A stretch of 64,000 nucleotides of DNA from Haliclystus octoradiatus (lineage: Eukaryota > Cnidaria > Staurozoa > Stauromedusae > Haliclystidae), in assembly GCA_916610825.1 (NCBI GenBank), contig OU744451.1, positions 23,200,349 to 23,264,348 on the forward strand, written 5' to 3'. The position numbers were made by a program, and so were the translations under genes. Shown here in pieces: positions 1 to 64,000 of the stretch. The notes below the pieces were generated by a model that was not told where the DNA came from, did no database searches, and saw only the letters and a program-made list of their open reading frames with translations. Numbering within the stretch: position 1 is the first letter of the stretch; each line of letters starts with the position of its first letter.

Positions 1-1138
1 GCTTCAATGTCTTATTTTCAATGTGCCCTTTATTCTTGTCTAAATACATACAAACTTGACAAAATATGGAATGCTCATGTGACCACCATCGACCAATCGT
101 TGTGTTGTAAACATCACCTATTCCATCAACTTTCCACTTCAAATATTCTTCATAAGCAGTTTCATTGCTATTTAAATAATGTAAATAATTAGCTAATTCT
201 TTTGGTGATTCAAAATCTCTAACATTTATGTATGAATTAATTAAATTTCCAGGTAAGAATTTATCGATGGTTTTTGTTCCCATGACAATAGGTACAGAAC
301 CAGCATCCAACGCATGCGTGATGCGATCATCAACAAAATAATCACAGTCTTGGTTAAAAAATACTAATGAAAAACGATATTTTCTACTTAATTTTACTTT
401 TTCTGATTTATAATTTATAGAACCGTAATCAGTCACATGTGAATTATTAGCCAAGTCATTTTTATTATTCAAACATTTTCCATATGAATGTATATTGATA
501 TATTTCATGAGCTCTTTTTGATAAGCAGTTCGAACTGGTTCGCAATTCCTAAACATTGCAAATGGTTCAGGAAATTTATCTTCAAATTTTAATGGAGGTT
601 GTAAGCTTGGTAAATAATTAATAGGTGATGGAAAATCTGATTCAAGATGATAACTCATTGATAAACTAAAATTCCTCATGAATAATTCATTTGACAACAT
701 AGGTGCGTGAATTGGATTTTCATTGCCTTGTAGGAGCCATGGAATTTTTAAATTTTCTGGAGGCCAGACATCAATGTCAAGTTTTCCTGTGTGAAATACA
801 AGCAAAGAAGCTTCGTTAACTCTTTGTCTATCGTTTGTTAACGAGCATTTAACAGGACAATTAGCATTAACATAAGTAAATGGCCAAGTCCTCCAGCGTA
901 AATTATATGATTGTTCTTCAATTAAATTATAATTCAAGAGTCTTCTTTTGCTCCAAAGTAAAATCAAAGTTTCTTCACCGTAAATACATTTATTAATCCA
1001 TGTAAAACTCCATTTAAAATTTCCTTGATCTATAGTTAACCAATACTCAGTACAAATTACAAAAATACCAAAAATAAACACACCAATCAAGGTGGGACGA
1101 TTTCGAAAATTGAAACTCCGTTTTTTAATTTGCGCCAT
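1..1138 (-). CDS. GT10-family alpha-1,3-fucosyltransferase-like protein, partial (5' end of gene, C terminus outside window)
   Basis: Reading the minus strand from the ATG at 1138 gives 379 uninterrupted codons to the window edge, with no intron seen. The product looks like a Golgi type II membrane glycosyltransferase: a short basic cytoplasmic tail, a hydrophobic anchor at about residues 15-30, then a lumenal domain. Around residues 253-290 is the GT10 donor-binding block (YRFSLVFFN..CDYF..DRITHALDAGSVPIVMG), which in known alpha-1,3-fucosyltransferases binds GDP-fucose. It is followed by F-x-x-SYINVRDFESPKELA, also typical of the family. Family members transfer fucose from GDP-fucose to N-acetyllactosamine or N-glycan core GlcNAc; the acceptor here cannot be told. 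Odd points: the usual FEN is FFN and the usual TEK is VDDR, so the conserved lysine is replaced by arginine and activity is uncertain. A decayed fragment of a related gene lies immediately upstream. Confidence 0.88.
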   Translation of the reverse strand, partial: MAQIKKRSFNFRNRPTLIGVFIFGIFVICTEYWLTIDQGNFKWSFTWINKCIYGEETLILLWSKRRLLNYNLIEEQSYNLRWRTWPFTYVNANCPVKCSLTNDRQRVNEASLLVFHTGKLDIDVWPPENLKIPWLLQGNENPIHAPMLSNELFMRNFSLSMSYHLESDFPSPINYLPSLQPPLKFEDKFPEPFAMFRNCEPVRTAYQKELMKYINIHSYGKCLNNKNDLANNSHVTDYGSINYKSEKVKLSRKYRFSLVFFNQDCDYFVDDRITHALDAGSVPIVMGTKTIDKFLPGNLINSYINVRDFESPKELANYLHYLNSNETAYEEYLKWKVDGIGDVYNTTIGRWWSHEHSIFCQVCMYLDKNKGHIENKTLK

Positions 1139-1261
1139 TAATTTGTGCATACGTATATATATGCTTGGTTTGCGAATAAAAATTTAACAATTAGAGAAAT
1201 CCATTTGAATTCAAGACAGACGACTTTGTTTATTTATTTCTTCAATGAGTCTGATATTTAT

Positions 1262-1400
1262 TGTTAATTTAATAATTCTTCTGTGATTAAGTAATAATTA
1301 AGGAGTCTTCCTTTGCTCCAACCAAAGTAAAATCAAGATTTCTTCACATCAAAATGTTGCCAACAAAATTGAGAAATTAAATCATCCATGCAAAGATCGT
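1262..1400 (-). pseudogene. Decayed fragment of a second fucosyltransferase copy
   Basis: The stretch around 1296-1355 closely resembles the coding segment at about 940-995 of the neighbouring fucosyltransferase (the part encoding GEETLILLWSKRRLLNYN), in the same orientation. It carries a 4-base insertion (CCAA) and several substitutions that break the frame. Weaker similarity continues on both sides. It reads as the remnant of a partial tandem duplication. No start codon or open frame is kept. Confidence 0.6.
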
Positions 1401-2027
1401 CAACGAAGTACATTTCCATAACAATTCATCGCCTTAAGAACCAATTTAATAATAAACATGAAATCTCGTGTGGCTAATTGTAAGAAAAGTTTACTACAAG
1501 AGACTATATTGTAAACTATTCTGGTATGAAGAGCCCTGAATAGATATATGTCACGCAGCTGGTGCAAAACAATAATATAAACATTCGATCAAATATAAAT
1601 CATTACCGGACACAATTGGAGACCGCTCTCAGACCATCCATGGATCGACTAAATTAAGCCTGTTGCTATTAGGGAATCTCGACCAATCAAAGGGCATTTT
1701 TCTCATGATGTATTACGATTATGTTAATCTATTGTTAGTTTTTGTTGCGTCGGTAAATGAAAAACGGTGTCTGAAATCATATATCCGTAGCAAGGGCATG
1801 AAGTTTTCTTCAGAAACAGTACCAAAACGTGTCACTCTATCCATGTTGCAACATTTTAATCTATTCTCCAGTTTATCTATGATTTATATAAAGTGTATAA
1901 ATGAAATATAACCTGGTTGTTTATAATATTTTTTTAAGAATCTACGAAATGATAGATTTACAAAGCATCTGGATAATAGAATGATTGACATGACATTATC
2001 CATCGGTCCAAGGTCAATGTACGTAGC
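1401..2027. other. Intergenic region, nothing recognised
   Basis: Divergent intergenic sequence between the fucosyltransferase (minus) and kinesin (plus) genes. Short open frames here have no recognisable domain. The 5' UTR and promoter of the fucosyltransferase should lie just above 1138, but I see no decisive motif. Confidence 0.4.
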
Positions 2028-2115
2028 AGAGTTAGCCTGCGTCCAGACTAAAACGTTTCTGAAGGAGTTTACACTTTCCTTCAGAAACGTTTCAGTCTGG
2101 ATGCAGGCTATAGCA
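2028..2115. repeat. Short foldback (hairpin) element
   Basis: Left arm about 2031-2067 (GTTAGCCTGCGTCCAGACTA onward) pairs with right arm about 2077-2112 (ends GTCTGGATGCAGGCTATAG), leaving a loop of about 10 bases. Both arms contain AAACGTTTC and CCTTCAG/CTGAAGG. It is a near-perfect hairpin of about 85 bases, MITE-like; no target duplication is certain. Confidence 0.75.
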
Positions 2116-2788
2116 GAGTATAATGACCTAATCCAGCCTCGCAGGGGATTGACACACTCACAGTCTCTAGTTAACTCTATATGAAGTGACAATCTGAATG
2201 GTTCGATTTTTGCTACGATAAAATTGAATGTTCATCTTGGGGCTTGACTGGTTGATTATAAAATATCTTATAGCGTTGGTAGTTTGTAGTTTCTCTCTGA
2301 CTATTTTACTCCCTTGCCTTCTGCCGTAGTTTCTTCCGGTCTCAAACAGCACAGTACACGTCTTGTTATTTAGGCGCTAGATGTTTGTTCTTTTCCTAAA
2401 CTAAAAAAACGTTAAATATCAGAAATAATAAAACTTTTATTGGCCATTTGAGGGTCTGTATGCGTATTGATAAGATTTAACACTGGCCTGAGAAATCCCT
2501 CAGTCGAGAAAAATATTTTTTGGGTTAGAAATTCCAGGTTCTGGAACTGTAGGTTTCCTTTCTTGACTTTCTGGAGCACTTTGGAATTTTAAGAACTCTG
2601 AAAATAGTTTGAAGAACTGTTTCAGATTTTTGGAACTTTATGGATGGCATTTTCAAGTTTTTGGATCATTTTGGGTAGCATTAACATGGCATTCAGGAAT
2701 GTTGAAACTTCTTGAACTGGTCGATCATGATGTTATTTGTAATAGGTAAAATCACTGTTCTACATAATAAGCTGATGTAGCATAGAAT

Positions 2789-2977
2789 TAAGGGTTACGA
2801 AACAGTTGTCATGTTTGTATTCATATTTACTAAACGGGGAAAAGTTGGAGACGACGAGTAAAGTGCTAAAAATCATGAGCTCCGAGCAAGTGATTTCTAG
2901 CTTCCCGGGTGTCTCCTAACTTTTTCAAGTTCATTAAATATGAATACAAACATTTGCAAGCGTGTGGTAACCCTTTT
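2789..2977. repeat. MITE with AAGGGTTA terminal inverted repeats
   Basis: It begins AAGGGTTACGAAACAG and ends with the inverted equivalent GTGGTAACCCTT. Inside, TGTTTGTATTCATATTTA on the left pairs with TAAATATGAATACAAACA on the right. The interior shares the phrase TTCTAGCTTCC.G.GGTGTCTC with the sequence near 23540-23570, and the termini resemble the element at 45586-45735, so these are probably one family. Confidence 0.7.
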
Positions 2978-3082
2978 CTAAAATAAAATAAACGTTGGAA
3001 TCCCATTCGACGGCGAATTTTCAATTCACGAATTCATTATTTAATTTCAATTTATAAACCAAGCAAATGGAATCCCACGTGA

Positions 3083-3283
3083 CAATTAGTACATTAAATT
3101 CCGAGAGAATTATTGCATAATTTATATTACAGACGTTTTTGTGTATGTCTTTGTTTATTCAACAATACCTATCTTGCTGCGGGTCCCACAACAAGATAGA
3201 TGTTGTTGAATAGAGAAAGGTACATACAAGAACGCCTGTAATATAAATTGAACATAGTTCTCTAGAAATTGATGTACTAATTG
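3083..3283. repeat. Foldback element of about 200 bp
   Basis: The left arm starts CAATTAGTACATTAAATTCC and the right arm ends AATTGATGTACTAATTG. The arms pair almost along their whole length, including TTTATATTACAG/CTGTAATATAAA and CAACAATACCTATCTTG/CAAGATAGATGTTGTTG, around a small central loop. It is a non-autonomous DNA element in the intergenic region upstream of the kinesin gene. Confidence 0.8.
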
Positions 3284-3789
3284 CTATCTAAATTTTAGGT
3301 TTATTGAACAGCGTAGCCAATAATTGTCTTCCAATCTGTGTTTTGATTTTGAATGCTGCACGGCCAATATAATTCATTTACTACGCTTCTCAAACATGTA
3401 AACATCTTGAGCTAAATATTGTTTTGTAAATCGTTGCCATAATTGAAATATTTATTGAATTGTTATCGGAATGTTGTAACTTCTATATTTTATCACACAG
3501 TCAAACTTTTCGGAGCATTTTATGCACGCTCTTTCGACCAATAAGGTCACAGAAAACCTTCGTGATATTTTAGAATATTATAGATTTATAGTACGGTTTG
3601 CCGCCATGTTTACAAATATATAAATGTATCATAGCAACAGAAATCAGAATATAACAATGAGAAATTGGAAACTTTACTTTCGAGTTTAGTTTTGAATATT
3701 AAATATATAGACATGTCGAACACATTTTACTACTTTTGAATCAAATCAATTGTATATTTACTGCTCAATTAACAATACAAAGCAAAAAG

Positions 3790-5508
3790 ATGCCTGACGA
3801 AGCGTTAGTATTTCAATATTATATAGTTTATATAAACTATTTTCTTGAATTATTGAAGTTTCTATATTGATTCATATTTTATGTTTTGATTATAGGCTTC
3901 GCGTAGCTGTAAGAGTTCGCCCTTTCAACGGCAGGTTCGACTTTCAAATGCTGTCTAATTTTGTCCAAAATGTGTAACTTTTAATATAACAAATCTAAAC
4001 TATAGTGTCCATTGTGCAAATTTTAATTTCTTAACTTGTTTTTTAGGGAAAAAGAACGAAATGCTAAGCTTATAATTGATATGATGGATAAAGTTACAAG
4101 AATATCTGACCCTAGCGCCCCTGGTAGGTGATTCTTTATCGAAACGTACATACATAGAGTTCACCTTTTCTTAATAAGAAAATTTATAAACCATCATTTG
4201 AAACTTTCTTAAAGAAAACCGTAATTTCACTATGAATGTTGTTAACACTTTCTTATTATTCAAATATATCAAATAGGCACGGGAATTCGATTTGTACGAG
4301 TTTACAGCAATTCTACAACCAAAACATCTAGTACAACTATAAAAAAATTTGATCAATATTATCTCGCTCACAAATGTCTAAGAAGAGAAAAGGTATGCAT
4401 TATGTTAGGATTCAAGAAAACAAAATTTAAAAATGATAACAAGTTGGCTAACACGAATCGGAGTTGAACTTTCTTAGTAATTTCTGATGTGGAGTACCAC
4501 TTTCTTTCTTACAAAGCACTTTCTCATAAAAATTGTATTGATTAACTACATTGAGCAATAAAAATAAGACGTTTTCTCAAATTCCATCTTAAACAACGGT
4601 GTGCACCCAGTTTTCTAAAAGTTAAAATTAATTGAAGTCACATTTTTATTACGAATGTAGTCCAAAGTATATCAGGCGTTTCATTCCATAAGAATCCGCC
4701 AAACTAATTTATAACTCCGTTGTCGCACTTTGTGACTTTGACTACTGCGCTGTCGTATGGGAGAACTGCAAAGCTGAACCATCTTGATCGCCTCCAGACA
4801 TTACAAAACAGAGGAATGAGAACATCACTCCGTTTTAATTATCGCACTCATATCTCAGTTCGACATGCAATTCATGCAAAGTCAACTTGGTTGGCTTTAT
4901 ATTAAGGATCGATTAACCTCCCCGATGACCTCCAATAAATTAATGTTCACTCATAAAATCAAATTCAACCTAACTCCTCCTCTGCTTTCCCATATTTTTC
5001 AACGACAACATGATGCTGGTGCACCCAAGTGGAACAATCTAACGTCTACAGCGAAAGAGATTTCCAGACGGACAATTTTGAAAAGTCTCCTTGAGGAGCA
5101 TTTAAGCGCCAACATAAGCATTGGGTCTTAATTTTGTTTCAAGGTTATATTAATTGTTATTACTGTGTACAATTTAATGTATGTTACTGTATATCATATT
5201 TATAGTACTATAATCAGTCCTTTGAAAAAAGGTTCTATGTGTACTTTAGTGTCCGAATAAATGAATAAATCAATGTCCGAATAAATGACGATGATGATGA
5301 TTCTTTCTATTAATAGTTAGGTGGTTAGAGCGTTGGACCACGGCCCGCAGGGTCTCAGGTTCAATCCCTGGCCGGAGCACTATAGGTTGGCGTCAGGAAG
5401 GGCATCCGGCTATAAACGCACACAAGCTTCAAAATACTAACAAATTTAACCAACCACCCCGGTGAAAAAAAGCTGCAAGTTTACCCTGTTTGTGGATAAA
5501 TGATAAAT

Positions 5509-5540
<32 letters not shown>

Positions 5541-8500
5541 ACACGCAATTAATACTCATCAATAATGTGGGCATACAGTTAGAGGACTCTATTTCCAAAT
5601 AATTTCAATTATCACCTACTGCACAGCTTTTTCATTGCCATTTATAACAAAATAATGTAAATCAAATTAATAAAAGTCAGAGAATCAGACAGTCATGTTT
5701 GCATGTTTGCATGTTTGCATGTCAGTTATGTTTGTTTGTCTGATTCTCTGACTTTTATTATTTAAGCTCTGCTATATTTTGCATTGAGCCCTATGTTCAA
5801 TCAGTAAGACAACGTTTTACAAATGTAAATCAAATTATATATTTTATCTAAATGATAATTATATTAATGTTTTTTTAATTAATTAAGTTTTACTTAATTA
5901 CATCTTCTTTTTTAACAAAGTATTCTGTTAATTACGGTTATGAGTCAATTGCAAGAAAAGCCTGAAAGACAGTAATTAATTTCAAATGATAGATACAATA
6001 TAAAAATAAATATTAAGATATTAAACATTTAATGTTATATCATTAAAAAAAAATTGTTTTCACTCGTATAATCATCATTTTCAGTTACGAGGGAGGTATG
6101 CTAAATTTAAGTTGTCAGGCTTCATGTTATCCACTGATGTGAGGTTATGAAATAAAGAGGTTAATAACTAAATGCCTTCAAATGAAATATTGAACAATAT
6201 AGGCTCCAAAATATTTTCTATTATGTCTTTGAAACTATTTTTGGAAATCGAAATCTTTTTTATTGTTTTTAATTTTTTCACTGTCTTGGCCTTAATGAGT
6301 TAAGTGCAGCGCAATACAAACACACTTTTTGAGTTTCACATACTTCAGACTATATAACCATGCGACAGTATACACACAAATATTTCAATAAATATTATTG
6401 AAGAGTTCCTACACCATTGCCCTTGCTTCCAATACTTCTTTTGTTTCTCCCAGCTTTTCTGAGTGCCGTAATTATGAATATATACAGGAAAAAACAAGCA
6501 TGTAAGAATCCAACTGACTTTTGTCCTGTAGCATTTCATATACAGAAAATGATATAAGGTAAAATGATAATAATAATACGGAAATATATATTATCTATTT
6601 GTAAAAAATAGTGCTTTATATATAAAGACAACCAATAAACCATTACACAAACTTATCAAGTAAATATAATCCTTCAACTGTGAACAATGTATCGAGTTCA
6701 TGAACGTTACGAACATTCATGAACTGTTCATGAACGTTGAATGGCCCAGTTAGTTTTTATGGATTTTTTGATGAACTGTCCTGAAAAATTGGACAAGTTA
6801 ACCCCTGCAAAAACAGTTCAGGATATCATGAACAGTTCACGAACAGCTCATGAACGTTAAATGGCCTTAAACTTTCATGAACTGTTCATGAACTGCCTGT
6901 GAGGGTTCATGAACAGTTCATGAACAGTTCAGGAAAATTGGAGCCATTTAACGTTCATGAACTGTTCATGAACTCTTCTGAACTACTGTTTTTTGCAGGG
7001 GAACGTTCATGAACTGTTTTCAAAGGGGTTTGCTTGGTTTCTTAGAAACAAATAATGTTCAATGCTATTTCTAGTATAATTTTCTTATACATTTAATTTT
7101 AATCTCTATTGCAGATCAACCACCAAAGGAGGTATGACCTATTACCTATAACCTATGAACTTGTTGCATTGTATAAATATAAGATTGTAAAGCTTTGTAT
7201 AGATTATATGTTGGTCTAGTTTTGAATTTTTTTGAATAGTTTTTAAAGAGCATAGCAGTGCCATATCTCTGAGTAAATATTTTCTGAGTTCATGAACTTT
7301 TCATGTAATTTTCTATGAACTCTCTATGAACTGTTCAGAAGTTTCATGAACTATTTTTCAACCTCATTACTTATCATGAAATGTTCACAAATAGTTCACA
7401 AACTTAATGAACAGCTCATGTACTTTATTAACATTCTTGAACTGTTCACGAACCCCTCATAAACAATTCATGCACTTTGAATGACCAGTTTTTCATGAAC
7501 TTCTCACAAACCTTCAATGGACTATTTATCAACGGTTCATGAAAAGTTCATCATTTTTATGAACATTCATGAATTTCTCATGGATAGATCATTCAAGTCC
7601 CATGAAAAGGTTCAAAAAGCCTCCCATGAACCTATAATTGAAAATTCATGAACGTTTCATAACAGATCATTATAATTGGATTATTTAATGTCTGTGAACT
7701 GTTTTATAGGGTACTAGTGCCATTCTTGTGCAAAACTTTCTTGGAATTCTAATGTTCAGATTAGCTGCAATCTTATTTTTTTAATAATTTTGCTTATAGA
7801 AAGTTAAATATCCCCAATGAAGTTACAACAAGAGCCTCTTTACCCCTGATGGTCTCCTCCTTGAAACTGAAAGTCGCGACACACAGGCAGGGTTCAGCAA
7901 AAGTTGAGATCCTAGATCCCGAAGGCTAGAGCAAATTTAGAAGAAAAATGATAATTGTCTAATTTATTTGCCAATCCTTAACAAACATTTCAAGAAAAAA
8001 TGTTGAAAATGTTTGAAGATTCCTGAAGGCTAAATCTTCAGGCTAGAACACATTCTTACTAAAAGTTGTCCCATGTATTTCTCAAATCACAAAATTTTCC
8101 TATAACTTCTGTTAGCCTGACTGTGCTGAACGTCTGACATATTATACAGAGCAAGGGAGTTTTCCTTCAATAAAATGATGTGCATCATTTCTTTTTATTC
8201 AAGTTTTTCCCCATTACCCCAAAAAAAAAACATAATTTGTTTTCTTGTCAACCCTCTTTTAATGAATTATCATTCTATTAAATTTATAATATTCCTAAAT
8301 TTTATTCACAGTTCTCCTTTGACTTCTCTTATTGGTAAGTGATTTAGATTGTTTAAATTAGTTAAAGAGTTCAGGAGTTCATTAACGGTTCATGAACTTT
8401 GCAAACTTTCATAAACTGTTCATGAACACCTTGTAAACAGTTCATGAATTGTTCATGAACTAATTCATGAATGCTATATGGTCCAATTTTCATGAAAAGT

Positions 8501-11500
8501 TTATGAATTTTGCAAACTTACATGAAACCCAGTTTTCATTAACTTTTCATGAACAGTTTGAAAAATTTTACAAACTTTTGTACCTTATAAACAAATCATG
8601 TACAGTTCAGTTCATGAACTAATTCATGAACAGTTCATGAACTAATTCATGAACAGTTCATGAACTAATTAATGAATGCTAGATAGCCCAATTTTCATGA
8701 ACGTTTCATGAACAATTTATGAATTTTACAGACGTTCATGAACTGTTCATGAACACCTTATAAACGGTTTATAAACAGTTCATGAATAGTTCATGAACTA
8801 ATTCATTAACATTAAATGGCCCAATTTTAACTTTTCATGAACAGTTTATGAATTTTACTGACGTTCATGAACTGTTCATTAAAACCTTATAAATAGTTCA
8901 TGAATAGTTCATGAACTAATTCATGAATATTAAATGGCCTAATTTTCATGAACTTTTTGTGAACAGTTTATGAATATTACAGCCATTCATGAACTGTTCT
9001 TGAACACCTTATAAACGATTTATGAACAGTTTATGGATTTTACTGACGTTCATGAACTGCTCATGAACACCTTATAAACAGTTCATGAATAGTTCATGAA
9101 CTAGTTCATGGATATTAAATGGCCCAATTTTCATGAACTTTTCATGAATAGTTTATGAATTTTACAGATGTTCATGAACTGTTCATTAATACCTTGTAAA
9201 CAGTTCATGAACAGTTCATGAACTAATCCATGAATGTTAAATGACCCAATTTTCATGAACTGTTCATGAACACCTTATAAACAGTTCATGAATAGTTCAT
9301 GAACTAGTTCATGGATATTAAATGGCCCAATTTTCATGAACTTTTCATGAATAGTTTATGAATTTTACAGACGTTCATGAACTGTTCATTAAAACCTTAT
9401 AAATAGTTCTTGAATAGTTCATGAACTAATTCATGAATATTAAATGGCCCAATTTTCATGAACTTTTCATGAACAGTTTATGAATTTTACAGACGTTCAT
9501 GAACTGTTCATTAATACCTTGTAAACAGTTCATGAACAGTTCATGAACTAATCCATGAATGTCAAATGGCCCAATTTTCATGAACTGTTCATGAACTATT
9601 TTTACAGGAGATTGAACTAGATATATTGCCTATTATCCGCAAGTGTTCCGTTTTCAAAATAGTTCATCAACGTAAAATGGCCTAATTTTCATGAACTGTT
9701 CATGAATTCTTATGAAGTTGTGTCTAACCATTTATAGGCACTTAAATCTTCTCGTGGTCTCTTATTTACTCCTTGCTATAAAACATCCTGCTTCAAAACA
9801 ATTATCAACTAACAAAATTAATTATGAATTTAGTAGCAATGAGTCATTCTCAATGCTAGGTTAATTTAAATAACATAAGTAAACTATAATAAATGTTTCA
9901 ATTCACATCACACATACGCATTCTTTCGAGTTTATAGGTTATAGGTATATATGGATTTTCACACTATTTTCACAGTATTTTCACAGTATTTTCACATTAT
10001 TTTCATACTATACTCTCTCTCTTAAAGGTCTCATGATGATTATTCTGAAGATGATGGCGGCAATCTTGTGGCAACAACCGACAGATATGCTGATCAAAGA
10101 AAGGTGTTTAATGATCTTGGCCAGGGTGTACTAAACAATGCAGTTGAAGGTAATTTAATACTCAATAAGCTATTTAGACAACCTGCGTTGAACATAAACT
10201 TTGATGAACTGTGACAAAATACCGGTAGTTCATGAACTTTGTTGAGTTTTGATGAACTTTGATAAACTCTCTCTCATAACTGATTGAATAATAATTTTTT
10301 ACAGAAAGTCATGATGAACAGTTTTTATCAGTTAAGTTTATGAGCTATACGCTGTTTTAGCGTTGATGAACTAAGTTTTTGAATGTTCATATAATAGTTC
10401 ATCAAATTTTCGATATGGGTTTAGAGCAAGATCATAATTTTAAATAACCTCCTTATGAAACTTCTTGATCCAGAGATATTTTTTATTTTAGGGACCACCC
10501 CTGCAAAAAAACAGTTTAGGAGTTCATGAACAGTTCATAAACAATTCATGAACGTTGAATGACCCCATTTTTATAAGCTGTTCATGAACTGTTCATGAGC
10601 AGTTCATGAACTCTCGCAGACTGTTTATGAACTGTTAGATAATCAGTCATCGTAAGAATATGTAAGAATATGTTTGAAAATATATTTTACAATAAAATTT
10701 CTTGAGAGTAAGCTGAGATTATACATTTTGTAGGTTTCAATTGTTCGTTATTTGCTTATGGACAGACAGGATCAGGAAAATCATATTCAATGGTTGGATA
10801 TGGACCTAATAAGTAAGTAATTACAACCCATGCGTTATTTTTTTTTCGGGATTTCGATTAGGACATTTTGGTTATTTTTTGTTGCAAATTTTCTTTAAAA
10901 TTATATATGCAATCAACCTCACTCATGCGAAAAAAAGTTCAGGAGCTCATGAACCCTTGAACTCAGTTATGAACTCAGTTCATGGACTGTTTCATGAAAA
11001 TATGGAACCTGTTCATGAACTCTTGAAATAAACCTTGATGGGTCTGAAATAAGTTGTATGAAATGTATGTTTTGATTTCCCAGGCCTCATATTAACTCCG
11101 TCTCAGATGCCATACATTACATACATACATTATTAACATAAATTGTTAGATTGATTCAAATTTTTAAATTTTAGGGGTATTGTACCGATCACGTGTGATG
11201 AACTTTTCAAATTGATCGAGAGATCTTCAACTGACATTGTAAGTCTATACCAGTATCAACTTTTTCATGAATTATTTTAAAATCATGTTTGATCAAACGC
11301 AAAATAGGATAGTCTCTATAAAGGAGTTACCCTTGCTAAAGTTACCCTTACCCGTGCGGCCTTGGTGTAGTGGCTAGGGTGTTGGAACACAGCCTGCAGG
11401 GTCTCGGGTTCAATCCCTGTCCGAAGCACTATAGGTTGGCGTCAGGAAGGGCATCCGGCTATTAAACGCACACAAGCTTCAAAATACTAACAAATTAACC

Positions 11501-14500
11501 AACCACCCCAGTGAAAAAAAGCTGTAAGCTTACCCGGTTCGTGGAAAAATGATAAAAACAAAAAAAAAAAAAAAAAAAAAAAAAGTTCATGAGTTCACGA
11601 ACAATTAAAACGCAGTTCTCAAATTACCCAGGAATGTTCTGTGAAAAATACATGAACATTAATGGGCAATCTAATGTCTATGAATTTATGAACTTCCTTT
11701 CACAGGGGTAGCAAATGACTGTAGGTGTCAACATCTTTGCACATCTTTGCAAAAACATTAGTTGTGTTCATGAACTTTGCAATCCTTCATGAACTGTTCA
11801 TTGAACACATTATAAACAGTTCATAAACAGCTCATGAACGTTAAATAGCCCAATTTTAATGAACTGTTCATAAATGTCCATAAAAATAATTCATGAACTT
11901 TTAATAATTTATCACTTATAAAAAATTCTTCAAACATGAACTCATACATTTTATTTTTGCAAGTGTAATTACGAAATAAATAATGTACCATTCAATGCGT
12001 GGCATTTCTGATTCGTTGCTCAATCACCCCTGCAAAAAACAGTTCAGGAGTTCATGAACAGTTCACAAACAGATCATGAACGTTAAATGGCTCCAAGTTT
12101 TGCGGAACTGTTCATGAACTGTTCATGAACTGTTCATTAACAGTTCATGTCATGAACCCTCACAGACAGTTCATGGACAGTTCATGAACAGTTGATGCAA
12201 ATTTGGGGCCATTTAACGTTCATGAACTCCTGAACTTTTTTTGCAGGGGCATGCATTATTTCCTTGTAGAACATGATCGACATCGATTGACATTTCTCAC
12301 TTGGTTTTTGATTCAAAACGCAAATTTTTCTGTAATAAATTTTGTTTTTACTACTGTATTTTCACTAATGAATAATTAGACACCTTCCTTCATTTTCAAT
12401 TGTCGTTGTCAATGTATCGTTATTTAATGTATCAGATCATAAACTCTTCATGAACTCACTTCATTTTTCTGCAGGGGTATAGTTTCGTCTATACGGCAAT
12501 TTTTCCAATTTTTCTTTCCTTTTTATCTCCAGAAATATCAAGTTACATTCAGCATGTTGGAAATTTATAACGAACAAGTGAGAGATCTTTTACGCAAAGA
12601 TAACCCTAAAGCAGGTCTTCCGGTAAGTGTAAATGATGTTTTGGTATCCAACATGATAATTTTATTGTGAAAAATGTTTTGAACTAAATTACTGAATATT
12701 TACAAGATAAAAACAAGGAAAAATGGTTAAATGACAGAATGACAGAAAATGGCAAAATTCAATATGACAGATCTTAACCCCTGCGAAAAACAGTTCAGAG
12801 GTACCTGAACAGTTCATGAAAACGTCCATGAAAATTGGGCCATTTAACATTCATCAACTGTTCATGAATACTGTTTTTTGCAGCGGTAAGTTAATTTTAA
12901 ATTACAGAAATATTTTGAAAACCAAACAAATCTAATTCATGAAAATTCAAAGGTTTATTAACAGTTTATAAATAGTTCATTCAATTTTCATAAGTTTTTA
13001 GTAATTAATGATGAGAGTAATGATAATTTTATTTTTTAGGTGAGGCAAAATCCCAAAATAGGTGCATTTTATGTCCAAGGACTCAAAACAGTTGCTGTTG
13101 GAAGCTATAAAGAAATTGAAAGTCGAACAGAAGAAGGTAAATAGCCCTTGCATGAAATCTGTTTGAATTCAAGAGCTCCCTCAGCAAAAAATTTGCTGAG
13201 TTCATGAACTTTATGACCTGTTATTGACCTCCTAAACAGTTCAACCCCTGCGTAAAACAGTTTCAGCACAAAACAGAACCAGATTTAACAACACATTAAC
13301 GCGGATTAATCTTGCAACTCGATTTTGACGTCATAGATGAGAATTTTGTGTTTGGTCAGGTATTATCAGAATTGTTAACGTTTCAGTAAGAAAGTCCTGT
13401 AAAAGTTATTAAAAATCTGCTGGTTATTTACAGAGCAAATTTTCGTAAATATTTATCACGCCGTAGCTTTATAAATCACCAGGTACATAATCAATAGACA
13501 TCATTGTCAGGCACTAGAAAATCACCAACCAACTTAGTTAAGTGTTCATATTACGTAAGTGTTCAGATTACGTCCTATGTGAAAACAGTTCATGAACGTT
13601 GAGTGGTCTAATTTTCATGAACAGTTCATGAAGCAAGTTCATGAAAATCAGATCAATTAATGTTCATGAACTATTCGTTTACTGTTTGTGAACTGTTTAA
13701 AAGGTGTTCATGAACAGTTCTTGAAAGTTTATGGTCCATAAACAGTTTATGAACTCAACTAAGATTTTCGCACGGAGTGGTAACCTACAAGCGTAGTATA
13801 CCCTACTGCTTCAAAAACAATCAAAACATTGAAATATTTTTATTAATTTCTTGAATGTTATTTAATCTTAGGAACAGCAAACAGAACGGTTGCCTCAACA
13901 AATATGAATGCAACTAGCTCAAGAGCGCATACAGTTGTTACCATTTGTTTTGATCAAATTTCAAAAAATGAAATGGGTCAAGAAACAAAGAAAACAAGTA
14001 CAATTAACCTTGTCGATCTTGCAGGTAAGAAAATCATTTAAAGCATGTGATCCCCTGCAAAAATAGTTCAGGAGTTCATGAACAGTTCATGAACGTTAAA
14101 TGGCCCCAAATTTTCATGAACTGTTCATGAACTGTCTGTGAGGGTTCATGAAAATTTAAGCCATTCAACGTTCATGAACTGTTCATGAATGTTAAATGGC
14201 CCCAAATTTTCATGAACTGTTCATGAACTGTCTGTGAGGGTTCATGAAAATTTAAGCCATTCAACGTTCATGAACTGTTCATGAATGTTAAATGGCCCCA
14301 AATTTTCATGAACTGTTCATGAATTGTCTGTGAGGGTTCATGAAAATTTAAGCCATTCAACGTTCATGAACTGTTCATGAATGTTAAATGGCCCCAAATT
14401 TTCATGAACTGTTCATGAACTGTCTGTGAGGGTTCATGAAAATTTAAGCCATTCAACGTTCATGAACTGTTCATGAATGTTAAATGGCCCCAAATTTTCA

Positions 14501-17500
14501 TGAACTGTTCATGAACTGTCTGTGAGGGTTCATGAAAATTTAAGCCATTCAACGTTCATGAACTGTTCATGAATGTTAAATGGCCCCAAATTTTCATGAA
14601 CTGTTCATGAACTGTCTGTGAGGGTTCATGAAAATTTAAGCCATTCAACGTTCATGAACTGTTCATGAATGTTAAATGGCCCCAAATTTTCATGAACTGT
14701 TCATGAACTGTCTGTGAGGGTTCATGAAAATTTAAGCCATTCAACATTCATGAACTGTTCATGAACTTCTGAACTGTTTTCGCAGGGGATGACATGATGT
14801 TTGTAATTTTTTATTGTGACCTCTGTAGTTTTTCCCATGCTAGAGGGTCCCCTGTAATCCCCCCATGCTTGAAGTTCACGAGTTGTTCATCAGTGGTCTG
14901 TTTATGTAAGAAATCATACTGTTTCGAGTTCGATTCAAAATTAATTTGCACCAAATGGGATTTTCAAAAACTTTCAATATTGCACGAGCGGGTAGAAGGA
15001 GGAATTTAATCCAGAATTTAAAATGACAAGCAGTATGATTACCTTCTGATCACATACCTGCAAAAGTATTCATAAAACTCACAAAGAAAAATATGTAATA
15101 ATGTTTGCCAGAAACAAACAAAGAGGTGATCACGTCATCAAACAAAATATTACTTTGAGCAAACATGTTCCAATTCCATGTTACCATGGTCCACATTTTT
15201 CAAAGTCTGTTTTGTTGGCTAGTTTTTAGTTCGACGGTTGTAACGATTGGCTCAGATGGTAGAGCGGCCAAACTGGACAGGTCTGATCATATCTGATCTA
15301 CTGTGGTTTGAATCCCCCGAATGTCAACTTAGCCTTGACTTTATGTAAAAAAAACCATCAAATTAGTACAATTTAATGATGGCATATGGAATGATCCAGA
15401 GGGAATTGCATTGTTAGTAGCTGAGGCATATCATTGCTCATTGACAGTTGAGACCTATCTGCCATGAAATCTATTGAAAATGATCTCCAATATCACGGCT
15501 AAGATCAATAAAGAGTGTTTAACATCACTGCTCTCTGCAAAAAGAGCCACTCCTTTAGAAATAGAGGAGTGGTACGGGTGGCTTCGGTAGGGCAGTACCG
15601 TCTCAATTATTCACTTTATTATTGTAACTTATTTGATTGAAATATTTTTAAGGATCTGAAAGAGCTGACAGTACAGGGGCCACTGGTGATCGTTTGAAAG
15701 AAGGAGCAAATATCAATAAAAGTTTATCATCGCTTGGAAATGTTATTTCTGCATTAGCTGATCAATCAATGGGTAAAAAGAAAGTTCTAGTTCCTTACAG
15801 AGATTCTGTTCTAACCAAACTATTACAAAATGCTCTTGGTGGTAATAGTAAAACTGTAATGATTGCTGCGTTGTCACCAGCGGATATCAATTATGATGAA
15901 ACATTATCTACCTTAAGGTAAATCCCAAGTATTGAATGAAACATATCGGATGTCAAAGGTCTTGCCTGTGAGACATTGCTTTTAACACTCTAAACTCTCC
16001 CAGAGTATCTTTGAACCATTTTCCTGTAAAAACAATTCAATTTAACGCTCACAAACAGTTCATGAACTGTTCATTAATATGTTCATGAACAGCTCATATA
16101 TGTTTGTGAACAGTTCATGAACTTTTTTAAGGTATTCATGAACAGCTAATCAATTGAATGTATTTTAGAAGTAATTTGGATTTAATTAGGTGTGCTACAT
16201 TTACAGAGAAATTTGCTCATGGGATTTGAACACTTGAAAGCAACACAATGTATCTTTTGAGCATACACCCCATGTGAAAACAGTTCATGAACATTGAGTG
16301 GTCCAATTGTTTCATTGACTGTTCATAAACTGCTTGGTAAACTGTTTATTTTGTAAGGTGTGCATGGACTTGTATAATTCTTTAAATGTTGTGAAGTAAC
16401 TGTCCATGAGCTGCAATTCAGGAGGTTCATGAACAGTTCATGAACTCAACAAACTTTTCTGCAATGATCTTAAAGGATGTTATAATTCTAATTCCAAAAT
16501 ATTTTCCATGTACAAATTGAGCTCCATCAGTATATTTTCTTCAACAAACAATAACTTCTGATCTGATTGGAAATTTTTATTGTGATTTTTATCGTTTTAT
16601 TATTTTTACATCAAGTTCAAACTGCAACTTTGGAAGCGTTTTGAACCTGTTTTTGTTCTGTGTTGATATGATGATTAAGTCAATCAGATTAATAGAAATT
16701 TTATTTTACAAAACCATATAACAAGCAACCGTTATCCTATAGGTACGCAGACAGAGCAAAGAAAATCAAGACAAAAGCTGTTGTTAATGAGAACCCATTG
16801 GATAAACTTATCCGTGAACTTCGTGAAGAAAATGAACGACTTAAGAAGTCTGCTGATGGTGGAAACCTAACAATAGGAGGCGATGGAAGTACAATGTCTG
16901 CTGAAGGTATTGTTACAAGTAGATATGAAAGATTATTGGAAGATACCAAAGGCTGAAATGTTCTAATGGATTACATTTTAATTCAATCCTTCGTTATCCC
17001 TGTGAAAAAAGCTGATTAGATTATGAATATGAAATTGCCCAATTTTTTTATGAACCTTTCGCGAACAGTTCATGAACACTTCAAGAAGTATTCGAAGATT
17101 GTTCATGATCTGTTCATGGATTAAAGAATATTTTCGCTACGCACTGAACAATTAAGCTGAATAATCACACGCATATTTGTCAAAAAAAAATCAGGCAAAC
17201 TTAATTTTTTCTGCAACGTAAAATCATCAAGTGATGTTCTAATATGACTCAGACTACCTCTGCGAAAGCGGTTCATGAACAGTTCATGAACTGTTCATGG
17301 ACAGTTCATAAACGTTGAATGGCCCCATATTTTCATGAACTGTTCATGAACTGTCTGTGAGGGTTCATGAACTGTTCATGAACTCCTGAACTGTTTTTCG
17401 CAGGGGTATTTTCAAACAATCACTTGACTAATTTCATGGTTTGAATTTCAGAAATAGAAGCAATGCGCAAAAGTATGCAGGATGAAATAATGGCTCAAAT

Positions 17501-20500
17501 GCAAGCCAATTCAGAAGCTATGATGAGCTGGGATGAAAAGGTAAAACCGTTAATATACTTATTAATGGACTTATAATTTCTTGTATTTAAATTTTGTTTT
17601 TACTATTTAAAGTGGGAATAAACCCCCAGACTATCTTTACATATGTAGTAGAACCCGACGTGAAAAAAACAATGGCGTAATTTTTTTTTCGATCTTGAAA
17701 TTATTTCTTGGTGAAAAATGCCTTCAAAGTGGTGTTTTGACCCAAATGTCGCTGAGGAAAATAAGGGATTGGATCTAGCTTTATGACGACAAAGTCACAA
17801 GTCGTGCGGTTTGTCTAACAGACTTAAGAGTGGGCTGATCACGCAACGTTATCTTTGAGGTGACCTAGCTCCGCGAAGTCACACAGAAAAAAAATCTGAC
17901 AAGGCTGAGCCATGAACAAACATATAAACTCGCGAATTACGTAAAAAAGATACAATTTGTGATTTCAGGAGCAGAGTAAAATCTATTGAAACGCTCAGTC
18001 GAAATAATTTCTCGTAGCGTCATTAAGCGCGATGAATCTGATATAGATTGCGGATTAACACAAATGTCAGGCGGTGCGAGTATTCCTTTGTGACTAGTCT
18101 AGCGACACATATTAGTTACGTATTCTGGGTGACCGCAGTACTTCTCAAATCTTAATTAGTAGACACGTGCCCTTCGAAATAGCTTTATCCTACGCTATAT
18201 AAGTTATATAGCTATTTTTAACTCTATCTGCAAGTTTTTCTCGAGTAAATATTTCTAGAAGATATCCTTTTCATGATCTAGATGTAAATGTAAACTGATT
18301 CGATTTGCACAGTCACAGACGAATTTTCCTCAAGATAGATATTGGTACTGCAAAGTATTAATTGTACTTGATCGGATTTATTTAAGTATTACCAAATTAT
18401 TAAATAGACATTTTTCAATTATCATTTCAAAATTTAAATTTGAAATCGATGTTTGTCTAGTAAAACTTAAACCATGTAATCGTATAGTTTATACGACTGT
18501 AGATAGATATATTACATTCAATAGTCTAACAAAGTGTTCATCATTTATTTACCAAGCATTCAATTATTAGAAAACCATTGAAAATTCTTCAATACATTAC
18601 ACTGTAAAATTCTATAAAATATCGGAAAATAGTACAAAAATGATATGAGGGCTTGGACGTTCTTATTCAAGTTTACAGTCATATACTAGAACTACAGTAA
18701 TGCATATTCTATCATTTTTCGGTTTTGCGGTATATCTTCATTGCATAAATTGTTACCCTCTCTATCAACGTTATCTGATTAACAAAATTAGGGTTTTGCA
18801 ATGTGAAGTCTCGTTCCTGATTATACAGACGCCACTAAATTTTTTTACCAGTCTAGTATTCATTCCTTTGGCTAGAAAGTAGAACATGTTAGCATCATGT
18901 CATAATCTGTAGCTTATATGATGCGGTAATACAGTGCAGAAGTTACTTTGCACAAAATACCTTTCTACAGAGACGCGAAATCAGATGGACAGATTTCGCT
19001 TCTGTGAAAAGAGGACTATAAAACAGACGGCTATGGTGTTCTTATAGCGTTTCTCACCATACATTATGATTTTTACCCTCAAAAGAATACTCCATTTTCA
19101 GTTCAGACATCTGCTTACAACAATAAATTCTACTTAGCTGGCTATTGTGGTCACCAGAGAATCTTTTGATATGTGTTAAATATGTGTGAGAATGAAATGT
19201 CAAAATATAATCTGTATAACGCGCGCTACGAATGAAATATTTTCTGATTTTTATTTTCTTCAAATTCGTGAACTTTAAAATCATTAAATCATCTGGAATT
19301 TTGCTACTCTTGAGTTTATATGTTCTTCCTTACCTCAGTTTTGTGGGAGAGAAAAATAGAGTGCCGTTCCAGAGCTACACCATCTTAAACGTAACATCGC
19401 GTAATTAATCCGATCTAAAGTCTATTAGAAAAACCGCACGACTTGTGACTTTGTCGTCATAAAGCTAGATCCAATCCCTTTTTTCCTTAGCGACATTTGG
19501 GTCAAAACACCACTTTGAAGGCATTTTTCACCAAGAAATAATTTCCAGATCTAAAAAAAATTTACGCCATTGTTTTTTTCAGGTCGGGTTCTACTACATA
19601 TGTAAAGATAGTCTGGGGGTTTATTCCCACTCTAAACATTTTTTGTTGAGCATATTTACAACTTTCTAAATTATTTGTAAAACATTCCCTCCCTCACAGA
19701 CAGTTCATGAACAGCTGGAAATTTGGGGCCATTTAACGTTCATGAGCTGTTCATGAACTCCTGAACTATTTTTCAGGGGCAATCTCAAAAAATTTCCGTG
19801 GGAGAACGCACCTAACCCCCTAGAGGGATCTCACTTTTGGTGCAATCTGATGTCAGCCCCAAAAATATTTTCAAAGTTGTCCACCCTTGACTTTGAGCCC
19901 CTCTGTCAAAAATGTGTTGAGTTCATGAAATGTCAATGAACGTTAAATGCCTAATTTTTATGAACTTTTTCATGAAAAGTTCATGAACCCTCACAGACAG
20001 TTCATGAAAATTTGGGGCCATTTAACGTTCATGAACTGTTCATGAACTGTTCATGATCTGTTCATGAACTGTTCATGAACTCCTGAACTTTTTTCGCAGG
20101 GTTATCATCAGCAGTTCATTAAAATTGGACCAATTTCACATTCATTCATGGAAACTCATTTTTGAAACTTGGACCGTGTTTTTCAGGGTGAACAATATAA
20201 CACTGAATTTGTTGACGATATAAGTTTGCTGTTTTGTAGCTCCAAGCATCTCGAAGTGAAGTGTCTGATGTCGATTCTGACAAACTGAAAGTTAGTAGTG
20301 TACCACATCTTATCAACTTGAATGAGGATCCAATGTTATCAGCTGTTATCAAACATTTCATCAAAGAAGGTATTTCATATTCATATGTGTTTCGTTAATA
20401 AGCTATCCCCGTGTGAAAACATTTCATGAAAATTTGGCCTTTTAACGCTCATAAACTAATTATATTGCGTTCATGAACTGTTTATAACGTGTTCGTGAAC

Positions 20501-23500
20501 AGTTCATGAAAGTTTGCAAATTTTTTAAAGGGCATTTATTTTTTATGAACTGGTAATGATCTGTTTATAAGGTGTTCATGAACCTCTCACAGATGTATAT
20601 AAAGGTTTTGAACTGTTTGTAAATAGTAGCAAAAACAACCTGGCAAGAAACAGTTTTTGTTTTTTTCCAAATTTATCATTTGATCATTCACAAGCCTGGA
20701 TATCCTGCGTGATACATTTTCTGATATATTTTATATATATTTCTGCGTGATATGTGATCTTATTTCGTAGATACATTAACATTTTCTTGAAAGCTCTTGG
20801 TAAAACATTAAGGTCACTATGCCATGCCTATACCAGATGGATTGAACATTTTGTCCAAACTTTGCAACTCAATCCAATTCAATACCATATGTGAATGCCA
20901 CTTATTTCTTCCATTAATCTTTTTGATTTATTATTAATTAATTTAGGATTGATGACAATTGGTCGGAAAGATGGAGAACCGGATATTATTATGAGCGGTT
21001 TGAGGTAAACAGTCCATGTAAAATTATTAGTCAATTACCAAGTAATTCAAGTAATAGGCGGATTAGCTCAGATGGCAGAGCAACCGAACTTCAGATCGGA
21101 TCATATCTGATCGACCGTGGTTCAAATCCCCCTAAGGTCAACTCAGCCTTGACTTTATCTGAAACATCAAATGAGTACCATCTGAGGATGGCGGATGGAA
21201 TGGTCCAGAGGGAATTGCATTGTGAGTAGCTGCGGCGCATCGTTGCGCATTGACAATCGAGACCTATCTGCCATGAAATTTGTTGAAATTGATCTGCAGT
21301 GTCGCGGCTGAGATCAACAAAGAGCGTTTAAAATCATTGCTCTCCGCGAAAAAAGCCACTCATCTAGAAATAGAGGAGTGGTACGGGTGCCTTCGGTAGG
21401 GCGACACCGTCTACATTACTTTTTTAAGTAATTCATAAGAGATTCAATCAATGTCATAGGTCAATAGTTATTAGTTAAGGTAGTAGTATTCACTGATCAA
21501 TTCTGTGAATAGCAGTTCATGAGTTCATGAACGTTAAATGGCCCCAAATTTTCATGAACTGTTCATGAACTGTCCGTAAACTGTTCATGAACTATCCGTT
21601 GAACGTTCACAAACTGTTCACGAACTCCCAAACTGTTTTTCATAGGATTATGGTGTTGCCCCTCTTTTAATTTAAACAGACTTAGATCCTATCGTTTCAT
21701 TCTCATGTATTTAATTTTGCTAATTATTCATGTAAGATATCATGTGATTTCTGTTTTAATTATTTCTGATTCTAGTATTCAAAAGCAGCATGTCATTATT
21801 ATGAATAACGACAATGAAATCACAATCAAACCAGCAACACCTGGGGCTAAAACAAAAGTTAACGGCATGGCACTCACCGGTGAAAGAGTTCTGAAGCATC
21901 TTGATAGAATCTTGTTTGGTAAGCATCAGTCAGCATTTTAGTATAAAAGATAGCGACAGAAAATTACAACATATTTTTACACCAGAGTAATCTATTTACA
22001 AGAGTTGAGCCAAGCTTTCATGTGCCGCTATCGTCTCCTCTTGAACAGTGAAATGCGCGAAATAAACAGCATTTTCCGCACATGCGCACTGTTAAAATCC
22101 TGCTCAGGTCCATCCCTGCAAAAAACAGTTCAGGAGTTCATGAACAGTTCATGAATAGTTTACGAACGTTAAATGGCTCCAAATTTTCATGAACTGTTCA
22201 TGAAAATTTTGAACCATTTATGTTCATGAACTGTTCATGAACTGTTCATGAACTCCTGAACTGTTTTCGCAGGGGCAGGCCAAAAAGATCTGATCAACAT
22301 TACTTTAGGTTAATCTTTTGGGCGGGGTTAAAGCCACATGAAATGTGTTGTCCATACCTGCTTGAAAATAATTCACAAACGTTAAAAATAGCCCAATTCT
22401 AAGGAAACTTTTATAAACAAGTCCGTGAAAATTAGGCCCCCAACGTTCATAAACTGTTTGAAAGGGTTCATGAACTCAAACATTATTCCTGAGGTGTACT
22501 CATGATAGCCATGAACACAATAAAAATTACCACATCAAACTTTTTTATAAAGAATAATACCAACATATTTCTTAATTCTTGGGAAATCAATTCATTAACG
22601 TTTGATTGCCAAATTTTCAAGAACTGTTCATGAAAATTTAATGAACAATTCAAAAAGGTTTATAAAAAGGTTTGTGAGACGGTTCATGAAAACCAGGCCA
22701 TTTAGCTTTCATGAACTGTTCACGAAATGTTAATAGAGTTCATGCTTTGTTCATAAACAGATAAACAGTTCACTTAGAACAGTTCATGAATTTAGTAAAT
22801 TTTTACTCAGATGAACTAGCTACTGCTACTATAATACTTTTCGTTGTTGTATTTACCAGTTGATCATACTCCGAGTAAGTTAAGTAGCTGATATTTTATG
22901 CATGTGTGCGTAATCGGATGTTCTTCCTGATGCAAACCAATGCTGCTTACTGCCAGGGATTGAACCCAAAACCCTGCGGGAAGAGGTCCTAATTCCTTTT
23001 CTGATGTGATGAATTGAAAGAAACAATATTTTCATTTAGGTTCAAATCACATGTTTTATTTTGTGAATCCATTGAGTAAAGATAAAAGTGAAGGAACACC
23101 AGATAAAGTTGACTGGGAATTTGCACAGAAAGAAATTGCACAAGCGAAAGGATTTCATACAGGAATGGGATCTGGTCTAACTCAAGGTACGTATCATGTC
23201 TGAGTGTTTTTCGCTTTAGAAATCATAGGATCATTCTGTAAGCAAACACGATAATGCAACTGTGGATAACATTTACGCTGGCAAGAAAGCACACGTTGGT
23301 TCACAGACCCTATGGTTTTAAGAACAAACTCTGGGGTTGGCTAGTGTAACTAATCTTCTGTTAAAAATTTTGCGAATTCTAGACAGTTTCAGAACAGTTC
23401 ATAAAAGTTAATAAAATTTATATTTCCTGTTTTTCATTAAAGGGTTAATGCATGGGTAACAATGTTCCATCATAAAATCTTTCCAAGAGTCACAGATTGG

Positions 23501-26500
23501 GAGACACAGATGAAGCATAATGAATAAAAAAGTTTATTCTAGCTTCCTGAGGTGTCTCTAAATATCCCGAGTGTAATATTTCGTGTTGGAGAATGGCAGA
23601 TTCTGTGCATGAAATCTGTTTAATAAACAATATTTTTTTAATATGATATCCCCGACAATGAACTTCCTTCTGAATATTTGCTACCCTTCTGGAACTCCCA
23701 ATCCCCTAACGTCCCCCATTTTAATCGCTTCTATTGAACAATGGAGATTGAAAAATTCAGGAAAAAACATGAATGCGAAAATCATTTTCCGCAGCGACAC
23801 ATGATTTTCTGATACCTTCTTGTTTTCTCTTTTTGTGCCCTCTCGTGTGACATAAAGCAATAGCTCATATGAAAATGTGTACCAATTGCTTCATCCTCTG
23901 TGAACATTTTTTGTGGGTTTATGAACAGTTCATGAACAGTCAAGAAATCAGCCATGCGAAAACCTTGAAAAAGGTTTATGAGGTTTTTACTGAAAAAATT
24001 ATAATAATAATGATGATGATGATCATGGTAATGTAATGTAGACGGTGTCGCCCTATCGAAGGCACCCGTATCACTCCTCTATTTCTAGAGGAGTGGCTTT
24101 TTTAGCTGAGGGCAATATTTTAAACGATCTTTGTTGATCTCAGCCGCGACACTGCAGATCAATTTCAACAGATTTCATGGCAGGCAGGTCTCGATTGTCA
24201 ATGCGCAACGATGACCGCAGCTACTCACAATGCAATTCCCTCTGGACCATTCCATCTGCCATCTTCAGATGGTACTCATTTGATGTTTCAGATAAAGTCA
24301 AGGCTGAGTTGACTTTCGGGGGATTTGAACCACAGTCGATCAGATATGATCCGATCTGAAGTATGGTTGCTCTGCCATCTGAGCTAATCCTCCTTTAATG
24401 ATGATCATGGTGATGATATACAAACAGCAAACTCTTATTATGCTTTCTTTCTAGTTTTGAGTTGCTTAATCATTTTCCCTCTATGAACTGTAGGTCAAAT
24501 TGAGGCCCAAGAACAAGTTGTAGAATTGCTTCCAATGGTTAGTGAAGTCAATGCAATCAGCGAAGAGCTTGATAAACACAAGTAAGATTATTTTAATAAT
24601 AATATCTTACTATAAATAAATATATTTCGCAAAACAAAGAGATTTTATCAAATTACCCATGCAAAAAACGTTTAGAACGTTAAATGGCTCAATTTTCATG
24701 GAATGTATATAAACTGTTTATACCGTGTTCATGAACAGTTCATGAACTCAAAACATAGACAGTCTGGTTATAGGAATATTCCAACCCTTTTTTTGCCTAA
24801 CAAGTTTGCTAAACAAAGAACAACACAAATCATGCTGACCCCTCCGAAAACAGTTCAGGAGTTAATGAACAGTTCATGAACAGTTCTAAACAGTTCATGA
24901 ACGAAACATAAAAAGACCTTATTCACAACAGGAAACTGTGTGATGCATGTGTAATATATATTGTGTGTTATCCCCAGCTGTAATGTAATGCTAGCTGACT
25001 GCGGTCATCCGTGATTGTTAATAATAGGAAATGATAAGTCTTGTAAAGGGAGTTGCCTTGAGTCCTCCGAAGAGAACAGTCTGATAAGATAATTACCTGA
25101 ACCTTTTACTGTGTCGTTTATGTCTCCCTCACATCGACCATAGTCTTACAGAAACATTAACATATAATGAATTATGAACATAGGTGATGAATAGTTCAAG
25201 TTCACAGACAATTAATGGCTTGTTTTACCATGAACTTTTTCATGAACTGTCTGTGAGAAGCTTATATCGAACCCCTGAAAATATTTACTGAGTTTATGAA
25301 CCTTGTGAAGTGTACATGAACTGTTCATTAACAATTAATAAACAGTTCATAAGTTGTACAAACATGCATTGACTGTTCATAAACACCTTAAAAACAGTTT
25401 ATAATGTAGTGGATTGTTTTATGTCTATTGTCTTATCATAATGTATTTTCTTTGTTAACTGTAAAGCTTCCGTTTGTAATCATGTATACCTTGTAAATGT
25501 AAATCACTGTCTGTAATGTATTCACCTTCTTCACGTCTGCCCTTCGTAGCGACAGCATCCATGTTAGCAAAGCTGGAACACCTTCATAGAGGCTCTGTTT
25601 ATCAACGGTCATATTAACCCTCATTCATCCTCTCCCTGTTGGTGGCCAGCTACAGTTATTATAATTACAATTACACAAATATATATCCTATCAACGCCTA
25701 TGTATGTGTGATGGTATTAATCAATACTTCGTACATTCCACCCGCTACAAAAGCTTGGCTGTTATGATCTTTTCCATGTAAATTTGACCATCTAATAATC
25801 ATGAACTGATTTCAAAGTGAAATAAACAAACCAAACATAATTTTATTTTTATTGAAAATTTTGGATTTATTGAAGCAAACTCTGACTGTGTTTATTTTTC
25901 TTTTCAGAACATTTGAGGTAATCTTGGTTGCTGGAACATCACAAGAAGAAACAGGAAAAGGAACAAAGTAAGATAAAAAATAATTCAGATGAAATAAAGA
26001 AGTAGTACCCCTGCGAAACAAGTTCATGAACATTCAGAATTGTTCATAACTTTATGAACGTTCATGAACTGTGCTGAACAGTTCATCAACTTTAAAGAAT
26101 AATTCATAAAAATATGGTACATTAACTCTTACAGTTCATGAATGTTCATTTATTTTTTGATAAACTGATTTTATGAACTTTGGTGAACTATTTCATTAAC
26201 TTCTGTTGAACTTGAGTTCATGAATGTTCATGAAATTTGGTAAACTGATTTCATGAACTTTGATGAACTAGTTCATGAACTTTGATGAATTAGTTCATGA
26301 ACTTTCATGAACTTTCATGAACTTTGCTGAATTGATTCACGAACTTTCTTGAACTTTTGATGAACTATTTCATTAGCTTTATTTCATGAGCTCTGACGAA
26401 CTTTGATGAACCAGTTCTTTAAAGAATAGTTCATAAAAATATAGTTCATTAACTTTTAATGACCTAGTTCATTAACTTTGGTTGAACTTGAGTTCATGAA

Positions 26501-29500
26501 CGTTCATGAAATTTGGATAACTGATTTCATGAACTTCGAAGGGTTAGTTCATAAACGTTTGTGAACTTTGATGCACTATTTCTTGAATTTTGATGAAATA
26601 TTTCTTGAACTTTGATAAACAACTTCATGAGCTCTGACGAACTTTGATGAACCGGTTATTTAAAGAATATTTCATAAAAATTTAACTCATTTACTTTTGA
26701 TGAACTAGTCCATATTGAACTTGAGTTCATGAACGTTTTTGAAATTTGGAAAACTGATTCCATGAACTTCTACTTTTTGGTCAAAACTAAATATACATAA
26801 TTGCGTATTTCACTGTTAGAACAGTTCATGAATGTTAAATGACCCATTCGTCATGAACTGTTGCCGATCAACTTATGAAATGCAGAACAATTTAATGCTC
26901 ACAAACTGTTCATAATGTTTATGAACACCCCTGCGAAAACAGTTCAGGAGTTCATGAACATTTCATGAACAGTAGCATTTCATGGGTTGCTATTGAATAT
27001 TTCCTGAACGCAATACAGCTTTTTCAGAAGGGTATTTGTGCACAGCTTGTAGCAAACGTATCTGTAATTGGATTTTTTTCATAGAGTTCTTGTGAAGTTG
27101 AAGAATTTACTCAATGATAACATTTGGCTTTGGGATAGAGGAAAATTTACAAACAGAAGATATCTTATGCAGGTATAAAGTAGCGTATTATTCATCTCTA
27201 TATTAATAGTATTGTTTGTAAAAATTTTTTTTGTATATTTCTATATTTGTGGTCTGTCTGCGACTTATGTACGTCTCACTAGCAAAATAACACAGATAAT
27301 CTGTTGTCGGGAAATTATGCAGATCTTTTTGTCAAGATATCCTTGTACAGTAACATATTTGTGGTATAAATATTATGATTTTCTGGCGTTGATTTTATTT
27401 GATTGATGATTTTCAATATTCGAAATCGTTTGCTAAGGTATTCTGTGATTTTTTAATTGCCCGTGTTAATTGAATACTATACTGTCTCTTTTACTCATTC
27501 TGCAGTATCTGTCTAAAGTTTATGAACAATTCATGAATTCATGAACCAGTCCATGAAATGTTCATGAACTCTTTGTGACTGTTCATGAACTGTTCATGAA
27601 CCCACAAAAAAATGTTCATGAACTGTACATGAACTGATGGATATTTTTTACAAGGAAAATTCTATCTATTGTTATTATTATTGATTATTTTCAATATGAT
27701 TTTAATTCATCTATTTTTCAATTATATTTTACTACCTGGTTAACATTTACTTAATAATACGATGCATTTTTTAAAATAGGATTTGTACCAAAGACTTCTT
27801 GATGGCGATGAATCTGTTAAAACCATGCCGAAGGAAGAAGATCCATTCTTTGATCCACCAGAAGATGTATTAATTGGTACAGCAAACGTATTTCTTCAAA
27901 GTTTATCTTACGCTCTTGATTTTGATGACAAATTGTCAATTAATGACTATAAGGTTAGTAAAAGATACCCTTGCGAAAATAGTTCAGGAGTTCATGAACA
28001 GTTCATGAACAGTTCATGAACGTTAAATGGCCCCACATTTTCATGAACTGTTCATGAACTGTCTATGAGGGTTCATGAACTGTTCATGAATTGTTCTTGA
28101 ACAGTTCATGAAAATTTGGGGCCATTTAACGTTCATGAACTGTTCATGAACTGTTCGTGAACTCCTGAACTGTTTTTCGCAGGGGTAAAAGAAAAAAATA
28201 TGACTCTAGACGCTATGCTCAGACATATTGATGAATGATATATTGAAACTATATTTGGTTTATTTTTTTACGTTATAGTAACGTTATAGCAATTGTTTAA
28301 TTATAAGTGATCTGAAAGTTTTATCATAAAAGGTCCATTATGGACCACACTCATTGCTAGACAGATTTAAGTTTAATCATATACTAATCTTATACCCCTT
28401 GTAAAAGCGTTTCATAATCGTTGAGTGCTCAAATTTCACAATGTTCATAAATGTAAAATGGACCAATTTTTATGAACTTCTTGTGCATTATTCATGAATT
28501 TTTTATAAACAGTTCATGGACTAATATGAAAAGTTCTTGAGCAAGTTCATGGAAACCCCTGCGAAAAACAGTTCATGAACTCCTGAACTGTTTTTTTTTG
28601 CAGAGGAATTGGACATTTATTGTTTATGAATTTATGAATTGTTTTTTGTTCAGCTCATAAAACGATTCATGAACTTTTTTTTTTGAGTTGTTCAGTAAAC
28701 TATTTTTAAAAGATAGTAGATAAAACTCAATCTGACACCAAACAACAACAAAATAATTATGTTTATATTTTATAGGGGTCAGAAGAAGGCAGTATCATTG
28801 TCAATGTCACACCATGTAATGAAACTGGGAAAGCATTAGATGAAGATTATTTTGTTGAAGAACCAAAAAATTTGATTGGAAAACCCTACCATTTCAAGGT
28901 ACAGTAAAACATGTTGTTGCAATCATGTCTATACAGCGGGCTACCTGTTTATAATGGTCACTTTTGTAATACCTTGAATAGTATTTCTATTGATTCAACC
29001 TGCCTATGAAGGCCACTATCAGTCTATCTAAATCTCATTGCTGGCTATTAAAGACAGGTCTCTAGGTATTATCATTTATTTATTACAGGTAATAATAGTT
29101 GGAAGTCAAATTCATAGGACAATGGAAAAAATATGGTAGATCTTAACAGACTCCTTTTTTGCTCAGTTAATATTGGATTTCAAAATCACAATGCTGTTTT
29201 GTAGGAAGCATTGGAGTTACCTTATTTTGTTGAAACCAATTAAACCTGCACTCCAAATTTGAGTATCATTTTAATAATTAAAATGTATACATAGCCTTTT
29301 GGGACACAACCGGTTTAGATATATCCATACATGTGATTGTTGCGTTATTGCACAGCTCGACTAATGACTATTTCCCCGTCAAATTATTGACCTTGAACAT
29401 TGCATTCTGAAGATTCTTGTTTCCCACTTTTTGAAACCGAAAAGGAATGATATTATTACCACAAGAGATTTGATTGTGATGATCGTCCAACATTGCTAAC

Positions 29501-32500
29501 TTTATATTTCTACACACAAATCAAAAGGCGGATCCTGCTAGCTACTTTCCTTATCTTGTCATTTATTCTAAAAAGAGCTAAATACCTCAAAGTTGGAACT
29601 TTTCTTTTTTAATACTTGTGCAGTGCTTTAGTGGCAAGTATATACTTAATACATCAGCAGGATTATCATGCCGTTGGAAGACTAAAGCTTTTCGTCTCAT
29701 ATTAATCTTAAATCTATTACAGTGAAACTGTAAATAACAGCCAGCTACCAGAGGTAGATAAATTGACCACTATAGACAGGTGACCTTTATATACAGGTCT
29801 GATTCAGTAGAAAATAATGTTTTAGACATTGCAAGAGTGTTAACTATATACAGGTGGTCATTGTATAGAGGTGGCCGTTATAACAGGTTTGACTGTATCT
29901 GTCAGTTTCATCATCTTAATTCTAATCTAGCTATGTATCAATTTCAATATCAGGTTGTAATTCGAAATGCCGAAATAAAGAAAGCTCGATTCTCCCAAGG
30001 TCTTTATTGTAAATATCGTGTTCATGGTGAAACTGATTATACAGAGACGCCTGTTATTGCTGGAACATTATCACCTGAGTTTAACCATTCAAAATTATTT
30101 ACATTTAAATCAGCGACACAAGAACATTTAGATTGGTTTGAAACAGGATGTATTAGTTTTACAGTCTATGGTAAACAAGTCGATGGTGTAGCTGATCAAA
30201 GATTATCAAAAATGACAACCAAGGTTTGAAAATAGAACAAACACATATGTTTACTTGTTTGTGTTTTCATTTATTTGGTAACACCATTAGCTGTGAGCTG
30301 TTCATGAGCTATATTGTTGTGGACAATTAATGATCAGTTCATGAACATTTATGAACTAATCATCAACGACATGCCGCGTGGCTCGTGATTTTCTGATGCT
30401 TCATCGTTTTCTACGTACATGTCAAATATCAATACCTCATAGGAAACTGTACTCCAATTGCTTACTCCCCTACGAAAAGTAGTTCAGGAGTTCATGAACA
30501 GTTCATGAACGTTAAATGGCTGCAATTTTCCTGATCTGTTCATGAACCCTACTGAACTGTTTTCGCAGGGGTTTTATTATCACTTGCGAAAACAGTGCAG
30601 GAGTTCATGAGCTGTCCATAAAAAGTTCATGAACTTTAAATGGCCCACATTTCCATGAACTGTTCATGAACTGTCTGTAAATGTTCATGAACTGTCCATC
30701 AACAGTTCATGAAAACTGGGGACATTTAACATTCATGACCTGTTCATGAACTCCTGAACTGTTTTTCGAAGGGGTTTATGACTCACTATTCAATAGTCTA
30801 TCAGATAGCACTTTACAAACTTTGCATCTTCTTGCTAGGAAGACTGACTACTCATCTTATCATATTTTGATTTATATATATTTTTAAGGAGCTAAGAACG
30901 ATGGAACACATTCAAAAACCAGCTATGACTTCTCGTGAATCAACATTTAAACCTGGAAATGTCTCAGAAGTTACACAACTGAAATCAGAAGTTATCTTGT
31001 TGAAAAGGAAAAATAAATTATTGCAAGAAAAAGAAAAAAGATTACAGGTCAATGATAATTTTCTTATTGTTCATGGTGTACATTTATGAGGCAGTAGCTT
31101 GACACCTATACCTATAGGACACATCATCACCGACTTTTATTCCAAAAATGTTTTGAAAGTTGATTTGTGTTTTGACTTGATAACAATATGTTTTTAGGAG
31201 TGGTTGATGAATCCTAACAGACGATGATTGATATTTTGAATTTAATTTCTTTAGTCAATGGATGATTTACCCAACGAAAAAACTAGCTGAGTTTGTGTCT
31301 GTGCGTGTATTTTTTTATTTTAATTTGTAACCAAAATGAGCATTATAGCTCGTTTTACATTAGTGATACGAATTACAGTAATTTACAGATGTAAAAAATT
31401 AGCAAATACAATTTAAAATTAAATTGGATAAAGCGAGAAAAATCCTTTTGATTGCTTCCTTTCAAATTGTTTTCGAACTTCAATTTTGAATTTATCTCGA
31501 TCATTTATCGTTGATTCCTCAACTGGTAACGTTGACCAGAGTCGAAGACTAACAGCCACAAAAGATCTTGCCTATCTTGTGAATTGTTCATGAAAAGTTC
31601 ATGAATTTTACAAATTTTCATGAACTGTTTATAAACCCCTTATAAACAGTCAATGAACAGTTCATGAAACATTAATGGTCTTTTCAATTTAATTTAACAA
31701 ACTCAAACCCATTCTGATATTTTCAGAGATAGTATGTCGTTCTACAGAATATTCACATTGCAATTTGTTTCGATTTTGTAGGACATGGTAACGGAATGGG
31801 ACAAAAAAAGTGAAGATGAAAAAACCTTTGAAGCATATCATCGTTCTATGCAAGCAGTGGCATTTCACCAAAGAGGACAACTGAAATATAAAGTCAACAT
31901 GGTGCGAACGGTAAGTAGCATCACAATGAAAATGCTATGAGACTAAATTTACTTGATACCCGCCTCTGGTGAACATGGTCTGACAAAAGTGGGGATCCTG
32001 GGATTCTAGATCCCAGAAAGCTATAGCAAATTCAGAAGAACATTGATGATTTTCTGATTTATAGGCCAAACGCCAACCAACAAAAGTAGGGAGTCTTTTG
32101 GAACTTCATAATGAGAAGTGTAAAATTCAGTGTATAGAAAAAATTCAACAATAGTGTTTATTTTCTTTGTTTTGGAACATCCCCTGTCAAAAGAGTTCAT
32201 GAAATCATGAACGTGAAATTGCCAAAAAAATTCATGAACTGTTCATGGGGTCTTCATGGAAAGTCCATAAAAGTTCATGAACAGTTCATGAAATGATCAT
32301 ACACTGTTCATGAAGTGTTGGGCAACTTCACGTTCACGTACCAGTTCATGAGCCGATTCATGAACTGTTCATGAACCCACACAATTGTTAATGACTCTTC
32401 ATGAACTGTTCATGAACCCACAAAAAATGTTAATGACTGATCATGAACTGTTCATGAACCCACAAAAAATGTTAATGACTGTTCATGAACTGTTCATGGA

Positions 32501-32771
32501 CCCACAAAAAATGTCCATGACTATCCGTCAACTGTTCCACAAAAAGTGTTCATGAACTGTTCATGTACTAAACAAGAAAACCGACTGATCTAAAAAACTC
32601 ATTTTTGTTGGTATTTCTCCATTTCAGTATTTGAAAAATCAGCAACATGACGAAGAAGTCAAACAAAAACTATCAAAAGATGAAACGCATCATTCTGAAG
32701 GTGTAGAAAAATTACCTGAAAGTGAAGCATCGGAGACACAACAAACAAGTAGAGCTTGTACAGTTATGTAA
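3790..32771 (+). CDS. Kinesin-3 family motor of KIF28/KLP-6 type, complete 27-exon gene (1001 aa) with C-terminal CaaX box
   Basis: Exons: 3790-3803, 3896-3934, 4047-4123, 7115-7131, 8312-8334, 10028-10149, 10734-10812, 11175-11238, 12533-12622, 13040-13136, 13872-14024, 15653-15917, 16743-16906, 17452-17540, 20240-20369, 20947-21004, 21776-21918, 23040-23186, 24494-24581, 25908-25967, 27085-27172, 27780-27953, 28776-28898, 29954-30223, 30889-31047, 31782-31910, 32628-32771. All introns are GT-AG and the frame closes over 3006 bases. ATP-driven microtubule motor. Seen: [10 protein letters not shown] near the N terminus, P-loop GQTGSGKS (107-114), switch I NATSSRAH (220-227), switch II DLAGSER (256-262), an acidic/basic neck region to about 430, an FHA domain (about 445-550; GR 480-481, SIQKQH 494-499, NG 523-524), then a C-terminal tail with a short predicted coil. 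The last residues are CTVM, a farnesylation-type CaaX motif. Architecture and length fit KIF28/KLP-6, which carry mitochondria or ciliary membrane cargo. The 14-base first exon is the least certain part. Confidence 0.93.
4690..5290 (+). pseudogene. Decayed 3' end of a non-LTR retrotransposon (LINE)
   Basis: Lies in kinesin intron 3. Frames 4720-4905 and 4865-5131, shifted relative to each other, encode the typical C-terminal tail of Jockey/CR1-superfamily ORF2: [16 protein letters not shown] readable across frames, then [22 protein letters not shown] and a terminal KWNNL. Frameshifts and truncation make it inactive. It ends in AATAAATGA repeats followed by GATGATGATG, a tail shared with the fragment near 59990. 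Confidence 0.75.
5318..5539 (+). mobile_element. tRNA-derived SINE, family 1, copy 1
   Basis: Box A-like GTGGTTAGAGCGTTGGA and box B-like GGTTCAATCCC mark an RNA polymerase III promoter of tRNA origin. The body contains GGTTGGCGTCAGGAAGGGCA, a core also seen in other invertebrate SINEs, and a long A-tract ends the element (about 5511-5539). A second copy is at 11355-11584 and a diverged reverse copy near 22855-23000. Confidence 0.85.
5668..5760. repeat. Hairpin with (CATGTTTG)n loop
   Basis: The arms TAATAAAAGTCAGAGAATCA and TGATTCTCTGACTTTTATTA are exact inverted copies, and the region between holds three tandem copies of GTTTGCAT. Small foldback element in kinesin intron 3. Confidence 0.8.
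6680..7680. repeat. GTTCATGAAC repeat cluster, kinesin intron 3 and 4
   Basis: Dense, partly degenerate copies of the palindrome GTTCATGAAC and half forms (GTTCATGAACTGTTCATGAA) flank the 17-base microexon at 7115-7131. At about 6800-7003 the copies are arranged as a large palindrome bounded by CCCCTGCAAAAACAGTTCAG and its inverse CTACTGTTTTTTGCAGGGG. The first members of the swarm described below appear here. Confidence 0.85.
8345..9720. repeat. GTTCATGAAC higher-order array in kinesin intron 5
   Basis: About 1.4 kb made almost entirely of GTTCATGAAC-type words organised in longer imperfect units. Each unit reads roughly: GTTCATGAACACCTTATAAA, a few TTCATGAA words, ATTAAATGGCCCAATTTTCA, TGAACTTTTCATGAACAG, TTTATGAATTTTACAGACG. 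Units recur every one to two hundred bases and are diverged, suggesting older amplification than the array at 14060-14770. Confidence 0.85.
11355..11584 (+). mobile_element. tRNA-derived SINE, family 1, copy 2
   Basis: Starts GCGGCCTTGGTGTAGTGGCT (box A region), has box B GGTTCAATCCC, the GGTTGGCGTCAGGAAGGGCA core, and ends in an A-tract of more than 20 bases. Nearly colinear with the copy at 5318-5539. Inserted in kinesin intron 8. Confidence 0.88.
12026..12248. repeat. Complete palindromic GTTCATGAAC unit, kinesin intron 8
   Basis: Bounded by CACCCCTGCAAAAAACAGTT and by the inverse AACTTTTTTTGCAGGGGC. The interior is a string of GTTCATGAAC words with GTTAAATGGC and its inverse GCCATTTAACG placed symmetrically. 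The whole unit can fold on itself. Confidence 0.8.
14047..14788. repeat. Recent 96-bp tandem array of the GTTCATGAAC unit, kinesin intron 11
   Basis: The marker CCATTCAACGTTCATGAACT (last copy CCATTCAACATTC) recurs at 14161, 14257, 14353, 14449, 14545, 14641 and 14737, an exact 96-base period. Copies differ by only a few bases, so amplification is recent. The array is bounded by CCCCTGCAAAAATAGTTCAG at the left and CTGAACTGTTTTCGCAGGGG at the right, i.e. it is an internally expanded version of the palindromic unit found elsewhere in this gene. Confidence 0.93.
15241..15603 (+). mobile_element. tRNA-derived SINE, family 2, copy 1
   Basis: Box A-like TGGCTCAGATGGTAGAGCGG and box B-like GGTTTGAATCCCC, then a body ending in GAGGAGTGGTACGGGTGG and GGTAGGGC.GTACCGTCT. 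Same family as 21057-21413, 24038-24393 (reverse) and fragments near 35756 and 51625. Lies in kinesin intron 11, just before the large exon at 15653. Confidence 0.85.
17254..17406. repeat. Palindromic GTTCATGAAC unit with TA flanks, kinesin intron 13
   Basis: Reads TA-CCTCTGCGAAAGCGGTTCAT ... CTCCTGAACTGTTTTTCGCA-GGGG-TA. The matching TA on each side is compatible with a 2-bp target duplication. It ends 45 bases before exon 14. Confidence 0.7.
17611..19631. mobile_element. 2-kb foldback DNA transposon with about 220-bp inverted termini
   Basis: The left end AGTGGGAATAAACCCCCAGA and the right end, inverted, AGTGGGAATAAACCCCCAGA match. Similarity continues about 220 bases (e.g. TACATATGTAGTAGAACCCG, CAAAGTGGTGTTTTGACCCA, AAGTCACAAGTCGTGCGGTT on both sides). 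Flanks are TTAA on the left and CTAA on the right, possibly a decayed TTAA target duplication. The interior, about 1.6 kb, has no recognisable transposase, so the element is non-autonomous. It occupies most of kinesin intron 14. Confidence 0.85.
21057..21413 (+). mobile_element. tRNA-derived SINE, family 2, copy 2
   Basis: GATTAGCTCAGATGGCAGAG (box A region) and GGTTCAAATCCCC (box B), followed by the family body with CCTTGACTTTATCTGAAA, GGTCCAGAGGGAATTGCATT and the end GGTGCCTTCGGTAGGGCGAC. In kinesin intron 16. Confidence 0.88.
22112..22276. repeat. Palindromic GTTCATGAAC unit, kinesin intron 17
   Basis: Begins CCCTGCAAAAAACAGTTCAG and ends CTCCTGAACTGTTTTCGCAG-GGG, with symmetric GTTCATGAAC words and GTTAAATGGC inside. 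One of the more complete individual copies. Confidence 0.75.
22855..23000 (-). mobile_element. Diverged SINE family 1 copy (reverse)
   Basis: Read on the minus strand: TTTTGGGTTCAATCCCTGGC (box B), then GCATCAGGAAGAACATCCG in place of the GGCGTCAGGAAGGGCATCCG core of the other two copies, and ACGCACACATGC in place of ACGCACACAAGC. The A-tail is not clear. Confidence 0.65.
24038..24393 (-). mobile_element. tRNA-derived SINE, family 2, copy 3 (reverse)
   Basis: Reverse complement of the family 2 sequence: GTAGACGGTGTCGCCCTATC at the 3' end and, at the other end, GGGGGATTTGAACCACAGTC (box B) and GCTCTGCCATCTGAGCTAAT (box A). In kinesin intron 18. The open frame 24177-24359 is just SINE sequence. 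Confidence 0.88.
26000..26990. repeat. Degenerate TTCATGAAC/TTTGATGAAC cluster, kinesin intron 20
   Basis: Many copies of TTCATGAACTTTGATGAAC and GTTCATGAAC forms with a looser pattern than the other clusters. It contains two long related segments (about 26160-26420 and 26440-26670) sharing TCATGAGCTCTGACGAACTT, i.e. a diverged internal duplication. Confidence 0.7.
27965..28187. repeat. Complete palindromic GTTCATGAAC unit with TA flanks, kinesin intron 22
   Basis: Reads GATA-CCCTTGCGAAAATAGTTC ... CTGAACTGTTTTTCGCAGGG-GTA. Left and right halves are inverted copies, with GTTAAATGGCCCC matched by GGGGCCATTTAAC. This is the clearest single copy of the family, and its left end starts only 12 bases after the exon 22 donor. 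Confidence 0.8.
28931..29905. mobile_element. Non-autonomous DNA element filling kinesin intron 23
   Basis: The left end (CTATACAGCGGGCTACCTGT, then TAATGGTCACTTTTG) and the right end read on the minus strand (GATACAGTCAAACCTGTTAT, GGTCACCTGTCTATAGTGGTC) are related inverted repeats with TGGTCAC/GTGACCA-type words. A fragment of the same family lies near 42050-42170. It covers nearly all of the 1055-base intron. No coding capacity is seen inside. Confidence 0.6.
30470..30775. repeat. Two adjacent palindromic GTTCATGAAC units, kinesin intron 24
   Basis: Unit 1 (about 30475-30571) runs from CCCCTACGAAAAGTAGTTCA to CTGAACTGTTTTCGCAGGGG. Unit 2 (about 30583-30773) runs from CTTGCGAAAACAGTGCAGGA to CTGAACTGTTTTTCGAAGGGG. 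Side-by-side copies with their own ends support the view that the unit is mobile or duplicates as a module. Confidence 0.75.
32180..32570. repeat. GTTCATGAAC cluster with 68-69-bp tandem subunits, kinesin intron 26
   Basis: Last cluster of the swarm. The phrase CATGAACTGTTCATGAACCC followed by ACAAAAAATGTTAATGACT recurs several times between 32355 and 32510. It ends about 50 bases before the final kinesin exon. Confidence 0.75.
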
Positions 32772-33519
32772 TATAACCTATATATCATATCAAATATATC
32801 ATATCAAATATATCATATAATAGCAATGATATTTAACATGTCACACAGACTCAAGATGTTTCTCAAGTAAAAGACAAAGCGGCAGCACTGTAAAATATAG
32901 AATACTAATACCTCATTTATTTTGGCATTTAGAGAAAATCTAATCAGTTAATGCAGTTTTTTTCAAGAGTTTAACACTATTTAAGATAGCAAGTTCAGAA
33001 GGTTTGCAAAGGAATCTTTGATCCCCTAATATGCGTTATGCCTCAAAAGTGAAATCAACTCTGGCCCTATTATGCATGGAAAAAGTGAACTTCTGCAGGA
33101 AGTAATGATTCAAAAATAATCTAAAGAAGATAATAATCATTTCAACTATTGGACATTATTTTTGAAAGGTGGAATAATTATGAATTGCTTTCGGTTTCAC
33201 TAGCTTTAACTTAATATCTCACCTTTTCGTAAACTTGCCTTAATCTTATTTAGCTTCTTACATCTAGGAAAATTAACATAAATATAACAACATAGGCAAA
33301 TCATTTTACTTAGAAACATTATTGAGTCTGCGTTATTGTTAAACAGAATTATCTCATTAATTTATATTAAAAACAAGAAAGTTGCTGGTGCGATTTTCAT
33401 TTTTATTTTTTTGTAAGTTGTTAAACATAGTCAAGTTTCAAAACTAAACCTAGATTAATAAAAAACAACATCATTATGTTTTATATATGATGAAAGAAAA
33501 TAAGGTACATTATTATTTG
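32772..33519. other. Shared 3' region between convergent kinesin and prefoldin genes
   Basis: AT-rich, no coding signal. AATAAA at 33457-33462 (plus) could end the kinesin mRNA; TTTATT at 33402-33407 is AATAAA on the minus strand and could end the prefoldin mRNA, in which case the two 3' UTRs overlap. Inference only. Confidence 0.45.
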
Positions 33520-36500
33520 CTATTCTTCATCTTTTTCCAAATTAATATTGTCACCAAACTTGCCATAAAGTTTTACTTTTAATTCAGTTAAATGTTTTTC
33601 AATATCGCTACATTTTCCTTCTAATATTTCAACTTTACTTTTTAATTCCTCTTTTTTCTTTTCAACATATTCTTGTGCTTCTCCAACTTTCAAGTGAACA
33701 AATACTTCACCCATTCGCAATGTATGAAAAGTTAAGGCAGATAAACAGCAAATATTTCTGAAACAGGTTTTGGGATGTTCCTAACAGTTCCGTTTACAAG
33801 GACGGATAACCTTCCTAGTAGGTACGATCATCCTACCTGAGCAATAGGATCGTAGCTGCTAGAAAGATTCTCTTTCCTTGTAAACTGAAATAAAAATTAG
33901 GTAGGAAGATATATGTAGGATCATTCCCATCCTTGTAAACAGAGCCTTAGACATGTCATAGTTCAGTATCGCCTTTCGAAAACATTCCATGATAATTAAA
34001 TAGCCCAATAGGGTCAAATTATAAAAAATTGAAAATCAAAGTTTTTATCTTGACTTGTTGTATAATAAGTGACTTGATTACTTTGTTTTTTGTTGTTGTT
34101 GATAAACAGATAAATCTATTTTGAAAAATACGCATTTGAAAAAGAGGAAATCTCAAATCTTGTAAAACGGAGAATGAAAGTTAAGTGATGCCATACTGTA
34201 AAAATTTCTATCACAACAAGTGAGTGCGATAAGACCACCAAACAATCGAGCATTCGACCATAAGCATTAAACATGTTTAGTTTTGAAATAAATATTAGAT
34301 ATTCACATACAAAAGTTCCCAAAATATCAATAACCCCTTTCTTTACTTCAATTTCCTCCTAACATTGGAGATAATTTCAATATCTGCAGAACACCCAGCA
34401 ACCCAGGTAACCTCTTGCTAGTAAATTTGTTATCATTTCACATTATCTAGGAAAGGATATGGAACTGTGTCTTCATCTGCGTCAAGAAGAACCATTTCAT
34501 CTTCAGCGTCTTCTAAATTTTGTAACTCTTTCTGTTAAGAAAAAAAAGATAAATTACTTAATAGATGGTTTTATTAATATCCAAAGTAGAAAATGATGCA
34601 CTCTTTCATGAATTCTTGAAGTGTTCAATAAAATGTGGGAGATTGGAAATGTAAGGAAGTGTGTTCATTAAAACGTGGAAAATTGGAAATGTATAAATGT
34701 TCATTAAAACGTGGGAAATTGGAAATGTATCAAGTATTTGTTAAAACGTGGGGAATTCCATGTTCATGAACTTTTGACCAAGCTCGATTCATGGACATTT
34801 CTTTCTACGGTCTGTGGAGATCCTGGTAACCAGGGCTCAAAAACATTTGTCAGTGTCACCTGCAACAACACAATTTTGCCTTGAAAGTACCTGTAAATAT
34901 TTCACTGGGAATTTTCCTGGTCAAGCAATTTAAACTGACCTTATTTATATATATAATAAATAGTTTTTATCAATTTGTATCTCTTATTCGGTTTTATATT
35001 AAACTTTATGAATTATTAATAGATTCATAATACTTTCCATTTGTGAGCACCAGCTGACTGAAAAGATTGAGGTTGGCTTGGTTTTACAGTATGTATATTA
35101 CATCATCCACTAAAAACAATGATATCTATATAAAACCATGAATAACCATCCTCACTCTTTTCAGTCGCAAATCTAAAACCTGTGTAGTAGTATACTCCCA
35201 TTGAAAAAATCAAACAATCATATGGACACATTGACTATCAGATAGCTAATGGAAATAGTCTAGAATTATTCACCATGATGTTTCGAACTAATTAGAGTCA
35301 AAAAATATTTCAAAATATGCACCTAAAGCAGCTTCAGGCCTTTTTCATTTCTAATTGAGTTTCAACGATAAGAGCATGGAGCTGGTTCCGGTGCATATTT
35401 TGAATCTTTTTTGACTATAATTAGTTCAGAATATCATGGCGAATAATTCTAGACTATTTTCAACAATTATCTGATAGTCAAATTGTCAATATGATTGGCG
35501 GTTTTTGTCGTACAGGACTATACTACTACACAGATTGTAGAGTTTCCTTTTCAGTCAGCTGATGCTCACATATGGAATGATCTACCATCCCTGATGAGAT
35601 ATATCACTAACACTCAACTTTACCTTTTTCTTTTCTACTTCATCTTTCATATCGTTCAATCTTGAATTTTTACGAGCAAATAAATTGATCATTTGCTGAT
35701 CTTCAAGTGTGATTTGAACACTGTCATCCAGCTGAAATAAAAATGTAAGCAATGTAGACGGTGTCGCTCTACCGAAGGCACCGTACCACTCCTCTACTTC
35801 TAGATTAGTGGCACAATGATTTTGAATGCTCTCTGTTACATATGAAATACATCAGACAACAAAGGCATAACGTTTTGGATGCTCAGTCAGATAAGCAATA
35901 TGTAATACTGTATTTAACAACAAATACTAGCTCAATGACAGGACTGGAAAGTGATATATTTGACTGCAGTGGCATCAACAACCAATCATCTCATGGTAGG
36001 TGTGGTAAACCAACTAGCAACTAGTAGGCTATCTAAACATAATTTCTTCGAGAAAAAAAAAATTTCATTTCAAGATCAAGATGCATTAATACTAATTGCT
36101 GCTATACAGTTAACTGCAGGATTTTTGCGATTAACAGCTGAATTCAATCAAAATCAATCAAACAAAAAAAGTAGCGATCGTCCATGATACTGATGGAGCA
36201 TCTTCGATTACATGAGAGTCAACTGGAGATATTTCAAGGAAGATTTGCTGACTGACCAAGTTCTCAGGGGAAATGTCACTGTCACACCACCAATACCCCC
36301 ATACTAGGAGCGGCCCTGCAAGTTACTAGCTGCTTCTGCTAGTTGGTTTCCTACATCATCCACCCCTTCGCCCTTGGCGCTTGGCCCTTGGCTCTTGTTG
36401 AATCATTTGAACTTTGAATTGGTATTACTCTTATGCTACATTTACCAGTTTATCTGATCATTTTTGAAGTAATAGAAGGAATACGCTATTTTAAAATAGT

Positions 36501-36609
36501 ATTGGATTTTTATATTTTTCACTGTAATTGAAGGAAACTCGTTAATTGCAGTTCAAAATTAAAAATTTCTTACCGAAGATGCAGCAGGAGACATCGTTGT
36601 AGCCGCCAT
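33520..36609 (-). CDS. PFDN4: Prefoldin subunit 4, complete four-exon gene (138 aa)
   Basis: Exons on the minus strand: 36609-36574, 35731-35624, 34531-34461, 33721-33520; 417 bases, frame closed. Prefoldin is the hexameric cytosolic co-chaperone that hands nascent actin and tubulin to CCT; subunit 4 is one of four beta-type subunits. Seen: MAATTMSPAASS, then DQQMINLFARKNSRL (human has DQQKINKFARNTSRI), KKKELQNLEDAEDEM, GEVFVHLK and the C-terminal LKVKLYGKFGDNINLE, very close to the family ending LYAKFGSNINLE. Two heptad-rich helices flank the beta hairpin around residues 70-85. Introns 1 and 2 are GT-AG; intron 3 (34460-33722) must be spliced AT-AC, and only then does VPLRMGEVF line up with the family's IPYQIGDVF without gap. 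Intron 2 contains a 545-bp foldback element. The ATG sits in a TISU-like context. Confidence 0.95.
33722..34460 (-). other. U12-type AT-AC intron (prefoldin intron 3)
   Basis: On the minus strand the intron begins ATATCCTTT, a perfect match to the U12 AT-AC 5' splice site. It ends GCCTTAACTTTTCATAC: the branch element TGCCTTAAC matches the U12 consensus TTCCTTAAC at 8 of 9 positions, about 10 bases from the terminal AC. Splicing here keeps the frame and gives the family-length loop. A conventional GT-AG alternative would insert extra residues into a conserved loop. Confidence 0.92.
35032..35578. mobile_element. 545-bp foldback element in prefoldin intron 2
   Basis: The left arm (TTTGTGAGCACCAGCTGACTG..., GTGTAGTAGTATACT, AATTATTCACCATGATGTTTC) pairs with the right arm (..AGTCAGCTGATGCTCACATA, AGTATAGTCCTGTACGAC vicinity, GATATTCTGAACTAATTATAG inverted). 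The arms total about 230 bases each around a short centre. Non-autonomous, no ORF. Confidence 0.75.
35756..35835 (-). mobile_element. SINE family 2 fragment (3' end only)
   Basis: GTAGACGGTGTCGCTCTACC and GTACCACTCCTCTACTTCTA match the 3' end of the family 2 SINE in reverse orientation; the rest is missing. Prefoldin intron 1, 22 bases upstream of exon 2. Confidence 0.75.
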
Positions 36610-36613
36610 TTTG
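36602..36613 (-). promoter_or_regulatory. TISU/YY1-like start context of prefoldin gene
   Basis: The minus strand reads CAAAATGGCGGC with the start codon inside it, 11 of 12 positions of the TISU consensus SAASATGGCGGC. TISU directs both YY1-linked transcription start and scanning-free translation from very short 5' UTRs in housekeeping genes. Further ATGGCGGCC/ATGGCGGTC words lie at about 36847-36870 on the plus strand. Confidence 0.6.
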
Positions 36614-36689
36614 AAAAATGAATAACGAGGCTATCATGAACTCGAGTTTATTGGATATCATTCGTCTTTTTCCCGGCTTTTTCAAATGG

Positions 36690-39045
36690 TAAACAGAATA
36701 TTCAACAGGCTGCATGTAGTCATGCGCAGTAGCATCCTGTCCCGTCTGATATTTTGGCCACATCTGAATTAAATCTGAATCTCGCACGATTGACTGTACT
36801 TCGGTTCGATTTGTATTTCAAACTCAACTTGACTTTGAAATTTCTGATGGCGGCCAGAAAAATGGCGGTCTTGTCCGAAAGTAATGAGATTAAAGTTTCA
36901 AAATAACAGCTTTTGACAATAGTCATCGTCATATAATATAATTTGTGTGGATACAAAGTTCTTATCCTGGTCATCGTAGAATTCCAGTACAGTTGATGTA
37001 AGATTTATCAATTATTTGCACGTCTACGTTGTTACTTATCAACGAACAGTCTAACAGAGACAGAGTACACGGTGTACTTTTAAATAGCTAATATTAAATA
37101 TTGGACAGGGTAAGGGAAGATATTTGAAAAATTAACATGAAGTATGGTGTAATCTAACTCAGCTTTGAATAGTAAGATATGATAATATCAATATAACATC
37201 AAAACCAGGCGCGGATCCAAGGGGGGGCAAAAGGTGCTTGAGCACCAGTCAGATTTTCAAAGCTGTGATGTTGCCGCAATGACGTAATTTGATATTGCCA
37301 TAGAAACGGAAGGATTTCAGTTATTTTTGCGTTTGCCATATTTTGCTGCTGATAGCAGTCCCGAACTCTCTCAGTGAACGATTTCATTGGATCAATGATT
37401 CAAAGCAATCTTCCAATCAGCAACAAGGGCTGAGCACCCCTGGAAATCTAAAAGCCAATCGTATGTCGTCTTTGAGCACCAGTCAGAACAATCAACATTC
37501 CATTCTCGCTTTCGCCCAATCGTTTCAACCAATCATATTCTCTAAATTAGGAATCTCAGGAATTTGAGCACCAGTGAGCACCTTCATTGCTTTTTTTAGT
37601 GCTATAATTAGAATGATGTCAAGTAATCAAGTACAAATACAAAGTCCGACTGTGTTGTTCTCAACTTCCTGTTAACTTATCAAGTCTAATCAAGTCAAGT
37701 TGTTATGGTTGTTATGCCTTCCACTTTTGCAAGCATGGCGTCTAAGAAAGCTTAACATTATCTTGCTGCGCTATTACAGAATCTGCTCTATATTGACAAT
37801 TTAACATGTAATTTAAAGAAGAAAGTTCCATTCGACAAAAGCTAGCTGATTCAAGACTTATTATCAACCTTTCAATGTAAAAAATCAGCACAAGGAAACA
37901 AGAAGTTTGAGAAATGTAAATAAAATTCGCAGAATTGCAAGAAGAACTCATTTTCCTATCAAAAATTGGAAGTGCTATTGCATGCATTATCACAAGAGGT
38001 TAGTAGATAAGTTAGTAGTTTTTATTTTGGCTTTAAATTCACTGGTTTCAATATTTTATTGTAGCCGAGTACCGTATGTTTGATATCTGTATTTACATAT
38101 TTTGCGTGCATATTTTGGTTGTGGATCCTCTTCTCGTTTCCAACAAAGGCCTTTAAGGCCTAATAAATAGGCCTACTTCTACAGGCCTAATAAATTATTG
38201 TATTATTCTGGCCATTTAGTTCCCAGCCCAGGGTAGGCTTGCTGTCTTGCTGATGTCTAGTGACAGGGAAAAAACATCTGTTTTCCATTCCTTTTTTGTA
38301 GAACGAAAAGATGTTGATGGATTGCCCCTATAATTCATTTTTGTACATGCATTCAAAACCTTTTACAACTGGATGTAATAATTACAATTTTAAACATCAG
38401 AAGATTCATATAACTTTTTCTTTTAGAATTATTACTACTGATTATGTCTAAATAGTTTATTTGAATTTAAGTAGTTGCTAATTATTTCACATTTGAAACG
38501 TTTTATTCATAATGTATACTGTATAGTATAGCCTGTCTGAGTGCATGCATATCTAATTAAGCACAAGGTGTTTTTATTTTCAATAAAATACATTTTTAAT
38601 TCTTTCTGTGTTTTTATTGTGTTTATTTATTTGATGGTGTAAGATTTGATCATCTAAGCTTTATAATTACGTTGAAATATTGCTGATGGAGTTACGAAAG
38701 TGGTGTCACAGCCCTTCAATAGCTTTCGAATACCAAAATTTTTGCGGGGGGGCATGCCCCCGGACCCCCCTAGACGACGGGGCTTCGCCCCTTTATTGTC
38801 CCCTTTCAGCACCAGTCAGATTTTCAGCTGGATCCGCCCCTGATCAAAACATGAATAGATTGTACACATAGAATCCGGCATAGAATAGGCTAGTCTATAT
38901 TTTCTAAAGTCATTGCTCATAGACCTTCAAATCATAGTCTATAACCTACATTAATCAGGAAAGTAAGGGAAGGACCTCACTCAATCAACTGCGGTAATAA
39001 TTGATGATAGTGAGGCTTAGTGATCCATTGTCTATGATATGATTA
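36690..39045. repeat. Left arm of a large inverted duplication (interrupted by hAT element)
   Basis: 36690-37205 plus 38843-39045 together match, in reverse complement, 43415-44127 with a low level of substitutions (e.g. GGTAAACAGAATATTCAACA; GTACACGGTGTACTTTTAAA; AAAGTCATTG.TC). The outer end lies about 80 bases upstream of the prefoldin start codon, so the repeat covers the presumptive prefoldin promoter. The two arms are separated by about 4.4 kb. Confidence 0.9.
37206..38842. mobile_element. Non-autonomous hAT-type DNA transposon, 1637 bp, with 8-bp target duplication
   Basis: The left end CAGGCGCGGATCCAAGG and the inverted right end CAGGGGCGGATCCAGC are imperfect terminal inverted repeats of the CAGGGGCGGAT type common in hAT elements. 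The 8-bp ATCAAAAC occurs on both sides (37198-37205 and 38843-38850). The other arm of the inverted duplication has a single GTTTTGAT at 43609-43616, i.e. the unoccupied site. Subterminal repeats GAGCACCAGTCAGATTTTC occur at both ends, with variants at about 37475 and 37567. A G/C-rich palindrome with CATGCCCCCGGACCCCC sits near 38750. No transposase frame is seen. Confidence 0.92.
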
Positions 39046-42000
39046 TCATATATACATGTATTTATCAGCTTTAATTTTAATCAATTCATTGAATAAGAAA
39101 TTGATTTTTTAAATCTTTATAATTCTCAAACATTCAATATATTTCAAAATGTTAGTTATGATATGATATGTTAATATAGTACTTCTTATCGATAAAATCT
39201 CTACCAAGCCACAGAGTTTTGACTGAAACAAGTCAGTTGCAGTGTATTGCGCTGAAAGTCGTCATACCATAAACAATTATATTGAAGCTTCAAAACTAAC
39301 AGCGTGCAGTATTAATCAATTCAGAAAATATCAATTATCTGAATTCCATAAAACAATGTAAATATTTAAAAATGCATTAATGAACGATAGGCTTTTAATC
39401 AATTTATTTCAATTTTAAAAACTACAAGAAGGCGTAACTGTAGTATAGTTCAATGATAGCAAGAGCCAGTATATATGTTCATGCCATCTTGAAGCAAGAC
39501 CATACGCATTGAAGTGTGCATCAGATCGAATTTACACAAAATTGATTACGGGTATGAATGTTGTAATGATCCGATTCCAATCCGATTTGAAGCAATATGC
39601 CAATTATAAATATAATCCGATTCGAAGCAAATAATTTGTAATTAATGTAAACTAATCCAAGTTTTTAATGTATAGATTTATGGATGATTGCTTGATACAG
39701 TCTCAGGCGCTTTAATCAGATGTCTTTTAACTTGATGCTGGATATTCTGCGTTAGACACTTAGTTACTACTACTGTGATAAAATACAAAACTACCACACA
39801 GCAATAATAAATACCAGCATGAATAAATGTGACGTACTATCACTGTATGTCGTATAGCTGGCTTTGCTATAACAACAACTAATTGGTATTCGAGACCCAA
39901 TGGATAGTGAGCACAATGAAGGCTAAACTGTATCTAATTTATTATTCAATCTACACATAGACAACATAGATAGATTACAGGAATTATATAGGATGTTGAC
40001 ATGAGACAGTCACATACAGCACATCAAAATGATAATACAATATGTACAATGAATCAATAATCTTGATCATTTCCTTGAAGAAATTGTATAACTCATTTCA
40101 CATCAAACGTGTAATTGATGTACTAGAGAGTGGAATACTAGAGAGTGGAACATGAATGTCGCTATATGTACAAGAAGCGGTCAGTTGAGAGGAAACTAGA
40201 ACACATTGATTAATCGCTACAAAGTACAAATACTCTTCCAAGTTTCAAAATCCAAAATCATCTGGAATCAATAAATACAAATTTTACCCAGTCCAAAGAC
40301 CTAAAATATCACTACCTGGATGCGATCCAATCTGATTGGATTCGCACATCTTTAATACGCAGGTGCAAAATAAATGAGGCTCAAAACTTTCAGAGGTTAA
40401 ATTTGTTATTCACAACTAACATATATATGTACTTTTGGAATGGTCAAATTCTTTAATTATTATATTTTCTTATTCGTAATTGACAATATTGTCACTTTAG
40501 TTCAACTTTCGTTGTGGGTTTGATTTTAAACACAGCCAAAAAGGTTGAAGGTTGTTCACTTAAATTATACCTGTCAGATATGACTCTGTGATAGTATGAT
40601 TAATGTAGGTTCTATTACAAAGTTTATATTATAGAGGGTATGATTTCTTCATTACTCAGAAATTTGGTCCTGATGCTTTTAAGAAAGTTCCTTTTAAATT
40701 TTATTTCATTTTATTATTACAAAATATTTCATTAATTATTATCATATGATTTTCACATAGATATATCTTTGGTTGGTGCTACGCAAATAAGTAGGCCTAT
40801 TCCCCTACGAAAAATTTGTTGAGTTCATGAACTATTCATGAACCTTAAATACAAGCCTGTTTTACACATTCTGGGCAGTAGTCACTTTTCTGAGAAGTTA
40901 TTTTAAATGTAGTTTTTCATTTTGAATAGGCCTTTCAAGAAACATTAGAATAACTGTTGCGTTGAGTCGTTTCAACTTTTCAAAGTGCAGTACTATACAT
41001 ACTGATCTTCATACTATACACTTATTTTTGTGCTGCTTTCAATTTTTCTTACTGACAATTTTTACAGCCTTGATAGTTTGGGCTGAACGTAGCTATAGCT
41101 GGTTAAATGGCCTGTTTTTCATGAACAATTCATGAATATTTGTTGGTCCATTTAAAGCTCAAGAATTGTTATCACAGCCTGCATTTTGCGTATACTTTTA
41201 CGGATTAACCAAAGAGCAGCAGACTAGGTGGCAGCCATGGGCCTTGTGAGAGGATCAAAACAGACGGGAAAACTTGCACTAGCGCAAGTTAAATAGGCAC
41301 GTTCTTTAAACATTCTTGAGCACGGGCTTTACTTAGCGTATACTTTATTTCTAATCATCGATAATATAAAGGACACCAATGCCATGTATCCTTGTTCAGT
41401 AGATTATGTAGGCAATCAAGGTGTTTTTGCATACTGTTGGTTCTCCCAGACGTCAGCACAGTATTCGAAATGATGGAAAACAAAGGCATCAAACAAAATC
41501 TTTCTTGTTTCTAGATGTAAACATCAAGTGAAACTTATTACTACTGTTGTGCAGGAACGTTTTCTAATTCATGATTGGTAAATTGATAGTTTTTTTTTTT
41601 TTTTTAAATGAATTTAATGAGTTGTTAAATGAATTCAATTAATTTCGACAATACAGGCAAAGAGAAATTGCTCCATAATTATTGTTATCCTGTTTATGAA
41701 TATATTTGTGAATAGGGCTAATTTGACTACCTTGAACAATGCACACTGAAAATACCCACGTGACAAGAGAGATTCAAAACTCAGAGGGGGTGTAAAAGGA
41801 GAGTTTCCAACAAAATCGGTACAAAATTAGAAATGCATTTGATTGATTCTGAAGTGACTTAAAAGAAGGTAGTAGGGGAGACAGATTAGCTACAAGACTC
41901 AAGTAACAATGGCTTCAAAGGTTTTGGTACAGCATTGTGCTGCCCAGGGTTGCACCCATGTAGCTTTTTCTGCTACAGTATTCCAGGACCACGCCAAACG

Positions 42001-42360
42001 CCTAGTTTTATTAAAATTAATTTAAAAACAATGGCCACATGCCCCTTTGCCAGAATTCATAGTGGTCACCTCTATACAGCAGCCACCCGTCTACAGTGGT
42101 CACTCTTGGTATGCCTGAAATAGTATTTTCTATCTAATCAACCCTGCATATAAAGGCCACCTGCATCTAATGGTGTGATGGGATAATTTTGTTTCACTTC
42201 GCAGTTTACAATTTAAATTTAACCACATAAGCTTCAAGCTCGTTTGCATGGGAATGAATGTCTGAACAGCAGTCAAATTTATAACCAACTAATTGAAATT
42301 ACTATTAGCTCTATTACATGAAAGTTACTGGTACGTATAGATAAAATACATTGTGTGAGG
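39046..42360. other. Intergenic spacer between inverted-repeat arms, no gene seen
   Basis: AT-rich. Holds stray GTTCATGAAC words near 40815 and 41115, a T-tract at about 41590-41606, and a fragment of the TGGTCACC-type DNA element near 42050-42170. A tandem TACTAGAGAGTGGAA pair lies at about 40121-40150. No coding signal is convincing. Confidence 0.5.
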
Positions 42361-42425
42361 CGATGAGGAATCAAACCCTGGTCTCCCACAGGGACTACAT
42401 GCACTCTACTATTGAGCTACCAGTC
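42361..42425 (-). repeat. tRNA-like sequence (SINE head or tRNA pseudogene)
   Basis: The minus strand reads TGGTAGCTCAATAGTAGAGT (box A-like) and GGTTTGATTCC (box B-like) at tRNA spacing. No cloverleaf acceptor stem is evident, so I treat it as a tRNA-derived repeat rather than a working tRNA gene. Confidence 0.5.
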
Positions 42426-43414
42426 TACATTGATCAATTTATCTATCTCTCATAGCTGGCTGCTATACACAGATTTCAACTGTATCTAGCCTATTTCTAA
42501 ACTTCAACTCATTATTTTGATATTTGCTTGAAGAACATCAATTTTCATAAATGTATGATATTTTTAGTAAAAGAGTACACACACAGAAGTAGGCCCTACA
42601 CGAAATATAAACCATCCCTCTATTGTTTCATGATTTCTGCCAAGGCATGTTAGGGGCATATTTGCTATTGAAATGTTAACGTTTCTCTTTGCCGATTACT
42701 AGGCTTAATCTACAAAACATATCCGCGTACAGTCGAGCTCTCAGCATCCCGTATGTCTAACATAATTTTCTAGGACGTAGTTTAATATCACGAGACATCC
42801 TGATGAAGATTACCGATGTTGCTTAAATTTTAATTATCTTGACTGATCACCTCAGAATGCTGTCTCTTTCAACTTTGTAGGGGCCTACACTTTATAAATC
42901 AAAAATTAGCTTAGCCCATAATCTTGTAGATTGTCCATTAGTTATTTGTTGTGTAAGTATCTCATATTGATGCATATACACACATGTTGATACATATTAA
43001 TTAATAATTATTATAGGCAAGGTGTAAAGGATTATGACAAAGTAATCGTCCCAAATGCCACAATTATCCTGTTTCTGCAAGTGGTTAAGAATCCATTTAT
43101 TAGCTGTGCTATATCCACGGTGGAACACTTTATCAGAGGATTTTGTTCTGCAAGTAGCCTACATTTCTATGATTTTAAACAATATTACAAACATTTACTC
43201 TGGCTCAGTGTTGCAAAGTCTACAATACAAATAGATAAGTTTGTTTACTATTTCAGATAAGTTGTTTTTAAAAACAATAATTATTAGTTTTCAACTGAAT
43301 TGAGATACTGCATACAAGGTTGTGGTGTGTGCTTGTGTGTAGTGGAGACCAAAAGCTCTTCCATAATAGTCGCTCATTAATGTTAGCTTTTTTGTAATTT
43401 AATAAATACTATAT
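42426..43414. other. Intergenic, nothing recognised
   Basis: AT-rich single-copy-looking sequence leading to the right arm of the inverted duplication; no open frame of interest. Confidence 0.4.
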
Positions 43415-44127
43415 CAGATCAAAGACAGTGGATCACTAATCCTATCTATCATCAGTCAGTACCTTAGCCCTTACTTGATTGAGTGAGCTCCTTCCCTTAC
43501 TTTTCTGATTAATGTAGGTTATGGACTATGATTTGAAGGTAGGCTAGCCTACGAACAATGACTTTAGAAAATATAGACTAGCCTATTCTATGTGTACAAT
43601 CTATTCATGTTTTGATGTTATATTGATATTATCATATCTTACTATTCAAAGCTGAGTTAGATTACACCATACTTCATGTTAATTTTTCAAATATCTTCCC
43701 TTACCCTGTCCAATATTTAATATTAGCTATTTAAAAGTACACCGTGTACTCTGTCTCTGTTAGACTGTTCGTTGATAAGTAACAACGTAGACGTGCAAAT
43801 AATTGATAAATGTTACATCAACTGTACTGGAATTTTACGATGACCAGGATAAGAACTTTGTATCCACACAACTTATATTATATGACGATGACTATTGTCG
43901 AAAGCTGTTATTTTGAAACTTTAATCTCATTACATTCGGACAAGACCGCCATTTTCTGGCCGCCATCAGAAATCTCAAAGTCAAGTTGAGTTTGAAATAC
44001 AAATCAAACCGAAGTACAGTCAATCGTGCGAGATTCAGATTTAATTCAGATGTGGCCAAAATATCAGACGGGACAGGGTGCTACTGCGCATGACTCCATG
44101 TAGCCTGTTGAATATTCTGTTTACCTT
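43415..44127. repeat. Right arm of the inverted duplication (uninterrupted)
   Basis: Reverse complement of 36690-37205 joined to 38843-39045. It lacks the hAT element and carries a single copy of its target site at 43609-43616. The copied prefoldin promoter region therefore points to the right here, but no prefoldin coding exon follows. Confidence 0.9.
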
Positions 44128-44689
44128 TTCAAATGGTATCGGTAGTTATGTTTAAATTAATTATTTCTCATTTTATGCAACTTAACATGTCGATTTTAAT
44201 TCAGCAATGGTTAGTCAATACCTTATTTTGTGCTGTAGGCTGGAATAGTTTATTTTTGTTTGTGTCAATCAAGTGACTCTATCAAACATCACCTAGACTA
44301 GAAGTTCTAGAACACCTTCCTTATTTGTGATCATAGTAGAGAGAGAGTTTTCTCTACTATGTTCTTATATTTGCTAAAGAAGTTAGCATATTATTCATTA
44401 TTTATTCCCCCATCCCCGGGGCTTACCAGGCGTTAGCCGGGACAGTGCTGGATTAAACACGATTCGTAACAGGCCTGTTCGATCTATATATATGGCTCTG
44501 GGTGTTCCGGGGTCAGCAACACTTTGAATAAAGGGCCGGGACTCCGTAAAAGGGATTTAACAATGACAAAAAGGCTACGGAAATTTCTACCATTGAAATG
44601 AAACAGTCTCCTTCTCTTAAATCGCCTCGGAACTCACTCCTGTTTGCCTTAGGATTCTAAACAACACGCATCTGACCTAGAAATGTTAG

Positions 44690-45000
44690 AAGAGAAGTTC
44701 CTGTTCCACTATGTGACAAGCCCATTGATTGTATAAGAGTTGATGGTGCAGGTGATGAAGGACCTGGTCACCTTGAAGTGCAGTTTTATAGACAGATCAC
44801 AGAAAAACATATCAAGAAGAGAAAGGTGAACGACTGTTTCAACCAGACACTTTCAGTGGCGGATCGTATCTCAATGAAATCGAGTTGATGAATGACGCAA
44901 AAGCCCAGGCTCACAGCAGCTTACTCATACCTTCAACATTAACTGAGCCTAGCAACATGGATCACAATGGCCTAAGCAAGGTGAAGCTTTATACAAAGCG
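44690..45000 (+). pseudogene. Decayed transposase-like fragment
   Basis: Frame from 44700 reads PVPLCDKPIDCIRVDGAG then DEGPGHLEVQFY. After a frameshift near 44860 it reads GGSYLNEIELMND, AHSSLLIPSTLTEPSNMDH. The pattern CIRVDGAxDEGPxHxEVQF ... GxSYLNxxELxNG ... IPSTL is one I recognise from repetitive, transposase-like proteins abundant in invertebrate genomes; I cannot name the superfamily. Frameshifts and stops make it inactive. Confidence 0.55.
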
Positions 45001-45585
45001 ATACGGTCTCAATTTACTATAATTATGAATATAATAAAACTACTACTACTAGTAGTATAAACAGTCAAATAAGAATGTCCATATCCCGCCTCTTACGCCT
45101 GACAGATTTGCTACACAAAGAATTCCACAAATAACGGTCACACAGAACTGACAAAGAAACTTGTAAATAAGACAAGTCACGATACAAAACATTATGAAAA
45201 GATACTACTTGCCCATATCCCCGCCAAATCATCTTCTTTGGTTGCCAGTGAAGTATGATCATTTATTCAGAAATACCTGACATAAGTGTGCACAAACTGA
45301 TAACAGTATCAATACACTTTTTTTCGCAGGACTGACACAGACATACGTCCGGCATATACGAGGGGCATACGTCCTTGATCTCTCGATGTGACCTGAAAAA
45401 GACATCTGAACTTGGTGAGCAATAGCAGAGGCAGACGGGGAAAGTTTCCTAAGTTCAGCAGTAGGCAGTAAATTTGGCCAATGTATTCCTAAATCATTAA
45501 TCAAAAGTTTCTTTGTAAAATATTTCAAAGCAAAAGATAGCGACAAAAAACTACAAGTAGTGGTTGTTGAAAAATTTTCGGTATT
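45001..45585. other. Intergenic, nothing recognised
   Basis: Open frames on the minus strand (45065-45546) show no recognisable domain and no coding-like splice context; possibly more of the decayed transposon. Confidence 0.35.
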
Positions 45586-45735
45586 AAAGGGTTACTGCAC
45601 GGCAGCCGTGAGCTGAAAGCTGAAAAACACTCGCCCTACGGGCTCTTGTTTTTCTTATGCTTTCTCGTGTCTCCCAACATCCCGCGTGTTGGTATCAGAG
45701 AACCCAAACACAAGGCTGCCGTGCAGTAACCCTTT
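45586..45735. repeat. MITE with AAAGGGTTACTGCACGGCAG termini
   Basis: The left AAAGGGTTACTGCACGGCAG and the right GGCTGCCGTGCAGTAACCCTT are near-perfect inverted repeats of more than 20 bases. The interior carries CCCGCGTG and GTGTCTCCC.AC, resembling the element at 2789-2977. Confidence 0.85.
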
Positions 45736-48163
45736 TGTGAAATGAACCATATTTTTACTATTTTTAAACGAATTTAACATAAATGATTTGACTGATTAGA
45801 TCAATTTTCTCCTATAAATCTTCACGTCTTCGTCATATTTTGCCTTTCTTCGAATCACAGATCCAGAGTTCTACTTTCGAAATACTTTCGATTCTTTCGA
45901 ACGCTATGATTTTGATCTGTCTTGTTTCTCATTTCTGCTGTGTCAAAAGTTTTTGCCGGTTTTGTAGGGCATTTTTGTCTCGGAATAGCCACCATAACCA
46001 AACAAATGACGCAAAGAAGAAGAATGCCTTGAATTATAATACTGTACTCTTAAATATATATCATCAACGGTGTTTATAATGCAATTTTTTATTTGCAATT
46101 ATTTAGAAATTTTGGATGTTTTTTCTCTCATGTTATCTAAGTTGTTTTGGCTTGCGTGATCCAAACACGGGAGTAAGCCAATCAAATTACTAGAACAGCA
46201 TTCGAAAATCTCTCGAGTTTTACAATATACATTCTACCATCGTCATATTCCTAAATCGATAATAAAACAAACTGATACGACGAGAGCATGGTACCGTACG
46301 CTATAGTCTATACCCGGACTCTATAACGTGTTATGTGTGCATCGTACGTGATCAGTGTCGCTATAGGCCTAGTAATTGATAAATTAGGCACATCTGATAA
46401 ACTGCACATATATAAGCCTGAAAGAAATAGAAAAATAGGCCTTGATCGCGCATACATCAATTGTATATACTTCATTACAAATACCAGCTAACATAACAAA
46501 CCACGTGGGCGCTAATTTCTAAAATGTCAAATTACTGAGTTCAATTCAAAATAATTTGAATCATAATTAAGATGTTCAGTTTCGAGTTGTTCTTCCTCGA
46601 GTGATGTTACTAAGTTACTATATTATATGTTGTAAAAAAATTAACAGAGGGCGTTTGTTTATTTTCTTTATTAACCTAGGTTACATATAATAACGTCATA
46701 TATTGTGCCTCTTGATACTCTCACCATAATATATAGATTTCTGAAATGTTTTATTGTTACATTATGAATTTTGAAAATTTGAAAACCTGCTAAAAATATA
46801 CTGGACACTTATTGAATTGGGCTTAATTAATAGCTTGAGGTAGCTATAGATTTAGTGGCGTTTTCGCGACCAAAACGGGCGGCGTTTATGCCATTAGTTT
46901 TTCGAATTCCTGCTTGTCGGCCTGCAAAACCTACGCTCAGTGATTTTTTTTTCGTTTTGAATAAATGCGAAAATTAAACTGATTGTCTTATTTATGAAAT
47001 GTTTGCAATCAGTCGGATCAAGCCAACACTCAACAAGCAATCGGATTCTATAAAATCCCACTTTTTTGTTTAATTTCCGTGTAATTGTATTTGATAATTT
47101 TCTTTTGAAAACTCAAATTCTATATATTTGTAATTTTTTTAAATTGTATTTATATACTTGATGATGCCATGAAGATATAATATTGCGAAACGTTGTGAAA
47201 TCCCGTGTTTTTTTATCGCTGTCATTTGTTACAAATTCTAATTTTTAAGGTGCGTTTTAGTAGTTTTTCATCAAAATGAGAAAATCTAGACTCAAGGGTC
47301 TGGTGAATTTCAGTATGATTCATTACTAAGTCCAATTCCAATATGTTTTCAGTAGGAATTTTCAGTAGCGAGTTAGTATATCCAAGATTCATAGTGTTAT
47401 GATTTAGAGACCAGCTGAATAAAAACAGTTATAAAAATCAATAAAGACACGATAATATTTACAATATGTCGATCAAATATATTGGCACGAAATATTATTT
47501 AACAAATAATTTATCAGAAAAAATGTAAAATTTCACTTAATCTTTACAATAAATATTTATATATTCTGATTTGATCTTTTTACCTAATCAGAATTTTTTC
47601 TCTCCAATTTGTTAACAGTCAAAAAAACGATGTTATAAAAGTTAGTGAAACTACTGATGTGTCAATAATAATGATTTATGTCATCTCAGCAGCTTTCTGT
47701 ATGTTGTATTTGATTTTATTTACTATATAGATATTTGTTTTTTTGTTATCAAATAGATTGAAAATTGTCTGTTGATTCCAGGGGGTTTTGTTTAGTCAAA
47801 AATTACAATTATATATTTTGTAGTAAGTAATATAATAAAAGCTTCATTAACGCTGAAATTAATATTGTAAGGCATTAATATTGTGCAAAGCTGTACGTTT
47901 TATATAGTTTTTGCAAGTTTGTTAATCTTTATTATTGATTTTTTCCAATTTTTATGCTTATCTTGATTTCTTTTCTAATCGAAATGTCAATATGTATCAT
48001 CCCCCCTTTCGACACCTGTTCCTTTTAAGATTAAGCAGGATAACAAAAATCACGATTCAACCATATTGAAGCAGCAAATAGAGAACAACTTTCAACAGTT
48101 TGAATTTCTTTGAAAACTATGGTTTGAAGTTGATGTATTATTCTTTATTTTACAATAATTATT
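45736..48163. other. Intergenic region upstream of the GPCR gene
   Basis: AT-rich, no gene. Contains, near 47158-47200, TTGATGATGCC...GCGAAACGTTGTG, a phrase reminiscent of Penelope-like or other retroelement tails. The GPCR promoter is expected in the last few hundred bases; no motif is decisive. Confidence 0.4.
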
Positions 48164-49171
48164 ATGGGAGCAAACGATTGTAATTCGACAGGAGATTGGT
48201 CAATTATTCCAACCACAAGTGCAGTATCATTAGGAATATTTTCTCTTTTAACAACACCAATGAACATTGCATTAATTATTGGAATATTTAAAAATTATTC
48301 AAGAAGTTCAAAATTTTATGTTATATTATGTAATATCAGTATATCTGATTTGATAACTGGTGTTTTTATTGATCCGTTTGGTGTTTATTTAATGGTAAAG
48401 GAATCGTATGGACATGGTTTAAACAGTCTTTCAGTTCATACATTTCTTAGTTGTTTATTTCTTTTTGGTGGCGCATCAGCATTATTTATGGCTTTATTAG
48501 TTTGTGATCGATTAGTTTCATTATTATTTCCATTCCATTATCAAAAATTAGAAAAAAGACATATTATTTGGTTATCTTCAATTGTATGGACTCTATCCTT
48601 AGTTTTAGCTTTGTCGCATGTTCTCGTTACATTTTCACAATATTTATTACTGTTTTCTGTCTGTAATATTGGATTGACGTTGATACTTATGGCTGTAACA
48701 ATACGTTACTTTTGGACAAGATTATTGCGTAGAACAGTATCACCTTCTTATAAACAAGAATGTACTCCACGAAAAATATCTTCTGCAACTAAAACTCATC
48801 AAAGTTCAACAGACACAGAATGTGAATTTACGTTTGTCAAATGTAACGGCAATAAAAGCGAACGCCGAATTGTCATCAATTTATTTTTTATTGCAAGTAT
48901 ATTTTTATTGAACTATGTACCAATTGTTGGAATAACAATTTATTTCTTAGTTTGCGCAAATTGTAACTGTTTTATTGTACATTGGTTACGCGATGGCTGT
49001 ATTGTTTTGATTGCATTAAGTTCATTATTGCGTCCGATAATTTTCTTAACGCGACTTAGCATTATACGGGATACTGTACGAACAGTTATATCAAAGAAAA
49101 GGCAACATCTTAGTCCTATGAACTTGAAGAAGATATCTACAGCCTCAAGAGTACAAATTTCGGAAAGCTGA
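48164..49171 (+). CDS. Rhodopsin-like (class A) orphan GPCR, single exon, 335 aa
   Basis: One uninterrupted frame encodes seven hydrophobic segments: about 20-43, 51-76, 92-117, 133-157, 158-182, 236-263 and 276-300. N-terminal NST (7-9) is a possible N-glycosylation site. TM2 has NISISDLITG, matching the class A N-x-S-x-x-D signature. TM3 ends in CDRLVSL (114-120), so the DRY motif is DRL. TM7 has RPIIF where NPxxY is expected. The second extracellular loop is almost absent and the usual loop cysteine is not obvious. The third inner loop (about 186-234) is Ser/Thr-rich. Such receptors act at the plasma membrane through G proteins; the ligand cannot be predicted. A stop codon at 49169 is followed by AATAAA at 49442-49447. 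Intronless structure fits a retrocopied or lineage-expanded receptor family. Confidence 0.88.
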   Translation: MGANDCNSTGDWSIIPTTSAVSLGIFSLLTTPMNIALIIGIFKNYSRSSKFYVILCNISISDLITGVFIDPFGVYLMVKESYGHGLNSLSVHTFLSCLFLFGGASALFMALLVCDRLVSLLFPFHYQKLEKRHIIWLSSIVWTLSLVLALSHVLVTFSQYLLLFSVCNIGLTLILMAVTIRYFWTRLLRRTVSPSYKQECTPRKISSATKTHQSSTDTECEFTFVKCNGNKSERRIVINLFFIASIFLLNYVPIVGITIYFLVCANCNCFIVHWLRDGCIVLIALSSLLRPIIFLTRLSIIRDTVRTVISKKRQHLSPMNLKKISTASRVQISES

Positions 49172-49812
49172 AGTAACTGTGGCGTTAAATTTTCAGATGT
49201 GTGATAAATTCTATATATACGGAAAATTTTCTTGCGAGATATGAATTATAGGGGAGTTATTTTCTATGCGTTGATGAAACATTATTTTTCAAAATTATTG
49301 ACGCTGGTCAAACTTTCTATTTACAATAGCGTGAAATATACATTTGTTGACGTTATTAAGACGTGACTATAGTTTCCCATTCGTGTTATCTTTGTAATAA
49401 TAATTCTATTGAATTTTCAATTGTCGTAATTGGCTAATTAAAATAAATCTATGCTACATTATATCGTGTAAATATAGATGAAAATATTATTTCTTAAGAT
49501 ATCAACGTAATGCATTATGTAATATATGTGTTATAAACTGTATTGTATTTTCAAAATAATAATTTACAATTTGAAATTACTTTAATTTAATCACAATTAT
49601 GTATGTATACAGTTCGATTTAATATTGTATATATTATCTGTAAATCTGTAAACATTAATACATTCAATGTTTGAAATTGTTTGCTCCGGCAGGTTGATTT
49701 CTATATTTTCATCACGCGATGCAGTTTTTGAAAATAATGGGAAGAAAATGATGCGTGTATCCATTGTATATGTGCATGAAAATATAGCGAAATATATATC
49801 AAATGAATGATA
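49172..49812. other. Intergenic region downstream of GPCR
   Basis: AT-rich with a candidate AATAAA at 49442. No gene. Confidence 0.4.
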
Positions 49813-49993
49813 TTAAGCAAGAGATGCACAGTTTCCTATGAGCTATTGATATTTGACACATGAGAGGCACGTAAGGAGAAAACGAGAAGGCATCAGAGGG
49901 GTGGCGTAATTTTTGTTTTCGAGTTTTCTCCTGAAGTGACTCGAGTGCATCAAATATCAATAGCTCATAGGAAACCGTGTGCCAATTGCTTTG
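49813..49993. repeat. Foldback MITE, about 180 bp
   Basis: GTTTCCTATGAGCTATTGAT on the left and ATCAATAGCTCATAGGAAAC on the right are exact inverse copies, and the arms continue outward to AAGCAA/TTGCTT. Solo halves of the same family occur in kinesin introns near 23860-23895 and 30362-30465. Confidence 0.85.
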
Positions 49994-51021
49994 TATTATA
50001 TTAACTAGCGCAACTTTTACAAGCATCTACATGACTTTCTTGCTTATAAAATTTTCTTGGAAACTCCTGAACAAATTGGAAATTCTCATTCATGATATCA
50101 AGCTCGAATTGTAAGAGCGATTGTGTTTTCAAACCTAGTTTTGCTATGGTGATTTAGCGTCAAACTCTAAACCAATCAGATTAATCGAATACAAAGCAAA
50201 ATATTATCTGTAAAATGAATTTTAATTATTTTTCATGTAAATTGATTATGTTGCCACTCACATAAAATAGATTTTTATTGATACAAAATTACATGTTGAC
50301 TGGCTCACATATCGGTCTGTAATTTTCACAATAATTTCGATCGTGTATGAATATTGTCAACTGAAAATCAAAGCGAACCTTTGCCAAAATTTGAAATCTA
50401 CAGAAATTAAAAGCTCAAGAATTTAAAATTAAAATTAAAATTTTAGAAAATCTTGGTGTAAATCGAACTAGGATACCAGAAAAATGTGCTTCCTGTATAC
50501 AGATGCTTGGAACTCAGTAAATTCATGCACGAGATCTATTACTTCTTTGCAGTTCTTCAAAGTAACAATTAAATGACAATTACACCTTGAAAGAGTCTTC
50601 AGACTAACACGTTTCACAATAAATACTAACGCATGATTTATTCTGACAACGTTTCGACTTTACAAAAAGCCGTTATCAAGTCTAAGAAACATAATTGAAT
50701 TTAACTATTTATACTAATTAATACGGTTAATAAAAATTTAAATTTCTTCCTTATAAGAAACGGGTTACGTTATATCCCTTAGGACCATAATGATGTTTTT
50801 TATGGAGTCCGATTGTGTATTCATTGGAGGCTTTATTTCACTAATGAAGAGCGTTTCGAAAACTATACAATCGAACTTTGTTTCACAATGTTGTAAGAGT
50901 GATGCAGATGAATCGTTTACAATGTTAAATAAATTTCGATATTTATATATGATGTTTGGAACAAAGGATAATGATGGGCTTGAGAAAATGACTTGCTCAA
51001 GTAAAATATGTGACTACCAAG
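49994..51021. other. Intergenic, possible retroelement tail
   Basis: Near 50645-50690 (minus) is CTTGATAACGGC...GTCGAAACGTTGTC, similar to phrases in Penelope-like element ends. An open frame at 50790-51113 shows no recognisable domain and runs into the next repeat. Confidence 0.35.
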
Positions 51022-51350
51022 AACCCGGTGGGGGGGGGGGTAACTTCCATTGCACTTTGACGGGGTCGTTCAAATGGAACTTTGGCAGAATGACCATAAA
51101 AATTTTCACATGATGAAAAAGATACCCCAAATATATTTTTATGAGCGGCAGGGTCAACCAAAAAAGAAAAAATTTCATATGCAAACTTTCTGTTGCATCA
51201 TGAAAAACTTGCAAAGGCGTCAAAAGGATGCCTCAAAAAAAAATTATGACTAACCATACCCCTCAAAAATTTTTTATGAATGTTGAGAAAGGTACCCTTT
51301 AATATTTGAACGTCCTTGTTTACCTAAAGTATGGAAGTTACCCCGCGGGA
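51022..51350. repeat. MITE family 'GGGGTAACTTCCATTG', copy 1
   Basis: Starts GGGGTAACTTCCATTGCACT and ends AGTATGGAAGTTACCCC, i.e. inverted termini around CCGGGGGTAACTTCCAT. Shares its whole interior (TACCCCAAATATATTTTTATGA, GGTACCCTTTAATATTTGAA, GCGTCAAAAGGAT) with 61596-61914. Confidence 0.9.
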
Positions 51351-51624
51351 CCACGAGTCTCGTGTTTTTGCGCAGTGTCATGTAAGAGTTGACACTATAG
51401 ACATATATGACATGCGTACTTGCTCTAGAATATCAAAAGTACAATCAAGGTTTCCCCTCCTCCCATCATATAATTGAAAAGCAATTTAGACTGCAGAGTT
51501 CATACTATAAAAATGGTTATCAATCTAAGCTGTAATCTTGATTAATCTGCACCTTTAGCCTGGGTTTGTTCTGGGATTGTTTTTAATGGATTTTACGTTG
51601 AAAAGTTAGAATAGTAATTAAGAC

Positions 51625-51740
51625 AGTGTCGCCCCACTAAAAGCACCCATTTCTAGAGGAGTGGCTCTTTTCGCTAAGAGCAATTATAGATTGATAGTTC
51701 ATGGATAGTTTAACTGATCTCAGCTGCGACATTGCAGATA
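51625..51740 (-). mobile_element. SINE family 2 fragment truncated at a microsatellite
   Basis: AGACAGTGTCGCCCCACTAA, TTTCTAGAGGAGTGGCTCTT and CTGATCTCAGCTGCGACATT match the 3' half of the family in reverse orientation. The match breaks at the TATAC-(AC)n junction. Confidence 0.75.
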
Positions 51741-51745
51741 TACTG

Positions 51746-51748
<3 letters not shown>

Positions 51749-51810
<62 letters not shown>
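51749..51810. repeat. (AC)n microsatellite, left of LINE
   Basis: 62 bases of uninterrupted AC dinucleotide, immediately followed by the retrotransposon 5' end (TTTTCCAGTAAGTTACAG). Confidence 0.98.
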
Positions 51811-51812
<2 letters not shown>

Positions 51813-51876
51813 TTCCAGTAAGTTACAGACTGTTGGTAAGTTATAATTCTACCTCTAAGGAATTAAAAAGTAGAAT

Positions 51877-53175
51877 ATGTCAAACGCTACTTCAATTGAA
51901 GCTGGATTTGATGTCGAAGGTGATGGCAATGTTACTGGGAATCTGAGAACAAAATTCAGAAAAGATGGTAAGAACATTGAAAATTTGTACTTTCATACTT
52001 CATCCACTGAAACATGGAGATCAAGTTTACTGCCATATTATAAAAATAAGAATTTCACGACGAAACAGCAAAAGAAAAACTCAAACACAGATATGGTACA
52101 AATATACGAAGATAAACAGATGAAAAGCAAATACCTTTGTCTTGAGCTTCATAACTCTACAGGTAATGTTATCATAACTTGGACCAAAGGCATGGAGAAC
52201 TTTAGATTAACACATTTCCAAGAAATTATGAAGCTAGTACAGGAAAATTTCGATTTAAACCGAATAGAAACTGGTAGCTTGACTTCAAACGATAATTGTG
52301 TAGAATTACCAGGCGCCATTTTGGATTTGGAAACATGCTCGAATTGCGAAAGAGAGGCCGATGATTCTAGTTGCCATGGCATCCGTTGCTATGACTGCAA
52401 AAAGTTAATACATTTAGAATGTTTTGAAGATAGAAATGGAGTGTCAATAACATTGGAAGAACTTTCTGTACTAATGAGATTTTCAAACATAAAAATGTCA
52501 TGCAAAATATGCAATAATAAATGTGAAAATGTGGAACAGTCAGACATTCTACAACGTGTAAAAACTACAGAAACAGCTATGGCATTAATTTCTAAGAAAC
52601 TTGATAGATTAATGAGTTTCACAATGGAAACAAACACAGAAATCCCAACTATCAGCAATTCGAATAGACATGATATCAACAAAAGCTATGCAGATGTTCT
52701 CAGAATACAGACACAGCAAAAGTTGCACGAAAAAGCTGTGAAAAATATTTCTGAGCAAGAAAAACGCAAGCTAAACGTGATTTTTCGTGGACTTTCACCT
52801 TGCAGTGACTTTAATACCGACAAAGAGCTCATTGATGACATCAATCTGAATGCTTTGGGAATTCACGTAGAAATTGAGTCTTGCCAACGCCTGGGAAAAG
52901 AATCAAGTAGTCGACCACAACCGTTATTAGTAAAATTAAAATCTTTTAAAGACAAAATCACCTTATTAAAGAATTCAAAATATTTGAAAGACACTTCTCT
53001 CTACAATGTGTTTGTCTCACCTGACTACACTGTTGATGAACAAAAGATGATGTCAAAATTGCGTACAGAATGTAAAACAAGGAACGGGAGTCTGAATGAG
53101 CCAGGTGACAGATGGGTCATTCGAAACTTCACCATTGTCCAACTGAAATCCCTCACATATAATGCTTCTCCATGA
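51877..53175 (+). CDS. LINE ORF1 protein with PHD finger and L1-ORF1p-like RRM region (432 aa)
   Basis: RNA-binding/chaperone partner of the retrotransposon particle. Seen: a C4HC3-type zinc-binding pattern (C154, C157, C166, C171, C174, H179, C182, C209, C212), i.e. a PHD-like finger, as known for ORF1 of several CR1/L2-type LINEs. A helical, Lys/Glu-rich stretch follows at about 215-300. Then an RRM-like block around 298-415 has KRKLNVIFRGL, CQRLGKE, RPQPLLVKLKS, and YNVFVSPDYTVDEQ, the pattern of L1-type ORF1p. An in-frame TAG lies just upstream of the chosen ATG. It ends at TGA 53173-53175, after which the same frame stays open into ORF2. Confidence 0.88.
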   Translation: MSNATSIEAGFDVEGDGNVTGNLRTKFRKDGKNIENLYFHTSSTETWRSSLLPYYKNKNFTTKQQKKNSNTDMVQIYEDKQMKSKYLCLELHNSTGNVIITWTKGMENFRLTHFQEIMKLVQENFDLNRIETGSLTSNDNCVELPGAILDLETCSNCEREADDSSCHGIRCYDCKKLIHLECFEDRNGVSITLEELSVLMRFSNIKMSCKICNNKCENVEQSDILQRVKTTETAMALISKKLDRLMSFTMETNTEIPTISNSNRHDINKSYADVLRIQTQQKLHEKAVKNISEQEKRKLNVIFRGLSPCSDFNTDKELIDDINLNALGIHVEIESCQRLGKESSSRPQPLLVKLKSFKDKITLLKNSKYLKDTSLYNVFVSPDYTVDEQKMMSKLRTECKTRNGSLNEPGDRWVIRNFTIVQLKSLTYNASP

Positions 53176-56016
53176 CTTGGTATTCGGCCTTCTGTTTCAT
53201 CAATCATACATTCAAAAAATCTAAAAATATTATCAATCAATGTGCAATGCCTAACGTGTCCCCGACTGACTGAATTACATACTTTTATGATTGAAAACAG
53301 AATCGATATTGCTATTTTGCAAGAAACATGGCTCCAGCCAGAATCTGTAGATATTGCCATACCTGGTTATGAAATGTTACGAAACGATAGAGATGGTAGA
53401 CAAGGGGGGACAGCAGTTTACTACAAAACTAATCTTAAATTGGCCATTGATTCATCCATAACAAAACAATCATATGGAATAAATTATGAACAACTAGCAA
53501 TTAAAATACAAACATCCAACATGAAGACATTTTATATCATAAATTGTTACAATCCGAAGCAAGAAAATTATTTACAAGCTATTGATCAATTACAAACTAC
53601 ATTGCAAATTTTATCTGAGAAAGCTTGTGACTTTATTATTGCCGGTGATTTAAATATTGACTACCTAAAAAATTCGCCATCAAAAATTTCTCTTCTTGAT
53701 TTCATGTCACAATTCGACCTACATTCTCACAATACTGATCCAACACGCATTACTGAAACCACTGAAACATGTATTGACTATCTGATATCTTCTGCATCAA
53801 TCAGTCAGAATATTGGCGTATGCTCTGTGACACCTGTGTGCAACTCAGATCATCTTGGATTGACGACGACAATAAATTGCAACATTGAAACACCTGCAAA
53901 AACACTCAAAACCATTAGATCATATAAAAATTTCAACAAGGACGCATTCTGTGAAGATCTTCTGAATTGTGACATGTCCAGATTTAATGCAGCTATAGTT
54001 GATGAAGATATAGATACAGCAGCAGAATTTCTACAACGAACATTACATCAAACATTAAATAAACATGCACCCATCAAAACAATTGTATTACATGCTAATT
54101 ATGCACCCTGGGTAAATATCGAACTACGAAATGAACTAAAACAAAGAAACAAATTAAGATACATTGCCATGAAATCAAAACAGTCTCATGACTGGAAATT
54201 ATATAAAAACCAAAGAAACCAGGTGAATTACAAGCTAAGAATAGCAAAAATTGACTATAATAAAGCTAAATTTTCAGAATGTGATGAAAATGTGACAGAT
54301 ATCTGGAATCAAGTGAAAAGGCTAACAACAAAGCAGAAATATAAATGCACAGCGTCAAATAAATCAGATCTAGATAAAATAAACAGATTTTTCAGTGAGG
54401 TTGGATCAACCATAAAGACAACAACACACACTACTCCAAATTATGAAAATATTGAACAATGTAACAAAGTATTTAATTTCAACTCTGCATCTGTTATTGA
54501 CATTGTAAAAGCTGTTGCTATGTTACCAAACTGGAAGGCACCCGGAAACGATGAACTAAATGGTTATGTGATAAAAGCTGCACTCCCTGCAATTGCTACA
54601 CCGCTTACAAGTCTTGTTAACTTATCCATCAAACTATCTGTTTTCCCTGAGAGTTTTAAATTTACTATTGTGTCTCCTATACCAAAATCATCTTCCGCAA
54701 CTACACCAGACCAGCATCGTCCTTTAGCATTATTATCACTGTTATCAAAGGTCGTTGAAAGAATAATATACCTACAATTGTACCCACATATTTCACCTCT
54801 CCTCACAAAATACCAACATGGATTTCAACTTGGTCGTTCTACAATCACAGCGTTACTTAATATAACAGAAAATATTTTAAATACTATGGAACATCGCGAA
54901 CTGTCCCTTCTAATTTTGCTCGATCTTTCTAAAGCTTTCGATAGCCTCCAGCATGATATATTACTGCATAAACTGAAACTCTTTGGACTATCTGATCATG
55001 CACTAACCTGGATGAACTCGTATTTAGCAAACAGAAGACAAGTTGTAAAGGTAAATAATATTTATTCTGAAGAAATTGTATTGACATGTGGTGTACCTCA
55101 GGGATCAATTCTTGGCCCTTTGCTCTTTTTAGTTTACGTTAATGATCTACCTACTGCTATCTCTCATGGGACTGTAGGCCAATTCGCAGATGACAGCCAA
55201 ATTTTATATAACTATAACCCAAAAAATCCACATTCATTGTCAACCGTACAACACAATATCATGGAAGATCTAGAATCAATAACATCATGGTTTAAATCCA
55301 ACTCACTTCTAGTAAATGCAAAGAAGACCCAAATAATGGCAATTGGAGAGAGAAGACTGAAAGCAACACCATTGCCGAATCTATTCATCGATAATCAAAT
55401 TCTTACCTATGTCAGCCAAGCTAGAAATCTTGGAGTGGTATTCGATGATGAAATGACTTACAAGAGCCATATTAATCAACTAATAAAAACTGCAACATAC
55501 AGATTAAAAGCAATCTCAAAGCAACGTAAGTTCATTCCAGCAGAACTATTCAAAAAAGTCATTGAGGCAAAAATAATCATGCCCTGCTTATACGCTTTAG
55601 AAGTCTGGTCTTCTTGCACAAAAACACAAATACGGCGTGTGCAAATCAGTATCCAGAACTGGGCGGCGAAATTAATTGCTGGCAAAAGGAAATTTGAGGA
55701 GATGGGAGATCTACTAGATGAAATTGACTGGCTTCCAATCAAAGACCTTGCTGAATTACGCACTGTGTGCACAGCTCGCCAGTCAGCACTTGGATTGTAT
55801 GGATCCACCATGCAATATCTATTTAAGAAATCCCATTCAAGGTACGATACACGTAAAAAACTGTACATACTTCCACGTGTTTATACCGACCGTGGCAAGA
55901 GATCGTTCTCCTTTCGTGGTGCAGAGCTACTTAATAAATATAATCAATTTGAACACTATAATAAAATGAAATATAAAAATGAAATTAAAAACAGTCTTAA
56001 AACAACAGAAATATAA
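53176..56016 (+). CDS. LINE ORF2: apurinic-type endonuclease plus reverse transcriptase
   Basis: The open frame runs from the codon after ORF1's TGA; the conserved EN start LKILSINVQCL lies at about 53218-53253, so the real start is upstream of 53242. EN motifs: ILQETWL, AGDLNIDY and SDHLGL. RT motifs: NWKAPGNDELNG, PIPKS, HRPLALLSLLSK, LLDLSKAFDSL (catalytic Asp, about 54922), GVPQGSILGPLLFLVYVNDL, QFADDSQI (catalytic FADD, about 55186), then a thumb and a C-terminal RNase-H-less tail ending KTTEI. Function: nicks the target DNA and primes reverse transcription of its own RNA. No stop or frameshift is seen. No in-frame ATG exists between the ORF1 stop and the EN domain. Confidence 0.93.
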   Translation, partial: LGIRPSVSSIIHSKNLKILSINVQCLTCPRLTELHTFMIENRIDIAILQETWLQPESVDIAIPGYEMLRNDRDGRQGGTAVYYKTNLKLAIDSSITKQSYGINYEQLAIKIQTSNMKTFYIINCYNPKQENYLQAIDQLQTTLQILSEKACDFIIAGDLNIDYLKNSPSKISLLDFMSQFDLHSHNTDPTRITETTETCIDYLISSASISQNIGVCSVTPVCNSDHLGLTTTINCNIETPAKTLKTIRSYKNFNKDAFCEDLLNCDMSRFNAAIVDEDIDTAAEFLQRTLHQTLNKHAPIKTIVLHANYAPWVNIELRNELKQRNKLRYIAMKSKQSHDWKLYKNQRNQVNYKLRIAKIDYNKAKFSECDENVTDIWNQVKRLTTKQKYKCTASNKSDLDKINRFFSEVGSTIKTTTHTTPNYENIEQCNKVFNFNSASVIDIVKAVAMLPNWKAPGNDELNGYVIKAALPAIATPLTSLVNLSIKLSVFPESFKFTIVSPIPKSSSATTPDQHRPLALLSLLSKVVERIIYLQLYPHISPLLTKYQHGFQLGRSTITALLNITENILNTMEHRELSLLILLDLSKAFDSLQHDILLHKLKLFGLSDHALTWMNSYLANRRQVVKVNNIYSEEIVLTCGVPQGSILGPLLFLVYVNDLPTAISHGTVGQFADDSQILYNYNPKNPHSLSTVQHNIMEDLESITSWFKSNSLLVNAKKTQIMAIGERRLKATPLPNLFIDNQILTYVSQARNLGVVFDDEMTYKSHINQLIKTATYRLKAISKQRKFIPAELFKKVIEAKIIMPCLYALEVWSSCTKTQIRRVQISIQNWAAKLIAGKRKFEEMGDLLDEIDWLPIKDLAELRTVCTARQSALGLYGSTMQYLFKKSHSRYDTRKKLYILPRVYTDRGKRSFSFRGAELLNKYNQFEHYNKMKYKNEIKNSLKTTEI

Positions 56017-56173
56017 CTATTATGTAGCGTAATCAATTTGTCAGACATCAAGAATCAACTGCATTTAACTGAGTCTTACTTTTACTTGTAATTAATTATA
56101 AAAGCCTAGAAAACATTGTATTAAGTTGTTTATATGTCTTAAATATACTAATATCTATCTATCTATCTATCTA

Positions 56174-56174
<1 letters not shown>

Positions 56175-56228
<54 letters not shown>
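56175..56228. repeat. (CA)n microsatellite, right of LINE
   Basis: 54 bases of CA dinucleotide directly after the (ATCT)n tail; the counterpart of 51749-51810. Confidence 0.98.
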
Positions 56229-56232
<4 letters not shown>

Positions 56233-57511
56233 GCGGAACAATATTTGATTGACAGTTCCAAAATTGACTTTAATAATGATGTTTTTCAAAATTAAACATT
56301 TGAAATTTTTGTGATGAAGCAGTGATTGCTCCATTGAGGCACCGCGCGTGAATGAAGGCCGTGATGGAATGAGGCTACTCTAACCTTTGAGCTACGCTGT
56401 CATCTGATCTACTTTCCCAACAACTGCAAGTCACTCTTGTTACGTCAGCTGTGAACTCAACCAGTTACACATCACGCCGTTAGTTTTGCAGTGCCACATG
56501 GGTTGATTTGCCAAGACGTGTCTTGTGACATCTTTCACTTTCCAACAGAGATATAGGAATAGAATGTACTGCATGACTTTTATCGATGTACATGACAATA
56601 GAGGATTCAACAATGAATACACAGGCCAGAAGAAATCATCAAAGCGAGAAAGAAAATCAGTATAGACAGAGCATGCGTACGTATAAAGGGAATCCGACAG
56701 AGAAAATAAAATATAGATACGACAATCAGTTCTTCAAGTTATGATTATTATGAATTTATTGATATTTATTAAATAATATTATAAATTTTATACGAAGAAG
56801 ATTTTATCGTCGCTTGAAAATCAACTTCATTAAATTTATGTGCTGTGATTCAACGCATAAAAAATGTTAATGTTTATAAGCTATTTTAAATTACGTACAA
56901 TAATGAACACAACGTGATCAAACATTGATAGAAATTAAATTTTTGTTAAGACATGATCTTTGAAATGCCGAAACGTTATTAAAAATAACATTTATATTCG
57001 TTTATTTTCATCATAACATTGATAAAATTTGATATGAGCTATTAATTGTATATGCTTCATAAAGGTTATATTTCAAATTATTTATTACTTAGATGTGTTC
57101 AATGTGTACGTCTAATTTATGTGTAATAATGTTAATTAATATCTGTTCTTCTACGAACAATATCCATTGGAATCTCGTTTTGATGTCATTCAATTGAGAA
57201 TGTTTTTGTCACTTAAATGAGTATTTCAATATGTATAATATATTCTATTTGGCACTAATGGATAATACAATGCTGTACTTACAAAGATGAAAAAGTTATA
57301 CATCTTGATTGCCAATTTAGACTTATTTGTTGGTTGGGAGACTGATGTCATGTCAAAAACTATGAAAATGTGTACGTACAATATAAGGATAATTTGCGAA
57401 CCCCTTTTAAAAAGTTTCTTTTATTTGTGTGACCCCCATATTTCTCAACTGAGTATCTATACTTCTAAAGAGTGTCCCTCTAGAAAGAAATATCTAAATA
57501 CTGATATGTTT
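56229..57511. other. Intergenic between LINE and the minus-strand membrane gene
   Basis: AT-rich. A tRNA-like box A word, read on the minus strand GTAGCTCAAAGGTTAGAGTA, lies near 56370-56395 without a clear box B. CCGAAACGTTATTA near 56970 resembles the motif at 47185. Nothing else recognised. The 3' UTR of the next gene must start at 57511 on the minus strand. Confidence 0.4.
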
Positions 57512-59991
57512 TTAAAACTTTTTAACTTGTTCATCTTCAGATTGGAAGCCATTATTAATTTTACCATCCAAAGCATTGTAGCTTTTACCAGTTGATGTTC
57601 TTATTCTTGGACTTGATTGTTTTATGGTATCTTCTTCATTACCAGACTCTGATGATGAGTTATCAAGAGCCAATTTACGTTCTGTACTTTCAGCAAAATC
57701 CCTTCCTGCTAGAACCATACCATAACTGTCATCAACTGGTGTGATCTGACTGCGTTTAGAACTTGATCTTATTCTTGAAGCTTTTTTCGTGTCTGTAATA
57801 CTGTCATCCAATTCGGCTAAAAATGAATGTAATTATCCAATCAAATATTTTATATTCAATACTATTACCGGAGTTAGTGACTACCTGTTTAGCCGACCTT
57901 GCGAAACAATGAATTTAAAAAAAATGATCTATTCCCAAGATTCATAATGAGTGAACGGAAACCCTTTTTTCATCTTGCAACATAGTTCAGATAGCAGAGT
58001 ACCAGTTTATGAGAACATATAGTTAACCAGTACGTCTTCTCCTGGGCCCTAAACTTGTAGCTTTTGATTCTCTATTTTCTCCATGTTTTTTGTATGGCGA
58101 AATAATAATACTTTTATATGCGAAGCAGAACAAGGGACTGGCTTTGCCGTAATTGGTAGGTGAAGATGAGTCAGATATGTGATAGAATTATTCATAACAT
58201 GAAAAACATCTGTGTCATATTAAAGTGCTCAAACTACGTCTACAGTAGTGGGCAATGCATACCTCAAATAATAATCTAAAAATTGTGCTGTTTTAAAAGC
58301 TTAGATAGTACCGTATTTTCATATTAGTGGATTGCTTTTAGGCATACAGAAATAGAAAACAATAACAACAACAACAAACAACCGAAATACAAAAACAATA
58401 ACAATAATATAACAAAAAAACGGCACCAGCAAACATTAACAATGACTAAAAAACAACAAAGAACAACAACAATAACAACAAACAGCAAACAACAACAAAC
58501 AACGAAAACAACAGCACCAGCAAACAACAACAGAAACAAAAAACAGCACCAACAAAGAAGAACAAAGACTAAACAACAACAGCAACAACAAAGAACAACA
58601 ACAATAATAACAAACAGCAAACAACAACAAGCAACAGAAAATACAAAAACAACAAAAAAAGCAGCACCAACAAACAACAACAAAGGCTAAACAACAACAG
58701 CAACAACAAAGGGAAACAACAATAACAGAAAACAACAAACAGCAAACAACAACAAAGACAAAAACAACAAACGGCAACAGCAATAGAAATAACAATAACA
58801 ACAGATATACACATATACTTACAATGCATAAATGAGTTCAATTTTTGTTGCTTTTGTTTCTTCGATTCCATTTTCTTGTTTGTCTTTTCAAAATGATTAC
58901 TATTGATTTCAGTGAAATGCCTTTTCTTAAATAACTTTGTATGTTTATAAACAATATAAGCCAACAGTAATATTAAAACAATGACTCCTGCACCAATACC
59001 CAAAAGAACTGGCAACCAATTTGTTGTAACTTCAGGAGCAGGAGGTAATGTTACAGTTGTAGGTGGTGGTGGACGTGTTGTTGGCGGCAAGATTGTCAGA
59101 GCAAAAGCATCACCAGGAACAGATATAGCTATTGTGTTAGAATTGATACCATCTATCAATAGAGCATAAGCTTGTGCAGAAGTTAAACCAGTCTCATTTT
59201 GATTCAATTGTAAAAGTCTTAATACAAGTATAACACTTCCACAAGAGGTTTCATCAATAGCAACACGACTTGAATTAATAAAAATTGAATTTGATATACT
59301 TTCTTTGACATAACCAGTAAATTGAGTCTTGATAGTATTGTTAGCTAGATAGATTCGACAATCTGCTGATACACTAATAGTTAACGGTTCATTATTTTCA
59401 GGGATACCTGTAAGGAACAATATGTATAATTATTAACATGATTATCAGTACAATATTAATAAAAACGAAGGCAGTACTGAGAAAACTTGATTGAAATCTT
59501 CTTAATTTTTTATGGCTTTGCAGGTTATATGATTGTAATCTGGAAGATCGCTGTTCAATCACGATACGAGGACTATACATACATTAAGAATAAGTGCAAA
59601 GCGCAAATACAGTTGAATCCGGCAATAACTGTACGCTAGGGAGACAAACTATTTTACCGGTTTTGGCAGAATCCGTTGTTAGCAGTAAATATTTAGCAAA
59701 GTTTGACCGTAAATTATTCATTCTCGGAATTTTTCGGCTTGCTGTTATTAACAGAATACCGTTAAGTCCGGATCTGTTTTTACCAGATTTTACTGTGTAC
59801 ACACATTGATAGTCATAAGGGGGTATATATTAGATATTTTCGTAGACGTCGTGTGTATTTGGGCTTTGTCTTGCATAGCCTTGGAAGTCCTGCAGACATT
59901 GAAAATTCTTTATGAAATCACCGCAAATTCAGAACAAGTGATGTGAATTATGTTCAGTGAAATGTGCCATTCTGAATAATTTAACAAACAC

Positions 59992-60033
<42 letters not shown>

Positions 60034-63000
60034 TTATTCAGAACCATTAAGTTATACATAACTTTTTTTCAAAGGAATGATAATCCTGACCAGGAACAAA
60101 CAATCCTAAAGATCCGAATAAGTAAACACATAAATACTAGAAAAGCTATTAAAAAGTTGCAGAGTGAAGGAACGGAGTACCCGCATAACACGGGATTCAT
60201 ATTTCCAGATGGCTTCTGTGTTAAATATGTCTCAGTTGTAATCAATGCAAATGAGTACTTTTTTTACATATAAGTATAGATTACACTCTATATAATATTA
60301 AACATACAAACTTTTTATATATTATGTGCCGTCGCACACTATAGAGTAAGTTACATGATTTCGAATTAAACCCTTTCGATATTCCGTCTTCATATTTCCA
60401 GGGCATACTATTATTTTTGGATTAGACACATAGTGACTCTATTAACGCCTTCTGTGTCATGCTGGAATGAGTATATTAGACATCTGCTTTATTATAATTG
60501 TTATTTCGACATTTCATAGTAATTTATTCAAAATTTATATATTTTACTAACTGCTTTTTATTTGCGGCACTGTTGACATTCTCATGCGAGAAATATATTT
60601 TGGTCAATATTATATCCTCTCGTGGAATATAGTTTTTTTGCCATATTCTCACATCTTTGATGATAATATTTCAAGTGAGTTAAAACATCAACAACTAATA
60701 CATGGCAGCTTCTTTACAATAACACTCTAACAACAATGGAACTCGAATTAATTTGAGAGCAAAATCAAGGAACTTTCGGGGGAACTTTAAAGGTTTGAGT
60801 TGGACAGTAATAAAACTAAGATCTAAGAGCAACTCATAGGCTCAGAAAAATTTAATAGTTCTCATATAAAAACCGTGCAAGCCGATAATGCTAGTTTAAA
60901 TTTTCTTTACTTCTTAAAACCCGGTCATAGTTAACCGAACGTTGCGTTTGAACGATGAAAACACATTTTTAAATTTGCTATTGCCATTGATTATCAAAGC
61001 CGATGAGTAACAAAATTGTCATTCAAAAATGTCACCTTATCAATATTGAAACACAGGCTGTATACAGTATTAGAATTAAAAGTACATGTATAAGCTAATT
61101 ATGTTAACTTTATACAAGATTTAAACATGGATGGAGTTCCATGTATAATTACGGAAACTGGAATGTGTCAATAAATGTTTTTAAAACGCCGAAAATATGT
61201 TTTTAATAAATAGACAGGTGATAGACTATAGGTGAAATTATGTCCCACAAATGGCAGGATATATGTGCTATATATAAACAGTATGTAAAGCCGAAGCTTG
61301 TTCTTTTGAATTTGCCAAACAAACACTGCCTACGCCAAACATACAAACTATGGACATGTCTTTTTGGGTAACCAGCTGCTAAGTGATTATCTTGACAGCT
61401 CTTATACACATATATTCTTAACGCTATTCGCAGAGAGGGTATACAGCGTCAATGGGGCAGTTTCCTCGCATCTCTTAGACATTAGTGTTGTGCTCCATTT
61501 CGAATGTTTATTCCGTCTGTTTTAAGGCTATTATAAAAGCTTGCTTGTCGTCCTACATCAGGATCTTTATAGAGTAGGACCAATCGAGTCTTACCCCGGG
61601 GGGTAACTTCCATTGCGCTTCAATGGGGACGTTCAAATGGTACTTTGGCAAAATGACCATCAAAAAATTTTCCACAAGATACCCCAAATATATTTTTATG
61701 AATGACAGATTCAACCGAAAAAAATAAAAAATACAAAATTCACAGGCAAAATTTGTTTTTACAAAATGAAAAAATTGCAAAAGCGTCAAAAGGATACCTC
61801 AAAACATTTTCATGACTAAGCATACCCTAAACTTTTTTCTGGATTTTGAAAAAGGTACCCTTTAATATTTGAACATCCCCGTATACCAAAAGTATGGAAG
61901 TTACCCCTGGGGGTCTTTCCTTGATGTCCAATCCGATTATCTAGGTTTCGGTTGGACAAATGCCTATATACATCCTTTACTTTTCCCAATGCATTGAGAG
62001 TCAGAGCCATTTATTTACAAGAGTTGGGACACTCTTTCATGTACCGCTCTCAGCTCCCATTGGACAGATGCCAGTCACGTGAATTTATTGAAGGCATTTC
62101 CGTTCCGTCAAACCCAGGCTCGCGAAATTTAAAGAAAGTACGCCAGATTAAATTGAGAATTCGAAAAACATTTGTTCAAAACCTCGTTTTCAATGGAACA
62201 AAAATGACGATTTTCGAGTGCTAAAAGTTGCGTGTATTTTACAGATAAATAATTGCTCTGGATACAACCATAGACGTATTAAAAAATCAAATATTATCTA
62301 ATTGTCTATGGATGCAAACGAGGGTGTGACATAATGAAACAAGGTAAAGAAGTTCCACTATATATTAGGATAGTATAATATACACAAGTTATCGTGCATT
62401 GCTAGCTCAAGGCGAACCACGCTAGTGTTGTTGATCTTGATCTTGTCACTGTAAGAAATATCTCTAATATATATGCTTGCTTTTCATGGAATCAATTATC
62501 AAAGCTAAACCGAGCGGCATATATAGAGGTGATGTCCTTTCTATCAGTAAAATATGGTTGTTTTTGTGTTTATCAGTCGTGTCGCTATTTGCCATATTGG
62601 CATTTTATACAAGATGGCCAAACTCTGCTTTCAATAATCTCCCTCGGAGTTTCTTCAATGTATTGTATTCCAATATTTTAATTTGAAACATATGCATATC
62701 TAAGCACCTGGAAAATACAAGACAACACCGCAGAAAAAACTCCGAGGAAACTTATTTATAACTTACCCGTTACACTTGGGAAGACTGTTGGTGGTGTTTG
62801 TTGTGGCTCAGATGTTGTTGTTGTTGCTGCTGCTGTTGTCATGGGTACTTCAGTTGCACTTTCATTCTTTGCTAAGCCAGCATATATTGATAAAGAAGAA
62901 CAATAGCCTTTGAGATACCATTGACCAGACATTTCAACCATACTTGAATTACAACCAGTTGTATACCAGTGATTCCATGTATATCCTCGATACAACTGAA

Positions 63001-64000
63001 ATATAAAGATGAAAAAATATTTGATTAATAGCTGGCAATGTCACAACTAACACTAAGAAATAATATTGTGTTGTATTGTTTTCATTGCTTCAATCTGCAG
63101 TTTTATATAGATATCTTAATCAAGCTAATCGATTCTGTCAGATATTTGGAGCCTTCAGGCTGCACTGGTGTTTGGTTGCATGAAAATAGATTGGTTGAGA
63201 AATAGATACTTGAAGTACTTGATCTTCCCTCCCAGGGAGTATTCGATACTTTTTGTATGGAGGTGTGCCATTTCCAAAATCCTGCTAGCACCCCAAAATT
63301 GCAGATTTTGCTGAAAATCACACCCCACTGAAAATTGCAAAAAATGTAATATTTCCTGTCATTTTGCATCAAAAATGCCATTTTGGCACCTCACAGCAGG
63401 GGTCCGGGCACGCCACAGCAGGTTATTTCCTGGTTTCACAGCTTGAAACCGGAAATGATTTTGCGGGATTTCAAAATTGTAAAGCCTGGTTTCCATATAG
63501 CAAATTTGCCTGCGCCGTTGCCTGCGACATTTGCCTGGGTCACAGCCGTAGACATTTAATGATCTTTTTTCTATTGTTTCGACCGGATACCATTAGCCTT
63601 GCCTGCGTCATTTCAAAGTTGAACTCACTCCAACTTTGAAATCAGTCAGGCAAGGCAAGGCAAATTTGCTATATGGAAACCAGGCTTAAATTTGATACCC
63701 CAAGATTGTCAGCATGGTGCCAAGATGGTACCCAAAAAAATGGCGCATTTGATTACAATATTTATTACCTTTGTCAAATTCGAATATACAATTGTTGGTA
63801 AATTGATAATAAACGGTTTTCTATCTTCTTCAATTTCAAGACTTCCACCAGTCAATGGATTGTGAACATCAAAAAGATACAACTCAGTAACAAATTGTTC
63901 ATTTATTATTTCATGTGTAAAACGTTTCGAATCAAAAATAGCCATTGAAAGACAAAATCCATTACATATTTCATCATCATCACAATCCCATGAATCGTAC
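57512..64000 (-). CDS. Single-pass membrane protein with polycystin/REJ-like juxtamembrane region, last four exons (5' part outside window)
   Basis: Minus-strand exons 64000-63769, 62995-62767, 59407-58823 and 57816-57512 join in one frame through GT-AG introns (phases 0, 1, 1) to give 449 codons plus a stop. Order seen: a Cys-rich piece (SWDCDDDEICNGFC); a segment with VTELYLFDVHNPLTGGSL and PFIINLP, like the region before the GPS in polycystin-1/REJ proteins; a W/C-rich part (TWNHWYTTGC ... GYCSSLSIYAGLA) resembling a GPS without the HL/T cleavage site; a Thr/Pro-rich linker; a SEA-like block (FINSSRVAIDETSCGSVILVL); a second Pro/Thr stalk; a transmembrane helix (WLPVLLGIGAGVIVLILLL); and a Ser-rich cytoplasmic tail of about 140 residues ending EQVKKF. 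The PKD1/REJ assignment is inference; a one-TM architecture recalls sea urchin REJ1. Ligand unknown. Confidence 0.75.
58352..58802. repeat. (AAC)n-rich imperfect simple repeat
   Basis: About 450 bases of AAC/CAA triplets with interspersed AGCAAAC words, repeating longer units such as AACAAAGAACAACAACAATA. It lies in the last intron of the minus-strand gene, beginning 20 bases downstream of the donor site at 58823. The long Leu/Cys/Val open frames on either strand here are artefacts of the repeat. Confidence 0.93.
59990..60105 (-). mobile_element. 3' end fragment of a LINE with (ATG)n tail
   Basis: On the minus strand: CCTTTGAAAAAAAGTTATGT ... GGTTCTGAATAAATGATGAT followed by (ATG)n (about 14 triplets). 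The same ending (CCTTTGAAAAAAGGTTCTAT ... GAATAAATGA) closes the LINE remnant at 4690-5290, so both are 3' ends of one family. Lies in the 59408-62766 intron. Confidence 0.7.
60106..61595. other. Intron sequence of the minus-strand gene, nothing recognised
   Basis: AT-rich intron between exons 62995-62767 and 59407-58823; no coding signal or clear repeat seen apart from the elements listed separately. Confidence 0.4.
61596..61914. repeat. MITE family 'GGGGTAACTTCCATTG', copy 2
   Basis: Starts CCCCGGGGGGTAACTTCCAT and ends ATGGAAGTTACCCCTGGGGG, giving inverted termini of about 20 bases. The interior is colinear with 51022-51350. The short flanks give no clear target duplication. Confidence 0.9.
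63482..63687. repeat. MITE with AAGCCTGGTTTCCATATAGC termini, probable TAA duplication
   Basis: The left AAGCCTGGTTTCCATATAGC and the right GCTATATGGAAACCAGGCTT are exact inverse copies, extending to CAAATTTGCC/GGCAAATTTG. The flanks fit a 3-base TAA duplication as in PIF/Harbinger-type elements. In the intron between 63769 and 62995. Confidence 0.85.

Follow-up and report, generated by a model that had tools for sequence, protein, structure and literature searches.

Palindrome-laden introns of a kinesin gene in the stalked jellyfish Haliclystus octoradiatus: a heavily infested case of a probable MITE-like, foldback-type transposon family

The introns of one kinesin gene in the stalked jellyfish Haliclystus octoradiatus are crowded with a palindromic 10-mer, GTTCATGAAC, which raises the question of whether the palindrome arose and multiplied in this gene or is the locally conspicuous part of a repeat family that inhabits the whole genome. 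We searched for it in the 64-kb stretch of DNA that contains the gene (hereafter the window, C7:23200349-23264348) and throughout the assembly (261.86 Mb, 33 contigs). The window holds 132 exact copies, against 0.16 expected from 100 dinucleotide shuffles in which the maximum was 1, and 130 of these form a swarm of which every member lies in an intron of the kinesin gene model (Table 1). Stray copies had been noted at three places elsewhere in the window: the remaining two copies are indeed at 34762 and 40823, and near 41118 there are octamer cores, TTCATGAA, alone, without the full 10-mer.

The gene model, derived from open frames and splice signals, may be missing exons at its 5' end; it has 24 introns, where the original prediction numbers them to 26, and a further N-terminal exon is probably present near 3.9 kb. 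The best solved match of its product is 7wrg, annotated 'Kinesin-like protein' (E 6.4e-213), which we take to be nematode KLP-6, followed by KIF1A. The original prediction of a palindrome swarm within the introns of this gene is confirmed, and its description of most introns as filled agrees with the 10-mer being present in 21 of the 24 modelled introns (the octamer in 23). Copies on both sides of nearly every exon proved a more generous description, the exon table giving 17 of 23 internal exons whose two neighbouring introns both contain the 10-mer. No copy occurs in the first modelled intron (3951-7114) before 6696, and the stop codon of the model ends at 32771, shortly beyond the last copy of the swarm. 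None of the 248 octamers in the window overlaps a modelled kinesin exon, while by simple arithmetic (coding sequence making up about 2.9 of the 25.9 kb) an even spread of the 242 octamers of the swarm would place roughly 27 in exons. Directly downstream of the gene is a prefoldin-subunit exon on the minus strand (33520-33780; Pfam Prefoldin_2, E 1e-10).

Table 1. Kinesin gene, palindrome swarm, two-ended elements and tandem arrays in the window (window positions; columns are feature, position, strand and basis)
Feature	Position	Strand	Basis
Kinesin-3 gene; 24 joined exons 7115-32771 (957 aa) and putative N-terminal exon near 3.9 kb	3900..32771	+	exon model
Swarm of 130 exact GTTCATGAAC copies, all intronic	6696..32557		exact counts and exon model
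Two-ended element with AA/AA duplication, inserted in an older copy; its removal restores the empty site	6802..7001		end and flank search, rejoining
Array of related modules enlarged by tandem expansion; 24 10-mers, 49 octamers	8376..9600		tandem-repeat search
Two-ended element, CA/CA duplication; near-full-length hairpin predicted, -136.2 kcal/mol, z -18.5	12027..12249		flanks and fold
Two-ended element flanked by AA and TA, without an exact duplication	12778..12886		end and flank search
737-bp element, AT/AT duplication; inner 96-bp unit x7.2 at 99% matches (14074-14765)	14052..14788		tandem-repeat and end search
Two-ended element, TA/TA duplication	17257..17406		end and flank search
Two-ended element, CA/CA duplication	22113..22275		end and flank search
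Diverged array with TTTGATGAAC modules; 6 10-mers, 14 octamers	26022..26740		tandem-repeat search
Two-ended element, TA/TA duplication; hairpin predicted, -162 kcal/mol, z -23.2	27968..28185		flanks and fold
Shortest two-ended element, 51 bp, AA/AA duplication	28556..28606		end and flank search
Two-ended element flanked by CT and TT, without an exact duplication	30467..30571		end and flank search
Array with 42-bp period; 6 10-mers, 12 octamers	32180..32560		tandem-repeat search

The 10-mer is abundant far beyond this locus. There are 49,436 copies genome-wide (0.189 per kb) compared with 364 of the reversed pattern, and the restriction to one locus that had been proposed is contradicted by this count. 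Around other kinesin exons (113 matches in all, of which 20 loci were fetched and 19 used, the window locus being dropped) we found 52 copies in 56.3 kb of non-overlapping sequence, or 0.92 per kb, 4.9 times the genome mean; seven of about 13 such neighbourhoods carry the 10-mer. Dense regions also occur around an unrelated gene: C1:2271501-2281500 holds 35 copies in 10 kb, between the exons of an EFL1-like gene (E 7.9e-26 to the solved structure 5anb; Pfam EFL1 at 29.8 bits, slightly below the cut-off of 30.9), with none in the six open frames listed there. This is one of three comparison regions selected for clusters among the first 100 matches listed, which fall within the initial part of C1; the second has 29 copies in 10 kb and the third 15. 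Pairs of 10-mers at 11-bp spacing reach 15 in two 25.9-kb stretches within the first 2.66 Mb of C1, compared with 20 in the kinesin stretch. The latter nevertheless stands out from the genome as a whole, with 5.0 copies per kb (130 in 25.9 kb, and 69 in its densest 10 kb), about 27 times the mean, so that a genome count supports the clustering that was predicted and not the confinement: density is neither even nor restricted to this gene. The distribution is patchy, often genic and not specific to kinesins. It suggests a preference for introns across the whole genome, and being an intron is insufficient for infestation, because a stretch of a myosin gene is free of GTTCATGAAC over 10 kb. As an aside on the assembly, COX1 and COX2 can be read on one contig, where TGA is taken as an amino acid.

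What carries the palindrome is apparent from its surroundings. Many copies sit inside elements with the ends CCCCTGC[A/G]AAAA...TTTT[C/T]GCAGGGG, and the exact 33-bp left end, CCCCTGC[A/G]AAAAACAGTTCAGGAGTTCATGAAC, occurs 704 times in the genome (368 forward, 336 reverse), the right end being its reverse complement. Reading inward from 29 distinct ends (30 were fetched, of which two gave one element), the arms consist of one to four consecutive 11-bp steps of GTTCATGAAC[A/T], often followed by GTTAAATGGC. The same step dominates the genome, with 6,438 pairs of 10-mers at 11-bp spacing and 41 at 18 bp. A search for two-ended copies (span of 40-420 bp, one mismatch allowed per 11-bp end CCCCTGC[A/G]AAA, at least one internal octamer, three overlapping loci excluded) returned 29, of 51-223 bp, and one further case reaches 737 bp through an expanded inner unit. 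These elements thus combine the small size, terminal inverted repeats, constant-length target duplication and high copy number of MITEs with the long inverted repeats of tandem short units that characterise foldback elements; at 51-223 bp they are too short for a transposase, and we judge them non-coding by that size.

The target duplication is 2 bp. Of the 29 two-ended copies, 22 have the same dinucleotide on both sides, against 4.1 expected from shuffled flanks, and agreement falls to 1 to 4 copies of 29 when the flanks are offset by one to four bases. Extending the comparison to 3 bp leaves 1 of 29 identical and to 4 bp none. The duplicated dinucleotide has no fixed sequence (TA 5, AT 4, CA 4, TT 3, AG 2, AA 2, CT 1 and TG 1), and seven of the 29 copies lack an exact duplication. 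Moreover, when two nested copies, one at 6802-7001 and one outside the window, are removed and their flanks rejoined, what is left in each case is a canonical inner arm in which the dinucleotide occurs once, that is, an empty site. Because of these duplications and the two empty sites, we attribute the origin of the copies to genome-wide transposition. A dispersed minisatellite, in which 11-bp units expand by slippage in place without transposing, would account for the strong 11-bp periodicity and the variable number of units; defined ends in both orientations, 2-bp duplications and empty sites are not expected of it, and we regard it as very unlikely.

Within the window, nine two-ended elements contain 45 of the 132 10-mers, and in seven of them the 2-bp duplication is exact. 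The other 10-mers lie in one-ended, diverged or tandem stretches, which their shared modules lead us to place, provisionally, in the same group. The arrays bear on the suggestion that the motif arose in the kinesin gene and multiplied there by tandem duplication and gene conversion among introns. Such local spread would explain both a density about 27 times the mean and the tandem arrays at 8376-9600 and 14074-14765; however, as the sole origin it is refuted by the 49,436 copies genome-wide, the identical ends elsewhere, the 2-bp duplications and the comparable swarms in other regions, and on its own we consider it highly improbable. The original prediction of local spread rather than genome-wide insertion therefore survives in part: the 96-bp unit repeated 7.2 times in the 737-bp element, together with the array at 8376-9600, identifies tandem expansion as a second step and second contributor, following an origin by transposition.

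Repeats of other kinds share the window. A kinesin intron harbours another DNA transposon of about 2 kb (17606-19636), beginning AGTGGGAATAAACCCCC, with 224-bp inverted ends that are 95.5% alike. One SINE-like repeat, with a start that reads as tRNA-like, occurs at 15245-15603, 21056-21422 and 24030-24394 (the third on the minus strand), the outer copies matching the middle copy at 83% and 94% identity; a second, ending in A-runs, occurs at 5321-5534 and 11370-11584 (91% identical). Beyond the kinesin gene are a rhodopsin-type receptor in a single frame (48134-49171; Pfam 7tm_1, E 1.2e-12), a non-LTR retrotransposon (51874-56016) whose 433-aa open frame precedes a 946-aa frame that carries the endonuclease and reverse transcriptase domains, and an AAC-rich tandem array (58358-58803) adjoining a minus-strand open frame.

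The near-total occupation of the kinesin introns invites two further explanations. Introner elements span an intron, splice sites included, and the copies might accordingly have created the kinesin introns and brought their splice sites with them. Octamers are present in 23 of the 24 introns and the right end, TTTTTTGCAG, reads much like a 3' splice site; however, the left end has no GT donor, and the nearest octamer in the kinesin gene is at least 25 bases from any donor and at least 69 from any acceptor. On these distances we reject introners in this gene, where the explanation appears extremely improbable. Alternatively, the palindromes may have been retained by selection as binding sites or RNA structures serving the kinesin gene, which would fit their absence from exons, their presence in 21 of 24 introns and the strong, near-full-length RNA hairpins predicted for two window copies (Table 1). 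Against this, the same elements occur genome-wide and in unrelated genes, and many stretches of the window read as diverged, resembling decaying copies, such that a selected regulatory role for the swarm is scarcely credible.

Taken together, these observations very probably reflect a non-autonomous, MITE-like, foldback-type family of DNA transposons that accumulated in introns and expanded locally, in a patchy genome-wide pattern of which the kinesin gene is a heavily infested example. The 11-bp palindromic step would be the repeating module of the element arms, variable in number. A transposase supplied in trans would move the elements and duplicate 2 bp of the target; insertions, some of them nested, would accumulate in introns, where they are tolerated, and selection would presumably remove them from exons. 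The inner units may then be enlarged by slippage or unequal exchange. The palindromes themselves may be sites of transposase binding, or of cruciform formation. A step of 11 bp, about one turn of the helix, is what cooperative binding by a transposase would lead one to expect.

A speculative extension of this mechanism is that helically phased palindromes, whether bound by transposase or extruded as cruciforms, draw in further insertions, and that a gene, once struck, becomes hot and its introns a self-reinforcing nursery of hairpins. Such self-attraction fits both of the nested insertions that we examined, which fell in the CATTTAACG core of older copies at sites some 4 bp from each other. 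The flanks of 29 element loci carry 0.80 10-mers per kb (right ends matched loosely or else set at 330 bp, one locus left out), with the excess 200-1500 bp away. Self-attraction is improbable, the more so because the 11.6 kb within 200 bp of elements contain a single exact 10-mer, a density lower than the genome mean.

Among the papers listed in a search confined to the literature, we found no description of the motif or the family. With its ends and target duplication defined, this very abundant family of stalked-jellyfish transposons is open to annotation and masking. The variation in density between genes, from 5.0 copies per kb in the kinesin gene to none in 10 kb of myosin gene, offers a natural test of what makes a gene a sink for small transposons, and RNA editing, small RNAs and circular RNAs might be sought in the intron hairpins.

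The 2-bp duplication narrows the comparison with known transposon groups. Tc1/mariner elements duplicate TA, which accounts for 5 of our 22 duplications, and we reject that filing; piggyBac, with its TTAA duplication, is rejected on 4-bp flank identity in 0 of 29. ISL2EU, of the PHIS superfamily, resembles the family in duplicating 2 bp; by the criteria in the available portion of the source (duplication of AT, ends that usually start GG; PMC4482050), this filing is also rejected, AT making up 4 of 22 and the ends starting CCCC.

CACTA, or CMC, elements begin CACTA or CAC and carry short subterminal repeats. Arrays of short subterminal repeats are thus a point of likeness, and a 2-bp duplication falls within the 2-4 bp given for the CMC group in the portion of PMC4482050 available. 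The ends here are CCCCTGC, not CACTA, and for that reason we do not file the GTTCATGAAC family there; the subterminal unit differs as well, and no shared transposase was found in the stretches inspected. The Transposase_21 profile has 36 matches in the genome, and a search of five 10-kb stretches and six loci of about 3.4 kb around such matches found no transposase with matching ends, the 10-kb stretches having other ends or no clear ends. One resident CACTA element of 7.3 kb has its own ends, CACTATGAATAAA, and subterminal repeats, AGTTGTGAAAA, similar in design and other in sequence; two other Transposase_21 regions showed no clear ends. Two near-identical resident CACTA elements (98.3% over 7 kb) share the CACTATGAATAAA ends and AGTTGTGAAAA repeats. 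Separately, DDE_Tnp_4 has at least 150 scored matches (414 candidates), many of the same score and with open frames of more than 500 aa, which suggests recently active Harbinger-type transposons in this genome.

Among cnidarians, the coral CMITEs are likewise small MITEs that can form tandem arrays, with one in a presumed intron; they differ in their TTAA duplications and piggyBac-like ends, at about 100 bp in length, and palindromic 11-bp steps are not reported in the portion of that account available (PMC2872659). In architecture the family resembles the foldback-type elements Tetris of Drosophila virilis and Galileo. From the available portions of their descriptions, both have non-coding copies with long inverted repeats that hold tandem repeats of variable number (PMC4079207, PMC4168063). 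Their inner repeats are about 220 bp in Tetris, where they can grow into satellite-like arrays, and about 140 bp in one copy of Galileo, compared with the 11-bp palindrome here, and Galileo duplicates 7 bp rather than 2 bp. What is unusual in Haliclystus is the local density and the palindromic arms; otherwise the family is largely ordinary.
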